A program made the translations under genes and the position numbers. 49,472 bases of DNA from an uncultured Eubacteriales bacterium (GTDB lineage: Bacteria > Bacillota > Clostridia > Christensenellales > CAG-138). The notes under the pieces are model-generated. The model worked only from the letters and a program-made list of their open reading frames with translations. It searched no databases and had not been told where the DNA came from. Below are positions 1 through 49,472 of this stretch, in pieces. The stretch spans positions 1 to 49,472 of the forward strand of contig ONNZ01000012.1 of NCBI GenBank assembly GCA_900319345.1. Direction: 5' to 3'. Numbering within the stretch: position 1 is the first letter of the stretch; each line of letters begins with the position of its first letter.

Positions 1-38
1 AGGCACCCGATATAGAGGAATACACACAGTTTTTTCAT
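1..38 (-). CDS. N-terminus of an unidentified protein (partial, runs off window)
   Basis: An ATG at 38 on the minus strand is preceded by GGAG with 4 bases between and opens a frame reading MKKLCVFLYIGC before the window ends. A lysine pair followed by hydrophobic residues looks like the start of a signal peptide or membrane anchor. It begins 10 bases after the stop of the MBOAT acyltransferase gene, so it is probably co-transcribed with it. MBOAT genes of the AlgI type are commonly followed by an AlgX/AlgJ/DHHW-type partner, which is the likeliest identity, but twelve residues cannot prove it. Confidence 0.5.
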   Translation of the reverse strand, partial: MKKLCVFLYIGC

Positions 39-48
39 GGCTCCGCCC

Positions 49-1467
49 TCAGAACCGGAAGTAGATGAAGGGATTGTAGCTCTGGCCGATGAGGAACAGC
101 AGGCTCAACAGTAGCAGCCCCACCGAAAGGATCGTGGCCCCCAGCAGGAAGCTCCGGGGCCCGGCCTTCCGCCACCGCTCCCCCAGGTTTTTACAGAGCG
201 GCGTGCTGCACACGCCCAAAAGCAGCAGGGGCAGGGCGTACTTGCCCAGGAGCAGCAGCCGCTTTTCGTCCGCCAGGGGGACGGTCCCCGTCCAGCTTCG
301 GCCGAATAGGGCCAGGATATGGGTGAACCCCAGATGCAGGTCCTCGTAATAGAATAGGGTCCAGCTCAGCGTCACCAAGAACAGCGTGACGAGCCGCCGG
401 ATGAGGCGGGGGATCCGCTCCAGCCTATCCCCCAGGACCATCTTCTCAAAGATCAGCAGCAGCCCGTAGAACAGGCCCCATAGCAAGAAGTTCCAGCTGG
501 CCCCGTGCCAGAGGCCGGTGAGGCCCCAGACGATCAGCAGATTCAGCGTCAGCCGGGCCGGGCCCTTGCGATTGCCGCCCAGGGGGATGTAGACGTAGTC
601 CCGGAAGAACGCCCCCAGGGACATGTGCCAGCGGCGCCAGAACTCTGTGACGGAGCAGGCGATGTAGGGGTAATCGAAGTTCTCCTTGTATTTGAACCCC
701 AGCATGGCCCCGATGCCGATGGCCATGTCGGAATAGGCGGAGAAGTCGAAATAGATCTGGAAGCCGTAGAGGACGACGCCCATCCAGGCGCCGAGGACGG
801 TCATAGCCCCCTGATCGGCGGTGCCCACCTCCAGCAGGGCCGCCCCGCAGAGGTTGGCCAGCAGCACTTTCTTGGCAAGGCCCACGGCGAACCGTCGAAA
901 GCCCCTTATATAGCGCTCCGTGGTGACGGAACGGCGGTCGAGCTGGGCGGCGATGTCCGCGTACTGGACGATGGGGCCTGCGATGAGCTGGGGGAAGCAG
1001 GCGATGTACAGCAAAAGCTTGGCGGGGTTCCGCTGGACCGGAGCCTTGCCCCGATAGACGTCCACGGTGTAGGTCAGGGCCTGGAAGGTGTAGAAGGATA
1101 TGCCGATGGGCAGGGGCAGGGGCTCCATCAGCTGGCCCTTGCCCAGCAGGCTCCCCAGGGAGTTGAGCAGGAAGGCGGCGTATTTGAAGTAGATCAGGAA
1201 GCTGAGGCTCCCCAAAACGGCCAGCCACAGGAGCAGGCGGCGCAGGGCGGGCGAAAGCCCCTCCCGCCCCAGGGGCAGGGCGCAGAGGTAGTTGACGGCC
1301 GCCACCGCCAGCATGGCCAGGATCCACTTGGGCTCGCCCCAGGCATAGAAAAGGAGAGACGCCGCCAGCAGCACGCCGTTCTGATAGGACAGACGGCGGC
1401 TGAACAGCGTCAGGAGGATGACTGTGGGAAAGAACAGCAGTAAAAAGGTCAGTCCCGAAAAAACCAT
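49..1467 (-). CDS. MBOAT-family membrane O-acyltransferase (AlgI-like)
   Basis: Polytopic membrane protein of 472 residues, the usual AlgI/DltB length. Family hallmarks are visible: the N-terminal VFSGLTFLLLFFP segment, an FDFSAYSDMAIGIG segment near 241-253, WRRWHMS with His281, and LWHGASWNF with the expected catalytic His321 near 319-327. Such proteins move acyl groups, usually acetyl, across the membrane onto cell-surface or secreted glycans. The acceptor cannot be read from this sequence. The ATG at 1467 has a GGGAGG site just upstream. It lies 85 bases after the RNase G gene, on the same strand, and a second gene starts 10 bases after it. AlgI is closer than DltB because no dlt genes are present. 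Confidence 0.9.
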   Translation of the reverse strand: MVFSGLTFLLLFFPTVILLTLFSRRLSYQNGVLLAASLLFYAWGEPKWILAMLAVAAVNYLCALPLGREGLSPALRRLLLWLAVLGSLSFLIYFKYAAFLLNSLGSLLGKGQLMEPLPLPIGISFYTFQALTYTVDVYRGKAPVQRNPAKLLLYIACFPQLIAGPIVQYADIAAQLDRRSVTTERYIRGFRRFAVGLAKKVLLANLCGAALLEVGTADQGAMTVLGAWMGVVLYGFQIYFDFSAYSDMAIGIGAMLGFKYKENFDYPYIACSVTEFWRRWHMSLGAFFRDYVYIPLGGNRKGPARLTLNLLIVWGLTGLWHGASWNFLLWGLFYGLLLIFEKMVLGDRLERIPRLIRRLVTLFLVTLSWTLFYYEDLHLGFTHILALFGRSWTGTVPLADEKRLLLLGKYALPLLLLGVCSTPLCKNLGERWRKAGPRSFLLGATILSVGLLLLSLLFLIGQSYNPFIYFRF

Positions 1468-1552
1468 GGTCCTCCCGTCCGGGCCTCGATCCGGACGCCC
1501 CTTGCTCCCCGCACGGCCCTTCTTCAGGCCGTGTCGTCACCTTCGAACCGGC

Positions 1553-3064
1553 TCAGTGCATGATCCGGCAGGATTTCTTGCATTCGGCCACCCGCTTGTC
1601 CGGCAGGGGCTTGACGGTGAACTTCTCCGCGTGGAGGGCCGGGTTAGCTTTCACGTAGAAGTCGGCGTCCCTGGCCTCGGGGAACAGCTCCCCGTCCTTC
1701 TTCATGAGCTCCTCCATGGCCGCGGCCACGTCGGGGCTCACCTCGATATAGATGCGCTTCATCTTGCAGCCCTTGAGCACCTGCAGCGTCTGCTTGCGGA
1801 GCCGGTTGAAGACGGTGTAGGGCGAGAGGACCTTTGCCTCCCCCTGGCAGTAGGGGCAGGTGACCTTCAGGGTGTCGCCGATGCTCCGGCCGGTCTTCTT
1901 CCTGGTCAGCTCCACCAGACCGAGATGGGTGAACCCGAACACGTGGGACCGGGTGTGGTCGTCCCGCATGGCATCCTTCAGGGTCTGGAGGACCTTCTGC
2001 CGGTCCGACTCCTTGTCCATGTCGATGAAGTCGATGATGACGATGCCGCCGATGTCCCGCAGCCGGAGCTGGACGGCGATCTCCTTGGCCGCCTCGCAGT
2101 TGGTGTTGGTGATGGTCTTCTCCAGGTTGTCCTTGCCCACGTACTTGCCCGTGTTCACGTCGATGACGGTCAGGGCCTCGGCTCTATCAATGACCAGATA
2201 CCCGCCGGACTTGAGCCAGACCTGGCGGCTGAGGGCGTTCTCGATCTTGGCCTCGGTGTCGTACCGGTCGAAGAGGGCCTCGGAGTCCTTGTAGAGGATG
2301 CGGGGCTTCAGCTTGGGAGCCATCACGTCCGCGATGTCCTTGAGCTTCTCGAAGGCTTCCTGGTCGTTGACGAAGACCCGGTCCACGTCCTTCATCAGAA
2401 GGTCCCGGACCGTGCGGAACAGCAGGCTCTGCTCCGCGTGCATGAGGGCGGGGGCCTTGGTCTTCTTGGATTTCTTCTCGATGTCCTCGTAGAGGGTCAA
2501 CAGGCTGTCCAGGTCCTCCTGGAAGGCCTCCTTGGTCTTCCCGGCGGAGGCGGTGCGGACGATGACGCCCTTGTTCTTGGGCTTGATCTCGTTGAGGATC
2601 TTGCGGAGCCGCCCCCGCTCGTCCTCCTTCTCGATGCGGCGGCTGACGCCCACGTAGTCCACCGTGGGCATGAGCACCAACGACCGGCCCGCCAGGGTGA
2701 TGTGGGTGGTGACCCGGGCGCCCTTGGTGCCCACCGGGTCCTTGGCCACCTGGACCAGTACGCTCTGGCCCGGCTTCAAGAGATCGCCGATCTTCCGGGT
2801 CTCGGGGAGCTGCTCCAGCTCGTCGTACTGATCCCCGGGGAAGAACACGTCCCCGGCGTACAGAAAGGCGTTCTTTTCAAGGCCGATGTCCACGAAGGCC
2901 GCCTGCATGCCCGGCAGCACGTTCTGGACCTTGCCGAGATAGATGTTCCCCACCAATCGTTCCGTCCCCGTCTGCTCCACGTAGAGCTCCACGGGGGTGC
3001 CGTCCTCCACCACCGCCACGCGGATGGCGAATTTGTTGGCGTCTACCAAAATTTCCTTATTCAT
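1553..3064 (-). CDS. rng: Ribonuclease E/G family endoribonuclease (RNase G)
   Basis: 503 residues, the short RNase G form without the long RNase E scaffold tail. It should cleave single-stranded AU-rich RNA in rRNA maturation and mRNA decay. The N-terminal S1 domain (about 35-110) contains LVGNIYLGKV and AFVDIGLEKNAFL. The DNase I-like domain has both acidic metal sites, TVIDVNTGKY and IVIIDFIDMD. A CPYC zinc-link motif follows. A longer frame upstream exists, but the ATG at 3064 starts the conserved NKEILVD N-terminus and has GGGAAAGG before it. It overlaps the preceding gene by 8 bases, which suggests translational coupling. The usual Clostridia neighbours rplU and rpmA do not follow here. 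Confidence 0.95.
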   Translation of the reverse strand: MNKEILVDANKFAIRVAVVEDGTPVELYVEQTGTERLVGNIYLGKVQNVLPGMQAAFVDIGLEKNAFLYAGDVFFPGDQYDELEQLPETRKIGDLLKPGQSVLVQVAKDPVGTKGARVTTHITLAGRSLVLMPTVDYVGVSRRIEKEDERGRLRKILNEIKPKNKGVIVRTASAGKTKEAFQEDLDSLLTLYEDIEKKSKKTKAPALMHAEQSLLFRTVRDLLMKDVDRVFVNDQEAFEKLKDIADVMAPKLKPRILYKDSEALFDRYDTEAKIENALSRQVWLKSGGYLVIDRAEALTVIDVNTGKYVGKDNLEKTITNTNCEAAKEIAVQLRLRDIGGIVIIDFIDMDKESDRQKVLQTLKDAMRDDHTRSHVFGFTHLGLVELTRKKTGRSIGDTLKVTCPYCQGEAKVLSPYTVFNRLRKQTLQVLKGCKMKRIYIEVSPDVAAAMEELMKKDGELFPEARDADFYVKANPALHAEKFTVKPLPDKRVAECKKSCRIMH

Positions 3065-3755
3065 GTTTTCCTTTCCCAAGGCTGGGGAGTCCCGGCACTT
3101 CGTCGAAGTACATCTCCTCCCGCCGGCATCTGAAAGAGCCCGCTGACCCCAGAAAATCGAGCAGCACGTTGACAAACGCTTCCGTGCGCAACCCGCCACC
3201 GGCGGTCAGCTCTCCCAAAACATCCAGCGTGAAGGATCCGCCGTCCCTTCCCGTGAGCCTTGCTTCGTAGAGCTGCGGACGGATGTTCTGGGGCACCATG
3301 GCCCCGCTCTTCGTCCGCTTCTGTACCATAATTTCTTCCCGTTCCAGCAGTTGGTTGAGGGCGCTGTTCACCTCTGCCGCCATGACGGCCTTCTCGGGCC
3401 GGACCCACAGGGTGTACCGGGCGGCGGCAAGATGCCCGGTCAGGGTGCCGAGGCCCTCCGGGGCCTCCATGGCATGGGACACGGCCATGCCCTCGGGGAG
3501 CACCGCGTTCAACCGCGCCTCGAAATCCCCGGGGGCGATGTCCCCCTCCAGGCGCACGTCGAACCACTCCCGCTGGCTTTCGAACCCCGTGCTCAACGCC
3601 CCCGCGAAGGCCATGAGGGGGTGGGGGTTGAAGCCCTGGGAGTACATAAGAGGCATGTCCGCCCGGCGGAGCGCCCGCTGGAGCGTCCGCTGCATGTCGA
3701 GGTGGCTGATATACGCCGCCCGACCCGTCTCATGCAAAGCAGCGATGATCCGCAT
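3057..3755 (-). CDS. Radical SAM-linked DUF2344 protein (TIGR03936-like)
   Basis: 232-residue protein starting MRIIAALHETG, with the family-typical AYISHLDMQRTLQRALRR and YSQGFNPHPLMAFAGALSTG segments. Members are almost always encoded just after a TIGR03960-type radical SAM protein, as here, and are thought to work with it. A role in RNA or tRNA modification has been suggested but I cannot establish a reaction. ATG 3755 is preferred over the upstream TTG at 3767 because GGGAGG lies directly before it. The gene overlaps its partner upstream by 26 bases and rng downstream by 8, so all three should be translationally coupled. Confidence 0.9.
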   Translation of the reverse strand: MRIIAALHETGRAAYISHLDMQRTLQRALRRADMPLMYSQGFNPHPLMAFAGALSTGFESQREWFDVRLEGDIAPGDFEARLNAVLPEGMAVSHAMEAPEGLGTLTGHLAAARYTLWVRPEKAVMAAEVNSALNQLLEREEIMVQKRTKSGAMVPQNIRPQLYEARLTGRDGGSFTLDVLGELTAGGGLRTEAFVNVLLDFLGSAGSFRCRREEMYFDEVPGLPSLGKGKHE

Positions 3756-5565
3756 AGGCCCTCCCAAAGCATCCGTTGCAGCCCTGACGGCAGTCCTTCG
3801 TGGTGACCGCTGCCATGGCCTTCTCGTACTCCCGTTTCAAATAGTCCGACCTCACCACCACGTCCACGTGGCCCCAGGGCAAGGGCTCGTCCAACGCCCG
3901 CTGCCGGTGGGCGTACTCCTCCACCGTGAGGCCGCACTCATGGAAGGCCTCCTGCCAGGCGTCGGGCTTGAAATGCTCGCTCCAGGAATCGAAGCGGCAG
4001 CCCTTCTCGTAGGCGCGCAGCAGCACGTCCCCCAGCCGCCGGTCCCCCCGGGAGAAGGCGGCCTCCAGCACGGACAGAAAGCTGGGGTGGTAATGGAGCT
4101 CCCCGCCCCGGACGCCCTTCATGGCGCCCACCAGGAGCCGCTGCTTGCGGCGGATCTCCTCCGGGTCGTTCTGGGCGCACCACTGGAAGGCGGTGTGGGG
4201 CTTGGGCACGAAGGTGGACACGCTGACCGTGAGCCGAAGGCCCTTGCCCCGCTTCTCCTTGGGCATGGCGTAGAACAGGCGGGACACCTTCTTCGCCAGC
4301 TCCGCGATGCCCAGCACGTCCTCGTCCGTCTCCGTGGGGAGGCCGATCATGAAGTACAGCTTCACCCCGGTCCAGCCGGACTCGAAGGCGTCGGAGCAGG
4401 CCCTGAGCAGGTCCTCCTCGGTCACGTTCTTATTGATCACGTCCCGCATGCGCTGGGTCCCCGCCTCGGGGGCGAAGGTCAGGCCCGCCTTGCGGACGGA
4501 CTGCATCTTCTCCAATTCCTCCTTCAGGAGGGAGTCGATGCGCAAACTGGGCAAGGCCACGGACACCCGCTTCTTCTCCATCCGATCCATGATCTCGGGG
4601 AGCAGGTCGTGGAGATGGGAATAGTCCCCGGTGGACAGGCTGAGGAGTGATATCTCGTCGTACCCGGTACAGGACACCAGCCGCTCCGCCTGCTGAAGCA
4701 GGGTCTTCTCCGACCGTTCCCGCACGGGCCGGTAGATGTACCCGGCCTGGCAGAACCGGCAGCCCCGGGTGCAGCCCCGCATGACCTCCAACGCCACCCG
4801 GTCGTGGACGATCTGCATGTGGGGCACCAGCTGGTCCCCCACGAAGGGCGCGGCGTCCAGGTCCTCCAGGATGCGGCGCGTCACCTTCTCGGGGGCCTTG
4901 TCGGTAAGGCGATGGATGGCCTTGAAGCCGTTCTCGTCGTACTCTGCCTCGTAGAAGCTGGGCACGTATACCCCGGGGATGGCGGCGAGTCGCTCCAACA
5001 GCTGCTGCTTGGTCTCCCCTGCGTCCCGCCAGGCCCTATAGGCGTTCACCAGCTCCGGCTCCGCCTCCTCCCCGTCGCCGATGACCACGGCATCGAAGAA
5101 GGGGGCGATGGGCTCCGGGTTCACGGCGCAGGGGCCGCCCGCGATGATGAGAGGCATGTCCTCCCCCCGATCCCGGCTCAGGAAGGGGATGCGGGCCAGG
5201 GAAAGCATGGTCAGGATGTTGCTGTAGCACATCTCGTACAGCAGGGAAAAGCCCACGATATCAAAGCTCTTGAGGGGGCTCCGGGTCTCCAGGGTGAACA
5301 GCTCCTCCCCCGCCTCCCTGAGGGCCTGCTCCATGTCCGTCCAGGGGGCGAAGCAGCGTTCGCACCGGACGCCGTCCATGGCGTTGAGCACGTGATAGAG
5401 GATGCGGGAGCCCAGGTGGGACATGCCGATCTCGTACACGTCGGGGAAGCAGAGGGCGAAGCGAAGGTCCGCCTGGTCCTTCACCTGCATGTTGTATTCG
5501 CCGCCGATATACCGGGCGGGCTTCTCCACCCGATCGAGGAGCCTGTTGAAACCTTCTTCCGTCAT
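3730..5565 (-). CDS. B12-binding-domain radical SAM protein (TIGR03960-like)
   Basis: 611 residues. The N-terminal half resembles a cobalamin-binding-type domain (FPDVYEIGMSHLG near 40, IAGGPCAVNPEPIAPFFDAVVIGDGEE near 141-167). The radical SAM core has RGCTRGCRFC, placing the three cluster cysteines at 265, 269 and 272. SAM-binding segments and the MIGLPTETDEDV strand follow. The C-terminus has another cysteine cluster (KDCRQGCNGC), which could hold an auxiliary iron-sulfur centre. The substrate is unknown. ATG 5565 has AGGAAAGG upstream and is preferred to a TTG at 5592. A sigma-A promoter lies about 80 bases upstream, making this the first gene of the operon that continues through rng. Confidence 0.93.
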   Translation of the reverse strand: MTEEGFNRLLDRVEKPARYIGGEYNMQVKDQADLRFALCFPDVYEIGMSHLGSRILYHVLNAMDGVRCERCFAPWTDMEQALREAGEELFTLETRSPLKSFDIVGFSLLYEMCYSNILTMLSLARIPFLSRDRGEDMPLIIAGGPCAVNPEPIAPFFDAVVIGDGEEAEPELVNAYRAWRDAGETKQQLLERLAAIPGVYVPSFYEAEYDENGFKAIHRLTDKAPEKVTRRILEDLDAAPFVGDQLVPHMQIVHDRVALEVMRGCTRGCRFCQAGYIYRPVRERSEKTLLQQAERLVSCTGYDEISLLSLSTGDYSHLHDLLPEIMDRMEKKRVSVALPSLRIDSLLKEELEKMQSVRKAGLTFAPEAGTQRMRDVINKNVTEEDLLRACSDAFESGWTGVKLYFMIGLPTETDEDVLGIAELAKKVSRLFYAMPKEKRGKGLRLTVSVSTFVPKPHTAFQWCAQNDPEEIRRKQRLLVGAMKGVRGGELHYHPSFLSVLEAAFSRGDRRLGDVLLRAYEKGCRFDSWSEHFKPDAWQEAFHECGLTVEEYAHRQRALDEPLPWGHVDVVVRSDYLKREYEKAMAAVTTKDCRQGCNGCFGRAYADHRCFA

Positions 5566-5644
5566 GCCTTTCCTGCCTACAGTATTGCCCAAACTACGGC
5601 GTTTTCAGGCTTATGCACATAAAAACGCAGTTTATAATGGATAT

Positions 5645-5673
5645 ACTATACCACAAAACTTTTCACCGGTCAA
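5645..5673 (-). promoter_or_regulatory. Sigma-A promoter for the radical SAM-rng operon
   Basis: Read on the minus strand: -35 TTGACC (5668-5673), a 17-base spacer and -10 TATAGT (5645-5650), about 80 bases before ATG 5565. The -35 box overlaps the stop of the SpoIVFB-like gene, so this operon can be expressed independently of sporulation. Confidence 0.7.
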
Positions 5674-6542
5674 ACAGGAAAAAGCAGCTCCCCCAGGGTG
5701 ATTTTTTCGCCCCGCTCCATGAGCCCCTGGAGCAGGGCCCCCTCGTCCAGGGTGCCCAGCATCCGGTCCCCCGGACCCACCACCCGGATCAGGGTGTACC
5801 GGCCCCGGCGCAGGGCCCGCAGGGCCTCCCCGGCGGTCCGATCCGCCATGAGCGCCGCCTCCCGGACCTCCACGGGCCGCCCCGCCCGAAGGGACGCCTG
5901 CCGATCCAGCAGCCCCTCCAAGGCCCGGTCCTCCCCCCGGATGGTGCGGACGCCGGAGAGGAGCAAAAAGGCGGCGAACAGCAGGGCCGTTTCGCTGCCC
6001 ACGCCCAGGATGGCCCCGTAGACCCCCAGGCTGAATAGGGCCCCGCCCAGCACCAGGCCCGTCCAGGCCGTGAGCCGCCGGGCCCGGCGGACGCCCAGGG
6101 GGCGGGAGAGCAGGGACGCCAGGGCCCGGCCCCCGTCCAGGGGTTCCGCCGGCAGCAGGTTCACCGCCGCCAGGGACAGGTTCATGCAAAAGAAGGGCTC
6201 CATGACCCCCTCCGTCCGGGGCAGGAGCCGCAGCAGGAGCAGGCTCATGGCTGCCGCCGCCATGCTGCAAAGGGGCCCCGCCAAGGCCACGGGCAGGGCG
6301 CCCCGGCTCCCGGTGCTCAAATCCATGCTGAGGGCCGCGCCGAAGGGCCACAGCTCCAACGACCGGACCCGGTAGCCAAGGCCCCGGGCGGTCAACAGAT
6401 GCCCCGTCTCGTGGAGGAGCAGGGCCAACAGCCCCAGGCCCGCCCGTTCGGGTCCCTCCGTCACCACCAGGAGCAGGACGGCGGGGAGCAGCGTCCAGTG
6501 GGCCCACACCTCCATCTCGCCCAGCTCCAAGAGCCGCTTCAT
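5670..6542 (-). CDS. spoIVFB: SpoIVFB-like site-2 intramembrane metalloprotease (M50)
   Basis: 290 residues. The zinc motif HETGH (His44, Glu45, His48) lies in the second hydrophobic segment and the third ligand motif NLLPAEPLDGG (Asp136) in a later one, the S2P/M50 arrangement. A C-terminal cytosolic part of about 90 residues (TLIRVVGPGDRMLGTLDEG) fits the CBS-like domain of SpoIVFB. In Bacillus this enzyme cuts pro-sigma-K in the membrane around the forespore. The ATG overlaps the stop of the SpoIVFA-like gene in an ATGA. That pairing supports the SpoIVFB assignment over a generic M50 protease. The pro-sigma-K substrate is not in this window. Confidence 0.88.
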   Translation of the reverse strand: MKRLLELGEMEVWAHWTLLPAVLLLVVTEGPERAGLGLLALLLHETGHLLTARGLGYRVRSLELWPFGAALSMDLSTGSRGALPVALAGPLCSMAAAAMSLLLLRLLPRTEGVMEPFFCMNLSLAAVNLLPAEPLDGGRALASLLSRPLGVRRARRLTAWTGLVLGGALFSLGVYGAILGVGSETALLFAAFLLLSGVRTIRGEDRALEGLLDRQASLRAGRPVEVREAALMADRTAGEALRALRRGRYTLIRVVGPGDRMLGTLDEGALLQGLMERGEKITLGELLFPV

Positions 6543-7213
6543 GCCTGCTTCTGGACCGTCAGGGACACGTAGGCGCGAGGGTCCTGGGGCGCGCCCTTCT
6601 CGGACACGGAGAGATACACCCGCCGCCCCAGGGGCACGGTGCCCAGGAGCTGGCCCGCCTGCACGGTCTGCCCGGCCCGGACGCTCACCTCCTCGAAGCC
6701 GTAGTACACCGCGTCCACATCCCCGGCGGACCGGACCCGCACGTACTTGCCCCAATCCTCGTCCTCGCCCACAGCGAAGACCTGGCCCCCGCAGCAGCAG
6801 CTGATCTGGGTGTCCAGGGCCGAGAAGCCCACCACGCTGTCCTCCCGAAGGAGGGTCACCTCGTCGGACCGCACCGGCGGGGCCCATTTGACCCGCTTCA
6901 CATCGGCCTCCGCGCCGGGGGCCGTGGAGGCGGCGTCGGTCTCCACGTAGTAGATGGCCCCCAAATTCTCCGCCCGGGCGGTGGTCTCCGGCCGCTTATC
7001 CTCCTCTGCGAAGACCTGCCGCTGCCGGTCCTTGGCCGTGCCGCCCAGCTCCAGCACCAGGGCGATGAGCAGCACCCCCAGGCACAGGCTGACCTTCGCC
7101 ATCATGCTGCCGGAGCGCACGGTCACCTTCTGCTCCGGCTCCTGCACCGTGAACCGGCTGCAGGGGCCCGCGTTCTGCTGCCGTTCGGTCACCTTCATTT
7201 CACTGAAATCCAT
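6539..7213 (-). CDS. spoIVFA: SpoIVFA-like regulator with a degenerate M23 (LytM) fold
   Basis: 224 residues: a cytoplasmic N-terminus, one membrane segment near 38-56 (VSLCLGVLLIALVLEL), a linker, and a C-terminal LytM/M23-like domain (VSVRAGQTVQAGQLLGTVPLG). At the place of the catalytic HxH strand the sequence is RVYLSVSEKG, so the zinc histidines are missing and it cannot be an active endopeptidase. In Bacillus, SpoIVFA inhibits and anchors SpoIVFB, and the next gene here is the SpoIVFB homologue, overlapping in ATGA. A SpoIIQ-type protein is the alternative. ATG 7213 has AGGAGG upstream; the longer frame starts with TTG and lacks one. Confidence 0.75.
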   Translation of the reverse strand: MDFSEMKVTERQQNAGPCSRFTVQEPEQKVTVRSGSMMAKVSLCLGVLLIALVLELGGTAKDRQRQVFAEEDKRPETTARAENLGAIYYVETDAASTAPGAEADVKRVKWAPPVRSDEVTLLREDSVVGFSALDTQISCCCGGQVFAVGEDEDWGKYVRVRSAGDVDAVYYGFEEVSVRAGQTVQAGQLLGTVPLGRRVYLSVSEKGAPQDPRAYVSLTVQKQA

Positions 7214-7241
7214 TGGTCGCCTCCTGATCGCGTTTTGTTCC

Positions 7242-7270
7242 AAAATACGCGGGGAGACGTCAAGATATGC
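7242..7270 (-). promoter_or_regulatory. Possible sigma-E promoter for the spoIVFA-spoIVFB pair
   Basis: On the minus strand GCATATC (7264-7270) is followed after 14 bases by CGTATTTT (7242-7249). The first matches the sigma-E -35 consensus well; the second matches the CATACANT -10 only partly. No convincing sigma-A promoter is seen upstream of this pair. The Bacillus spoIVF operon is in the sigma-E regulon, so the assignment is plausible but weak. Confidence 0.3.
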
Positions 7271-7293
7271 AAAAAGCCCGGCGGACCGGGCTT
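7271..7293 (-). terminator. Intrinsic terminator of hutH
   Basis: A perfect 8-bp stem (AAGCCCGG and CCGGGCTT) around a 4-base loop. On the minus strand it runs into a T tract, 17 bases after the hutH stop. Confidence 0.85.
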
Positions 7294-7309
7294 GGAAAGG
7301 CAGGTATGT

Positions 7310-8860
7310 TCAGTGGAAGTCGGGCACCATCCGGGCCACCAGGGCTTCGATCTTCCCGGAGCGGATGAGCTCGTTCATGGCGGAGACATCCACCCGAAGC
7401 TCGTGATCGTCCTCGCAGAAGGGGACCGCCGCCCGGACCAGGTCGTAGATCGCTTTATGGACCGGGGAGAGCTTGTCCTGGATGCCTCGAAGATCGATGC
7501 CCTGGACCGCCGCCATGAGCTCGAAGGCCAGGACGGAATAGAGGTTCTTCACGATGGTCCGGCACTTGCGGGCGGCGGTGGTGCCCATGCTCACGTGGTC
7601 CTCCTGGTTGGCGGAGGAGGGGATGCTGTCCACGCTGGCGGGATGGGCGTGGACCTTGTTTTCGGACACGATGGAGGCCGCCGAATACTGGCAGATCATG
7701 TAGCCGGAGTTGAGGCCCCCGTGAGGGGTCAGGAAGGCGGGCAGGCCGTTGGAGAGGGCGGGGTTCACCATGCGCTCCAATCGACGCTCACTGATGGAGC
7801 AAAGCTCCGCCGCCGCGATGCCCAGGAAGTCCATGACCAGGGCCACGGGCTCCCCGTGGAAGTTGCCGCCGGAGATGACGGACTCGTCCTCGGGGAAGAG
7901 GATGGGGTTGTCGGTGACGGAGTTCATCTCGATCTCCAGGACGCTCCGCACGTAGGCGATGGAATCCCGGACGGCCCCGTGGACCTGGGGGATGCAGCGG
8001 ATGGCGTAGGCGTCCTGGACCCTGAGGTCACGGGAGGCCTCCGCCGTGGGGCTGTTCTCCATGAGCAGGCGGATGTTTTTGGCCACCAGGCTCTGGCCCC
8101 GCTGGGGGCGCAGGGCGTGGATGCGGGGATCGAAGGCGGAGGTGAGGGCGGTCAGGGCCTCCATGGTCATGGAAGCGGTGATGTCTGCGAGCTTCGCCCC
8201 CCGATCGAGGTCGTACCAGGCCAGGGTGCCCAGGGCGGTCATGCACTGGGTGCCGTTGATGAGGGCCAGGCCCTCCTTGGCCACCAGATGATAGGTGGGG
8301 ATGCCGGCCCGTTTCATGGCCTCGGCCCCGGGGAGACGCTCCCCCGCATACCAGGCTTCGCCCCGGCCCAGGAGCACCAGGGCCATGTGGGCGAGAGGGG
8401 CGAGATCACCGGAGGCCCCCAGGGACCCCTGCCGGGGCACCACGGGGGTGACGCCCTTGTTGAGCATGGCGATGAGGCACTCGATGAGCTCCCGCCGGAT
8501 GCCGGAGTTGCCCTTCACGAGAGCGTTGGCCCTGAGGAGCATCATGGCCCGGACCACCTCCTGGGCCAGCGGCGTGCCCACGGCCACGCAGTGGCTCAAG
8601 ATCAGGTTCTCCTGGAGCTGGGCGCTCTGCTCGTGGCCCACGTTCACCTTGGAGAATTCCCCGAAGCCCGTGGAGATGCCGTAGACCCGGCGGTCCTCCC
8701 GCAGGATCTTTTCCACCAGGGCCCGGGCCCGGTCGATGCCCTCATAGCAGCCTTCACTAAGCTTCACGGGGGCGTTGTATCGAGCCACGCTCACCACCTT
8801 TTCGATGGTCAGGCTCTCTCCGTCCAGAACGACCGGGGCAAGGGAATGGTCCGCATCCAT
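7310..8860 (-). CDS. hutH: Histidine ammonia-lyase
   Basis: 516 residues, the normal length. It should convert L-histidine to urocanate and ammonia in the cytosol. The Ala149-Ser150-Gly151 triad in GSLGASGDLAPLAH forms the MIO electrophile, and YGISTGFGEF near 60 supplies the catalytic tyrosine loop. LILSHCVAVG retains the Ser-His pair seen in histidine-specific rather than tyrosine-specific lyases. Of three start codons, ATG 8860 is best spaced from GGAGGT. No hutU, hutI or hutG is adjacent: the gene has its own promoter and terminator and stands alone. A related aromatic aminomutase or lyase cannot be fully excluded. Confidence 0.93.
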   Translation of the reverse strand: MDADHSLAPVVLDGESLTIEKVVSVARYNAPVKLSEGCYEGIDRARALVEKILREDRRVYGISTGFGEFSKVNVGHEQSAQLQENLILSHCVAVGTPLAQEVVRAMMLLRANALVKGNSGIRRELIECLIAMLNKGVTPVVPRQGSLGASGDLAPLAHMALVLLGRGEAWYAGERLPGAEAMKRAGIPTYHLVAKEGLALINGTQCMTALGTLAWYDLDRGAKLADITASMTMEALTALTSAFDPRIHALRPQRGQSLVAKNIRLLMENSPTAEASRDLRVQDAYAIRCIPQVHGAVRDSIAYVRSVLEIEMNSVTDNPILFPEDESVISGGNFHGEPVALVMDFLGIAAAELCSISERRLERMVNPALSNGLPAFLTPHGGLNSGYMICQYSAASIVSENKVHAHPASVDSIPSSANQEDHVSMGTTAARKCRTIVKNLYSVLAFELMAAVQGIDLRGIQDKLSPVHKAIYDLVRAAVPFCEDDHELRVDVSAMNELIRSGKIEALVARMVPDFH

Positions 8861-8900
8861 GGCAAGCATACCTCCAAAAACTCTGTTTTCTCTACCGTTC

Positions 8901-8929
8901 ATACTACCATTCTCCCGGGGTCAAGTCAA
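8901..8929 (-). promoter_or_regulatory. Sigma-A promoter of hutH
   Basis: Minus-strand -35 TTGACT (8924-8929), a 17-base spacer and -10 TAGTAT (8901-8906), about 40 bases before ATG 8860. Confidence 0.65.
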
Positions 8930-8967
8930 TTTGCCGGAGAGAATATACACTTTATATAAGGGGGCTG

Positions 8968-9022
8968 TTTTTTCTCTCTGCGCCTTCGGCGCAAAGGGCG
9001 CAGCCCGGCAGAGAGAGAAAAA
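8968..9022. repeat. Long imperfect inverted repeat upstream of hutH
   Basis: Arms TTTTCTCTCTGC and GCAGAGAGAGAAAA (one extra dinucleotide on the right) enclose a smaller GCGCC-TTC-GGCGC hairpin at 8980-8992. The right arm runs straight into the tandem repeat. It could be a terminator for the DUF3267 gene or a replication-slippage product; it does not look like an operator. Confidence 0.55.
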
Positions 9023-9034
9023 TCTTTGTCCTCG

Positions 9035-9104
9035 TCTTTGTCTTTGTCTTTTTCTTTGTCTTTGTCTTTTTCTTTGTCTTTGTCTTTTTCTTTGTCTTTG
9101 TCTT
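9035..9104. repeat. 18-bp tandem repeat, 3.9 copies
   Basis: The unit TCTTTGTCTTTGTCTTTT is repeated at 9035, 9053, 9071 and 9089, the last copy lacking two bases. It lies between the end of the DUF3267 gene and the hutH promoter. It is non-coding; a Ser-Leu repeat in one frame is a by-product. Confidence 0.9.
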
Positions 9105-9156
9105 CTGTAGAAATCTATGGGTTTCTACAAGATATCTGCCAGATATCTGCCAGAGA

Positions 9157-9726
9157 TCAGAGCCGGTCGAAGACGGCCATCTTCACGCCGGTGTCCTGGC
9201 AGAGGATGGTGTCCGGCTCCCTGTGGAGACGATGGAACACGTAGAAGTCCCCCGCCGCGCCGGACAGGTTGAAGAGCTGCCAGACGTAGGGCACCCACCG
9301 CCAATTTACGGGAAGCAGGAACAGGAGGAGCAGGAAGATAAGGCCCCAGAACACCACCGGGGCAGCGGCGATGATAAGGTAGTCCCCCTTGTTGAAATAG
9401 CAGTCGCTCCCGGCGTAGGCGTAGACCAGGGTGAAGCCGTACTTGGCCCTCTTGCCGGAAAACCGGCGGATGCAGATGCCGTGGACCAGCTCGTGGAGGG
9501 GGATGTAGGCGATCATGCCCACCAGCATCACCAGGGTCTGGACGGGCAGCCCCTCGAAGTGCAGCTCCAGGAAGCCATACCACAAAAGCTGGAAGAGCAG
9601 GGCAGCCAGCGCCAGCATGATGGCGATGGACAGGCCGTTGACGATCCGGAACTGCCGCTTATTGTCCTTCAGGTCGATGAGATACTTTTGCCCGTAGCCC
9701 TCGGGCAGGGTCCAGGTGGATTTCAT
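9157..9726 (-). CDS. DUF3267 membrane protein (putative zincin)
   Basis: 189 residues with about four membrane segments. The second contains HELVHG near 79-84, the HExxH-type signature that places DUF3267 proteins among possible membrane metalloproteases. Conserved GSDCYFNKGDYL and LIIAAAPVV segments follow. Substrate and activity are unknown for this family. ATG 9726 has AAAGGAG upstream. It begins 11 bases after the nucleoside phosphorylase gene and should be co-transcribed with it. Confidence 0.8.
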   Translation of the reverse strand: MKSTWTLPEGYGQKYLIDLKDNKRQFRIVNGLSIAIMLALAALLFQLLWYGFLELHFEGLPVQTLVMLVGMIAYIPLHELVHGICIRRFSGKRAKYGFTLVYAYAGSDCYFNKGDYLIIAAAPVVFWGLIFLLLLFLLPVNWRWVPYVWQLFNLSGAAGDFYVFHRLHREPDTILCQDTGVKMAVFDRL

Positions 9727-9737
9727 GGGTTTCTCCT

Positions 9738-10487
9738 TTAGATGCGTTTGAGGATTTCCAATCCCAGGTGAAGCTTGCCCAGGTGGTGGTTGGCACTCTT
9801 GAGGCCCGAGGCCTCGTAGCCGCTTTCATCCAGCACGTCCCCGGCCTCCAAAAAGTCGTAGAGGGTGAGGCCGTAGAAGTCGCAGAGGGCCTGTACGCCA
9901 GCGAGCTCCATCTCCACGACCAGGCAGCCTTCGGCCCGGCGCTTCTGCACCAGGCCCACGGTCTCCCGAAGCATGGAGTCCGTGGTCCAGACCCGGCCCT
10001 GCACATAGGGCGCGCCCAGGGCATCGAAGATGGCGGCCAGCTTGTCCGCCGTTTTGATCGCAATGTAGTCGGCGGGCGGCGCGTAGTAATAGGAAGCGCC
10101 CTCGCCCCGGTAGGCCTCGGTTGGGACGATGTACCTGCCCCGGGTCCTCTCCCCCTCCAGGCTCCCGCAGGAGCCGAACATGAGGAACTTGGTGGCCCCG
10201 GTCTGCCAATGGACCTCGTAGCAGGTGCCGGAGGCGATGGCGGAACCGATGGGGGAAAGGTAGAAGGCGACCGTTTCTCCGTCCAGGTCGAAGCCGTAGA
10301 TGGGGGTGACGCCGTTGCAGGCGCCGATGTGGCCCACCACGGCGCAGTCGAACCGGCCGAGAAGATGGTCGTGGATCTCCTTGGAAAAGAGGATCAGGCA
10401 CTTGTCCAGCAGGCGCTTCTTCGGCCCGTAGAAGGCCGCAAGGTCGATCATGGGCTGGGTATGGGGGTCGTACTCGTGGATGATCAT
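9738..10487 (-). CDS. Nucleoside phosphorylase family protein (PNP/UDP type)
   Basis: 249 residues. SPIGSAIASGTCYEVHW and LMFGSCGSLEGERTRGRYIVP match the phosphate and base-binding strands of the PNP/uridine phosphorylase fold. CLVVEMELAGVQAL carries the ME-type ribose-binding motif. It likely cleaves a nucleoside with phosphate for salvage; purine or pyrimidine specificity cannot be decided. ATG 10487 has AAAGGA upstream. It has its own promoter, divergent from the ABC importer operon, and the DUF3267 gene follows 11 bases later. Confidence 0.85.
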   Translation of the reverse strand: MIIHEYDPHTQPMIDLAAFYGPKKRLLDKCLILFSKEIHDHLLGRFDCAVVGHIGACNGVTPIYGFDLDGETVAFYLSPIGSAIASGTCYEVHWQTGATKFLMFGSCGSLEGERTRGRYIVPTEAYRGEGASYYYAPPADYIAIKTADKLAAIFDALGAPYVQGRVWTTDSMLRETVGLVQKRRAEGCLVVEMELAGVQALCDFYGLTLYDFLEAGDVLDESGYEASGLKSANHHLGKLHLGLEILKRI

Positions 10488-10517
10488 GGGGCTTCGTCCT
10501 TTCGGCGGTATGGAAGA

Positions 10518-10546
10518 TATATACCACGAAACGGCGGACCAGGCAA
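10518..10546 (-). promoter_or_regulatory. Sigma-A promoter of the nucleoside phosphorylase gene
   Basis: Minus strand: -35 TTGCCT (10541-10546), a 17-base spacer and -10 TATATA (10518-10523). Confidence 0.6.
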
Positions 10547-10574
10547 TACCTTCCCCTCTTTTTGGCCGGAAGGC

Positions 10575-10603
10575 TGGACAAACGAGAGGGGACGCGGTAT
10601 ACT
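10575..10603 (+). promoter_or_regulatory. Sigma-A promoter of the FecCD-type importer operon
   Basis: -35 TGGACA (10575-10580), 17-base spacer, -10 TATACT (10598-10603). Transcription should start near 10610, just before the nested dyad at 10613-10636. Confidence 0.75.
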
Positions 10604-10612
10604 GTAGGCAAG

Positions 10613-10636
10613 CGTTATCTTTACGTAAAAATAACG
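10613..10636. promoter_or_regulatory. Nested dyad, probable operator in the importer leader
   Basis: Outer arms CGTTAT (10613-10618) and ATAACG (10631-10636) enclose a perfect palindrome TTTACGTAAA (10620-10629). Its place just after the predicted transcription start suits a repressor site. I do not recognise it as a Fur box or any other named operator. Confidence 0.5.
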
Positions 10637-10652
10637 GGAAGGAGGTGCAGCC

Positions 10653-11687
10653 ATGGGCAGTGAAAAAAAAGCCCGCCGGGCGTTGCTGGTGATGGGGCTG
10701 GCCCTCCTGTTCCTGTTCCTCGTCTCCTTCTCCCTGGGACGGTACGGAGTGCCGCCCCTCACGGTGGTGAAGATCCTATGGACCCGGTTCCTGGAGCTGT
10801 TCGCGGGGCGCGGGGCCCTTGACAGGACCTGGACGGAACAGATGGAGATCGCCGTGGTGAACATCCGCCTGCCGCGGATCGTCATGGCCTGCCTGGTGGG
10901 CTGCGCCCTCTCCGGGGCGGGGGCAGCCTTCCAGGGGGTGTTCCACAACCCCATGGCCTCCCCGGACATCCTGGGGGCCTCCAGCGGAGCCGCCTTCGGG
11001 GCCGCCCTGGCCATTTTGCTGGGGGCGTCCACCCGGATGATCACCGTCAGCGCCTTCTGCTTCGGCCTTCTTTCCGTGGGCCTGGTGATGCTGGTGGCCC
11101 GGCGGGCGCCGGGGGCAAGGCTCATCAACCTCATCCTGGCGGGCATCATGCTCTCCTCCCTGTTCAACGCCGGCACCTCCTACATCAAGCTGGTGGCCGA
11201 TCCCAGCAACCAGCTTCCCCAGATCACCTACTGGCTCATGGGCAGCCTTTCCGGGACCCGGCTCTCCGATATCCCCCTGGCCTTCCTGCCCATGGCGGTG
11301 GGTCTGGCGCCCCTGTTCCTGCTCCGGTGGCAGCTGAACCTGCTGAGCCTGGGGGAGAGCGAAGCCCGGGCCCTGGGGGTGAACACGGGCCGGGTGCGCC
11401 TCGCCTTGCTCCTTGCCGCCACCCTGGTCACCGCCGCCAGTGTGTCCTTCTCGGGCATGATCGGCTGGGTGGGCCTGGTGGTGCCCCATCTGTGCCGGAA
11501 GGTCCTGGGGAGCGATCACCGATACCTTATGCCCGGCAGCTTCCTCTGCGGGGCCGCCTTTTTGCTGCTGGTGGACGACGTGTCAAGGAACCTGCTGCCC
11601 GTGGAGATCCCCATCGGCATCCTGACCGCCCTGGTGGGCGCGCCCTTCTTCCTTTACCTCATCATGCGGAAGGAGGAAAAGCTATGA
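10653..11687 (+). CDS. FecCD-family ABC transporter permease
   Basis: 344 residues with about ten membrane segments, typical of permeases for ferric siderophores, heme, cobalamin or metal chelates. Family motifs include RLPRIVMACLVGCALSGAGAAFQGVFHNPMASPDILGASSGA near 70-112, SGMIGWVGLVVPHLCR near 267-282 and the EIPIGILTALVGAPFF end. ATG 10653 follows GGAGGT. The stop overlaps the ATPase start in ATGA. Only one permease gene is present, so it probably forms a homodimer. The ligand is not evident; no cobalamin riboswitch was seen in the leader. Confidence 0.93.
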   Translation: MGSEKKARRALLVMGLALLFLFLVSFSLGRYGVPPLTVVKILWTRFLELFAGRGALDRTWTEQMEIAVVNIRLPRIVMACLVGCALSGAGAAFQGVFHNPMASPDILGASSGAAFGAALAILLGASTRMITVSAFCFGLLSVGLVMLVARRAPGARLINLILAGIMLSSLFNAGTSYIKLVADPSNQLPQITYWLMGSLSGTRLSDIPLAFLPMAVGLAPLFLLRWQLNLLSLGESEARALGVNTGRVRLALLLAATLVTAASVSFSGMIGWVGLVVPHLCRKVLGSDHRYLMPGSFLCGAAFLLLVDDVSRNLLPVEIPIGILTALVGAPFFLYLIMRKEEKL

Positions 11688-12454
11688 GTTTGACCGTGGA
11701 AAACCTGAGCTTCAGCTATGGGAAGCGCCCCGTGCTCCACGAGCTGACCTTCACCGCCGAAGCCGGAGAGCTGCTGGCCATCCTGGGCCCCAACGGCGTG
11801 GGGAAGACCACCCTCTTCAAGTGCGTCATGGGCCAGGAGCGCAAATACTCGGGCCGCATCGCCGCCGACGGCGCCGATTTGGCCGCCCTCAGCCCTCGGG
11901 AACGGGCCCACCGGGTGGCCGCCATCCCCCAGGCCCATCCCCTGTCCTTCCGGTACAGCGCCTTCGATATGGTGCTCATGGGCACCAGCCACACCCTCTC
12001 CCCCTTCAACCTGCCCGGGGAGAAGGAGCGGGCCGCGGCCCGCGACGCCATGGCGCGGGTGAACATCTCCCAGCTTGCCGACCGGCCCTTCGACCATCTG
12101 TCCGGCGGGGAGCAGCAGCTGGTGTTCATCGCCCGGGCTCTCGCCCAGCAGGCGAAGATACTGCTGATGGACGAGCCCACGGCCAGTTTGGACTACGGGA
12201 ACCGGCTCCACGTGCTGAGCGTCGCCCGGGACCTGGCGAAGGACGGATACACCGTCCTCCTGTCCACCCACGACCCCCAGCACGCCCTGTGGTTCGCGGA
12301 TCGGGCCCTGGCCCTGCAGGAGGGGCGTATGCTGGCCCTGGGCGGGCCCAGGGAGGTGCTGACGCCCGCCCTTTTGGAGGCGCTCTACGGCCGACGGATC
12401 GCGCTGGTGGAGACGGAGCAGGGGCCCGTGCTGGTGCCTAAGGAGGCGGACTGA
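11684..12454 (+). CDS. ABC transporter ATP-binding protein (FecE/BtuD type)
   Basis: 256-residue ATPase that powers the FecCD permease. Walker A GPNGVGKTT at 35-43, Q-loop AAIPQAH, signature LSGGEQQ, Walker B ILLMDEPTASLD and the switch STHDPQHAL are all intact. The ATG at 11684 overlaps the permease stop (ATGA) and follows GGAGG closely; the longer upstream frame is out of frame with the permease and lacks a site. Its TGA shares one base with the methyltransferase ATG. Confidence 0.95.
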   Translation: MSLTVENLSFSYGKRPVLHELTFTAEAGELLAILGPNGVGKTTLFKCVMGQERKYSGRIAADGADLAALSPRERAHRVAAIPQAHPLSFRYSAFDMVLMGTSHTLSPFNLPGEKERAAARDAMARVNISQLADRPFDHLSGGEQQLVFIARALAQQAKILLMDEPTASLDYGNRLHVLSVARDLAKDGYTVLLSTHDPQHALWFADRALALQEGRMLALGGPREVLTPALLEALYGRRIALVETEQGPVLVPKEAD

Positions 12455-13140
12455 TGTTCACCTGGACCGAAGAAAGCGCCGCCTTTTGGAACGACAGCGC
12501 CGCATATACGAACAGCTATGACCTTTTGGCCCAGAAGGCGGCGGCCTATCTCCCGCCTGGCGGCACCCTCTTCGAGGGGGGCTGCGGCCTCGGGCACCTG
12601 TCGGTGGCTTTAGCGAAGCGGGGCTACCACGTGACCGCCATGGATCTCTCCCCTCTGCCCCTTCGGTACATTCCGGGGACCTCGGGGCTCACCGTCCGGC
12701 AGGGGGACGCCTTCGCGCTGCCGCCTGAGGAGGTCTACGACGGCGGCCTGTTCTGCTTCTTCGGCGGCGTGCCGGAGACCCTGGCCTGGGCCAGGGCTCA
12801 CTGCCGGGATACGCTGGTCCTGTTCAAGAAGAACTGGAGCACCCACCGCTTCACCCGGGACCCGGGCGCCGTCCGCAAGTTCACCTACCCCCTGACCTGC
12901 GCTGAATTGGAGCGCCTGGGTGTGCCCTTTACCGCCGAGACCTTCGACGCGGACATGGGCCAGCCCTTTCGAAGCCTCCCCGACGCGGTCCGGTTCTTCC
13001 GGCTCTACGACCCCGGGACGGCCGTGGCCGAGGCCCTTTCCCGGCTTACGGAAACGGGCGACCCCGTCTTCCCCTACTACCTGCCCGCCCGGCGGCCCGT
13101 GGGCATGATCGTCATCCAGGCCCGGGATATACCCCGATAA
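12454..13140 (+). CDS. Class I SAM-dependent methyltransferase
   Basis: 228 residues. Motif I FEGGCGLGHLSVAL (40-53) and the acidic AMDLSP strand near 62 give the SAM pocket; NWSTHRFTRDP and the C-terminal half are unfamiliar. It is translationally coupled to the ABC ATPase (TGATG) and followed 13 bases later by the binding-protein gene, so it probably acts on the transported compound or its chelator. No substrate can be read from the sequence. Confidence 0.82.
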   Translation: MFTWTEESAAFWNDSAAYTNSYDLLAQKAAAYLPPGGTLFEGGCGLGHLSVALAKRGYHVTAMDLSPLPLRYIPGTSGLTVRQGDAFALPPEEVYDGGLFCFFGGVPETLAWARAHCRDTLVLFKKNWSTHRFTRDPGAVRKFTYPLTCAELERLGVPFTAETFDADMGQPFRSLPDAVRFFRLYDPGTAVAEALSRLTETGDPVFPYYLPARRPVGMIVIQARDIPR

Positions 13141-13153
13141 GGAGGAAAGGAAC

Positions 13154-14206
13154 ATGAAACGCATCGTTACCCTGCTGCTGGCGGCGCTGATGCTGCTGTC
13201 CACGGCCTGCGCCGCGGCCAAAGCTCCGCAGACCCCTCAAACCCGGACCTTCACCGACTCAGTGGGCCGGACTGTGGAGGTACCCTATACTCTGGACAAG
13301 GTGGCCGTCAGCGGCCCCCTGGCCCAGATCGTCCTCTTCGCCCTGTGCCCGGACCGGCTGGCAGGCATCGCCAGCAAATGGGATAAGACAGCCGAACAGT
13401 TCTTCGACATAAAGTATTATGACCTGCCCGTCCTGGGTCAGCTCTACGGCGGCAAGGGCGAGCTGAATCTGGAGACCCTCTTAACCAGCGGCGCCCAGAT
13501 AGTCATCGACGTGGGCGAGCCCAAGAAGACTATCGTGGAGGATTTGGACGCCCTGCAGGAGCAGACCGGCATCCCCTTCGTCCACATCACCGCCTTGACC
13601 GCCTCCATGGGCGACGCCTACCGGAAGCTGGGCGAACTCCTGGATATGCCCGCAGAGGCCGAAGCCCTGGCCGCCTACTGCGACCGGGTCTATGCGAGGA
13701 CGGTGGAGATCGCGGGCGCCGTGGAGAAGAGAAACCTGCTGTACGTCACCGGAGACCAGGGCCTGAACGTCATCGCCCAGGGGAGCTACCACGCCGAGAT
13801 CATCGACCTCCTCAGCAACAACCTGGCCGTAGTGGAGAACCCCTCGTCGAAGGGCACGGGCAACGAGGTGGACATGGAGCAGATATTGCTTTGGGACCCG
13901 GAGGTGATCCTCTTCGCCCCCGAGAGCATCTATGGGGACGTAAAAAACCGCCCCGAGTGGCAGACCGTGACCGCCATTCGGAACGGTGAATACTACGAGG
14001 TGCCCTTCGGCCCCTACAACTGGATGGGCTTCCCGCCCTCCGTCCAGCGGTACCTGGGCATGCTGTGGATGAGCGAGCTTCTGTACCCGGAGGCGGCCCA
14101 GCTGGACCTGTTCGCGGCGGTGCAGGAGTATTTTAAGCTGTTCTATCACTGCGACATTACCCGGGAACAATACGACGCCCTGATGCAGAACTCTTTGGGA
14201 GCGTGA
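13154..14206 (+). CDS. ABC importer substrate-binding lipoprotein (FepB/BtuF type)
   Basis: 350 residues. A lipoprotein signal ends in LLSTAC with the lipidated Cys19. RTFTDSVGRTVEVPYTLDKVAV is the classic entry to the periplasmic-binding fold of iron-siderophore and cobalamin receptors. YVTGDQGLNVIAQGSYHAEIIDLL and the GNEVDMEQILLWDPEVIL strand complete the second lobe. It should deliver a metal chelate to the FecCD permease from the outer membrane face. ATG 13154 follows AAGGAGGAAAGG. It is followed directly by a P-loop NTPase gene. Confidence 0.92.
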   Translation: MKRIVTLLLAALMLLSTACAAAKAPQTPQTRTFTDSVGRTVEVPYTLDKVAVSGPLAQIVLFALCPDRLAGIASKWDKTAEQFFDIKYYDLPVLGQLYGGKGELNLETLLTSGAQIVIDVGEPKKTIVEDLDALQEQTGIPFVHITALTASMGDAYRKLGELLDMPAEAEALAAYCDRVYARTVEIAGAVEKRNLLYVTGDQGLNVIAQGSYHAEIIDLLSNNLAVVENPSSKGTGNEVDMEQILLWDPEVILFAPESIYGDVKNRPEWQTVTAIRNGEYYEVPFGPYNWMGFPPSVQRYLGMLWMSELLYPEAAQLDLFAAVQEYFKLFYHCDITREQYDALMQNSLGA

Positions 14207-14208
14207 AG

Positions 14209-14742
14209 ATGGCGGAGAAGATACACATCCTCATCTCAGGCGAACGGGGCGTGGGCAAGAGCACGCTGATCGAACGGCTGCTCCGGGCCTGCCCTCGCCC
14301 CCGGTACGGGTTCGTCACCAAGATGGTCCCGGCGGGTCCGGACGGGTTCCACCCCATCTACATCCACCCGGCCGGGCAGCCCGTGACGGAACGGGTCTAC
14401 ATGGAGGAGAACTGTATCGGCGTCTGCGACAGCCGGACCCACCGGCCCAACCTGGAGGTCTTCGACGGTCTGGGCGTCCGGTACGTCCGGGCGGCCCGGC
14501 CCGACGGCGTCCTCGTCATGGACGAGCTGGGGTTCTTCGAGGCCCGGGCGGAGGCCTTCACCGCCGCGGTGCTGGAGGCCCTCTCGGGGGACGTGCCCGT
14601 GATCGCCGCCGTGAAGAGTCGCAGGAACGTGCCTTTCCTGAACGCGGTCCTATCCCAGCCCCGGGCGGAAGTGTTCTATATCACGCCGGAGAACCGGGAG
14701 GCGCTGTACGAAAAGCTGCTGCCCCGGATGGAACGCCTGTAA
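14209..14742 (+). CDS. P-loop NTPase of the THEP1/NTPase_1 type
   Basis: 177 residues. Walker A SGERGVGKST at 10-19 and Walker B GVLVMDELGF with Asp105-Glu106 fit the nucleoside-triphosphatase THEP1 family, whose members hydrolyse NTPs in vitro and have no settled role. ATG 14209 is chosen because GGGA lies 8 bases upstream; a GTG at 14203 overlapping the previous stop is possible but badly spaced. It is the last gene of the importer operon and ends at a strong terminator. Its presence suggests a cytosolic handling or quality-control step for the imported compound, which is inference. Confidence 0.8.
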   Translation: MAEKIHILISGERGVGKSTLIERLLRACPRPRYGFVTKMVPAGPDGFHPIYIHPAGQPVTERVYMEENCIGVCDSRTHRPNLEVFDGLGVRYVRAARPDGVLVMDELGFFEARAEAFTAAVLEALSGDVPVIAAVKSRRNVPFLNAVLSQPRAEVFYITPENREALYEKLLPRMERL

Positions 14743-14754
14743 GGAGAAATAAAA

Positions 14755-14776
14755 AAAGCCTCGATATCGAGGCTTT
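14755..14776. terminator. Bidirectional intrinsic terminator
   Basis: A perfect 22-base palindrome centred on GATATC, preceded by an A run and followed by a T-rich stretch. It serves the convergent NTPase (plus) and amidase-like (minus) genes. Confidence 0.9.
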
Positions 14777-14791
14777 ATTGTTTAAAAGGGG

Positions 14792-15736
14792 TCATTGGCC
14801 CGTCGTGGTCTCCTCCGGCACGATGGGCGCGGGCGTGGCGGTGGGCACAGGCTCGCCGTTGATCTCGGCCACCAGGCCGTTGAAGATGCCCTCGCACATG
14901 CGGTCGATGAATACCTCGTCGTGGAGGTTGGCATAGTCCTGCTCGTTCTCCCAGTTGCCCAGCAGGTACGCCACGCAGGGGCAGCCGCACTTGTCGGCCA
15001 CGGCGTCGTCCTCCACCTGGATGCCGTTCTTCTTGTTGCTCTGCTTCTTCATGCCGGTGGCCAGGGTGTACGCGTCGATCATCTTCTGACCGAATTCCTT
15101 GTTCTTCTTGGTCACCTTCACGTAGCAGGCGGAGGTCTTGGCGTTGATATAGTTGCACTTAAGGCGGACCACATAGGTGCAGCTGGCCTCCCGGAAGATC
15201 CTGGCCCGGGTGCTATCCTCCACCTTGCCCTTGTCCTCCTCGGTCCGGCCCAGGACCACCTTGGCGCCCTGGTTCTCCAGGTACCGCTTGAGATGGTTCG
15301 CCAGGATCAGGTTGTTCTCCGCTTCCTCGGGGCGCTTGGTGTTGTCACGGCAGGGGTCGATGCCGATGATCTGGCCGTAGAGGGGCGCGGAAATGTCCTG
15401 CGCGGGATCGGCGGTCACGTAGACCGTGGGCTCCGGAGTGGGCGTGGACGCCACGGGCGTGCCCAAAGCGGGGGTCTCCTTCACCTCCGGCGTGGGCGTG
15501 GGCGTGGGCAAAAGCTCGTCCTTGGGCTCCCGGGAGGGCTCCACGGTGGGCGTGGTCATGACCTCCTCCTGGACGGTGGTGCGCATGGCTTTCACCACGC
15601 CGGGGCCGTTCTTGATGGCCCAGGATATGCCCAGATACAACCCCGCCAGCAGCGCCAGGCACACCAGGCAGAACAGGCTGAACCCGATGGGATTGCCGAT
15701 GCGAAGGATCCTTCTTCTCTTTTTGATCTGTTTCAT
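14792..15736 (-). CDS. Amidase_3-fold membrane-anchored protein, catalytic residues apparently lost
   Basis: 314 residues: a basic cytoplasmic start, one membrane segment (about 16-41), a Pro/Thr-rich wall-spanning linker (about 60-108) and a C-terminal domain like N-acetylmuramoyl-L-alanine amidases of the CwlD/AmiC type. Matching segments are IIGIDPCRD for the usual DPGHGG, EENNLILANHLKRYLENQGAKVVLGRTEED with the family glutamate, and RLKCNY for the usual SIHAN. Both zinc histidines are therefore replaced, and CGCPCVAYLLGNWENEQD lacks the catalytic glutamate. It probably binds rather than cuts peptidoglycan. Start ATG 15736 has AAAGGAA upstream. It is monocistronic. Confidence 0.72.
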   Translation of the reverse strand: MKQIKKRRRILRIGNPIGFSLFCLVCLALLAGLYLGISWAIKNGPGVVKAMRTTVQEEVMTTPTVEPSREPKDELLPTPTPTPEVKETPALGTPVASTPTPEPTVYVTADPAQDISAPLYGQIIGIDPCRDNTKRPEEAENNLILANHLKRYLENQGAKVVLGRTEEDKGKVEDSTRARIFREASCTYVVRLKCNYINAKTSACYVKVTKKNKEFGQKMIDAYTLATGMKKQSNKKNGIQVEDDAVADKCGCPCVAYLLGNWENEQDYANLHDEVFIDRMCEGIFNGLVAEINGEPVPTATPAPIVPEETTTGQ

Positions 15737-15766
15737 GGTCGTTCCTTTTCCTTTTGGGATGGTGCC

Positions 15767-15795
15767 ATTGTATCATCTTGTGGGGGCTCTGTCTG
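15767..15795 (-). promoter_or_regulatory. Sigma-A promoter of the amidase-fold gene
   Basis: Minus strand: -35 CAGACA (15790-15795), 17-base spacer, -10 TACAAT (15767-15772), about 30 bases before the ATG. Confidence 0.5.
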
Positions 15796-15844
15796 TCGAA
15801 AAACAAAAGGTTAACAAAAAAGATAAAATAAAAACGAGTTTACG

Positions 15845-15873
15845 AGGACAGGACGGACAAATTGTGGTATAGT
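15845..15873 (+). promoter_or_regulatory. Candidate promoter of the SLOG gene
   Basis: -35 AGGACA (15845-15850), 17-base spacer, -10 TATAGT (15868-15873). It predicts transcription starting near 15880, only a few bases before the first ATG at 15883. Confidence 0.4.
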
Positions 15874-15882
15874 TTTCCTGAT

Positions 15883-16380
15883 ATGGAAGATATGCCGTCC
15901 AACCGCACATCCCTTCGATCCGTCTGCTTCACGGGCCATCGAGAGCTGCCGCCCGTCCGGTCCGCCGCCTTTCGGCAGCTGGTGGCCGACACGGAGACGG
16001 CCATCCGCCGCGCCTTCGATCGGGGCGCCCGCCGGTTCTACTGCGGCGGCGCGGAGGGATTCGACCTGCTGTGCGGGAAGCTGGTGCTGCTGGAGAAGGA
16101 ACGGCATCTCGACATGCAGCTGGTGCTGCTGCTCCCCTACACGGGCTTCGGGGAGGCGTTCAGCGCCGGGGACAAGGCGGAGCTTTTGCGGCAAAAGAAG
16201 GCGGCCGAGGAGGTGCTGTACCTCTCCAACCACTACTTCTCCGGGTGCATGGCCCTTCGGAACCGGCAGCTGGTGGAGGACGCGGACCTGTGCATCGCCT
16301 ACCTCAAGCGCGCCCCCAGCGGCACCGCCCAGACCGTGGGCTTCGCCCGAGAGAAGGGGATCGACGTGATCTACGTATGA
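15883..16380 (+). CDS. SLOG-family protein (DUF1273/YpsA-like)
   Basis: 165 residues. SVCFTGHRELPP is the glycine-rich nucleotide-binding entry of the SLOG fold, with FYCGGAEGFDLLCGKLVLLEKER and the CIAYLKRAPSGTAQTVGFAREKG end that form the ligand pocket. SLOG proteins bind nucleotide-derived ligands; the role of stand-alone bacterial members is unsettled. ATG 15883 or ATG 15892 could start it. Neither has a Shine-Dalgarno site, and the candidate promoter sits almost on top of them, so the message may be nearly leaderless. It is convergent with the L,D-transpeptidase gene. Confidence 0.82.
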   Translation: MEDMPSNRTSLRSVCFTGHRELPPVRSAAFRQLVADTETAIRRAFDRGARRFYCGGAEGFDLLCGKLVLLEKERHLDMQLVLLLPYTGFGEAFSAGDKAELLRQKKAAEEVLYLSNHYFSGCMALRNRQLVEDADLCIAYLKRAPSGTAQTVGFAREKGIDVIYV

Positions 16381-16382
16381 AA

Positions 16383-16404
16383 AAAGACCGGGATCCCGGT
16401 CTTT
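16383..16404. terminator. Bidirectional intrinsic terminator
   Basis: A perfect palindrome with a GACCGGGATCCCGGTC core, flanked by A and T runs, overlaps nothing and separates the convergent SLOG and L,D-transpeptidase genes. Confidence 0.92.
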
Positions 16405-16411
16405 TTTTGTG

Positions 16412-17413
16412 TCATTTTTTCGGTGCGGGGGGCGGCGTGGCGTGGATGTACTCCACCTCCAGCTTCACGTCGTCGATGGTCCAGTTGTCGGTGTAGGGCG
16501 CTGATCCCGGCGCAAGGCCCGTCACCACCTTGGGCGGTTCGGCCAGCTTCAGCTGCTCCCGGATGGCCTTGGTCTCCATATCGTTCTTGCTGCCCTGACG
16601 GATCTCCACCTCCGTGCCGTAGGCGCAATTGTAGAAGATCCAGCGGGCGTCGGGCACGGGCAGGCGGATGCAGCCGTGGCTGTCCTGGGAGCCCAGCTTC
16701 AGGTACTTGTCCACGTACACGCTGTTCAGGTCCTTCTGGCCGTTCCGGGCACCCCGATGGTACACCACGGAATGGAAGTAGGTCCTGGACACGATCAGCG
16801 TCCAATACTGGGCGGAGAAATCGCCGCTGGCGAAGGTGCCGAAGCGGAGGCGGCACTCCTTCAGGGGGAAGGTGCCGATCTTGGTCAGCCCGTTCTTGGC
16901 GCTGCCGGTGGAGCAGAGCATATACCGGACGGGGACGGTGTACTCCCCCTTGGCGTCCTTCTTGAAGGCCATGACCACCTGCCAGGTCACGTCCACGATC
17001 AGCTTATAGGTGTCCGGGGCCGGATAGCCCTTGGGCAGGATGGGATCGATGCCCTCCGTCTCGTAGTAGGTGTCCTCGAGCCCCCCCACCAGCTCCTCGA
17101 AGGTCATGTTCACCGTGGGGGCATAGTAGGAGAAGGGGATGGGCGACGCCGTGGGCGTAGGCGTGGGCAGGGGCGTGGCCGTGGGCGTGGGGCTGGGCTG
17201 AGGCGTCAGCGTGGGCGCGGGGGTGTTGGCCGCCACCACCAGGGTCTGCCGCTGGGGCTCCTCCGTAGGCGCGGCTGTCAGCGGGGCCTGGGTGGGCTCC
17301 GCCGTGGGGATGCTTTCCGATTGTATGGCCTGGGCCGTTTCCTTGGGTCCGCAGGCCCCCATGAGGAGGCACAGCAGGGCCAGCAGGACGGCGCTCCAGC
17401 GTTTCAGGTTCAC
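16412..17413 (-). CDS. L,D-transpeptidase (YkuD) lipoprotein
   Basis: 333 residues. A lipoprotein signal with LMGAC (lipidated Cys21) is followed by a long linker of Thr-Pro repeats (about 65-100), a region typical for crossing the wall, and a YkuD domain. The catalytic motif is SHGCIRLPVPDARW, with His and Cys present; YHRGARNG lies upstream. It should make 3-3 crosslinks in peptidoglycan or attach proteins to it. The start is a GTG at 17413 with AAGGAAG seven bases upstream; the longer frame has no such site. It is monocistronic, with its own promoter and terminator. Confidence 0.9.
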   Translation of the reverse strand: MNLKRWSAVLLALLCLLMGACGPKETAQAIQSESIPTAEPTQAPLTAAPTEEPQRQTLVVAANTPAPTLTPQPSPTPTATPLPTPTPTASPIPFSYYAPTVNMTFEELVGGLEDTYYETEGIDPILPKGYPAPDTYKLIVDVTWQVVMAFKKDAKGEYTVPVRYMLCSTGSAKNGLTKIGTFPLKECRLRFGTFASGDFSAQYWTLIVSRTYFHSVVYHRGARNGQKDLNSVYVDKYLKLGSQDSHGCIRLPVPDARWIFYNCAYGTEVEIRQGSKNDMETKAIREQLKLAEPPKVVTGLAPGSAPYTDNWTIDDVKLEVEYIHATPPPAPKK

Positions 17414-17445
17414 CGTTTGACTTCCTTTGGTTAAAAATCGTGGGT

Positions 17446-17474
17446 ATTGTACCACGGCAGAACGGCCCCCACAA
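17446..17474 (-). promoter_or_regulatory. Sigma-A promoter of the L,D-transpeptidase gene
   Basis: Minus strand: -35 TTGTGG (17469-17474), 17-base spacer, -10 TACAAT (17446-17451), about 30 bases before the GTG start. Confidence 0.5.
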
Positions 17475-17512
17475 GCCAAATCCTGTCAAATTCCTGCAAA
17501 ATATCTATGAAC

Positions 17513-17767
17513 TCAGGCGATTTCGGCCTTCGCCGCCTCGACAGCTTTCGTCAGCTGGTCGGCGCAGGAGGTGAAATTGGGGCCGCAGGTGTTGCCCTTG
17601 AGCAGGGCGATGACCTGGTCCGCGTCCATGCCCTCCACCAGCTTGCCGATGGCCTTCAAATTGCCGTTGCAGCCGCCGGTGAAGACCACATTGTGGAGCT
17701 TGCCCTCCACCAAGTCGAAGTTGATCTCGCTGGAACAGACGTTCTTGGTTTTGTAACGATAGTGCAT
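17513..17767 (-). CDS. TSCPD-domain protein (TIGR03905-like)
   Basis: 84 residues. The sequence NVCSSEINFDLVEGKLHNVVFTGGCNGNLKAIGKLVEGM and the GNTCGPNFTSCADQL end give the four conserved cysteines of TSCPD proteins, a domain also found at the C-terminus of some ribonucleotide reductases. The small stand-alone form has no established function; metal binding by the cysteines is likely. ATG 17767 follows AAAGGA. It starts 5 bases after the acyltransferase stop and is probably its operon partner. Confidence 0.88.
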   Translation of the reverse strand: MHYRYKTKNVCSSEINFDLVEGKLHNVVFTGGCNGNLKAIGKLVEGMDADQVIALLKGNTCGPNFTSCADQLTKAVEAAKAEIA

Positions 17768-17771
17768 GGGT

Positions 17772-19034
17772 TCATTTCCTTTCTGTGGATTCTGATATGG
17801 TTTCGGCTTGCGCCGGAGTCGATTCCTTCTTCTGCCCCCAGGACAATATCCACCGATGCATGGGCTTCTCCCAGAGGTACGTAAGCACCGCCGCCAACAG
17901 GAGGGACAGGCCCAGGGCCTCCGCCGTCAGGAAGATCTGCATCTTGGTCCCCGCCGCGGCCACGTCCGCCCCGCTTTGAAAGCCCAAGCTCATGCGCAAG
18001 AGCACGATCAGCCGCTGGTGATAGAGGTACAGGTTGTAGGAGATGGCCCCCAGGAACCGGGCCACCGGGTTGGAGAACAGCCAGCGGAGGGGCTTTAACG
18101 ACAGGGCGGCGCTAACGAGGAACAGGGTGAAGCACAGGGACAGGCCGATCCGGTTCTCCAGCTGCCAGATCTGCTTGTCCGCCGGGTACATCTGGGCGGA
18201 GACGATCTCGTTGCGGATGAGCACCGCCCCCACAATGGCGAGGGCCGTGAAGAACACCCCCCGCAGCCGCTTATAGGGGACCTTCACGCAGTACCAGGTG
18301 AACAGGTACGCCGCCAGCATACCGTTGGCGAACACGGGCAGGAAGGTGGGCAACTGGTTCACCTGCATGTTGATGGGCTCCTGCTTCAGGGCGTACTGGT
18401 AGATGAACAGGGCCCCGAAGCCCGTCAGCGTCCCCCAGAAGAGCAGGGGGCTCTTGCGGAAGAGCTTCGTGAGCAGGGGGAACAGCACGTAGAACTGCAC
18501 CTCCAGCCCCACGGTCCACAGCACCCCGTTGATGGGGGCGTAGACGTAGGTGTCCGCCCGGAACATGTGGGTGAAGGTCAGGTGGGAGATAAGGTCCCGG
18601 ACCGCGTAGGACACCGTGGGGTAGTGGTTCCAATAGACCTGAAAGCCGAAAGACACCAGCACCGCCAGCAGGTAGCTTGGGTAGATGCGGGCGAAGCGCT
18701 TCTTATAGAAGGTGCAGGCGTCGTCCACCCCTTCGCCGAGAAGCATGGACCGGGCGATGGGCAGCGTCAGGCAGAAGGCGGACAGGAGCACCATCATGTC
18801 CACGAAGATGTAGCCCACCCAGCGGATGTGGCTGGGGGTCAGGTTGGTGATGCCCAAAAAGCTCAGCCAGGGCGTGGGATAGCTGGGCATGAACCAGGTC
18901 TGCTGCCAGAAGTGGAACCACAGCACCATGAGCACGGTGAGGCCCCGGATGCCGTCCACCACGTCCACGTGGCGGTAGTCCAGATCCATATCCAGGCTGA
19001 ACCGGCTATGCTGTTTGGCCTGTTCCTGCTCCAT
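17772..19034 (-). CDS. Acyltransferase-3 family membrane protein
   Basis: 420 residues with about ten membrane segments. The N-terminal motif DVVDGIRGLTVLMVLWFHFW carries His41, the family's proposed catalytic residue; FVDMMVLLSAFCL and KKRFARIYPSYLLAV (the conserved RxxRIxPxY) follow. These proteins acylate surface polysaccharides, lipids or other exported acceptors. ATG 19034 has AAAGGAG upstream and is preferred over a TTG at 19052. The promoter is back-to-back with that of a Crp/Fnr regulator, so this gene is a likely regulatory target. Confidence 0.88.
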   Translation of the reverse strand: MEQEQAKQHSRFSLDMDLDYRHVDVVDGIRGLTVLMVLWFHFWQQTWFMPSYPTPWLSFLGITNLTPSHIRWVGYIFVDMMVLLSAFCLTLPIARSMLLGEGVDDACTFYKKRFARIYPSYLLAVLVSFGFQVYWNHYPTVSYAVRDLISHLTFTHMFRADTYVYAPINGVLWTVGLEVQFYVLFPLLTKLFRKSPLLFWGTLTGFGALFIYQYALKQEPINMQVNQLPTFLPVFANGMLAAYLFTWYCVKVPYKRLRGVFFTALAIVGAVLIRNEIVSAQMYPADKQIWQLENRIGLSLCFTLFLVSAALSLKPLRWLFSNPVARFLGAISYNLYLYHQRLIVLLRMSLGFQSGADVAAAGTKMQIFLTAEALGLSLLLAAVLTYLWEKPMHRWILSWGQKKESTPAQAETISESTERK

Positions 19035-19072
19035 GTCGCTCCTTTCCCACATATATTCCCTTAGTATACCCC

Positions 19073-19101
19073 ATTATAGCAATATCCGCCGGGGATTGCA
19101 A
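19073..19101 (-). promoter_or_regulatory. Sigma-A promoter of the acyltransferase gene, sharing its -35
   Basis: Minus strand: -35 TTGCAA (19096-19101), 17-base spacer, perfect -10 TATAAT (19073-19078). TTGCAA is its own reverse complement, and the same six bases are the -35 of the divergent promoter. Confidence 0.75.
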
Positions 19102-19124
19102 GAAGGGCCGAAAGCGTGTATACT
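19096..19124 (+). promoter_or_regulatory. Sigma-A promoter of the Crp/Fnr regulator, sharing its -35
   Basis: -35 TTGCAA (19096-19101), 17-base spacer, -10 TATACT (19119-19124). The -35 is physically the same hexamer used on the other strand. Confidence 0.75.
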
Positions 19125-19138
19125 GTTGCCAAAGCAAC
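19125..19138. promoter_or_regulatory. Crp/Fnr-type dyad operator
   Basis: GTTGC-CAAA-GCAAC, two 5-base arms with a 4-base centre, starting right after the -10 box. The spacing matches FNR-class sites (TTGAT-N4-ATCAA) and the next gene encodes a Crp/Fnr protein, so autoregulation is likely. Confidence 0.55.
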
Positions 19139-19153
19139 AAAAAGGAGCCGCCT

Positions 19154-19840
19154 ATGGACACCATCATCCTCTCCCCCGCCCTGTTGTCGGCGTCGCTGTT
19201 CGCCGGATTGGACCCCAACGACGTGGCCGGGTTTTTGAAAAGCGCCCGGTGCAAATTGGACAGCTTCCCCCGGGGGGCCATGCTGCTCTCCCAGGGGGAT
19301 CGGGTCACCGCCGCGGGGGTGCTGCTCTCCGGCAAGATCAAGGCCTATCGGCTGAACCGGCAAGGGGAGGAAAACCTGCAGAGCGTGCTGAGCCCCGGCA
19401 GCATGTTCGGGGACATGCTCATGGCCACGGACAACGGCAAGAGCCCCGTCACCGTGGAGGCCTTGGAGGACGCCCGGGTGCTGTTCGTGCCCTTCGACAG
19501 CATCATGGAGGCCGCCGGCGACTTCGGCAACCGGCTTCGGATCAACCTGCTCCACGAGCTTTCCGCCCGCTACTGGGCTCTGAACCGGAAGGTCCGGTAC
19601 CTCTCCGAGCGCTCGCTCCGAGGCCGGATCGCCCTGTTTTTGCTGGACGCAGCCCGGGACCAGGGCGGCCCTACCTTCACCCTCCCCATGACCCGGGAGG
19701 CCATGGCGTCCCTGTTGGGCGTGAACCGCAGCGCCCTCTCCCGGGAGCTTTCCCGCATGGAAAAAGACGGCCTCTTGGCCGTCTATCGGGGCTCCTTCCG
19801 GCTCCTGGACCGGGAGGGGCTGGAGGGATGCTTGGGTTAA
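19154..19840 (+). CDS. Crp/Fnr-family transcriptional regulator
   Basis: 228 residues. The N-terminal cyclic-nucleotide-binding fold (about 15-130) contains SFPRGAMLLSQGDRV, GVLLSGKIKAY and SPGSMFGDMLM; the C-terminal winged helix (about 150-222) has LPMTREAMASLLGVNRSALSRELSRMEKDGLL. It lacks the N-terminal cysteine cluster of Fnr, so it probably does not sense oxygen through Fe-S. The effector is unknown. ATG 19154 follows AAGGAG. Its stop overlaps, tail to tail, that of the DUF4173 gene, leaving no terminator between them. Confidence 0.92.
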   Translation: MDTIILSPALLSASLFAGLDPNDVAGFLKSARCKLDSFPRGAMLLSQGDRVTAAGVLLSGKIKAYRLNRQGEENLQSVLSPGSMFGDMLMATDNGKSPVTVEALEDARVLFVPFDSIMEAAGDFGNRLRINLLHELSARYWALNRKVRYLSERSLRGRIALFLLDAARDQGGPTFTLPMTREAMASLLGVNRSALSRELSRMEKDGLLAVYRGSFRLLDREGLEGCLG

Positions 19841-21693
19841 TCCGCCCGGGCGATGGTGTAGCCCTGCTCGGCGTTGCCGGTGAGAACGATCTCCACGGTG
19901 TCGCCGTAACAGCAGGATACCCAGTTGGTCATGCGATCCTCGTTCACCTCGTCCGTGACGGCCAACTGAAAGCGCAGGGCCTCCCTGTCTTCGATGGGGG
20001 CCCAGCCGTCCCATTCTACAGGCTCCAATTCGAAGAAAGTTTTCTGGCCTCGGGCGTAGGGGCTGCCGTCCGCGTGCACGGACGTGCCCGCGCTGTGCTC
20101 GTAGCCCTTCTCCCCGTACCAGCAGCCCAGGGCTTCGAAGCCGTTCTCCGTGTCGATGCGGACCCGAACGGTCACCCTCTCCCGCCAATAGGGGGCGCAC
20201 ACGGCCCGGGCCCGCAAGCCGGGAACGCCGTGACAGAGGGCCTCGAAGACCGTCCTTTTCCCATGATTGCTCAAAAAGCGCTTCGCCTCCATCCCGTATT
20301 CCGGATCGTCCACCAGCCGGGCGGCGGCGGGGGCGGCGGAGTCCCCCATGTCCCAGAAGACACCGGTGTCCACCATTTCGAGACGGCCCTGCTCGTAGGC
20401 TCGGACGTTGTAGTCCGCGATGAGGGCGTTGGTGTCCACCAGGCACAGCAGGCCGAACATGCCCACGAACAGGCCGCACAGGGCCCGGGTGATGTTCAGC
20501 TTCTTCCAATAGGCGCCGAGGAGGGCCAGCAGAAAGGCGATCACCAGCAGGATCATGCCCCAGCTCGCATACACCCGCTTGGGGGTCAGGCCGTAGGTCC
20601 GGACGTACAGGACCATCTTCGAAAAGGCCGTTGCCGCCAGAATGAGGCTACAGAGGCACAGCACCGTCAGCAGAGCCTTGCGGACGCCCTCCCCTTGTCC
20701 CTTCTTGGTGAACAGGCTGACGAACAGGTATAAAAGACCGTTGATGGCGCAAACGGCGCAGAGCTGGAAGAATCCCTCCCGGGCGTAGTCGGCGTAGGTG
20801 TAGCCCTGGGGCAGCGCACCGGTGAAGGCGGAGGTGTACAGGGGCCACTGACTGAAGAAGAACAGGCCGTACAGGAGCAGCAGGGGCAGAAGCATGGCGA
20901 CGCTGACGATCAGGGGCAGGAACCGACGGCGGATGCGGAAGGCTGCCACGCTCTCACGATCCAGCACCCGGCTCATGCGATGTTCCCGGCTGCCGCAGAG
21001 GCAGCTCATGAGGAAGGCGGCCATGGCCACGGCCAGCAGGAGGTACAGGAGGCGGTCGAAGACGGCCTGGGGCAGGTTTTCGGAGAAGATGTCTTCGAGG
21101 AGCTTCGAAAAGGCCGCGTCGTACTGCAGGAGGTTCACCACGATCAGCAGGGGGATGAGCGCCAGGCCCAGCCCCAGCAAGAGCAGCAGGGCCGACTTGA
21201 GCCAGCTCCGCCTGCCGCCCGAGAAGGCGGCGGTAAAGAAGGCCCCCAGCTTCGAGAAGGGCATGAGGAGGTCCGCTTTGAAGAGCTCCGCCGCGAACAT
21301 ATCCCCCAGCCGGTCCTCGGCGGAGTTGCCCCCGGCGCAGTAGACCCCATAGCCCCACAGGAGCACAGCGAGCCACCGGGCGAAGAAGCGGACCGGGCCG
21401 TTGTCGGTCAAGAAGTGCGCGAGGAGGAACAGGAGCCCTACCGCCCAGACGCCCCAGGCCCGTCGGCCCGCCCGGCCCTGAAAGTGCCACGCCGTCAGGC
21501 TGTATAGGACGAGGCCGTAGACAAGGCCCAGCAGGGGCCAGTCATGGATCTGGAACCGGCACACCAGGTAGCCCAGAGCCAGCAGCGCGAAGGCCAGCAC
21601 CCGGTCCCGAAGGGGCACGGGGGGCTTTTGAGGTATGGGGGACTCAGGCGCAGCCATTTGCTGCACCGTCAGGTTCGTATTCAATTCTTCCAT
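19837..21693 (-). CDS. DUF4153/DUF4173 polytopic membrane protein
   Basis: 618 residues with about twelve membrane segments followed by a soluble C-terminal domain of about 190 residues (after LIADYNVRAYEQG). YADYAREGFFQLCAVCAINGLL and KMVLYVRTYGLTPKRVYASWG match DUF4173 proteins, whose function is unknown. ATG 21693 lies one base after the XRE regulator stop, with GAGAGG upstream. The DUF2975, XRE and DUF4173 genes form an operon, so the small regulator probably governs these membrane proteins. Confidence 0.82.
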   Translation of the reverse strand: MEELNTNLTVQQMAAPESPIPQKPPVPLRDRVLAFALLALGYLVCRFQIHDWPLLGLVYGLVLYSLTAWHFQGRAGRRAWGVWAVGLLFLLAHFLTDNGPVRFFARWLAVLLWGYGVYCAGGNSAEDRLGDMFAAELFKADLLMPFSKLGAFFTAAFSGGRRSWLKSALLLLLGLGLALIPLLIVVNLLQYDAAFSKLLEDIFSENLPQAVFDRLLYLLLAVAMAAFLMSCLCGSREHRMSRVLDRESVAAFRIRRRFLPLIVSVAMLLPLLLLYGLFFFSQWPLYTSAFTGALPQGYTYADYAREGFFQLCAVCAINGLLYLFVSLFTKKGQGEGVRKALLTVLCLCSLILAATAFSKMVLYVRTYGLTPKRVYASWGMILLVIAFLLALLGAYWKKLNITRALCGLFVGMFGLLCLVDTNALIADYNVRAYEQGRLEMVDTGVFWDMGDSAAPAAARLVDDPEYGMEAKRFLSNHGKRTVFEALCHGVPGLRARAVCAPYWRERVTVRVRIDTENGFEALGCWYGEKGYEHSAGTSVHADGSPYARGQKTFFELEPVEWDGWAPIEDREALRFQLAVTDEVNEDRMTNWVSCCYGDTVEIVLTGNAEQGYTIARAD

Positions 21694-21694
21694 G

Positions 21695-21901
21695 TCAGGT
21701 TTCCTCTCTGTATTCGAGAATGTCGCCGGGGGTGCAGTGGAGCTCCCGGCAGATGGCGTCCAGGGTGGAGAAGCGGACGGCCTTGGCCTTGTTGTTCTTC
21801 AGGATGGACAGGTTGGCGATGGTGATGCCCACCCGGTCGGAGAGCTCGTTGAGGCTCATGCGACGCTTGGCCATCATCACGTCCAGGTTCACTTCGATCA
21901 T
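21695..21901 (-). CDS. Small XRE/YozG-like helix-turn-helix regulator
   Basis: 68 residues, almost entirely one HTH: MMAKRRMSLNELSDRVGITIANLSILKNNKAKAVRFSTLDAICRELHCTPGDILEY. This is the YozG-like Cro/C1 group that is habitually encoded beside DUF2975 proteins, as here. It is likely an autoregulator of this operon. No sensor domain is present; the partner membrane protein may supply the signal. ATG 21901 follows GGGAGGG. Confidence 0.9.
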   Translation of the reverse strand: MIEVNLDVMMAKRRMSLNELSDRVGITIANLSILKNNKAKAVRFSTLDAICRELHCTPGDILEYREET

Positions 21902-21916
21902 GGCGCTGCCCTCCCT

Positions 21917-22357
21917 TCAGATGGTGAAGTCGTTCTCGGCCTTCAGGGCCACGGCTTCCTCGATCACATTCTTGACCACCCGCAGCACCAGGCCCAGGAA
22001 GCCCGCCACGAAGGCCAGGATGAGGTCGATCCCGAAGAACAGGACACCGATCACCACGAACAGCCCCGCCTCGATGAAGCAGCACCAGCTGATGGTCCGA
22101 AGGCACGACACCGCCCCGTCCGTGAACACCTGCCGCCGCCTCACCAGCAGCAGGAGTTTCACCAGGAAACCGTTAGCCACGGCTACGGGGACCAGCAGCA
22201 GGTAGTCCAGCGCCAGGACTGCGCCGACGACAGCCCGGCTCTCGGTCCTGGGGGTCATGAAGGGGAAGTACACGGCCAGGAAGATCAACCCCAAAAACCC
22301 GATCCCGCAGCAGATCAAGGACAGGGTCACGGAGGCGTTTTTGCTGATCTTGGGCAT
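21917..22357 (-). CDS. DUF2975 membrane protein
   Basis: 146 residues with four membrane segments, family features LRTISWCCFIEAGLFVVIGVLFFGIDLILAFVAGFLGLVLRVVKNVIEEAVALKAENDFTI at the C-terminal half. The short acidic tail ENDFTI is typical of DUF2975. Function unknown; it is the first gene of an operon with a YozG-like regulator and a DUF4173 protein. ATG 22357 has GGAG upstream and a sigma-A promoter. Confidence 0.85.
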   Translation of the reverse strand: MPKISKNASVTLSLICCGIGFLGLIFLAVYFPFMTPRTESRAVVGAVLALDYLLLVPVAVANGFLVKLLLLVRRRQVFTDGAVSCLRTISWCCFIEAGLFVVIGVLFFGIDLILAFVAGFLGLVLRVVKNVIEEAVALKAENDFTI

Positions 22358-22390
22358 GTTTGGATCGCTCCTTTGTCTTTCGTTGGCTAT

Positions 22391-22419
22391 ACCATACCAC
22401 TGTTTGCATCGTTTGTCAA
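22391..22419 (-). promoter_or_regulatory. Sigma-A promoter of the DUF2975 operon
   Basis: Minus strand: consensus -35 TTGACA (22414-22419), 17-base spacer, -10 TATGGT (22391-22396). Confidence 0.7.
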
Positions 22420-22476
22420 TCTAATTTTATTGTTTTTCGATAATTCTTTTCCGTTTATCGGAAGGCAACTTGCCTC

Positions 22477-22505
22477 TTGTCATCGGGCGGAAAGGATGCT
22501 ATCAT
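22477..22505 (+). promoter_or_regulatory. Sigma-A promoter of the acyl-CoA synthetase gene
   Basis: -35 TTGTCA (22477-22482), 17-base spacer, -10 TATCAT (22500-22505). A CGATAA / TTATCG inverted repeat lies about 20 bases upstream of it and may be a regulatory site. Confidence 0.65.
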
Positions 22506-22537
22506 ATATAAAATTTCGTTGTGGAAGGGAGAGACCT

Positions 22538-24175
22538 ATGGAACTCATCACAGAAGCCCTGGAAAAGAACGCCAAATTCTTCCCCCACGAGGTGGCTTTG
22601 GTGGAGATCAACCCCGCCGCCCGCCCCGCCGCGGAGATGACCTGGCGGGAGTATACCCTGATCGAGCCCGGCCCTGAGGGCCGCTATCGCCGGGACATGA
22701 CCTGGCGGGAATTCGACACCAAGGCCAACCGGTTCGCCAACCTCCTGCTCACCCGGAACGTGAAGAAGGGGGACAAGGTGGGCATTTTGCTCATGAACGG
22801 CCTCGAATGGCTGCCCATCTACTTCGGCATATTGAAGACCGGGGCCCTGGCCGTGCCCATGAACTACCGGTACACCGACGAGGAGATCGCCTACTGCGCG
22901 GACCTCGCTGAAGTGAGCGTGCTGGTGTTCGGGCCGGAGTTCACGGAGCGGGTGGCCTCCGCCCTCCCCCGGCTCCCCCGGGTGAAGACCCTCTTCTATG
23001 TGGGCGAGGACGTGCCCGCCTTCGCCGACAGCTACGACAGGCTGGTGGAGTTTTGCTCCAGCCGGGCCCCCGCCGTGGAGCTCACGGAGGACGACGACGC
23101 GGCCATCTACTTCTCCTCCGGCACCACCGGCTTTCCCAAGGCCATTTTGCACGCCCACAAGGCGCTGATGCACGCTGCCGTCTGCGAGCAGAAGCACCAT
23201 CAGCAGACCCATCAGGACGTGTTCCTCTGCATCCCGCCCCTCTACCATACCGGCGCCAAGATGCACTGGTTCGGGAGCCTGCTCTCCGGCAGCCGGGCGG
23301 TGCTCCTTCGGGGCGTCCGGCCCGACTGGGTGCTCCAGACCGTCAGCGAGGAGAAGTGCACCATCGTGTGGCTGCTGGTGCCCTGGGTCCAGGACATTTT
23401 GGACGCTCTCGATTCCGGCGCGCTGAAGCTCAGCGACTACGAACTGGGCCAGTGGCGGCTCATGCACATCGGCGCCCAGCCCGTGCCCCCCTCCCTGGTG
23501 CGGCGGTGGCTGAAGGTGTTCCCCAAGCATCAGTACGACGTGAACTACGGCCTTTCCGAGTCCATCGGCCCGGGCTGTGTGCACCTTGGCATGGAGAACC
23601 TTCACAAGCTGGGGGCCATCGGCAAGGCCGGCTACGGTTGGCAGATCCGGGTGGTCAACGACAAGAACGAGGACACGGCCCCCGACGAGGTGGGCGAACT
23701 GCTGGTGAAGGGCCCCGGGGTCATGAAGTGCTACTACCGGAACCCCAAGGCCACCGAGGAATCCTTTATGGGCGAATGGCTCCGGACCGGGGACATGGCC
23801 AAGATGGATGCGGACGGGTTCGTGTACCTGGTGGATCGAAAGAAGGACGTGATCATCTCCGGCGGCGAAAACCTGTACCCGGTGCAGATCGAGGACTTCC
23901 TGCGGACCCACGGGAAGATCAAGGACGTGGCGGTCATCGGCCTCCCGGACGAGCGGCTGGGCGAGATCGCGGCGGCCATCGTTGAGGTGAAGGAGGGCGA
24001 ATCCCTCTCCGAAACCGAGGTCAACGACTTCTGCCGGGCTCTGCCTCGCTACAAGCGGCCCCGGAAGCTGATCTTCGCCAAGGTGCCCCGGAACCCCACA
24101 GGCAAGATCGAAAAGCCCCTGCTGCGGGAGCGCTACGGCGCCACCCGGCTGGTGGAAGCGCAGATGAACAGTTGA
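22538..24175 (+). CDS. AMP-binding acyl-CoA synthetase
   Basis: 545 residues of the ANL superfamily. It should activate a carboxylic acid as acyl-AMP and pass it to CoA. The A3 loop YFSSGTTGFPKAI (191-203), NYGLSESIGPG, the hinge VYLVDRKKDVIISGGENLYP and the C-terminal catalytic lysine in NPTGKIEK are intact. The substrate cannot be told; crotonobetaine/carnitine or medium-chain acids are usual for this subgroup. ATG 22538 follows GGAAGGGAGAG; the much longer upstream frame crosses the divergent promoter and is spurious. It is the last backbone gene before the mobile element. Confidence 0.92.
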   Translation: MELITEALEKNAKFFPHEVALVEINPAARPAAEMTWREYTLIEPGPEGRYRRDMTWREFDTKANRFANLLLTRNVKKGDKVGILLMNGLEWLPIYFGILKTGALAVPMNYRYTDEEIAYCADLAEVSVLVFGPEFTERVASALPRLPRVKTLFYVGEDVPAFADSYDRLVEFCSSRAPAVELTEDDDAAIYFSSGTTGFPKAILHAHKALMHAAVCEQKHHQQTHQDVFLCIPPLYHTGAKMHWFGSLLSGSRAVLLRGVRPDWVLQTVSEEKCTIVWLLVPWVQDILDALDSGALKLSDYELGQWRLMHIGAQPVPPSLVRRWLKVFPKHQYDVNYGLSESIGPGCVHLGMENLHKLGAIGKAGYGWQIRVVNDKNEDTAPDEVGELLVKGPGVMKCYYRNPKATEESFMGEWLRTGDMAKMDADGFVYLVDRKKDVIISGGENLYPVQIEDFLRTHGKIKDVAVIGLPDERLGEIAAAIVEVKEGESLSETEVNDFCRALPRYKRPRKLIFAKVPRNPTGKIEKPLLRERYGATRLVEAQMNS

Positions 24176-24260
24176 GGATTATTCTTTGCCGCTTTTTCTT
24201 TTCAGTGGAATGTATGCTGTAAAGGGTGAAAAGAAGATTCACCTAATACCATGACTGCGG

Positions 24261-24274
24261 TTCGTTTGCGGCAA
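24261..24274 (+). repeat. 14-bp inverted repeat, left copy
   Basis: TTCGTTTGCGGCAA, whose exact reverse complement occurs at 25704-25717 just before the recombinase gene. It lies 87 bases after the acyl-CoA synthetase stop, near the expected left end of the element, and may be a recombinase-binding site. Confidence 0.6.
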
Positions 24275-24369
24275 CAACGGTATGCGGGCATGAGAAAGGA
24301 GTAGTCTTTTCCGCTGGCGTAAAGCCAAACCCCTTAGCAACCAAGAGTATAGCATGGAGGCATACAAAA

Positions 24370-24741
24370 ATGAAGTCTTTATTCGAAGAAAGAGGCGGTA
24401 CATATTCACAGGTCGGTAGCTATCAGATCCCCAATCTCGTCATGGACCCACAGCCGGAAGGCGACATCGGCATTTGGGGGCAGCGTCGAAAGCGGTATCT
24501 GAAGGAGCATCGGAAGGGCACCTACAATGCCATGCTGCTGCAAGGCACCCCGACTCAGAACCTGATCGACACCAATGAGGCCGCCCAGGACCTAATGGAT
24601 TCCCTCGTCAAGCAGATGGCAAAAGCGGGGGGCGTCACAGAGGAACTGAAGCATCGAGATCAGCTTGGCTGGGTCGGACGCATGAACAACATCCGCAACC
24701 GGGCGGAGGAGATCGTCCGAAACGAACTAATTTACACATAA
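24370..24741 (+). CDS. tnpV: Transposon-encoded protein TnpV
   Basis: 123 residues matching the TnpV family: MKSLFEERGGTYSQVGSYQIPNL at the start, IGIWGQRRKRYLKEHRKGTYN in the middle and LGWVGRMNNIRNRAEEIVRNELIYT at the end. TnpV proteins accompany TnpX recombinases on Tn4451-type elements of Clostridia; their role is unknown. The start follows GGAGG nine bases away, and a terminator follows the stop. Confidence 0.92.
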   Translation: MKSLFEERGGTYSQVGSYQIPNLVMDPQPEGDIGIWGQRRKRYLKEHRKGTYNAMLLQGTPTQNLIDTNEAAQDLMDSLVKQMAKAGGVTEELKHRDQLGWVGRMNNIRNRAEEIVRNELIYT

Positions 24742-24758
24742 CCTGTTATATCCAAGGG

Positions 24759-24792
24759 ACGCGCATCTATTACGGTGCGCGTTTTTTGTTTT
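24759..24792 (+). terminator. Intrinsic terminator after tnpV
   Basis: Stem ACGCGCA / TGCGCGT (24759-24765, 24776-24782) with a 10-base loop, then TTTTTTGTTTTT. Confidence 0.8.
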
Positions 24793-25019
24793 TGGCAGAA
24801 ATAATATACAAAAGTTTTTTCGAATAATGGTACCGATTTTCGCCTCCTGGTTTCCTAATATATGAGGGGAGATGAAGGCGACGTCGGAAGCTGCGATTTC
24901 CAAAAAATACTAGTCCCGCAGTTTTCAAAAAAGAGGTTCCTGACAGGAACAATTGCAGGGGGCTAATGGCTTTATTATATAGATATTTTCTATTTGGATA
25001 CTGCGCCCACTTTTTCCCT

Positions 25020-25036
25020 GTACCCAACTTGGGTAC
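25020..25036. promoter_or_regulatory. Palindrome, possible operator or hairpin
   Basis: GTACCCAACTTGGGTAC, eight-base perfect arms around a central C. Function unknown. Confidence 0.45.
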
Positions 25037-25066
25037 AGGTGATCAAGCTAATTTGCGGATGCTGCC

Positions 25067-25085
25067 GGTGCTCCATTGGAGCACC
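25067..25085. repeat. Dispersed 19-bp palindrome, copy 1
   Basis: GGTGCTCCATTGGAGCACC. An identical copy is at 27502-27520, after the recombinase gene. Confidence 0.85.
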
Positions 25086-25178
25086 GAAAAAGGCTGTATT
25101 CATTATATAAAAACTAGGAGCACTTTGCTGTGGGACGTGTTGCCTCATGGCAGTTATCTAATGTGATCCAGTATTGCA

Positions 25179-25449
25179 TCGCACCGCCGCAGCGGGAATG
25201 GCACAGCAAGAAAAACAAATCGGACGGTATTCTTCGGCCAGCCTTCGGGCTGGCTTTTCTTTTGCCGCGCAGAAAGGAGTAAAAACGTATCGCACCGGCT
25301 GCGGCCGGGAAGGGAACTGACAGAACACAACTATTTCAAGGAGGAACCCCTATCGACCAATGACACCCAAGGACCTATGCCGCGCTTGCGGCAGTCGGCT
25401 TCCGTGCTGGGAACCGAGACCGTTTCGCACCGCTTGTCGGGAAGTGGAC
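25179..25449 (+). repeat. Three imperfect leader-like repeats
   Basis: Each starts TCGCACCG (25179, 25290, 25425) and continues within about 15 bases into CGGGAA and a GGxAC-like end. The second and third are also followed by CCCTATCGAC (near 25350 and 25449) and by a purine-rich ribosome-binding site. They look like successive duplications of one leader or small gene. Confidence 0.5.
25237..25263 (+). terminator. Intrinsic terminator
   Basis: GCCAGCC-TTCG-GGCTGGC followed by TTTTCTTTT. It ends whatever is transcribed from the gene-free stretch upstream. Confidence 0.75.
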
Positions 25450-25565
25450 CCTATCGACAACAAAAATCATAGAAATGGAGATCACAAAAATGAGCGCAAC
25501 TGTATTTGTAGCGCTGCTTGTTTCGCCCACCGAACAACTGAGGAAAGGAGGACCTTCGGCCCCGC

Positions 25566-25742
25566 ATGAAGCTGTTTACCTACACCAAGCGGATCGGGCA
25601 CACGACCTACACGGTCAACGCCTATTCGAGCGATGTCGCAAAAGAATCGTTTGAAGATATAACCCTGCGGTTGATTTCTCACGGAAATCATGGTACACTA
25701 CGTTTGCCGCAAACGAATCGTCAGTCCGAAAGGAGTGCGTAA
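25566..25742 (+). CDS. tnpW: Transposon-encoded protein TnpW (short, possibly frameshifted)
   Basis: 58 residues beginning MKLFTYTKRIGHTTYTVNAY and continuing SSDVAKESFEDITLRLI, the core signature of TnpW proteins from Tn4451-type elements. It ends one base before the recombinase ATG. AGGAAAGGAGGA lies upstream, but 13 bases from this ATG, which is long. In another frame an ATG at 25490 opens a stretch ending PTEQLRKGGPSAP just before it. The native N-terminus may therefore have been separated by a frameshift. Confidence 0.72.
   Translation: MKLFTYTKRIGHTTYTVNAYSSDVAKESFEDITLRLISHGNHGTLRLPQTNRQSERSA
25704..25717 (-). repeat. 14-bp inverted repeat, right copy
   Basis: TTGCCGCAAACGAA, exact reverse complement of 24261-24274. 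It lies inside tnpW and 26 bases before the recombinase start, so it could serve in recombinase binding or autoregulation. Confidence 0.6.
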
Positions 25743-25743
25743 T

Positions 25744-27489
25744 ATGCACGGACCGACGGAAACCAAATTGACAGCTCTTTACGAGCGCCTCTCCCGTGAC
25801 GACGACCTGATCGGGGACAGCAGTTCCATCCAGACACAGAAAACCTTATTGGAAGAATACGCGCAGCAGCACGGCTTCGTTCCCTTCGCCCATTATACGG
25901 ATGACGGGTTCAGCGGCGGCAGCTTTGATCGTCCATCCTGGAAGCGCATGATCTCGGACATCGAAGCCGGGAGGATCGGCACGGTGATCGTCAAGGACAT
26001 GTCCCGGGTCGGCAGGGAGTATCTGCAGACCGGGTATTACACGGAGGTTTTCTTCCCCCAGAATGATGTGCGGTTTATCGCCGTTTCCAACGGCATCGAC
26101 AGCGTCGACCGCGGCAGCGGCGAGATCGCCCCGTTCATCAACATCATGAACGATTTTTACCTCCGTGACTGCTCCCGGAAGATGACCCAGGCCTATCAGG
26201 TGAAGGGCAAGTCCGGCCGGCGGATCACCAACATCCCGATATATGGGTACAGAAAGGACCCGGCCGACAAAACCAAGTGGGTCGTCGACGAGGAGGCCGC
26301 CGCCGTGGTCCGGCGTATGTTCCAGCTGGCGGCCAACGGCTACGGCCCCGGTAAAATCGCCACCATCTTCCATCGGGAGAAGATCGAAGCCCCGGGCTAC
26401 TATATGGCCTCCCGCGACTATAACAAGATACACAAGCCAGATGAGTCCAAGCGATACGACTGGCTGGCCAGCACCGTCGGCGCCATGCTCTCGAAGCCGG
26501 AGTATCTTGGGCACACGGTCAACTTCCGTTCCTGCAAGAAGCACTATAAGGACAAGAAGCGGACCTGGAGGGCCCGGGAGGATTGGCTGGTCTTTGAGAA
26601 CACCCATGAACCGATCATAGACAGCGCCACCTGGAACACGGTACAGGAGATACGAAAGACCAAACGTAGATACAACTCATACGGCGAACCCAACATCCTG
26701 ACCGGGCTGGTGTACTGCCCCGATTGTGGGAAGCCCATGTATGAGCATCGAAACTGCAGACCAGGGAAGGGTGGCCCCTGTGACGACCGGTATGAATGCT
26801 CCACCTACAACAGAATGATCAAGCGCAGCAAGCGGCTCTGCACCTCCCACAGCATCAGTCGAAAGTCGCTGACGGAGATCGTGCTGGACGCGATACGGAT
26901 CGTCGCTCGCTACGCCATCGAGAACCCGAAGGAGTTTCGCCGCCGGGTCCGGGAGCAATTCTCGGTCCGGCAGCAGACGGAGATGAAGGAGCTTGGCCAA
27001 CGGATGAAGCGGTTGACCCGCCGCCAGGAGGAGGTCAACACGCTGATCAGGAAGTTGTACGAATCATATGCCTTCGATCTTATCCCGGAGGAGCAGTTCA
27101 CCCGGATGATGGCCGATTACACCAAGGAGCTGTCCGAAGTCAAGGCGCAGATCACCCAGGACGAGCAGGCCCTCGCCACCTACCGGGAGGACGCAGACCG
27201 GGCGGACCAGTTCCTGGAGGTCATCCACCGCTTCACCGATTTTACGGAGCTGACCGGCGATATGCTCAACGCCTATGTGGAGCGCATCTATGTCCACGGC
27301 CGGGACCGGGGCTCCGGCTATTGCCATCAGCGAATCGACATTCACTTTCGATTCATCGGGCATTTCCCGGTGCCGGTCCCGGAGCCGACGCAGGAGGAGC
27401 TGGCCGCTGAGGAGGTGCACCGGAAGAAGCTGGCCAAGCAGAAGGAGTACAGGGACCGGCACAAGGCGAAGAAGGCGGCAGCAGGTTGA
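25744..27489 (+). CDS. tnpX: Large serine recombinase (TnpX-like)
   Basis: 581 residues. The resolvase domain has ALYERLSRDD with the nucleophile Ser17, and VKDMSRVGREYLQTGYY with the catalytic arginines. A recombinase domain follows (IPIYGYRKDP, VVRRMFQLAANGYGPGKIATI), then a zinc ribbon starting CPDCGKPMYEHRNC, then a coiled coil (about 410-500). It should excise and integrate the element at a short core site. ATG 25744 follows GAAAGGAG; the longer frame from 25690 runs through tnpW. Confidence 0.95.
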   Translation: MHGPTETKLTALYERLSRDDDLIGDSSSIQTQKTLLEEYAQQHGFVPFAHYTDDGFSGGSFDRPSWKRMISDIEAGRIGTVIVKDMSRVGREYLQTGYYTEVFFPQNDVRFIAVSNGIDSVDRGSGEIAPFINIMNDFYLRDCSRKMTQAYQVKGKSGRRITNIPIYGYRKDPADKTKWVVDEEAAAVVRRMFQLAANGYGPGKIATIFHREKIEAPGYYMASRDYNKIHKPDESKRYDWLASTVGAMLSKPEYLGHTVNFRSCKKHYKDKKRTWRAREDWLVFENTHEPIIDSATWNTVQEIRKTKRRYNSYGEPNILTGLVYCPDCGKPMYEHRNCRPGKGGPCDDRYECSTYNRMIKRSKRLCTSHSISRKSLTEIVLDAIRIVARYAIENPKEFRRRVREQFSVRQQTEMKELGQRMKRLTRRQEEVNTLIRKLYESYAFDLIPEEQFTRMMADYTKELSEVKAQITQDEQALATYREDADRADQFLEVIHRFTDFTELTGDMLNAYVERIYVHGRDRGSGYCHQRIDIHFRFIGHFPVPVPEPTQEELAAEEVHRKKLAKQKEYRDRHKAKKAAAG

Positions 27490-27496
27490 TTGTTGC

Positions 27497-27525
27497 GCGG
27501 CGGTGCTCCATTGGAGCACCGCCGC
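27497..27525. repeat. Dispersed 19-bp palindrome, copy 2, in a longer hairpin
   Basis: The 19-bp palindrome at 27502-27520 is extended by five more pairs on each side, giving a 14-bp stem just 8 bases after the recombinase stop. No T run follows, so it is not a standard terminator. Confidence 0.85.
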
Positions 27526-27877
27526 CCTTGACTTCAGGACGACTTATCCTGAAGTGAAAACAGGATAGCGGTTTGGAAGTATGGCAGGCGGGAGCGATCT
27601 CACCTGCCATTTCCACATGCTTTGGCAGTAGGGGGTGACGTCAAAGTTGACCCCAAAAACAGGCGAAAGTGACCCCTGCTGCTTTCTCGCTCGCTGGATA
27701 GGGCCCATGATCGCGGGTTTTTGACCCCTGTTTTCTATCTGTCCAGGCAACAGATGAACCGAGAGAACTGGTGCCAAAACGGTACCATCACCGATTAGTG
27801 GCACCGATCTGGCACCACCTCCATTACAATGAACAATGAATTACCGATCCCCTCCGGATCGGCAGAAAGGAGGCTAT
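27526..27877. other. Gene-free stretch with IS-like terminal repeats
   Basis: TGACCCC occurs at 27648, 27670 and 27722, and GGTGCC, GGTACC and two GGCACC blocks lie at about 27755-27816. Spaced repeats of this sort mark the ends of IS21-family elements. No transposase frame is present, so this may be a remnant or a minimal non-autonomous copy. Confidence 0.4.
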
Positions 27878-28072
27878 ATGAACGACTTGGAACGTATCCA
27901 GGCGCAGCACCGGTTAGAGGAAGCCCAGGCACGGGACCGGGTCAAGGAACGGAAGGCACGAACCAGGCGATTGATCCAAATCGGCGCGATTGCAGAGAGC
28001 GTATTTCCCGGCATCCGAGACATGGAGCTTGAGGACGCGAAGCGGTATCTGGAACAGATCCGGGACCGTTAG
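27878..28072 (+). CDS. DUF3847-like small protein of the mobilization module
   Basis: 64 residues: a charged coiled-coil start (MNDLERIQAQHRLEEAQAR) and RTRRLIQIGAIAESVFPGIRDMELEDAKRYLEQI, resembling DUF3847 proteins found just upstream of MobA/MobL relaxases. It may act in the relaxosome as a small accessory protein; no experiment is known to me. ATG 27878 follows AGAAAGGAGG with six bases between, better than the ATG at 27836. Confidence 0.75.
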   Translation: MNDLERIQAQHRLEEAQARDRVKERKARTRRLIQIGAIAESVFPGIRDMELEDAKRYLEQIRDR

Positions 28073-28087
28073 GGGCTTGGAATCGGA

Positions 28088-28125
28088 GGAAGCGGCTGCA
28101 GCCGCTTCTTCCTTTTTTGTTTTTT
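28088..28125 (+). terminator. Intrinsic terminator of the DUF3847 gene
   Basis: Perfect palindrome AAGCGGCTGCAGCCGCTT (28090-28107) followed by a T-rich tract, 16 bases after the stop. Confidence 0.85.
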
Positions 28126-28128
28126 CCG

Positions 28129-28172
28129 AAGGGCGCACTTACTCACCACTTGCCCGCAGGGCAAGCGGTGGT
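28129..28172 (-). other. oriT: Origin of transfer (MOBQ/RSF1010-type oriT)
   Basis: Read on the minus strand, an imperfect inverted repeat (CTTGCCC paired with GGGCAAG plus a four-base outer extension, 28144-28171) is followed by TAAGTGCGCCCTT (28129-28141). This is the nic-region core of RSF1010/R1162-type origins, with the inverted repeat on the expected side. Nicking would be expected within TAAGTGCG/CCC. It lies about 250 bases upstream of the relaxase start. Confidence 0.82.
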
Positions 28173-28275
28173 ACCCTCCTTCGTCGGGACGCGCGCTCCT
28201 ATCGGAGGAGGGCAGACAATCCCGCAAGCCGCCATTGTCTGTGCAGCGTCGGCAGCGGAGTGGTCTCCCGCATGG

Positions 28276-28302
28276 CTCTATTCCCCCAAAGGGGGAATAG
28301 AG
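28276..28302. repeat. Strong hairpin in the relaxase leader
   Basis: CTCTATTCCCCC and GGGGGAATAGAG form a perfect 12-bp stem with an AAA loop. It could regulate relaxase expression or assist conversion to double strand after transfer. Confidence 0.8.
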
Positions 28303-28316
28303 TGCCGATGCTGCGG

Positions 28317-28337
28317 AAAACCTGCACCGCAGGTTTT
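28317..28337. repeat. Second hairpin in the relaxase leader
   Basis: AAAACCTGC-ACC-GCAGGTTTT, a perfect 9-bp stem ending in T residues, 58 bases before the relaxase start. On RNA it could act as an attenuator. Confidence 0.75.
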
Positions 28338-28394
28338 CAGGGGAAACGGCTGCGACCGCTTCCGTACATCGAATCATAAGAAAGGAAAACCATC

Positions 28395-30083
28395 ATGGCC
28401 ATTTACCATTTGGAAGCCAAGATCGTCAGCCGGGGATCGGGACGGTCTGCTGTTGCCGCCGCAGCCTATATGGGCTGCGATGTAATCACCAACGAATACG
28501 ACGGGATCACCCATGACTATACCCGCAAGGGCGGGTTGGTGTGGGACCACATCTTCCTCCCCTCCCAGGCCCCACCCGAGTGGACCGACCGCGGCACGCT
28601 CTGGAACGCCGTCGAGAGAGCCGAGAAAACCAAGGACAGCCGTCTTGCACGTGAACTGATCGTAGCCTTGCCCGTAGAACTACCTGCCGAGGAATGGAAA
28701 GCGATCTTAACGGAGTATATCATGGAGCATTTTATCTCGGACGGCATGTGCGCCGACGTCGCCATCCATAACACGGACGTGCACAATCCCCACGCCCATA
28801 TCCTGCTGACGGTCCGCCCGTTGAACAAGGATGGCTCCTGGCAACACAAGACCGAGAAGGAATACCTGTGCGTCCGTGGGAATGAAGAAAAGGGATTCAC
28901 GGCCCAGGAGTTCCTGCAATCCCAACGGGAGGGCTGGGAGAAGCAATACCCGTACAAGAAGGGCGGAAAGAAAATGTTTCTCCCGCCAAGTAAAGCTCTT
29001 GGGTTGGAGCGCCTATCCAAGCATCCAAAGAGTACGACCTACGGACGGCAGAATCCCATCTTGGCACGGTGGAACAGCGAGGAGCAGTTGGTAGTATGGC
29101 GCGGGGCCTGGGCTGAGACGGTGAACCGGCACTTGGAGAAGGCGCAGCAGCCGGAGCGGATCGCCCACCGCAGCTATGCCGATCAAGGGATTGAGCTGAA
29201 GCCGACCATCCACGAGGGCGTGACGGCGCGTGTGCTGGAAAAGAAGGGCGTCGTTTCCGACCGGTGTGAATTAAATCGGGATATCCGAAAGGACAACGCC
29301 CTGATCCGTATGCTCAAGGAGGCACTGGCCGCCGTAAAGTACGCCGTTCAGGTCTTTGCCGAAAAGCTGGAGGCGATCCACGCCAAGCTGGTTGCCACCC
29401 TGTACGGCGAGCGACAGGCGATGGCCATGCACACCTACTATTGGGACCGCTTCTGCACGGATCGGGATCGGCTGGACCGACTGGAGACGCTGCTGCCTGA
29501 ACTGAAAGCGAAGACAGCGGAGCAGAAACAGGTCCACAAGGAATTGAGGACCACGGGCAAGATTCATTTCAAAAAGAGGAAGGAGCTGGGAGAGCGTGAC
29601 GCTGTGCTGATCGAGGAGGTCAACGAGTTACAGCACGAGCGTTCCGCGCTTATGGCGAAGCTGGACCTGGCCGACGAACAGGAGATCCCTGCAAAACGGG
29701 CATCCCTGCCGCCGCTGGAGGAGGAAGCCGACCGGCAGTATGAGCTTGCCCTGGACTATTCTGCTCGGCATACCCAAGCGAAGCAAGAATATGACGCCGT
29801 CCTAGAGGAATCCGTGGAGCAGGGCGTCGATCAAAAGGCCCTCTGGAAGCGGCAACTATCCCTGCGGTCCAGCGGCATGTACCGCCTTCGGGATCGGCTG
29901 AAAGCGGAGTACAAGGACACCTTCAGCGACAACCGATTCCAGGCGGCAGAGACTGATATGCACCACTACACGCAGTTACGCCACTATGCTTTCTCGGACT
30001 ATGCTAATGAGTTGAAACGCAAAGCGCGACAGCAGATTAGGGGCAATACAAATCGTTCCTCTCGCAACAAAAGCTACGAGTAA
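28395..30083 (+). CDS. mobL: MobA/MobL-family relaxase (MOBQ)
   Basis: 562 residues. The N-terminal nuclease domain begins MAIYHLEAKIVSRG, the family entry, with tyrosines near 4 and 25. The metal motif is HNTDVHNPHAHILLT with His125, His130, His133 and His135. A long coiled-coil tail (about 330-560) has no primase or helicase signature. It should nick oriT, bind the 5' end and lead the strand through a borrowed conjugation channel. ATG 28395 follows AAAGGAAA. The oriT lies immediately upstream, as usual for this class. No other mob gene is present apart from the DUF3847 gene. Confidence 0.93.
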   Translation: MAIYHLEAKIVSRGSGRSAVAAAAYMGCDVITNEYDGITHDYTRKGGLVWDHIFLPSQAPPEWTDRGTLWNAVERAEKTKDSRLARELIVALPVELPAEEWKAILTEYIMEHFISDGMCADVAIHNTDVHNPHAHILLTVRPLNKDGSWQHKTEKEYLCVRGNEEKGFTAQEFLQSQREGWEKQYPYKKGGKKMFLPPSKALGLERLSKHPKSTTYGRQNPILARWNSEEQLVVWRGAWAETVNRHLEKAQQPERIAHRSYADQGIELKPTIHEGVTARVLEKKGVVSDRCELNRDIRKDNALIRMLKEALAAVKYAVQVFAEKLEAIHAKLVATLYGERQAMAMHTYYWDRFCTDRDRLDRLETLLPELKAKTAEQKQVHKELRTTGKIHFKKRKELGERDAVLIEEVNELQHERSALMAKLDLADEQEIPAKRASLPPLEEEADRQYELALDYSARHTQAKQEYDAVLEESVEQGVDQKALWKRQLSLRSSGMYRLRDRLKAEYKDTFSDNRFQAAETDMHHYTQLRHYAFSDYANELKRKARQQIRGNTNRSSRNKSYE

Positions 30084-30124
30084 ATCTAAAGCTAATGTCC
30101 CACTTTGGCTGGGTTCCAGAACAC

Positions 30125-30149
30125 AAAAAGCTGAGGAAGCCAGAGCTTT
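30125..30149 (-). terminator. Imperfect intrinsic terminator of the catabolic operon
   Basis: On the minus strand AAAGCT pairs with AGCTTT, with GG/CC pairing further in, followed by TTTTTG. It lies about 40 bases after the YhcH stop. An A-run on the other side means it could also stop relaxase transcription. Confidence 0.5.
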
Positions 30150-30185
30150 CTCTAAAACCATTCTTGATATAATAATATATCTTAT

Positions 30186-30677
30186 TCAATTGTGCCCTGA
30201 TATGTTCCCTAGTAGCCGTTTGATCTGAACGGGGACCTTGACGACGATCTTTATGACTGCTGTAGGCGTATCGGCGATACAGCGCGGCTTGTGGGCATCC
30301 TCCGGCCCGAGGATGACAAAGTCCCTTGCGCGCAGCAGCACCTCCCCCGAAAGCGGCGGCTCCTCATAAAACGTGATGTCATTGGCCCCTTCGTACGGGA
30401 CCTTCACCGCAAGGCCCTTTCGCGTACAAACACCAATCTTTTCCTTTCCTTCCACAAGATACTGTATGTCAAAATACCGCTCGTGAGTCTCAAAAGAAAG
30501 GGTCTTCGCGTCCATGGTCGTGTAGTGCTGAACACTTGCGCGAACTCCGCCGTCCAGGTTGATCCAGCCTTCTGGCAGTCGATCCAGATCATTCCGATCC
30601 AAAAACGCAAACGCGATCTGAAACTTGTCCGCCGTAAAATCATAGTCGTATTGCGTCCCGATCGTTCCAAATACCAT
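30186..30677 (-). CDS. YhcH/YjgK/YiaL-family protein
   Basis: 163 residues with the family's cupin-like core: HYTTMDAKTLSFETHERYFDIQYLVEGKEKIGV contains the conserved HxxYxDIQ motif, and FVILGPEDAHKPRC the second metal-binding histidine. One member (NanQ) is a sialate anomerase and others sit in sugar-acid operons, so mutarotation or metal-dependent handling of a sugar acid is likely. ATG 30677 follows AAAGGAG. It is the last gene of the LacI-linked array, 3 bases after a HUMPS-family gene, a pairing that recalls yiaL and sgbH of E. coli. Confidence 0.87.
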   Translation of the reverse strand: MVFGTIGTQYDYDFTADKFQIAFAFLDRNDLDRLPEGWINLDGGVRASVQHYTTMDAKTLSFETHERYFDIQYLVEGKEKIGVCTRKGLAVKVPYEGANDITFYEEPPLSGEVLLRARDFVILGPEDAHKPRCIADTPTAVIKIVVKVPVQIKRLLGNISGHN

Positions 30678-30680
30678 CTC

Positions 30681-31337
30681 TTATTCTCCTTTCCGCGCGC
30701 TGCGAATGGTATCGATCCACAGCTTGCAGACGCTGGAATCGGGTTTGCGAAGAACATAGCCGAACGTAATCCAGTCGGCTCCCTTCCGAACGGCGTCCTG
30801 CGCTTCCTCCAGATCATCGCTGGTGATCCCCAAAAGGCAGTCGCTCCTCTTGGGCAGCAGCATAGGTAGCTGATCCATTTTTTCAAGGAGCCCCATTTCC
30901 CCGTACAGCGAGGTGAAGTGGCGGCTGAACAGAAACTTTGCGCCATGTTGCACCAGTTTTTCCGCAACTGTCGCAAGATCGTCCGGCCGCACTGAAAGCT
31001 CAAAGATGGGCGTGATCCCCGCGTCGCGACAGATCTGAATGTTCCGATCGATCACGACGTCCTGATATCCGACGGTCAGCATCACATGATCTGCGCCTTG
31101 CTGCGCCGCCTGCTCGATGCACAGCGCCGCGTAGGGGCACTTATAATCCGCGACCAGTGTCACATCCTTCCCCACGGCTTTGCGCAGCATGCCGATGGCT
31201 GAATGACCGTACGTATACAGCAGTGGCGTGCCCACCTCCAGCCATTCCGCGCCGTTATCCAGCGCCATAAAAGCAATTTTCTTTGCCAGATCGATGTCTT
31301 CCACATCGATCGCCGCCTGAATCCAAGGCCGTTCCAT
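30681..31337 (-). CDS. HUMPS/OMP-decarboxylase superfamily protein (hexulose-phosphate synthase or ketogulonate-phosphate decarboxylase-like)
   Basis: 218 residues forming one TIM barrel. IQAAIDVEDIDLAKKIA and WLEVGTPLLYTYG match the entry of 3-hexulose-6-phosphate synthases, and LVADYKCPYAA aligns with the catalytic DxKxxD strand. The lysine is kept but the last aspartate is replaced by proline, so the usual decarboxylase or aldolase chemistry may differ. ADWITFGYVLRKPDS would bind phosphate in typical members, but the classic glycine-rich grip is weak. Product unknown. It lies 3 bases before the YhcH gene and 84 after the MATE gene. ATG 31337 follows AGGAGGAG. Confidence 0.78.
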   Translation of the reverse strand: MERPWIQAAIDVEDIDLAKKIAFMALDNGAEWLEVGTPLLYTYGHSAIGMLRKAVGKDVTLVADYKCPYAALCIEQAAQQGADHVMLTVGYQDVVIDRNIQICRDAGITPIFELSVRPDDLATVAEKLVQHGAKFLFSRHFTSLYGEMGLLEKMDQLPMLLPKRSDCLLGITSDDLEEAQDAVRKGADWITFGYVLRKPDSSVCKLWIDTIRSARKGE

Positions 31338-31421
31338 ACTCCTCCTTTTGCGCAGCGTTGCGCCGATCAGTCCATAAAAGAGTTCTTATACCAGAATGCG
31401 CCTCATTAAAAATCCGCTCAA

Positions 31422-32807
31422 TCAAGGTCTAGCAGCGCCGATCCTGGTTCCCACCGTCTGTTCGACCCTTCGAAAATGCTTCATGAACAGCAACGTCGTC
31501 ATTAGATCGGAAGCAATCTCCGATATGGGCCAGCTCCACCAGATTCGATCAATATTTCCCGTTCGAAACAACAGGATCGCCGTCGGGATACGCACGAGCT
31601 GTCGGATCAGGATAAAGAGGATCGCATAGCGACTCTTACCCGTCGACTGAAAGAACGCGTTCATGATCGCGATGAAGCCGGATGGCAGATAGGTGGTCGC
31701 GATAATCGAAAAGCACGCAAAGCCCATGCGAAATGTTTCGCCCGACAGGTGAAAGAGCTGCATCAGCCTGCCGGAAAACAGCATGCAGATCGACATGCAC
31801 AAAAAGCTCCACAGCGCCGATATGAGCTGCGCCTGGAAAAACACCGACTTCAGTTTCGGCGTGTCCCTCCTCCCTACATAGAAGGAAAATAGCGTCATGG
31901 TTCCGATGGAGATCGCCTGGCGCGGCAGCATCAAAAAGGTTTCGATACGGTTATAAATCCCAAAGACTGCATTGGCGGTATCGTGGTGGGCGATCAGCAG
32001 ACGATGGATGAAATAATACCCCACGGCGGTCAGGATGCTCACCATGGATGCCGGGATGCCCACCGAAACGATGCTGCGGACGGTTTCCCGATCCGGCGGC
32101 ACCGTTCTGAACAGCTTCGTCACCAGCTCACCTTTCGTCCGAAGCAGGAAGAAAAACGCTGACGCCGCCGCCACAAGCTGCCCCGTTAGTGTCGCGATAA
32201 CAGCGCCCTGCATGCCCAAGCCCTTAAACCTGCCTGCTCCAAAGATCAGGAACGGGTCCAGCAGGAGGTTGACAGTAAGCCCCGTGATCTGACTGACCAT
32301 GGAAAGCTTCGGGACCTGAATGGCCTGCAGTATCCGCTCAAACGTGATCTGCAACGCCGTCAAGACGCAAAAAGTCGCGGCCGGCAGCAGATATACGCAA
32401 CCATACTCAATCACGAGTAGGTGCTCGGAGCTGGCCGCGAAATATGGTCTGACGAAAAATCGCCCGCCCACGGCGATACCTGCCGCCAGCAGCGCCTGCA
32501 GCAGCAGTCCGCTGCACACACCCTTCCTTGCCGACAGCAGCGATCGCTCCCCCATCGCTTTCGCGATTTGCACGTTCATGCCAGTGGCAATACCGATGAA
32601 CAGCGTATTGAGGATCGTTTGCAGGACGGAAGCCAGCGCCAGCGCGGATAATGCTTCCTCCCCCAGTACAGAAAGGAAGAAGCTGTCGATCAGATGATAC
32701 ACGTTCTGCGCAAGCGACGTGATCGCGATCGGAAGGGAAAGTCGAAGGATCTCCTTTCGGACGGCGACGCGATCTATCGGCACTTTCTCCTGGAACCCAT
32801 CCGACAT
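31422..32807 (-). CDS. MATE-family cation-coupled transporter
   Basis: 461 residues with twelve membrane segments in the MATE pattern: RLSLPIAITSLAQNVYHLIDSFFLSVLGEEALSALALA at the start and the repeat-like GIPASMVSILTAVGYYFIHRLL in the second half. It should export an organic compound against sodium or protons. In this cluster it may remove a toxic intermediate or end product. Starts at 32807, 32831 and 32858 (GTG) are possible; 32807 lies one base after the preceding stop, while 32831 has GAGAGG close by. A MATE gene inside a catabolic array is uncommon. Confidence 0.88.
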   Translation of the reverse strand: MSDGFQEKVPIDRVAVRKEILRLSLPIAITSLAQNVYHLIDSFFLSVLGEEALSALALASVLQTILNTLFIGIATGMNVQIAKAMGERSLLSARKGVCSGLLLQALLAAGIAVGGRFFVRPYFAASSEHLLVIEYGCVYLLPAATFCVLTALQITFERILQAIQVPKLSMVSQITGLTVNLLLDPFLIFGAGRFKGLGMQGAVIATLTGQLVAAASAFFFLLRTKGELVTKLFRTVPPDRETVRSIVSVGIPASMVSILTAVGYYFIHRLLIAHHDTANAVFGIYNRIETFLMLPRQAISIGTMTLFSFYVGRRDTPKLKSVFFQAQLISALWSFLCMSICMLFSGRLMQLFHLSGETFRMGFACFSIIATTYLPSGFIAIMNAFFQSTGKSRYAILFILIRQLVRIPTAILLFRTGNIDRIWWSWPISEIASDLMTTLLFMKHFRRVEQTVGTRIGAARP

Positions 32808-32808
32808 A

Positions 32809-34779
32809 TCACAGGTCGCAGGCGACGTCATGGGCCTCTCGTATGGCCGTGGCCACACTTCCGATCCGATGGGCGTCGCCGATCCGGACGATCCTCTTTT
32901 TACAACCGATCGACTCCTCCGTCAGCGTCATGTCCGGCTGCATGCCAAAGGCAGCCACCGCCGTATCGAAGGGGTAGTTCGTTCGCTCACCAGTAAGCGT
33001 GTTTTCCGTTGTGACAAAGCCCTCGCTGATACAGAGGACCTTCTCGTTGGGACGCATTTGGACCCCGTTTTTCTGCAGCAGGAACAGCAAAGCCCCCCGC
33101 GTCGTGGGTTCCTCCTGGATTGCGATGCTCGAGATCGCCTCGATCAGCACAATGTGCTTTCCCCGTTCGCTGAGAAAATGCGCCGTCTCCGCCCCGACCT
33201 GTCCGCCGCCTAGCACAACGACGCTTTCCCCGGTCTTCGCGCCACGCAAAACCGCATTCGCCGTCAAGACGTTTGCCCCATTGATCCCGGGGATCGGCGG
33301 AAGGATCGGTTTCGCTCCTGTCGCAATCAAAATCGTGTCGGCTTTCGTGTTGCGGATCATTTCCGGATACACCTTTTCTCCAAGATGGATCCGAACGTTG
33401 GGTAAGGGGGCGAGCTTTGCGCGATAATATTGCGCGATGTTCTGGAGCGTCTGTTTGCAAGGCGGCGCAGAGGCAATTTGGATCTGCCCGCCGCACAGTG
33501 TTTTCGACGCTTCATACAGATCGACCTGGCACCCTCTCCTGCCAAGGGTATACGCCGCCTCCAGACCCGCCGGCCCAGCGCCGACGATCAGGATCGCCTC
33601 TTTCAGCGGCAAAGGCGTCTCCCGTTCCACGGATTCCCTGCCCGCGAACGGATTGAACGCGCAGCGGATCGGAAGCTTCTTTTGGATCCGCTGCCCGATG
33701 CAGTAGTTGCAGTTCAAACAGCGGCGCAGCTCCTCTTCCCTGCCCGTCGCGACCTTGTTCACCCAATCCGGCTCTGCGATTAGTGACCGTGCGATGCCCA
33801 CAAAATCGGACCATCCCTCGCGAAGATGCGCTTCCACAAGCTGCGGATCGGTGAGCCGTCCTCCGTTGATGACCGGAACGCTGACCACATTCTTCACAGC
33901 CCGCGCGAAGGCACGGTTCGCGTCCGGCTCCACATAGATCGGCGGAAACGATCGCCGTAGCGGATCTAGAAGGCCCGCAGTAACGTCAAACGCCGCTATG
34001 CCCGCTTGCTCCAGCCGCGGCAGAAAGGAGAGCGTTTCCTCCAACCCGCGGCCAGCCTCACCCATCTCATCGACTGAGAGACGCAACACCAGCGGAAAAT
34101 CCTTTCCTGCTTCCCGCTGACACGCTTCGACCAGCTCAAAAACGATCCGCCAGCGGTTCTCTGCGTTTCCACCATAGGCGTCCGTCCGGTGATTGTACAG
34201 CGGCGACAAAAACTCCGCCAGCAGATAGCTGCCCAGCGCATGAATATAGAACACATCGAAGCCCGCTCGCCGTGCCCGCCAGGCGCATCTACCATACGCC
34301 GCCACAGTCCTTTGGATCTCATCCATCGTCAGAGCACGGGTCTTGGGCTGGGTCGCCGTCTCCTCTAAAGCCGATGGGCCAACGCGCTGTGCGCGCTCCC
34401 GATCCTTTTCTGGATATGGTTCTCCGTTTCCCCGCGCGCCACCGCCGATGGAGACCAGAGCTGCGATCTTGGCGCCCTCTCGATGCACCGCTTCCGTGAG
34501 GTCGCTGAGCATGGGAATGTATGCATCGCTGTCGATGCGCAAGGAACCGGCATACGGATCCAGGGGATCCACGGCGGAATTGCCTTGGATCGAATGCAAC
34601 ACGATCATACCGGCCCCGCCTCTGGCGCGTCGGCGATAGAACTCGATGATTTGTGGCGTGCACTCTCCGAAAACCGATGCGTAGAGTGTTTCCGTCGGAT
34701 TCATAATGACGCGGTTGCGGATCGACACCGTTCCGATCCGTCCTTCCGCAAACAGATGGGGATATGCACCGGTGCTCAT
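32809..34779 (-). CDS. Fe-S flavoenzyme of the old-yellow-enzyme/2,4-dienoyl-CoA reductase type
   Basis: 656 residues. An FMN TIM barrel (about 8-340) has LYNHRTDAYGGNAENRW; the iron-sulfur motif CLNCNYC plus a fourth cysteine gives ligands 354, 357, 360 and 373; FAD/NAD Rossmann segments ILIVGAGPAGLEAAYTLG and VVVLGGGQVGAETAHFL follow. Relatives reduce enoyl-CoA, bile-acid enones (BaiCD/BaiH) or demethylate trimethylamine. The active-site stretch reads HALGSYLL where dienoyl-CoA reductases have HGAHGYLL, so one catalytic-site residue differs. ATG 34779 overlaps the MFS stop in ATGA and has AAGGA upstream. Confidence 0.9.
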   Translation of the reverse strand: MSTGAYPHLFAEGRIGTVSIRNRVIMNPTETLYASVFGECTPQIIEFYRRRARGGAGMIVLHSIQGNSAVDPLDPYAGSLRIDSDAYIPMLSDLTEAVHREGAKIAALVSIGGGARGNGEPYPEKDRERAQRVGPSALEETATQPKTRALTMDEIQRTVAAYGRCAWRARRAGFDVFYIHALGSYLLAEFLSPLYNHRTDAYGGNAENRWRIVFELVEACQREAGKDFPLVLRLSVDEMGEAGRGLEETLSFLPRLEQAGIAAFDVTAGLLDPLRRSFPPIYVEPDANRAFARAVKNVVSVPVINGGRLTDPQLVEAHLREGWSDFVGIARSLIAEPDWVNKVATGREEELRRCLNCNYCIGQRIQKKLPIRCAFNPFAGRESVERETPLPLKEAILIVGAGPAGLEAAYTLGRRGCQVDLYEASKTLCGGQIQIASAPPCKQTLQNIAQYYRAKLAPLPNVRIHLGEKVYPEMIRNTKADTILIATGAKPILPPIPGINGANVLTANAVLRGAKTGESVVVLGGGQVGAETAHFLSERGKHIVLIEAISSIAIQEEPTTRGALLFLLQKNGVQMRPNEKVLCISEGFVTTENTLTGERTNYPFDTAVAAFGMQPDMTLTEESIGCKKRIVRIGDAHRIGSVATAIREAHDVACDL

Positions 34780-36005
34780 CGTTCCTTCTCTCCTTGCTCC
34801 CATTTCTTTGTTTTCAGCAATGCCGTCAGGGCGATGCACACCACGAACATGATGCAGCAAAGGGTCATAATTAGGTGGATGCCAGAAACGCTGTCAGCGA
34901 CCCCGCCCAGAAGGGTTGGGCAGACGCAGCCACCGAAAAACACAGATACGCCCATAATGAGGCCATTTGCGGTGCCGATCAGCCGTTCAGGCAGCTCCTG
35001 GCCGGGAATGTAATAGATGAACAGGGAAACGGTGGCCGCCGCCCAGTTACCGAACATCACATAGCCAGCGACGCTGGCTTTGGATCCAGGAAAGATCGTC
35101 ATCAGCAGGGGCGTGACCAAACATATGACAAAGGTCGTCAGCATCACGTTCCTGCCGGAAAAGCGATCCGCCAGCGCTGGGATCAGGATACTGATCGGAA
35201 TATAGATGAGACCCATGGCGGACAGCAGCACCCCCTTCAATTCCGTTCCGATCCCGGCCACATTGGTGAGGTACAGGGGCCCGAAAATGGTCAGCGTCAG
35301 CTTTGCCGCACATTCGAACACGCCGATGAGCAAACAGAACAGAAATGTCCGATTTTTCAGCAGTTCGCCCAGCGCCGTGAAAAAGCTGCCCGCCTTCTTT
35401 CCGTCGGAAGTCTGCTTTTCAAAGGATACCTCCCTCACCGTAAACTGCATGACCAGCGTTGCCATGAGAAGCAGCAGGCCGCTCAGAATAAACGCGCCAC
35501 GCCATGTGAACCGTATGGCAACAGCCGTCAGCAGGATCGGTCCGAGGGTGCTGGCGATGACCGCAGAGCCGGCCGAAACGAATCCGCTCCGTTTTCCGAA
35601 ATCGTCCCTTACCAGGTTTTTTCCCAAGATGGAAACGAGCATGGAAAGCGTCGCGCCGACACAGCAGCCCCAAAGGAACCGCAGCGCCAACAGCGGCACG
35701 AACGAATTGACCAGCGCGGACAGTATGGAAAAAATACTTGCCAGGACCAAACTTGGAACGATCCATATCTTCCTTTTTCCGGTCCGGTCCGCAAGAATGC
35801 CGATCACCACAGATGAAACAGCCTTGGTGCACCATACGGCTGAATTCAAAGCGGAGTACTGCGACGCGGTGATGTGTAGCTCCTTCATAAACACATCCGC
35901 GAAAAATGTGATTCCGTCCGCTCCCAGCATCATAAAACCATAGATCAGGAAGAACAGGACGGAAAGATAGTTCACATACGCGGTAGAACACGATTTTTCC
36001 TGCAT
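34776..36005 (-). CDS. MFS transporter
   Basis: 409 residues with twelve membrane segments. The loop between helices 2 and 3 reads GILADRTGKRK, the MFS signature, and helix 5 has GSAVIASTLGPILLTAVAIRFTWRGAF. It probably moves an organic anion: many relatives carry carboxylates. It is embedded between the ABC importer genes and the flavoenzyme gene, 12 bases after the former and overlapping the latter. Direction (uptake or export) cannot be told. ATG 36005. Confidence 0.87.
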   Translation of the reverse strand: MQEKSCSTAYVNYLSVLFFLIYGFMMLGADGITFFADVFMKELHITASQYSALNSAVWCTKAVSSVVIGILADRTGKRKIWIVPSLVLASIFSILSALVNSFVPLLALRFLWGCCVGATLSMLVSILGKNLVRDDFGKRSGFVSAGSAVIASTLGPILLTAVAIRFTWRGAFILSGLLLLMATLVMQFTVREVSFEKQTSDGKKAGSFFTALGELLKNRTFLFCLLIGVFECAAKLTLTIFGPLYLTNVAGIGTELKGVLLSAMGLIYIPISILIPALADRFSGRNVMLTTFVICLVTPLLMTIFPGSKASVAGYVMFGNWAAATVSLFIYYIPGQELPERLIGTANGLIMGVSVFFGGCVCPTLLGGVADSVSGIHLIMTLCCIMFVVCIALTALLKTKKWEQGEKER

Positions 36006-36017
36006 GAAGCCCTCCGT

Positions 36018-37031
36018 TTATTCTTGATTCAGGATCGTCCGGAGGTTATGGCATGCGACCTTATGGCCTTCTGAGTACGGTTTCAGTTCCGGCATGGTCT
36101 GTTTGCACGTTTCCGTAGCGTACTTGCAGCGCGGATGGAAGGGGCATCCTTTCGGCGGATCGATGGGGCTCGGGATCTCGTTCTCCAGGACGATCCTCTG
36201 CCGCGTTTTTTCCACTTCGTAGTCCGCAATCGGGATGGCCGACAGCAGGGCGTTCGTATATGGATGAAGCGGATTGCGATACAGCTCCTCCGAAGAGGTG
36301 ACTTCAACGAGCTTGCCGAGATACATCACGCCGATGTCGTCGCTGATATGCCTCACCACCGCAAGATCATGGGCGATGAACACATACGTCAGTCCGAGCT
36401 TTTTCTGCAGATCCTCAAACAGATTGATGACCTGCGCCTGGATGGAAACGTCCAGTGCGGAAACCGGTTCGTCGCAGATGATCAGCTTCGGATTGCATGC
36501 AAGGGAGCGCGCGATCCCTACGCGTTGACGCTGTCCACCCGAAAGCTCGTGAGGATAGCGGGATCGCATGATCGGATCCAGGCCGACCAGGGTCAGCAGC
36601 TCGTCTACCTTCGCCTTGCGGTCCTTGGGAAGGACATCCTTCCGGCCGCTGGCCACGATGGCTTCCAAAATGATAGAACCGATGGACTGCCGCGGGTCCA
36701 ACGACCCGTAAGGGTCCTGGAAAATGATCTGGATCTCATGCCGGAAGGGACGGATCTGCGCAGGGGTCAAATGCGTGATGTCCCTGCCCCGATACATGAC
36801 CTTTCCGTCAGTCGGTTCATACATGCGAAGGATGCAACGACCGGCCGTTGTCTTTCCGCATCCGCTTTCACCGACGAGTCCGAAGGTCTTCCCCTCCTCG
36901 ATCTCGAAGGAAATACCGTCAACGGCTTTCACGTGGGCTACTGTTTTCTGCAGCAGTCCCTTGCGGACGGGAAAATACATCTTCAGATCCTCTACCTTCA
37001 GGAACGGGACTTTCTTGGAATCTTCAGACAT
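36018..37031 (-). CDS. Peptide-type ABC importer ATPase (OppF/DppF)
   Basis: 337 residues. Walker A GESGCGKTTAGR, signature LSGGQRQRVGIARSL, Walker B LIICDEPVSALD and the family C-terminus with cysteines (GCPFHPRCKYATETCKQ), an Fe-S-type motif of Opp/Dpp ATPases, are all present. It starts at ATG 37031 (GGGAG nine bases upstream) or at ATG 37040. It overlaps the OppD gene by 8 bases and together they energise the DppBC-like permease. Confidence 0.95.
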   Translation of the reverse strand: MSEDSKKVPFLKVEDLKMYFPVRKGLLQKTVAHVKAVDGISFEIEEGKTFGLVGESGCGKTTAGRCILRMYEPTDGKVMYRGRDITHLTPAQIRPFRHEIQIIFQDPYGSLDPRQSIGSIILEAIVASGRKDVLPKDRKAKVDELLTLVGLDPIMRSRYPHELSGGQRQRVGIARSLACNPKLIICDEPVSALDVSIQAQVINLFEDLQKKLGLTYVFIAHDLAVVRHISDDIGVMYLGKLVEVTSSEELYRNPLHPYTNALLSAIPIADYEVEKTRQRIVLENEIPSPIDPPKGCPFHPRCKYATETCKQTMPELKPYSEGHKVACHNLRTILNQE

Positions 37032-38025
37032 CTTCTCCATCTCCCTTCATCCGCCAGCAAGCCGACATATGTATGTTGCCGTCGATGCGCGTCAACGGCG
37101 GAATGCCCTTTTCCCTGCAAACGTCGCATGCGCAGGTGCAGCGCGGGAGAAAGGCGCACCGATCCGGCAGATCGATGAGCCGCGGCGGGACGCCGTTTAT
37201 GGGCACGAGCGCTTCTGAACGGTCCCTGTCAAGGCGCGGCACCGAAGCAAGCAGTCCGATCGTATAAGGATGCTTCGGATTGTTGATGATATCGTAGGTG
37301 GTGCCAGACTCGATAATCCGACCCGCATACATAACATAGATGCGCTGTGCATAACGAGCGACAAGGCCGAGATTGTGGGTCACGATGATCAGGGACGTGT
37401 GGTTATTATGTACTACCTCGATCAGCTTCTCCATGATTTGCGCCTGCGTTGTCACGTCCAACGCCGTTGTCGGTTCGTCCGCAATGATCAGTTTGGCATC
37501 GCAGGAGATAGCCATGGCGATCATTACCCGCTGCCGCATGCCGCCGCTCATCTGGAAGGGATAATCCTTCATGCGCTGCTCCGCCTCGGGGATGCCCACC
37601 TGCTTTAGCAGGGAAACAGCAAGCTTCCATGCATCCTCTCGTTTCAGCTCCTTATGTGTGCGGATCATTTCCACCAGCTGATACCCGACAGTCAACACCG
37701 GGTTGAGGGACGTCATCGGCTCCTGAAACACCATGGAAATACCCGAGCCGCGCACGGCCATCATCTCCTTGGATTTAGGCTTATACTGCAAAAGGTCCTT
37801 CCCCTCGAACAGCACTTCGCCGCTGAGGATCCTCCCCGGGGGCGTCTGAATGAGCTGCATCACCGACATCTGCGTAACGGACTTTCCGCAGCCGCTTTCG
37901 CCAACGATGGCGACGATCTCCTCCCGGTCCACGTAATAGGAAACGTCCGAAACAGCCTTGACCTCTCCGTTGTCCGTGAAAAAAGACGTATGGAGATTCC
38001 GTACTTCCAACAGATGCTCGCTCAT
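37024..38025 (-). CDS. Peptide-type ABC importer ATPase (OppD/DppD)
   Basis: 333 residues with Walker A GESGCGKSVTQ, signature MSGGMRQRVMIAMAI, Walker B LIIADEPTTALD, and the C-terminal cysteine cluster CAFLPRCTCACDVC. ATG 38025 overlaps the permease stop in ATGA. Partner of the OppF-like ATPase downstream. Confidence 0.95.
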   Translation of the reverse strand: MSEHLLEVRNLHTSFFTDNGEVKAVSDVSYYVDREEIVAIVGESGCGKSVTQMSVMQLIQTPPGRILSGEVLFEGKDLLQYKPKSKEMMAVRGSGISMVFQEPMTSLNPVLTVGYQLVEMIRTHKELKREDAWKLAVSLLKQVGIPEAEQRMKDYPFQMSGGMRQRVMIAMAISCDAKLIIADEPTTALDVTTQAQIMEKLIEVVHNNHTSLIIVTHNLGLVARYAQRIYVMYAGRIIESGTTYDIINNPKHPYTIGLLASVPRLDRDRSEALVPINGVPPRLIDLPDRCAFLPRCTCACDVCREKGIPPLTRIDGNIHMSACWRMKGDGEDV

Positions 38026-38888
38026 AGTTTACCTCTCAATCTCGGATCCAGGGCGTCTCTGAGGCCGTCACCGATAAAGTTCAGCGCGATCACGACGAGC
38101 GCGATGCAGATGCCCGGCATGATGGCAAGCAGCGGGACCTTCACCAGCGCTGAATAGCCCTCAGCCACCATGCTGCCCCAGGAAATGTCCGGAGAAACGA
38201 TGCCGAGGCCGATGAAGCTCAAGCCTGCTTCTGAAAGGATAGCGCTGCCCAGATTCATGGTGAACTGGACGATGATGGTCGGGAAGCAGTTCGGCAATAG
38301 ATGCTTGAACAGGATGACTGCGTTTTTTTGTCCGAGCAACGACGTCGCAACGATATAATCGTTGCCCTTCAGCGTCAGCACCATGCCCTGCACCAAGCGG
38401 ATATAGGTCGGTATCATGCCGATGCCGATGGCCACGACTGTTTGCCAGATGCCATTGCCCAGAATCGCGCAAACGATCATGGAGAAGATCAATGGTGGAA
38501 TGGACAGATGGGCGTCCACAAGGCGCATGATGATGGCGCCAACAAACCGCTCGTAATAGCCGGCGATCAGGCCAAGGGTGATGCCGATCATAGCGGCGAA
38601 CACGCCGGAAGCCAAGCTCGCCAACAGCGAGATCCTAGTGCCGTATACGATACGGCTCATGATGTCTCTACCCAGCGAATCGGTCCCCAGCAGATGCTCG
38701 CTGGACGGCATCTTATATCGTGCCAAAAGATCCTGCTCCAGTGGGTCCTGGCAGAACAGCGGCGCAATGATTGCGATGGCAACGAAGAAGAGAATGATAA
38801 AAAACGATATTTTCGCAATCAGGCCGCGGCTTGCAAACACGCGCCAGATACGAAACTTGCTGCGGCTGGTGGATTCATTATTCTTCAT
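38022..38888 (-). CDS. Peptide-type ABC importer permease (OppC/DppC)
   Basis: 288 residues. An N-terminal membrane segment (IAKISFFIILFFVAIAIIAPLF) is followed by HLLGTDSLGRDIMSRIVYGTRISL, diagnostic of DppC/OppC, and by an EAA-like coupling loop SEAGLSFIGLGI. ATG 38888 has AGGTGG upstream and overlaps the DppB stop in ATGA; a GTG at 38897 is less likely. It pairs with the next permease to form the channel. Confidence 0.95.
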   Translation of the reverse strand: MKNNESTSRSKFRIWRVFASRGLIAKISFFIILFFVAIAIIAPLFCQDPLEQDLLARYKMPSSEHLLGTDSLGRDIMSRIVYGTRISLLASLASGVFAAMIGITLGLIAGYYERFVGAIIMRLVDAHLSIPPLIFSMIVCAILGNGIWQTVVAIGIGMIPTYIRLVQGMVLTLKGNDYIVATSLLGQKNAVILFKHLLPNCFPTIIVQFTMNLGSAILSEAGLSFIGLGIVSPDISWGSMVAEGYSALVKVPLLAIMPGICIALVVIALNFIGDGLRDALDPRLRGKL

Positions 38889-39841
38889 TTTGCCCACCTC
38901 TCACGGATCCGCGGATCAAGGATACTAAAAACAATGTCTGCAAACAGATTGCCAAAGATTGTAACTAATGCCATGATCAGCGTGACCGCCTGGACGCAGA
39001 TATAATCGCGACTCATCAGACTGTTCAAAGCGAATGCGCCAATGCCGGGAATGTTGAAGACGCTTTCGATGACGATGGTGCCGCCGACCAGCATGCGGAA
39101 CATCAGGGAGATAACCGTTACCAGCGGAATCGCGGCATTCTTGATCGCGTGGCGCGTGATCACCCTGCCTTCCGACAGACCGTTGGCCCGTGCGGTACGG
39201 ATATAATCCTGATTGATGACTTCCAGCATCTGCGAACGGGTCTGACGCGTGATGGTTGCCATGAAATTCAGCGCGATACAAAAGACCGGCATGATCGCTT
39301 TCTTCACGTACATTTGAAAATCTGCGCTCGGGCTTGTGTATCCCTGGATCGGAAGCCATTTGAGCTTGACAGCAAAGATGAAGATCATAAAGATGGCGAT
39401 CCAGAAGGCCGGGATGCCGATGCCCGAGGTGGAAAGGACCGTGACGATCTGATCGGTCGCGCTGCCCCTCTTGACTGCGGAAACCGTCCCCGCAAAGACG
39501 CCGATGATGATCGCGATCAACAAGGCAGGCACGGTCAAAGAAAGCGTGGCCGCCACCTTGCTAGGGATCATATCTGCAACCTGTTTGTGATAATAGGTCA
39601 CGGAAACACCGAAATCGCCGTTCAGGAGGTCTCTGATCCAGATGATGTACTGCTGCACCAGAGGCTTGTCTAAATTCAGTTCGGCACGCAATTCAGCGAC
39701 CTTCTGAGGAGAAGCGCCTTCTCCCAGCATGACAAGGGCAGGGTCTCCCGGCAGTATTCTGATGATCAAAAAAACAAAGACCGTCACCAGAAACACGGTT
39801 ACGAGTGAGACCAGTATTCGCTTGATTAAATAAGAGCCCAA
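38885..39841 (-). CDS. Peptide-type ABC importer permease (OppB/DppB)
   Basis: 318 residues with six membrane segments. The start MGSYLIKRILVSLVTVFLVTVFVFLIIRILPGDPA is the DppB/OppB signature, and ITRQTRSQMLEVINQDYIRTARANGLSEGRVITRHAIKNA holds the coupling loop. It is separated from the binding-protein gene by a 13-bp stem-loop, suggesting lower expression than the binding protein. Confidence 0.96.
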   Translation of the reverse strand: MGSYLIKRILVSLVTVFLVTVFVFLIIRILPGDPALVMLGEGASPQKVAELRAELNLDKPLVQQYIIWIRDLLNGDFGVSVTYYHKQVADMIPSKVAATLSLTVPALLIAIIIGVFAGTVSAVKRGSATDQIVTVLSTSGIGIPAFWIAIFMIFIFAVKLKWLPIQGYTSPSADFQMYVKKAIMPVFCIALNFMATITRQTRSQMLEVINQDYIRTARANGLSEGRVITRHAIKNAAIPLVTVISLMFRMLVGGTIVIESVFNIPGIGAFALNSLMSRDYICVQAVTLIMALVTIFGNLFADIVFSILDPRIRERWAK

Positions 39842-39874
39842 GGCGATTCTCCTTTCACGTAGTGTAGAAAAGGA

Positions 39875-39912
39875 GGGGACTGCTATAAAGCAGGCACCAT
39901 ATAGCAGTCCCC
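39875..39912 (-). terminator. Intercistronic stem-loop (partial terminator or mRNA stabiliser)
   Basis: A perfect 13-bp stem (GGGGACTGCTATA / TATAGCAGTCCCC) with a 12-base loop, followed on the minus strand by TCCTTTTC. It lies between the abundant binding protein and the permease genes, the usual place for differential expression of ABC importers. Confidence 0.8.
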
Positions 39913-39944
39913 ATCGCTAAGCGTTGGAATACAGCGGAAACGGA

Positions 39945-41609
39945 TTATTTATCCAGCCAAACGTGGGCAGAACCTTCACCGAACAGACCGGTATCCAGAT
40001 ACGTCCAATCCTTGACATAATCCTGCACGAAACAGATATCGGACAGAGAGAAGATCGGGTACCAGAGCACGTATTTATCCTGCAGCAGGACCTGCGCCTC
40101 GCGGATATGCTTCTGCTCGTCCGCGCTGGTGAAGGAGTGTACAGCGCCTTCAACGGCAGCGTCCAGATCGTCAGGATGGAGGAAGCATCCCTTGCCCAGC
40201 GCAAGAGCGGTGCTCTCAAGAACAGTCTTGGCATACATGCCCTTGAACTTGGTGGTGACGGCGGGCTCGTAGGTAGCGGTGTGGAGGATCATACCGTAAT
40301 CCCAGTCGTTGATCTTGTTGACGAATGCGGCGCTCTCCAAACGGTTCAGCTTCACGTTGATGCCGATCTTGGCCAGATAGCCTTGAATGATCGTGCCGAG
40401 CTCCAACAGGTTATCGTTGTACTTGAAGGTGATCTGGGTGTCGAAGCCATTCTCATAGCCGGCTTCCTTCAACAGCTCTTTTGCCTTCTCAGGATTGTAC
40501 TCAAAGCCCTTCACCTCGGGATTGTAGTAGGGGCTGCCGGGCAAGGCCCACTGATTCGTCAGCGTTGCGAAGCCGTAGTTGCACTGCTCGTTGATCGTCT
40601 CGGAATCGATGGCGTAGCAGACCGCCTGGCGGACGCGGATGTCATGGAAGGGATCGTCCTCATCCTGGCAGTTGAAGCCAACGACGTAGAGCTGCTCAGA
40701 CTTGGCATAAGGCTGCCAATGGTAGCCGGCCGCCTTTAGATCGGAAGCGGGCGCAAGCTCGAAGTTTTCGCCGTAAATAACGTCGATCTCTTTGGCTTCG
40801 AACGCAGCCTGCGCAACCAGGGACTCATTGTAGATATGGACCTCGACGCCGTCAAGATATACGGGGCCGTTCCAGTAGTTCGGGTTCTTTTCATAGACGA
40901 TCTTTTCGTCTTCGATCCACTCCTTGAACACAAAGGGCCCGGTGCCCACGGGATGGTTGTAGGTGTAGTCCACACCATAGGTGTCGAACGCCTGCTTGGA
41001 ATACATCATACCGGCCCGGTTCGTGAGGTTGAACAGCAGCGCGATGTTCTGAGAGCTGAGCTTGAACTCAACGGTATACTTGTCCAGGCAGTTGACTTCC
41101 GCCACATTGCCAAGGTACTGCGTGCCATACTTGGAATTATCACGATAGTACTCGATGCACCACTTGATAACTTCGGCGTTGAATTCCGAACCGTCATGGA
41201 AGTAAATGCCCTCCTTCGCCTTCATCGTGAGAGTCATGTTCGTTTCGTCCATCTTGTACCAGTCCACGAGGTAGGGCTTGATCTCACCAGTCTGCTGATC
41301 ATACTCCAGCAAAGACTCCATGCAGAAACTAAGGCTGCAGTTGTCTCTGAGCGCCAGACCGCCGTACCAGGAATAGTCGTTTACGTTCGCAAGCTGAGCG
41401 ATCTTCAGAACGCCGCCCTCTTTCGGGGTGCCGGCGTTCGGCTGCGACTGCTCCGTCTTGGTTTCCGTCTTGGCTGCCGGGGCATTCTGATTGGATGCTG
41501 CAGCAGGCTTCTGTTCCGTGCTGGGATTCTCCGCCGCCTTCGGCGCACAGCTGATCAGCATGGCGACGACCAACAGCATCGAAACGATACAAAGCAGAGT
41601 CTTTTTCAT
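39945..41609 (-). CDS. Peptide/opine-type solute-binding lipoprotein (SBP family 5)
   Basis: 554 residues. The lipoprotein signal ends LISCAP with Cys21; an Ala/Gln/Thr-rich linker follows to about 65. Family 5 features are GGVLKIAQ, FHDGSEFNAEVIKWCIEYYRD (the DGxxxxAxDV signature), VGTGPFVFKEW and DIRVRQAVCYAID. Members bind peptides, nickel, opines or small organic acids. The catabolic neighbours suggest a non-peptide ligand. ATG 41609 follows AAAGGA. Confidence 0.93.
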   Translation of the reverse strand: MKKTLLCIVSMLLVVAMLISCAPKAAENPSTEQKPAAASNQNAPAAKTETKTEQSQPNAGTPKEGGVLKIAQLANVNDYSWYGGLALRDNCSLSFCMESLLEYDQQTGEIKPYLVDWYKMDETNMTLTMKAKEGIYFHDGSEFNAEVIKWCIEYYRDNSKYGTQYLGNVAEVNCLDKYTVEFKLSSQNIALLFNLTNRAGMMYSKQAFDTYGVDYTYNHPVGTGPFVFKEWIEDEKIVYEKNPNYWNGPVYLDGVEVHIYNESLVAQAAFEAKEIDVIYGENFELAPASDLKAAGYHWQPYAKSEQLYVVGFNCQDEDDPFHDIRVRQAVCYAIDSETINEQCNYGFATLTNQWALPGSPYYNPEVKGFEYNPEKAKELLKEAGYENGFDTQITFKYNDNLLELGTIIQGYLAKIGINVKLNRLESAAFVNKINDWDYGMILHTATYEPAVTTKFKGMYAKTVLESTALALGKGCFLHPDDLDAAVEGAVHSFTSADEQKHIREAQVLLQDKYVLWYPIFSLSDICFVQDYVKDWTYLDTGLFGEGSAHVWLDK

Positions 41610-41641
41610 GTTCTTCCTTTCTCCTTTATCGTTTTTTTGTG

Positions 41642-42580
41642 TTATTCCGGTTTCACTCTGTCCGCCGGTATGAACCCATGGTGATAGAACATCTTATAGT
41701 TGCCCTTCAGATCCAGATCGGGATCGCTCAGTATCTCCTGCTCCCGTGAAAACCATTTGTCAAAATCCATCATGGTCGCCGGCGCGATCTCCTTCGGCGC
41801 GACGCGGTTGGTATCCTTATAGCAGTTGTCCTGCCGCCGGAACACCTGCACGCCATAATCCAGCATGGACTGCATGGCGCTGGTCTGCAGATAATGAACG
41901 CCGGTGAAAACGAAACCCAGCTTGGCGATCTCCGCCAGGTTGACGTGATCGTCCGCATTCAGATCCGGGAACCACTTCCAGCCCGGGACCCGCTTGGACA
42001 CGAAGTCGCACATCTCCATCTTGTCCCCGTCGTAGGGATTGATCCCGAAATGGATCAGGACCATATCCGCGCCGACGTCGATATAATGGTTGCAGCGATC
42101 GCAGGCCGCCTGAAGCCCCTCGGTGGGCTGATACTCCGTGCGGGCGACCAGGATGCAGTCGGTGCCCTTCAGGGCCATGGCCGCCGCCTTGAACCGCTCC
42201 TTGGCTTCTTTAATGTCCAGGGAGCCCTTCAGGCCGATCTCGTTCAAGTCCGTCATCAGCACGCCGCCCGCGCCTGCGGCGGCAAGCAGTTCGGCCGTCC
42301 GATACGCGTTCAGGGCTCTTCCGAATCCTTCCTCCGCGTCAACGATCATTGGCAGATTGGAATACCGGCAGATGCGCCGTGTCGCTTCCACAACGTCCGT
42401 CTGCGTCAGAAGACCCAGATCGGGCAGACCGTAGCTGTTGGCCAGCTCCGCACTGCTCAGCACCGTTGCCTTGAAGCCGCATTCCTCCACGGCTCTTGCC
42501 GAAATACAGTCATAGATCTCCGGCGCAAGGACATAGGGTTCCGTCTCAAACAGCTGCCGCATCGTACATTTCATAGACAT
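41642..42580 (-). CDS. ICL/PEP-mutase superfamily enzyme, paralog 1
   Basis: 312 residues in the isocitrate lyase/phosphoenolpyruvate mutase fold (RPAPEIYDC-like start YVLAPEIYDCISA, LSSAELANSYGLPD, MIVDAEEGFG, ILVARTEY). These enzymes break or form a C-C or C-P bond next to a 2-oxo acid with magnesium. The metal motif reads DAEEGFG (81-87) where typical members have DADTGYG, and LMTDLNE replaces the usual IEDQ, so the active site is non-standard. No lysine-cysteine loop of isocitrate lyase is seen. It is a tandem copy of the next gene upstream, 24 bases away, and may form a heteromer with it. Overall call: a lyase for a hydroxy- or oxo-diacid. Confidence 0.82.
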   Translation of the reverse strand: MSMKCTMRQLFETEPYVLAPEIYDCISARAVEECGFKATVLSSAELANSYGLPDLGLLTQTDVVEATRRICRYSNLPMIVDAEEGFGRALNAYRTAELLAAAGAGGVLMTDLNEIGLKGSLDIKEAKERFKAAAMALKGTDCILVARTEYQPTEGLQAACDRCNHYIDVGADMVLIHFGINPYDGDKMEMCDFVSKRVPGWKWFPDLNADDHVNLAEIAKLGFVFTGVHYLQTSAMQSMLDYGVQVFRRQDNCYKDTNRVAPKEIAPATMMDFDKWFSREQEILSDPDLDLKGNYKMFYHHGFIPADRVKPE

Positions 42581-42604
42581 ACGCTTTTCTCCTTTACCGC
42601 ACCG

Positions 42605-43516
42605 TCAGACAAATCGACGAAACATTTTGTAATTGCCTTTGTTAAGGATATCGCTATCCTGCAGCAGATCGCTTTCGCGCTTGTACCATTCCTTGAATCC
42701 GATGGAGTACGGATCTGGCGCGTTCAGCGGTTTTTCCGCTTTCTCATAGACGTAGCAGTTATCCTGCCGCTCGAACACGTGCATACCGTAGTCGTACATG
42801 CCCTGCATGGCGCTTGTCCGGCAATAGTGGGCGCCGACGAAATTGAATCCCAGCTTCGCCATCTCGGAAAGATTGACGCCCCTGTCGCTCTCCTGCAGAT
42901 CCGGGAACCACTTCCATCCCGGCACGTGCTTGGCGATCTCTTCGCAGACCTCAGACTTGTTCGGATTCGCCGCTTTATTGATCCCAAAGTGGATCAGCGT
43001 CATTTCGGCGCCCAGATCGAGATAGCGGTTGCACCGGTCGTAGGCGAGCTGCGGGTTCTCCGGCGTGAACTCCGTTCTGGCCACCAGAATGCACTTTGTT
43101 CCCGCCAGGCCGGCTTTCGCCGCTTTGAAGCGAAGCACCGCTTCCTCGATGGGGAGCATGCCCTTGATGCCGATATCGACGAGGTCGGTGATCAAGATGC
43201 CGCCCGCGCCAGCTTCGGCCAGCCGTTCTGCCGTCAGATAGGCGTGCAGCGGACGTCCGAAACCTTCCTCTGCGTCCACGATCATCGGCAATGGGGAACA
43301 GCGGCAGATCCTGCGGGTCACATCCACGAAATCATCCAGCGTCAGGAGCCCCAGATCCGGATAGCCGTAGCTGTTGGCAAATTCCGAACTGCTCAGGACC
43401 GTCGCTTCGAACCCGCACGCTTCGACGCATTTCGCGGAAATGCAGTCATAGATCTCGGGCGCAAGCACGTACGGTCTGGACTGCAGCAATTCCGGAATCG
43501 TTTTTTGCATTGGCAT
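42605..43516 (-). CDS. ICL/PEP-mutase superfamily enzyme, paralog 2
   Basis: 303 residues, about half identical by eye to the next gene, with the same order YVLAPEIYDCISAKCVEACGF, LSSSEFANSYGYPDLGLL, MIVDAEEGFG, ITDLVDIGIKG, ILVARTEF, LIHFGIN and KGNYKMF. It shares the altered metal motif DAEEGFG and ITD for IED, so both copies belong to one unusual subfamily. It differs mainly in the C-terminal 60 residues. ATG 43516 follows AGGAGG. The pair lies between the cyclase gene and the binding-protein gene. Confidence 0.82.
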   Translation of the reverse strand: MPMQKTIPELLQSRPYVLAPEIYDCISAKCVEACGFEATVLSSSEFANSYGYPDLGLLTLDDFVDVTRRICRCSPLPMIVDAEEGFGRPLHAYLTAERLAEAGAGGILITDLVDIGIKGMLPIEEAVLRFKAAKAGLAGTKCILVARTEFTPENPQLAYDRCNRYLDLGAEMTLIHFGINKAANPNKSEVCEEIAKHVPGWKWFPDLQESDRGVNLSEMAKLGFNFVGAHYCRTSAMQGMYDYGMHVFERQDNCYVYEKAEKPLNAPDPYSIGFKEWYKRESDLLQDSDILNKGNYKMFRRFV

Positions 43517-43536
43517 ATTGAGATTTCCTCCTTCAA

Positions 43537-44280
43537 TTATTCTCCATCAAACTCTTTTAATCCCTCGATCGCATATACCCGGACCGGACAAGAATCGAGG
43601 CCTATGATCGGCAGCGGCGTATAACTGATAAAGAACGTATCGCTCTTCAGCAGCTCCAAATTTTGGAGCACCTCCAGGAACAGGCAGTTTTGCGCCATCA
43701 GGATGTCATGGAACGGCTTGACGTTCTCGTTGCTGTCCTCAATGGAAACCCCGTCGCCAAAGCCGACGCACTTTGCGCCGCGGGCGGCGAGCCACTTGGC
43801 GCTGTCCTCGCCGATGAGCAGACGGTGATCATCCGGCCCGTTCGTTGCGGGCGTGAACGGCGGCAGCTTATGGGGGCTGTCCAAAATGACGGTGTCGCCC
43901 GGCTGCATCCGCGCGCCGATGGCTTTCTCCAGATCCGCGCCGGTGATCTGATGATTCTCCGGCTGATCCAGCACGGCGTAGATGCAGCGCCCCATGAAGT
44001 TCGTCAGCGGCAGCTCCGCAACGCTGGGCCAGTCCTCGCTGTGATGGTACGGGCACTCGCAATGGGTGCCCAGGTGGCTTGTCAGATCCATGATCGTATG
44101 GAAATCAGGTATCGGGCCGCCCGTATTGAACCGCCAAAGGCGGCAACGCCGGCTTTCGGTGTTCGGATCGAGCACCTTCGTCAGATCAACGATGTGCAGA
44201 CCGCCCATCGTGTACTCCTTCGGCGGAAGCTGTTCAGGAACTTGTTTCGGGTTTCCCGCGACCCAGTCATACTCTCCCAT
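43537..44280 (-). CDS. Cyclase-family metal-dependent hydrolase (kynurenine formamidase-like)
   Basis: 247 residues. LTSHLGTHCECPYHH is the HxGTHxDxPxH metal motif with Glu in place of the usual Asp. LHIVDLTKVLDPNTESRR at the start and SAKWLAARGAKCVGFGDGVSIED later match PF04199. Members hydrolyse amide, lactam or formyl groups (kynurenine formamidase, isatin hydrolase). It probably opens a ring or releases an acid for the following lyases. ATG 44280 follows AAGGAGAC. It starts 18 bases after the reductase gene. Confidence 0.87.
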   Translation of the reverse strand: MGEYDWVAGNPKQVPEQLPPKEYTMGGLHIVDLTKVLDPNTESRRCRLWRFNTGGPIPDFHTIMDLTSHLGTHCECPYHHSEDWPSVAELPLTNFMGRCIYAVLDQPENHQITGADLEKAIGARMQPGDTVILDSPHKLPPFTPATNGPDDHRLLIGEDSAKWLAARGAKCVGFGDGVSIEDSNENVKPFHDILMAQNCLFLEVLQNLELLKSDTFFISYTPLPIIGLDSCPVRVYAIEGLKEFDGE

Positions 44281-44297
44281 GCTGCTGTCTCCTTTAT

Positions 44298-45215
44298 TTA
44301 TTGCTTTGGCTTCTGTTCTAAAGCGTGGATCAGCCGAACAATCATCTCGTGGTATGGGACCGCGATCTTCAGCTTCTCGGCAAACGCAACGATGCTGCCG
44401 CTGATCGTATCGACCTCGGTGCGCCGGCCTTCCTTAATGTCCGCATAAATCGAAGTGTACCCGTTTTTCGCGTTGCGGCAAACGGTCTCCACGCCGACGA
44501 TCGCTTCCGCCTCGTCAAATCGAGCGAGCCCTTCCGCGTTCGCGACTGCAACCGCCTCGCGGCACAGCCGCCGCATCAGCTCGTGGGCGTATTCATTCTC
44601 GACCAAATATCCAAGCGGCGCCTGTAAAACAGCGGTCAAAGCGCTCGCCGCCGTGTTGGTGAACAGCTTGGTCCAGATCTGCTTCTTTATCTCGTTGCTC
44701 GTTACGCAGTTCAAGCCGCACGCCGTAAACGTCTCAGCGATCGGCGAGAGAACCTCGCTTCCGCCGTCCAGCAGGCCGATGGAGGTCATGCCCACGCCGC
44801 CATGCTGCACATACCCGTTGCTGATCACGGAGCTGTTGTGCTGGGTGGAACCGATGATGACGTGCTTCCGATCCGCGAAACGCAGCAGCTCGGCTTCATG
44901 CCCCGCGCCGTTCTGCAGCGACATGATATAGGTATCCTTTCCGATCAGGCCGCGGTTGGCGGACAACGCCGACTCGGTATACATCGCCTTGACAAACACA
45001 AGGACAAGATCGACGGCGCCGATCATCTTTGTATCCATGACGGCGGTGGGACGATATTCCGCATCACAATCCTTTTCCCGGACACGTACCCCGTCCCTGT
45101 TGATCTTCTCCACCCGAAGGGGATCGACTTCAACCAGCCAAACTTCGTTCCGCCGTGACAGATACCCGCCGAACAGCATCCCCATCGCGCCAGCGCCCAG
45201 AACCGCAATCCTCAT
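44298..45215 (-). CDS. Ketopantoate reductase-family NADP-dependent oxidoreductase
   Basis: 305 residues. The N-terminal Rossmann motif is VLGAGAMGMLFGGYL, followed by VDLVLVFVKAMYT and SLQNGAG; the helical domain has IKKQIWTKLFTNTAASALTAVL with the family lysine and asparagine, and the acidic EVDTISGSIV near the end. PanE proper makes pantoate, but no panB or panC is linked, and relatives reduce other branched 2-oxo acids. In this array it more likely interconverts a 2-oxo and a 2-hydroxy acid. It is the first gene after the regulated promoter, ATG 45215 with AAGGAG. Confidence 0.87.
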   Translation of the reverse strand: MRIAVLGAGAMGMLFGGYLSRRNEVWLVEVDPLRVEKINRDGVRVREKDCDAEYRPTAVMDTKMIGAVDLVLVFVKAMYTESALSANRGLIGKDTYIMSLQNGAGHEAELLRFADRKHVIIGSTQHNSSVISNGYVQHGGVGMTSIGLLDGGSEVLSPIAETFTACGLNCVTSNEIKKQIWTKLFTNTAASALTAVLQAPLGYLVENEYAHELMRRLCREAVAVANAEGLARFDEAEAIVGVETVCRNAKNGYTSIYADIKEGRRTEVDTISGSIVAFAEKLKIAVPYHEMIVRLIHALEQKPKQ

Positions 45216-45255
45216 GTAGATCTCCTTCTATCGAGCGTCATTTCTTGTCATTTAA

Positions 45256-45269
45256 TGCAATCGATTACA
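45256..45269. promoter_or_regulatory. LacI-type operator O1 at the catabolic promoter
   Basis: TGCAATCGATTACA, a near-palindrome with the central CG typical of LacI-family sites. It covers the predicted start of transcription of the catabolic operon, so the repressor would block initiation. Confidence 0.75.
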
Positions 45270-45275
45270 TTTCGT

Positions 45276-45304
45276 ATTATAGAGGAATCAGCTTCGGAAA
45301 GCAA
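45276..45304 (-). promoter_or_regulatory. Sigma-A promoter of the catabolic operon
   Basis: Minus strand: -35 TTGCTT (45299-45304), 17-base spacer, perfect -10 TATAAT (45276-45281). Transcription would begin near 45269, at operator O1. Confidence 0.72.
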
Positions 45305-45363
45305 GTGGTTTTCTAAAAATAATTTCGATTAATCGGCAAAACCTCTTAAATAGCGCATTATTT

Positions 45364-45379
45364 ATGGTTTTAAAACCAT
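45364..45379. promoter_or_regulatory. 16-bp palindrome of unknown role
   Basis: ATGGTTTTAAAACCAT, perfect, about 60 bases upstream of the catabolic -35 box. It may bind a second regulator; it lacks the CG centre of the LacI-type sites. Confidence 0.45.
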
Positions 45380-45468
45380 TAATTATGAAAAAATGGACCT
45401 TGGCTATTAAAAGCTGGGAGGGATGGCTCTGATCATGGCTCATCCACATATGAAAAGCATTATTTTTT

Positions 45469-45482
45469 TGCAATCGTTTCTA
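45469..45482. promoter_or_regulatory. LacI-type operator O2
   Basis: TGCAATCGTTTCTA, sharing TGCAATCG with O1 and O3. It lies 213 bases from O1, a distance that would allow DNA looping. Confidence 0.55.
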
Positions 45483-45738
45483 TATATCAGAGGCGAGAGG
45501 CAGGTTCACTTTCGCTTCAGCGGAAAGCCAGGAAGCGATCAGTCCATGCCGTGCCGGTGATCGATGAGGTCTTCCTCGGACTCGATCCTTCCCGGACCCT
45601 CATAAGGGATAACTGATCCCATTCGATCCCTTGCCGGATCCCGTCGACTGGCGGCCAACATCGTCTCGCATGGGGTGCACGCCTGTCGTTCGACCCATAT
45701 TCTTTGCTTTTTTACAGATCATCTCATTCGTTTTAATG

Positions 45739-45752
45739 TGCAATCGATTTCT
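45739..45752. promoter_or_regulatory. LacI-type operator O3
   Basis: TGCAATCGATTTCT, sharing the first eleven bases of O1. It lies about 105 bases upstream of the -35 box of the regulator gene and so could serve in autoregulation or looping. Confidence 0.6.
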
Positions 45753-45857
45753 GCATATGGTGTCATCAGCAGAAAAAAACGGATCGTCAAATCCTCCGAG
45801 ACCGTGTCAAAACTCATGTGATTGATGTTTTTATTTCTGACACTGATTGCAAAACCA

Positions 45858-45886
45858 TTGACAAACCAGGCAAACGCGTCTAAAAT
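45858..45886 (+). promoter_or_regulatory. Sigma-A promoter of the LacI-family gene
   Basis: Consensus -35 TTGACA (45858-45863), 17-base spacer, -10 TAAAAT (45881-45886). Transcription would start about 10-15 bases before the ATG, leaving just room for the GGGGGG ribosome site. Confidence 0.8.
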
Positions 45887-45906
45887 AAACGTAATTGGGG
45901 GGAATT

Positions 45907-46899
45907 ATGCAAGTTACGATCTATGATATCGCCAAAATGGCAAATGTTTCTGCAAGTACCGTTTCTCGCGTCGTTAACAACAAACAGAACGTCAATCCGA
46001 AGACCCGAGCCAAGATCATGAAGCTCCTTGCGGAAAACAATTACGTTCCAAACGAAGCGGCACGGGGCCTGGTCATGCAATCGTCCCACATGATCGGCAT
46101 TCTGATCACCGATATTCGCACGACGCAACACACCGACGGCATCTACTATATCGAGCGGGAGCTTTCCGCCCATGGATATTCCTGCCTGATCCACAATACC
46201 GGACGTGACGAAAGCAACTGGATCAACTATATCCAGCTGTTGAGCCAGCGCAAGATCGAAGCCCTTGTGCTGATGGGCTCCATTTACCAGTCCGACGTGG
46301 TACGCGAGGCCATCTCCCTCTACCTTCCCTCGATCCCCGTGGTCATCTGCAACGGATATTTCAATGCGCCGAATGTTTACGGCCTTGTTTCCGACGAATA
46401 CAACGGCGTGATCGAATGCGTTGAACTGCTGGCAAAAAAGGGACGGAAGCATCCCTCCTTCCTGATGAACCAAACGACGCCCAGCAACGAGCAAAAGAAG
46501 CTTGGTTTCGAAGCCGGCATGGCGCGCTGCTTCCCCAATGAGGAATTGATCGTGCAGGAGTGCGGCAACGGATTTACCGAGATCTATGACGCCACCATCC
46601 GCATGCTGGAGCAGTTTCCCAAGATCGACGGCATCATCTATTCCGAAGATATGCTCGCGGCGGTCGGTCTGCGCGCTCTCGCGGATCGAAATCTGCGCGT
46701 TCCTGAGGATGTGGCCGTCATCGGCATCAACAACTCCGACTATGCAAAGCTCAGCATCCCGACGCTGACCTCTCTCGACAATATGCTGTACGACGTTTCC
46801 ATGACCGCCGCGCGGAACATCCTCGCCCTGCTCTCCGGGCAGAGGGTCAGCAAAAAGATGCTGATCTGCACGGAAATCGAAGAACGACAATCAACCTGA
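45907..46899 (+). CDS. LacI-family transcriptional regulator
   Basis: 330 residues. HTH and hinge: VTIYDIAKMANVSASTVSRVVNNKQNVNPKTRAKIMKLLAENNYVPNEAARGL (about 3-57). The ligand domain (about 62-325) has IGILITDIR, IPVVICNG and EDVAVIGINNSDYAKLSIPTLTSLD. It should repress the divergent 14-gene operon through the TGCAATCG sites and be released by a substrate or intermediate. ATG 45907 follows a GGGGGG ribosome site and is preferred to the frame starting 12 bases earlier. Confidence 0.93.
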   Translation: MQVTIYDIAKMANVSASTVSRVVNNKQNVNPKTRAKIMKLLAENNYVPNEAARGLVMQSSHMIGILITDIRTTQHTDGIYYIERELSAHGYSCLIHNTGRDESNWINYIQLLSQRKIEALVLMGSIYQSDVVREAISLYLPSIPVVICNGYFNAPNVYGLVSDEYNGVIECVELLAKKGRKHPSFLMNQTTPSNEQKKLGFEAGMARCFPNEELIVQECGNGFTEIYDATIRMLEQFPKIDGIIYSEDMLAAVGLRALADRNLRVPEDVAVIGINNSDYAKLSIPTLTSLDNMLYDVSMTAARNILALLSGQRVSKKMLICTEIEERQST

Positions 46900-47228
46900 G
46901 CTTCTGATAAGCACACGCAAAAGGACTGAAAATATTTCCACGCATACATAATGATATTCAATCTCATAGCCAATCTATTCGTCTAAAACATAATAGAGTT
47001 GTCCTCTATTTGTAAAATAATATCAAAGCTATGAGCATTCATAAGCCGTGTTTTCATTTCCCAGCAGCGAAACAAAAAAGGCAGAGGAAACCGATGCTTT
47101 CTTGAGAAAACTGCTTTTTATAAAGTATACCTTGACAAGTTACGTAGTGAAAGCCAATCCCCATTTGTGTTCTTTTGGGGTGCCTTTTCTTACCAAGAAA
47201 AGGCACAAATACTTTCAATAAATATCCT
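46900..47228. other. AT-rich intergenic region at the edge of the low-GC block
   Basis: No gene seen. Base composition changes here from the mid-GC catabolic cluster to the high-GC backbone. It contains the hairpin at 47180-47206 and is a candidate junction of acquired DNA. Confidence 0.6.
47180..47206. repeat. Perfect 12-bp hairpin
   Basis: GTGCCTTTTCTT-ACC-AAGAAAAGGCAC. No T run follows on either strand, so it may be a terminator-like stem for convergent genes or an end of an insertion. Confidence 0.7.
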
Positions 47229-47819
47229 CTATTCCGAAATGCTTCTGAGGGACTCTCCGTTGAGCCAGCGGAAGAGCTGCTTGGGCGTGGCGGGCAGGGC
47301 CACGGTCTGGAACTCCGTGCGGCCCGGGACCATCTTGGTGTCGTCGTCGCTGGTGGCCCAGGTGACCCGACCCAGGACCGACGCGTTGCAGGAACGGATA
47401 TCCCCGTCGGGAAGCTCCGTATGTTGGATCAGGATGGACGCCTCCCGGTTGTCGGAGATCCAGCGGCCGAAGTTGGTGGTGGGCGACTTCCAGAGCCAAC
47501 GGGTGCTGCCGTTTTTCTCCCCGCCCTGCTTCAGGTACCCGTTGTACACGTCCTGTGTACAGCGCATGAGCCAGATCACGTGATAGCCCGCCCGCTGGAA
47601 GTGCTCGCACACGTCGAAGAAGCTGGCCTCCATCAACAGTCCATCCTGCAGCATCATGGCGAAGTGGTTCACCAGCACATAGGCTTCGACGCTCTTCCCG
47701 TCCACGACCACCGGCACGTTCCGGCACTCCGGCGGCACCAGGCTCCGCCACTGATCCTGCCAGTCAGCCGTGGAGGATTGGACGTAGGGCTCCTTTTTCC
47801 GTTTCAAAAAATCGAACAT
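47229..47819 (-). CDS. Unrecognised soluble protein
   Basis: 196 residues, not a family I recognise. It begins MFDFLKRKKEP, has no signal or membrane segment, and is rich in tryptophan and aromatic residues (ADWQDQWRSL, RWLWKSPTTNFGRWI). A central AYVLVNHFAMMLQDGLLMEASFFDVCEHFQRAGYHVIW looks like a mixed alpha/beta core. High-GC codon use and an AAAGGAA ribosome site support a real gene. It starts 18 bases after the YfcC gene stop and is probably co-transcribed with it. No function proposed. Confidence 0.75.
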   Translation of the reverse strand: MFDFLKRKKEPYVQSSTADWQDQWRSLVPPECRNVPVVVDGKSVEAYVLVNHFAMMLQDGLLMEASFFDVCEHFQRAGYHVIWLMRCTQDVYNGYLKQGGEKNGSTRWLWKSPTTNFGRWISDNREASILIQHTELPDGDIRSCNASVLGRVTWATSDDDTKMVPGRTEFQTVALPATPKQLFRWLNGESLRSISE

Positions 47820-47837
47820 ACGCTTTTCCTTTCTCTG

Positions 47838-49235
47838 TCAATACCCCACAGCGAGGGCGAACAGCAGCAGTCCCGCGGTGAGCAGCAGGTTCATAAGCTG
47901 GAACTTGCCGGAATACCTGGCCCACTTCCCATAGCTGGAATCCACCAGGCCCAGGGAGATGAGCAGGCAGGGGTTGGTGGGATAGAACACGTTGCTGAAC
48001 CCGTCCCCGAAGGCGAAGGCCAGGATGCAGAGCTGACTGCTGACACCGAACAGCCCGGCCAGGGGCACGATCAGCGGGATCAGCAGGAAGGCTTTGGCGG
48101 AGCCGGAGGGGATGAAGAAGTTCAGCACCAGGCAGATGAGATAGATGAACAGCACCAGCGCCCCCCGGGACATGCCGCCCGCCGCGCCCACAGCCATGTG
48201 GAGGAGGCTGTCCAGTATCTTCCCCTCCACCAGGGTGTATCGGATGGAGGCCGCCATGAGGATCATGAGCACCGACGGAGCGATGGCGATAAGGCCCGAC
48301 AGGAAGGATTTCAGCAGCCCCTTCACGCCCATGCCCGCCGCCAGCACGGCAACCACGCCCGCCACCAGGAACATGATCGCCACGATGATCATGGTGAAGT
48401 CCCGAAGGGCCGGGATGAGCCCGGAGGAGATGACCACGGCGATGCCCGTCCCCAGGATCAGGGCGAACAGGAGCAGGCCCCGGTCCATGCGCTTGTCGGG
48501 CACGTGGTCCCCCGCCGCGGCGCTGGCCCCCTTTTCCGGCAGACGCTTGGCGTGGAAGCGGACGAACAGAAGAAGCAGGACATAGATGCAGGCAAAGGAC
48601 AAAAGCCGCATCCAGATGCCGCTGAACATGGGGAGCCCCGCCAGGGTCTGAGCTACGCCGATGGTGAAGGGGTTGGCGACCCCCGCGGCGAATCCACAGC
48701 CCGCCGCCAGCAGGCTCATAGCTACGCCGGTGAGCACGTCCCACCCGAGACCCACGGCCAGGGCCGTCACGATGGGCACCAGGGGCACCACCTCCTCGAA
48801 GGAACCCACCAGGGAACCCATGGCCATGAAGAACAGGATCAGCACCGCCATGAGCCGATAACGGACCCCACCGAACCGATGGACCAGCTTCTGGAGCATG
48901 TAGCCCATGAGCCCGCACTCGTTGAGGGCGTTGAACACGCCGCCGATGACCAGCAAAAAGGCGATGACCGCGATCAGGGCCTCGGAGCCCTCGGCCCCCA
49001 GCACCAGGAAGGGGGACAGCAGCCATTTCCAGAAGGGCAGCCCGCCCTCCACGTGCCGGAACCCGGCCTGGGTGTCGATGATGGTGTGGCCCGCTTCGTC
49101 CACGGTCCGGGCGTATTCGCCCCCGGGGATCAGGAAGGTCAGGGCATAGGTCACCGCCATGAGCATAAAGATGATGACGATGGCCGCGATAAAGCTCCTG
49201 GCGCTGATGTTCAGGCTGTTTTTCTTCTGTTCCAT
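47838..49235 (-). CDS. YfcC-family membrane carrier (C4-dicarboxylate/DcuC-like)
   Basis: 465 residues with about twelve to thirteen membrane segments. FLIPGGEYAR near 34-43, ALNECGLMGYMLQKLV, GSFEEVVPLVPI, GFAAGVANPFTIGVAQTLAGLPMFSG and the IPSGSAKAFLLIPLIVPLAGLFGVSSQLCILAFAFGDGFSNVFYPTNP end are family hallmarks. YfcC proteins resemble anaerobic dicarboxylate and amino-acid carriers; the substrate here is unknown (arginine/ornithine or C4 acids are usual guesses). ATG 49235 is preceded by AAGGGGG and a promoter. Confidence 0.9.
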   Translation of the reverse strand: MEQKKNSLNISARSFIAAIVIIFMLMAVTYALTFLIPGGEYARTVDEAGHTIIDTQAGFRHVEGGLPFWKWLLSPFLVLGAEGSEALIAVIAFLLVIGGVFNALNECGLMGYMLQKLVHRFGGVRYRLMAVLILFFMAMGSLVGSFEEVVPLVPIVTALAVGLGWDVLTGVAMSLLAAGCGFAAGVANPFTIGVAQTLAGLPMFSGIWMRLLSFACIYVLLLLFVRFHAKRLPEKGASAAAGDHVPDKRMDRGLLLFALILGTGIAVVISSGLIPALRDFTMIIVAIMFLVAGVVAVLAAGMGVKGLLKSFLSGLIAIAPSVLMILMAASIRYTLVEGKILDSLLHMAVGAAGGMSRGALVLFIYLICLVLNFFIPSGSAKAFLLIPLIVPLAGLFGVSSQLCILAFAFGDGFSNVFYPTNPCLLISLGLVDSSYGKWARYSGKFQLMNLLLTAGLLLFALAVGY

Positions 49236-49261
49236 GGATGTCCGCCCCCTTGTATACGCTC

Positions 49262-49290
49262 AGTATACCAGAGCCCGCCCCAAGGCGCAA
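49262..49290 (-). promoter_or_regulatory. Sigma-A promoter of the YfcC gene
   Basis: Minus strand: -35 TTGCGC (49285-49290), 17-base spacer, -10 TATACT (49262-49267). GTATAC occurs twice (49252 and 49263) at 11-base spacing, a possible operator. Confidence 0.6.
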
Positions 49291-49327
49291 CGCAAACCTG
49301 AGGCTAAAACTAAGTGTCGTTACAAAA

Positions 49328-49472
49328 GCCTCCAAAAACAAATGCACCCCTTCCGGGGTGACGTTGGATGCTCTCTTTGGAGGCGCTTCTCGCTCACGCT
49401 CGGTCACGGCCCGGCTCTGACGGTCCACTGAACCGTCATTCACTACCGGGCCGCAGCGCTTTGCGCTGCCCG
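49328..49472. repeat. Nested inverted repeats at the window end
   Basis: GCCTCCAAA (49328) pairs with TTTGGAGGC (49376) around CACCCC-TTCC-GGGGTG; further on GGCCCGG pairs with CCGGGCC around GACGGT / ACCGTC, and a GCAGCGC/GCGCTGC hairpin ends the window. It is non-coding and could be a repeat element or a structured RNA cut off by the window end. Confidence 0.5.

Follow-up and report, generated by a model that had tools for sequence, protein, structure and literature searches.

The window, a 49,472-nucleotide stretch of DNA from an uncultured Eubacteriales bacterium, contains an array of 14 minus-strand genes (30186-45215) and a divergent lacI gene (45895-46899) (Table 1). In order from the promoter, the array encodes an ApbA/PanE-type reductase (ApbA), a cyclase-family hydrolase (PF04199), two PF13714 paralogs of the ICL/PEP-mutase (ICL/PEPM) superfamily, an SBP_bac_5 lipoprotein, OppB, OppC, OppD, OppF, an MFS transporter, an Fe-S flavoenzyme of the OYE/DCR type, a MATE transporter, a HUMPS-like protein and YhcH. 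With the likely start codons, the 13 junctions measure 17, 20, 24, 32, 103, -13, -4, -17, 12, -4, -23, 84 and 3 bases. The first-pass annotation, made from the sequence alone, had placed these genes mostly 1-32 bases apart or overlapping, which holds at 11 of the 13 junctions (32 bases or less) and fails at those of 103 and 84 bases. Its single array of 14 packed genes is borne out: a Clostridia genome from sheep ileum (L031/L051) carries all 15 genes in unchanged order, beyond chance, with proteins 68-96% identical and four-fold codon sites 49-75% different. All 13 terminator-like sites of the cluster region are intragenic, and shuffled sequence gives more of them on average (16.2).

Table 1. 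Features of the cluster and of the segment that carries it (strand left empty where none applies).
Feature	Coordinates	Strand	Evidence or remark
Inserted segment, ~22.9 kb, carrying the cluster	24208..47149		ends approximate; flanks compared with relatives
Large serine recombinase of insert	25690..27489	+	PF00239, PF07508, PF13408, PF14287
MobQ relaxase of insert	28395..30083	+	NF041496 241.8 bits, cut-off 200
YhcH/YjgK/YiaL family protein	30186..30677	-	PF04074 117.5 bits; TIGR00022 94.8, cut-off 45.5
HUMPS/OMP-decarboxylase-like barrel, diverged motif	30681..31337	-	PF00215 21.6 bits, below cut-off 27; NF005442 66.3, cut-off 593
MATE transporter	31422..32858	-	PF01554; ATG 32831 a possible start
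Fe-S flavoenzyme, OYE/2,4-dienoyl-CoA reductase type	32809..34779	-	PF00724, PF07992; C-x2-C-x2-C-x12-C in translation; ATG 34779 preferred to TTG 34860
MFS transporter	34776..36005	-	PF07690
OppF/DppF-type ATPase	36018..37040	-	NF008453 413 bits, cut-off 408
OppD/DppD-type ATPase	37024..38025	-	profile match
OppC/DppC-type permease	38022..38897	-	profile match
OppB/DppB-type permease	38885..39841	-	profile match
Solute-binding protein SBP_bac_5	39945..41609	-	PF00496; lipobox-like N terminus
ICL/PEP-mutase superfamily paralog 1	41642..42580	-	PF13714; no KxCGH loop; predicted model matches ICL/PEPM folds
ICL/PEP-mutase superfamily paralog 2	42605..43516	-	PF13714; no KxCGH loop
Cyclase-family metal hydrolase	43537..44280	-	PF04199 56.2 bits, cut-off 23.1
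ApbA/PanE-type reductase	44298..45215	-	PF02558, PF08546; TIGR00745 250.8 bits, cut-off 141.35
Primary operator-like site TGCAATCGATTACA	45256..45269		1 mismatch from perfect palindrome TGCAATCGATTGCA
Probable operon promoter TTGCTT-17-TATAAT	45276..45304	-	read from sequence
Weaker operator-like site	45469..45482		3 mismatches
Second operator-like site, divergent interval	45739..45752		2 mismatches
Probable lacI promoter TTGACA-17-TAAAAT	45858..45886	+	promoter scan, 11/12 matches
LacI-family regulator, divergent	45895..46899	+	PF00356, PF00532, PF13377; likelier start ATG 45907

The segment that carries the cluster is missing in five of six same-genus stretches (L091, L092, L093, L095 and L096), where its flanks lie 60-83 bases apart. 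With its recombinase, its relaxase and a site uninterrupted in relatives, it looks like an integrative mobilizable element; it is probably mobilizable and may still move. Near its ends, which are approximate, the longest direct match is 8 bases and there is one inverted match of 10 bases. The first-pass annotation did not mention an insert with recombinase and relaxase around the cluster.

The control by LacI claimed earlier stands in that a lacI gene is linked, with the correction that it is a fifteenth gene, divergent on the plus strand and about 690 bases from ApbA. The claim of one operator-bearing promoter also fits the predicted anatomy: the primary operator-like site overlaps the point where transcription of the operon probably begins, and 6 bases separate it from a perfect TATAAT (minus strand, 45281-45276). 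The operon promoter is missing from the promoter scan because its first hexamer falls under the scan threshold; the region has 12 promoter-like matches in all, close to the average of 10.1 for shuffled sequence. The LacI-type palindrome recurs in related loci, with 19 sites in 13 loci versus 0-4 for 15 shuffled palindromes, and in G007 and G011 the interval between lacI and uxaE contains operator-like sites; the region preceding the SDR-to-UxaC operon showed none in L027, L030 or L076. Orthologs of lacI (48-79% identity) occur in 6 of the 10 other cyclase-bearing loci. We infer that LacI represses the cluster, and the data support the earlier view of a single LacI-linked unit with an importer, a hydrolase and a reductase for uptake and catabolism.

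Cyclase orthologs define 11 loci, which also contain ApbA (10/11), the ICL/PEPM family (8/11, one a fragment), YhcH (6/11), Opp genes (6/11) and HUMPS orthologs (2/11); flavoenzyme and MFS orthologs are found in only two and are therefore outside the core. The cluster had been said to fall if its genes did not co-occur in homologous genomes, which is not the case because ApbA accompanies the cyclase in 10 of the 11 loci. This core, mostly accompanied by one LacI-type operator, is rare and widely scattered over several bacterial families of one phylum. The more specific association once put forward, two DAEEGFG paralogs with the cyclase and the flavoenzyme, is confined to the window genome and L031/L051; elsewhere the cyclase loci carry other paralogs or lack them, and an orthologous flavoenzyme is absent. 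The TIGR00745 score places ApbA in the ketopantoate reductase subfamily (ApbA/PanE). The cyclase has the HxGTHx[DE]xPxH motif, H69, G71, T72, H73, E75, P77 and H79 being invariant (alignment, n=11); it was rejected as a kynurenine formamidase (KynB; TIGR03035, 41.8 bits vs cut-off 223.05).

The search for the substrate of the ApbA-cyclase core can tentatively be narrowed to sugar acids because the neighbouring genes in relatives point there: (i), hexuronate genes lie within the locus in 4 of the 11 cyclase-bearing loci (G007, G040, G011, where UxaC and UxaE were assigned by Pfam, and G044, where the hexuronate genes are downstream of ApbA-cyclase). (ii), in G1044, cyclase-ApbA is within 1 kb of YhcH, followed by a 3-dehydro-L-gulonate 2-dehydrogenase (NF009750, 375.9 bits, cut-off 316), with two further genes that score under their equivalog cut-offs, for a DapA/NanA-type aldolase and for a Zn dehydrogenase. 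(iii), one 20-kb stretch of G040 combines genes of the PEPM and LacI families, one of each, with an NF009750 dehydrogenase (440.8 bits) located some 6.5 kb away from the PEPM gene and, (iv), on a Sphingopyxis plasmid, a PEPM relative (36% identical) lies at most 5 kb from genes annotated as L-idonate 5-dehydrogenase (322/469 bits) and 2-hydroxyacid dehydrogenase, lacI and gluconokinase also being close by. Contig 24 of the window genome encodes UxaC, UxaE, mannonate oxidoreductase, a nickel-dependent hexonate epimerase and Gnd. UxaE and UxaC are each present in 8 of the 10 cyclase-bearing genomes tested, a sample outside which G1044 lies; the contrast with six comparison genomes that we picked ourselves is small (UxaE 1/6, UxaC 3/6), the figures being 0/4 and 1/4 for the four listed without a cyclase match (G003 and G010 are absent from that listing).

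Other observations argue against a sugar acid. UxaC and UxaE are both missing in G816, although it has lacI-ApbA-cyclase-Opp, and no hexuronate genes were found in the stretches examined for 7 of the 11 loci, the window included (the G562 and G816 stretches being 12.7 and 9.8 kb). The NF009750 dehydrogenase (YiaK) scores above cut-off in G040, G094 and G1044 among 17 genomes, with no match in the window genome (G000). The profile search found no kinase family among the 15 cluster genes, and HUMPS orthologs are few and the HUMPS-like protein scores under the HPS and KGPDC cut-offs. The Opp/Dpp importer is complete (binding protein, two permeases, two ATPases); importers of this type frequently carry peptides, opines or metal chelates. 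In G007, Liv-type importer genes replace Opp (judged by eye). The MATE, MFS and flavoenzyme genes suggest a xenobiotic or aglycone part, for which a free sugar acid would have no need. The plasmid context of the A. vitis type, which comprises UbiD, UbiX and an aminotransferase, lends no support to sugar acids either.

Weighing these, we propose, with evenly balanced confidence, that the cluster is a LacI-repressed operon on an integrated, probably mobilizable insert and that it imports and catabolises a keto-aldonate or uronate (lactone-forming) sugar acid, perhaps plant-derived, most likely by a breakdown route not yet described. The compound would enter by the Opp-type ABC importer, the cyclase-family hydrolase would open a lactone-like ring, YhcH could maintain the open form of the sugar acid and ApbA would use NAD(P)H to reduce a 2-oxo acid. 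Carbon-carbon or decarboxylation chemistry may fall to the HUMPS-like protein together with both ICL/PEPM paralogs, and the products could join central metabolism, plausibly via the contig 24 enzymes. MFS, MATE and flavoenzyme would be accessory, exporting by-products and reducing an unsaturated or aglycone part. E. coli YhcH is described as an anomerase of N-acetylneuraminate, YiaL being a member of the same family (PMC8141875).

Alternatively, the operon could serve a plant aryl or acyl glycoside or glucuronide, imported by Opp and hydrolysed at an ester or lactone by the cyclase, the flavoenzyme reducing the unsaturated aglycone, MFS and MATE exporting it and the uronic acid being catabolised. 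The best NCBIfam matches of the flavoenzyme do include reducers of unsaturated ring systems, all sub-cut-off, the contiguity of the MFS, flavoenzyme and MATE genes is kept in L031/L051 and, in L051, genes that look like GH1, GH3 and GH2 come after the unit (judged by eye). However, the profile search found no glycosidase in the window unit, and the distribution of flavoenzyme and MFS puts them outside the core; we consider this alternative unlikely. Bilirubin reductase (NF045599, 406.6/750 bits), BaiCD (382/825) and mycofactocin OYE (383.4/793.15) were each rejected as identities of the flavoenzyme.

The first-pass annotation had assigned lyase cleavage to the two PF13714 paralogs, 61-62% identical to each other, which would then split a 2-hydroxy diacid made by ApbA. 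ApbA-type enzymes do produce 2-hydroxy acids, and the paralogs share with PrpB, ICL and petal death protein lyases the superfamily fold and the metal-site Asp; D24, D81, D111, R147 and H229 are invariant in 20/20 members of alignment A1, and the best profile matches are lyases (e.g. petal death protein, dimethylmalate lyase). The lyase step is nevertheless weakened because none of the 20 aligned members has the catalytic KxCGH loop (pattern K[KRSA]CGH), P-D and H being conserved in the last strands. Position 110, usually Glu, is Thr in both window paralogs. Scores fall far under lyase cut-offs (prpB, 128.5 and 93.6 of 354.4 bits), and no paralog was seen in the G816, G094 and G1044 stretches examined. 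M. tuberculosis ICL is described as losing its activity when Asp108 is changed to Ala or Cys191 to Ser (PMC7609661). Such a lyase pathway now appears distinctly unlikely, and attention is drawn to a superfamily branch lacking the Cys loop.

Of the DxKxxD motif, the HUMPS-like protein has the K and the first D but not the second (VADYKCPY vs VADLKTMD in 9lj9). It shares the barrel superfamily with HUMPS enzymes and scores far under their cut-offs, which excluded it as 3-hexulose-6-phosphate synthase (TIGR03128, 37.2 bits vs 200) and as KGPDC (NF009832, 29.7/250; NF009831, 26.9/294). It is tempting to speculate, although we find it rather doubtful, that the sugar-acid route is kinase-free and acts on an ascorbate-like lactone or keto-uronate, that established steps are taken over by a cyclase-family lactonase and by a reductase of the ApbA type, that the paired ICL/PEPM proteins and the HUMPS barrel with its altered metal motif catalyse a reaction new to both superfamilies, and that the whole route spreads among bacteria as mobile-insert cargo.

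Coincidental sugar-acid neighbours around a pathway for peptide, pantothenate-like or other amide catabolism would suit an Opp/Dpp importer, a ketopantoate-reductase family enzyme and a cyclase family that includes kynurenine formamidase. Yet profile searches assigned none of the genes of the window unit to a peptidase, amidase or CoA function, sugar-acid contexts recur in several families of bacteria and LacI and YhcH are sugar-associated, which makes this very improbable.

The sugar-acid reading invites comparison with known systems. The E. coli yiaKLMNOPQRS (2,3-diketo-L-gulonate) operon (PlaR/YiaJ) shares with the cluster a YhcH/YiaL-family protein, a HUMPS-superfamily protein (YiaQ in E. 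coli), a reductase, a binding-protein-dependent importer and a repressor. It is linked to galacturonate genes, as are the cluster's relatives, and PlaR, whose effectors are ascorbate and galacturonate, is described as controlling both (PMC6958661). The window differs in having ApbA rather than YiaK, an ABC Opp rather than a TRAP importer and LacI rather than IclR; it lacks the L-xylulose kinase and pentulose epimerases and adds the cyclase and ICL/PEPM paralogs. The Thermotoga maritima hexuronate network uses UxaE and a mannonate to gluconate epimerase, and the contig 24 enzymes are its counterparts, most of which adjoin the module in relatives, whereas in the window genome cluster and hexuronate locus are on separate contigs. 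That network is not known to include an ApbA, cyclase or ICL/PEPM component. Mobilizable elements with a serine recombinase and a MobQ relaxase likewise carry both at one insert end, at a site uninterrupted in relatives; here, however, the cargo is a 15-gene catabolic unit, and if the insert still moves, bacteria could acquire the ability to live on a carbon source through gene transfer.

The fourteen-gene minus-strand cluster of the first-pass annotation is real and conserved, since all 15 genes (the divergent lacI included) recur with the same order and relative orientation in L031 and L051, stretches from a Clostridia metagenome genome of sheep ileum. The promoter-proximal half encodes ApbA, a cyclase, ICL/PEP-mutase (PEPM) paralogs 2 and 1, SBP_bac_5, OppB and OppC, and the distal half OppD, OppF, an MFS transporter, an OYE-type flavoenzyme, a MATE transporter, a HUMPS-like protein and YhcH; 11 of the 13 junctions span 32 bases or less, and every terminator-like site found by a scan lies within a gene. 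Protein identity to L031/L051 is 91-96% from the cyclase through OppF and 68-87% for LacI, ApbA, MFS, OYE, MATE, HUMPS and YhcH. Recent transfer between the two genomes is ruled out because four-fold degenerate sites along the unit are 49-75% different, and the persistence of gene order despite such divergence points to selection acting on the set as a whole. The complete set was seen only in these two genomes. After the unit, L051 also carries GH1-, GH3- and GH2-like glycosidase genes (5016-10985; judged by eye from sequence).

Coordinates of the cluster, the insert that carries it and the hexuronate operon of the same genome
Feature	Stretch	Coordinates	Remarks
14-gene array	window	30186-45215	minus strand
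lacI	window	45895-46899	divergent from the array
Insert	window	24208-47149	about 22.9 kb; carries the cluster, with TnpV, a large serine recombinase and a MobQ relaxase
TnpV	window	24370-24741	inside the insert
Hexuronate operon	L076 (contig 24 of the window genome)	10395-17995	compact

On the minus strand 5' of ApbA, a TTGCTT-17-TATAAT promoter-like sequence is followed 6 bases on by an operator-like palindrome. Searched for at up to 2 mismatches across 13 loci (268,764 bases), the palindrome TGCAATCGATTGCA gave 19 sites, while each of 15 shuffled palindromes (14 distinct, one having come up twice) gave 0-4. This recurrence fits the operator-bearing LacI control proposed earlier, and LacI-linked regulation of the unit, putatively by repression, appears real, as described. 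Sites precede ApbA in L024, L027, L029, L031, L046, L047, L048 and L050 as in the window; in L025 they precede the SBP-Opp genes, and in L028 and L029 they fall in the interval from lacI to uxaE. L030 and L080 have none. The 13-locus count leaves out L026 (which has two sites of 2 mismatches each), L044, L045, L049, L051, L052 and L081. The whole window genome contains three sites at up to 2 mismatches, two of them within the lacI-ApbA interval, and 31 at three mismatches versus 13 for a reversed control.

Cyclase orthologs (at least 59% identity) were found in 11 genomes: the window genome (G000), G007, G011, G040, G044, G094, G407, G562, G816, G825 and G1044. These came from a paralog 1 search of 101 relatives (9 matches, some without the cyclase), a scan of genome contigs (one locus) and cyclase searches of overlapping samples of order, phylum and class genomes. 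At this identity the cyclase searches retrieved 5 of 396 order, 3 of 398 phylum and 2 of 391 class genomes, the window being counted each time, so that the ApbA-cyclase core appears to be rare; G007 and G044 were found via the paralog search and are absent from the cyclase matches among order genomes. When gene content was scored by tblastn (including the lower-GC L080), ApbA was present in 10 of the 11 cyclase loci and adjacent to the cyclase in 9, and flavoenzyme, MFS and HUMPS orthologs in only 2. The combination proposed as a check in the first-pass annotation, the two DAEEGFG paralogs with the cyclase and flavoenzyme, was seen only in the window genome and L031/L051. The ApbA miss is G094, where none was found in the 33 kb examined. 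PEPM-family genes are present in 8 loci (as a fragment in G044 and 4-5 kb away in G407), a LacI ortholog in 7 (the G562 contig stops just past ApbA), Opp genes in 6, YhcH in 6 (at 30% identity in G040), hexuronate genes in 4 and MATE, at about 40% identity or more, in 3. The heart of the module is thus ApbA plus cyclase, and the remaining genes are modular. This count leaves out G619 (44% cyclase identity) and G751 (37%), examined and too distant, as well as G705 and G729 (31-36%, phylum search). L050 10247-11175, from G044, shows apparent gene decay next to ApbA and the cyclase, with a PEPM-family fragment that matches over about 100 aa and a UxaC that is partial (model positions 233-464).

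When 299 genomes were searched for HUMPS, the window apart, a single distant match (30%) turned up. Plasmid searches returned 6 records with short ABC matches alone for the cluster (megablast), 6 records, all distant, for the cyclase and 11 records with short matches for the left part of the insert. The open-access literature searched contained no paper describing this gene set, and "not described" is limited to such literature.

The insert is missing at the same place in five of six same-genus stretches (L091, L092, L093, L095 and L096), where its two flanks are 60-83 bases apart; the sixth, L094, shows the right flank alone. These six come from the 8 same-genus genomes in which the flank gene had a match. 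Third-position GC is 0.63-0.77 in the cluster versus 0.77-0.91 in the called flanking genes (one exception, 0.68). One element and two nested ones are indistinguishable because no convincing att repeat was found near the insert ends. G007 and G011, of the same genus, have their own module versions adjoining a hexuronate operon, with cyclases 89-91% identical to that of the window and paralogs only about 30% identical.

What the module handles may be approached through its neighbours. In G007, G011 and G040 it adjoins UxaC, UxaE, a mannonate oxidoreductase-type SDR, a PfkB kinase, Gnd and a LarA-type epimerase, and in G044 ApbA-cyclase is followed by the partial UxaC, UxaE and an SDR. The contig 24 operon of the window genome encodes D-mannonate oxidoreductase (426.9 bits, cut-off 281), Gnd (759.9, cut-off 426.7), a nickel-dependent putative hexonate epimerase (615.2, cut-off 500), glucuronate isomerase (UxaC; 598.2, cut-off 387), UxaE (Pfam) and a PfkB-type kinase, which suggests a putative route through gluconate. 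Epimerases converting D-mannonate to D-gluconate are reported in PMC7583248, where a hexonate substrate is supposed for group 18, and further ones in PMC11770544. In G1044, YhcH lies less than 1 kb from cyclase-ApbA and next to a 3-dehydro-L-gulonate 2-dehydrogenase (NF009750), with a DapA/NanA-type aldolase and a Zn dehydrogenase in the same locus; a single 20-kb stretch of G040 holds PEPM-family, LacI-family and NF009750 genes. A plasmid of Sphingopyxis sp. FD7 carries genes annotated as L-idonate 5-dehydrogenase and 2-hydroxyacid dehydrogenase no more than 5 kb from a PEPM relative. In E. coli, PlaR, whose effectors are ascorbate and galacturonate, controls both yiaKLMNOPQRS and galacturonate genes (PMC6958661). 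Together these contexts point to sugar acids as the putative substrate, a narrowing that has about an even chance of being right. The genome-level contrast is weak: of 10 module-bearing genomes tested, 8 have UxaE and 8 have UxaC, compared with 1 and 3, respectively, of 6 others, only four of the six being shown to be without the cyclase. On Allorhizobium and Agrobacterium vitis plasmids, PEPM relatives occur with Opp-type ABC genes, UbiD and UbiX, a context that does not speak for sugar acids. The Ralstonia ascorbate pathway (that of Stack et al. 2020) was set aside as a model, as its enzymes reportedly are not those of the cluster.

Several of these loci hold further genes. In the G1044 cyclase locus (L080 12450-18473), a 712-aa protein shows a distant resemblance to caprolactamase alpha (86.8 bits against a cut-off of 1000), and another, of 259 aa, is unassigned. 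In Allorhizobium ampelinum pAtS4e (L053 204-14915), two PEPM relatives are each accompanied by Opp-type ABC genes and adjoin UbiD/UbiX and an aminotransferase. In G007, the region from L027 13745 to L028 5695 contains five PEPM-family genes, one Amidohydro_2 and one enolase-superfamily protein and Liv-type importer genes (by eye), with operator-like sites at either end.

The lyase cleavage attributed earlier to the two paralogs fared less well. In a 20-member alignment of the PEPM family (PF13714) including both, D24, D81, D111, R147 and H229 are invariant and D206 is kept in 19, but the KxCGH loop, with the catalytic Cys of ICL/PrpB lyases, is found in 0 of 20; position 110 is Thr in 5, including both paralogs and one Allorhizobium protein. 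The alignment left out the G044 fragment and two divergent family genes (L028 3859-4779 and L029 15316-16341), which in a separate alignment also are without KxCGH, and without the invariant His. A predicted model of paralog 1, built from 17 of the 20 rows, has a mean pLDDT of 76.9 and is poor past residue 230. It matches structures of CPEP mutase, methylisocitrate lyase and petal death protein with E-values of 6e-19 to 1e-17 and TM-scores of about 0.63-0.67, the rmsd being about 12 across the long alignments. In M. tuberculosis ICL, Asp108Ala and Cys191Ser abolished activity (PMC7609661). The paralogs thus keep the superfamily fold, going by the model, and miss the known lyase loop. The original interpretation is partly right: the unit stands, its putative substrate class is narrowed and the lyase step is weakened by the missing loop.

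As named functions, methylisocitrate lyase (for the paralogs), RuMP formaldehyde fixation, bile-acid or bilirubin reduction and kynurenine formamidase all fell far under curated cut-offs. Of the HPS motif, the HUMPS protein retains the Lys and only the first of the two Asp residues; the usual GR phosphate motif is missing as well. In the cyclase the metal motif is preserved, with Glu in place of Asp.
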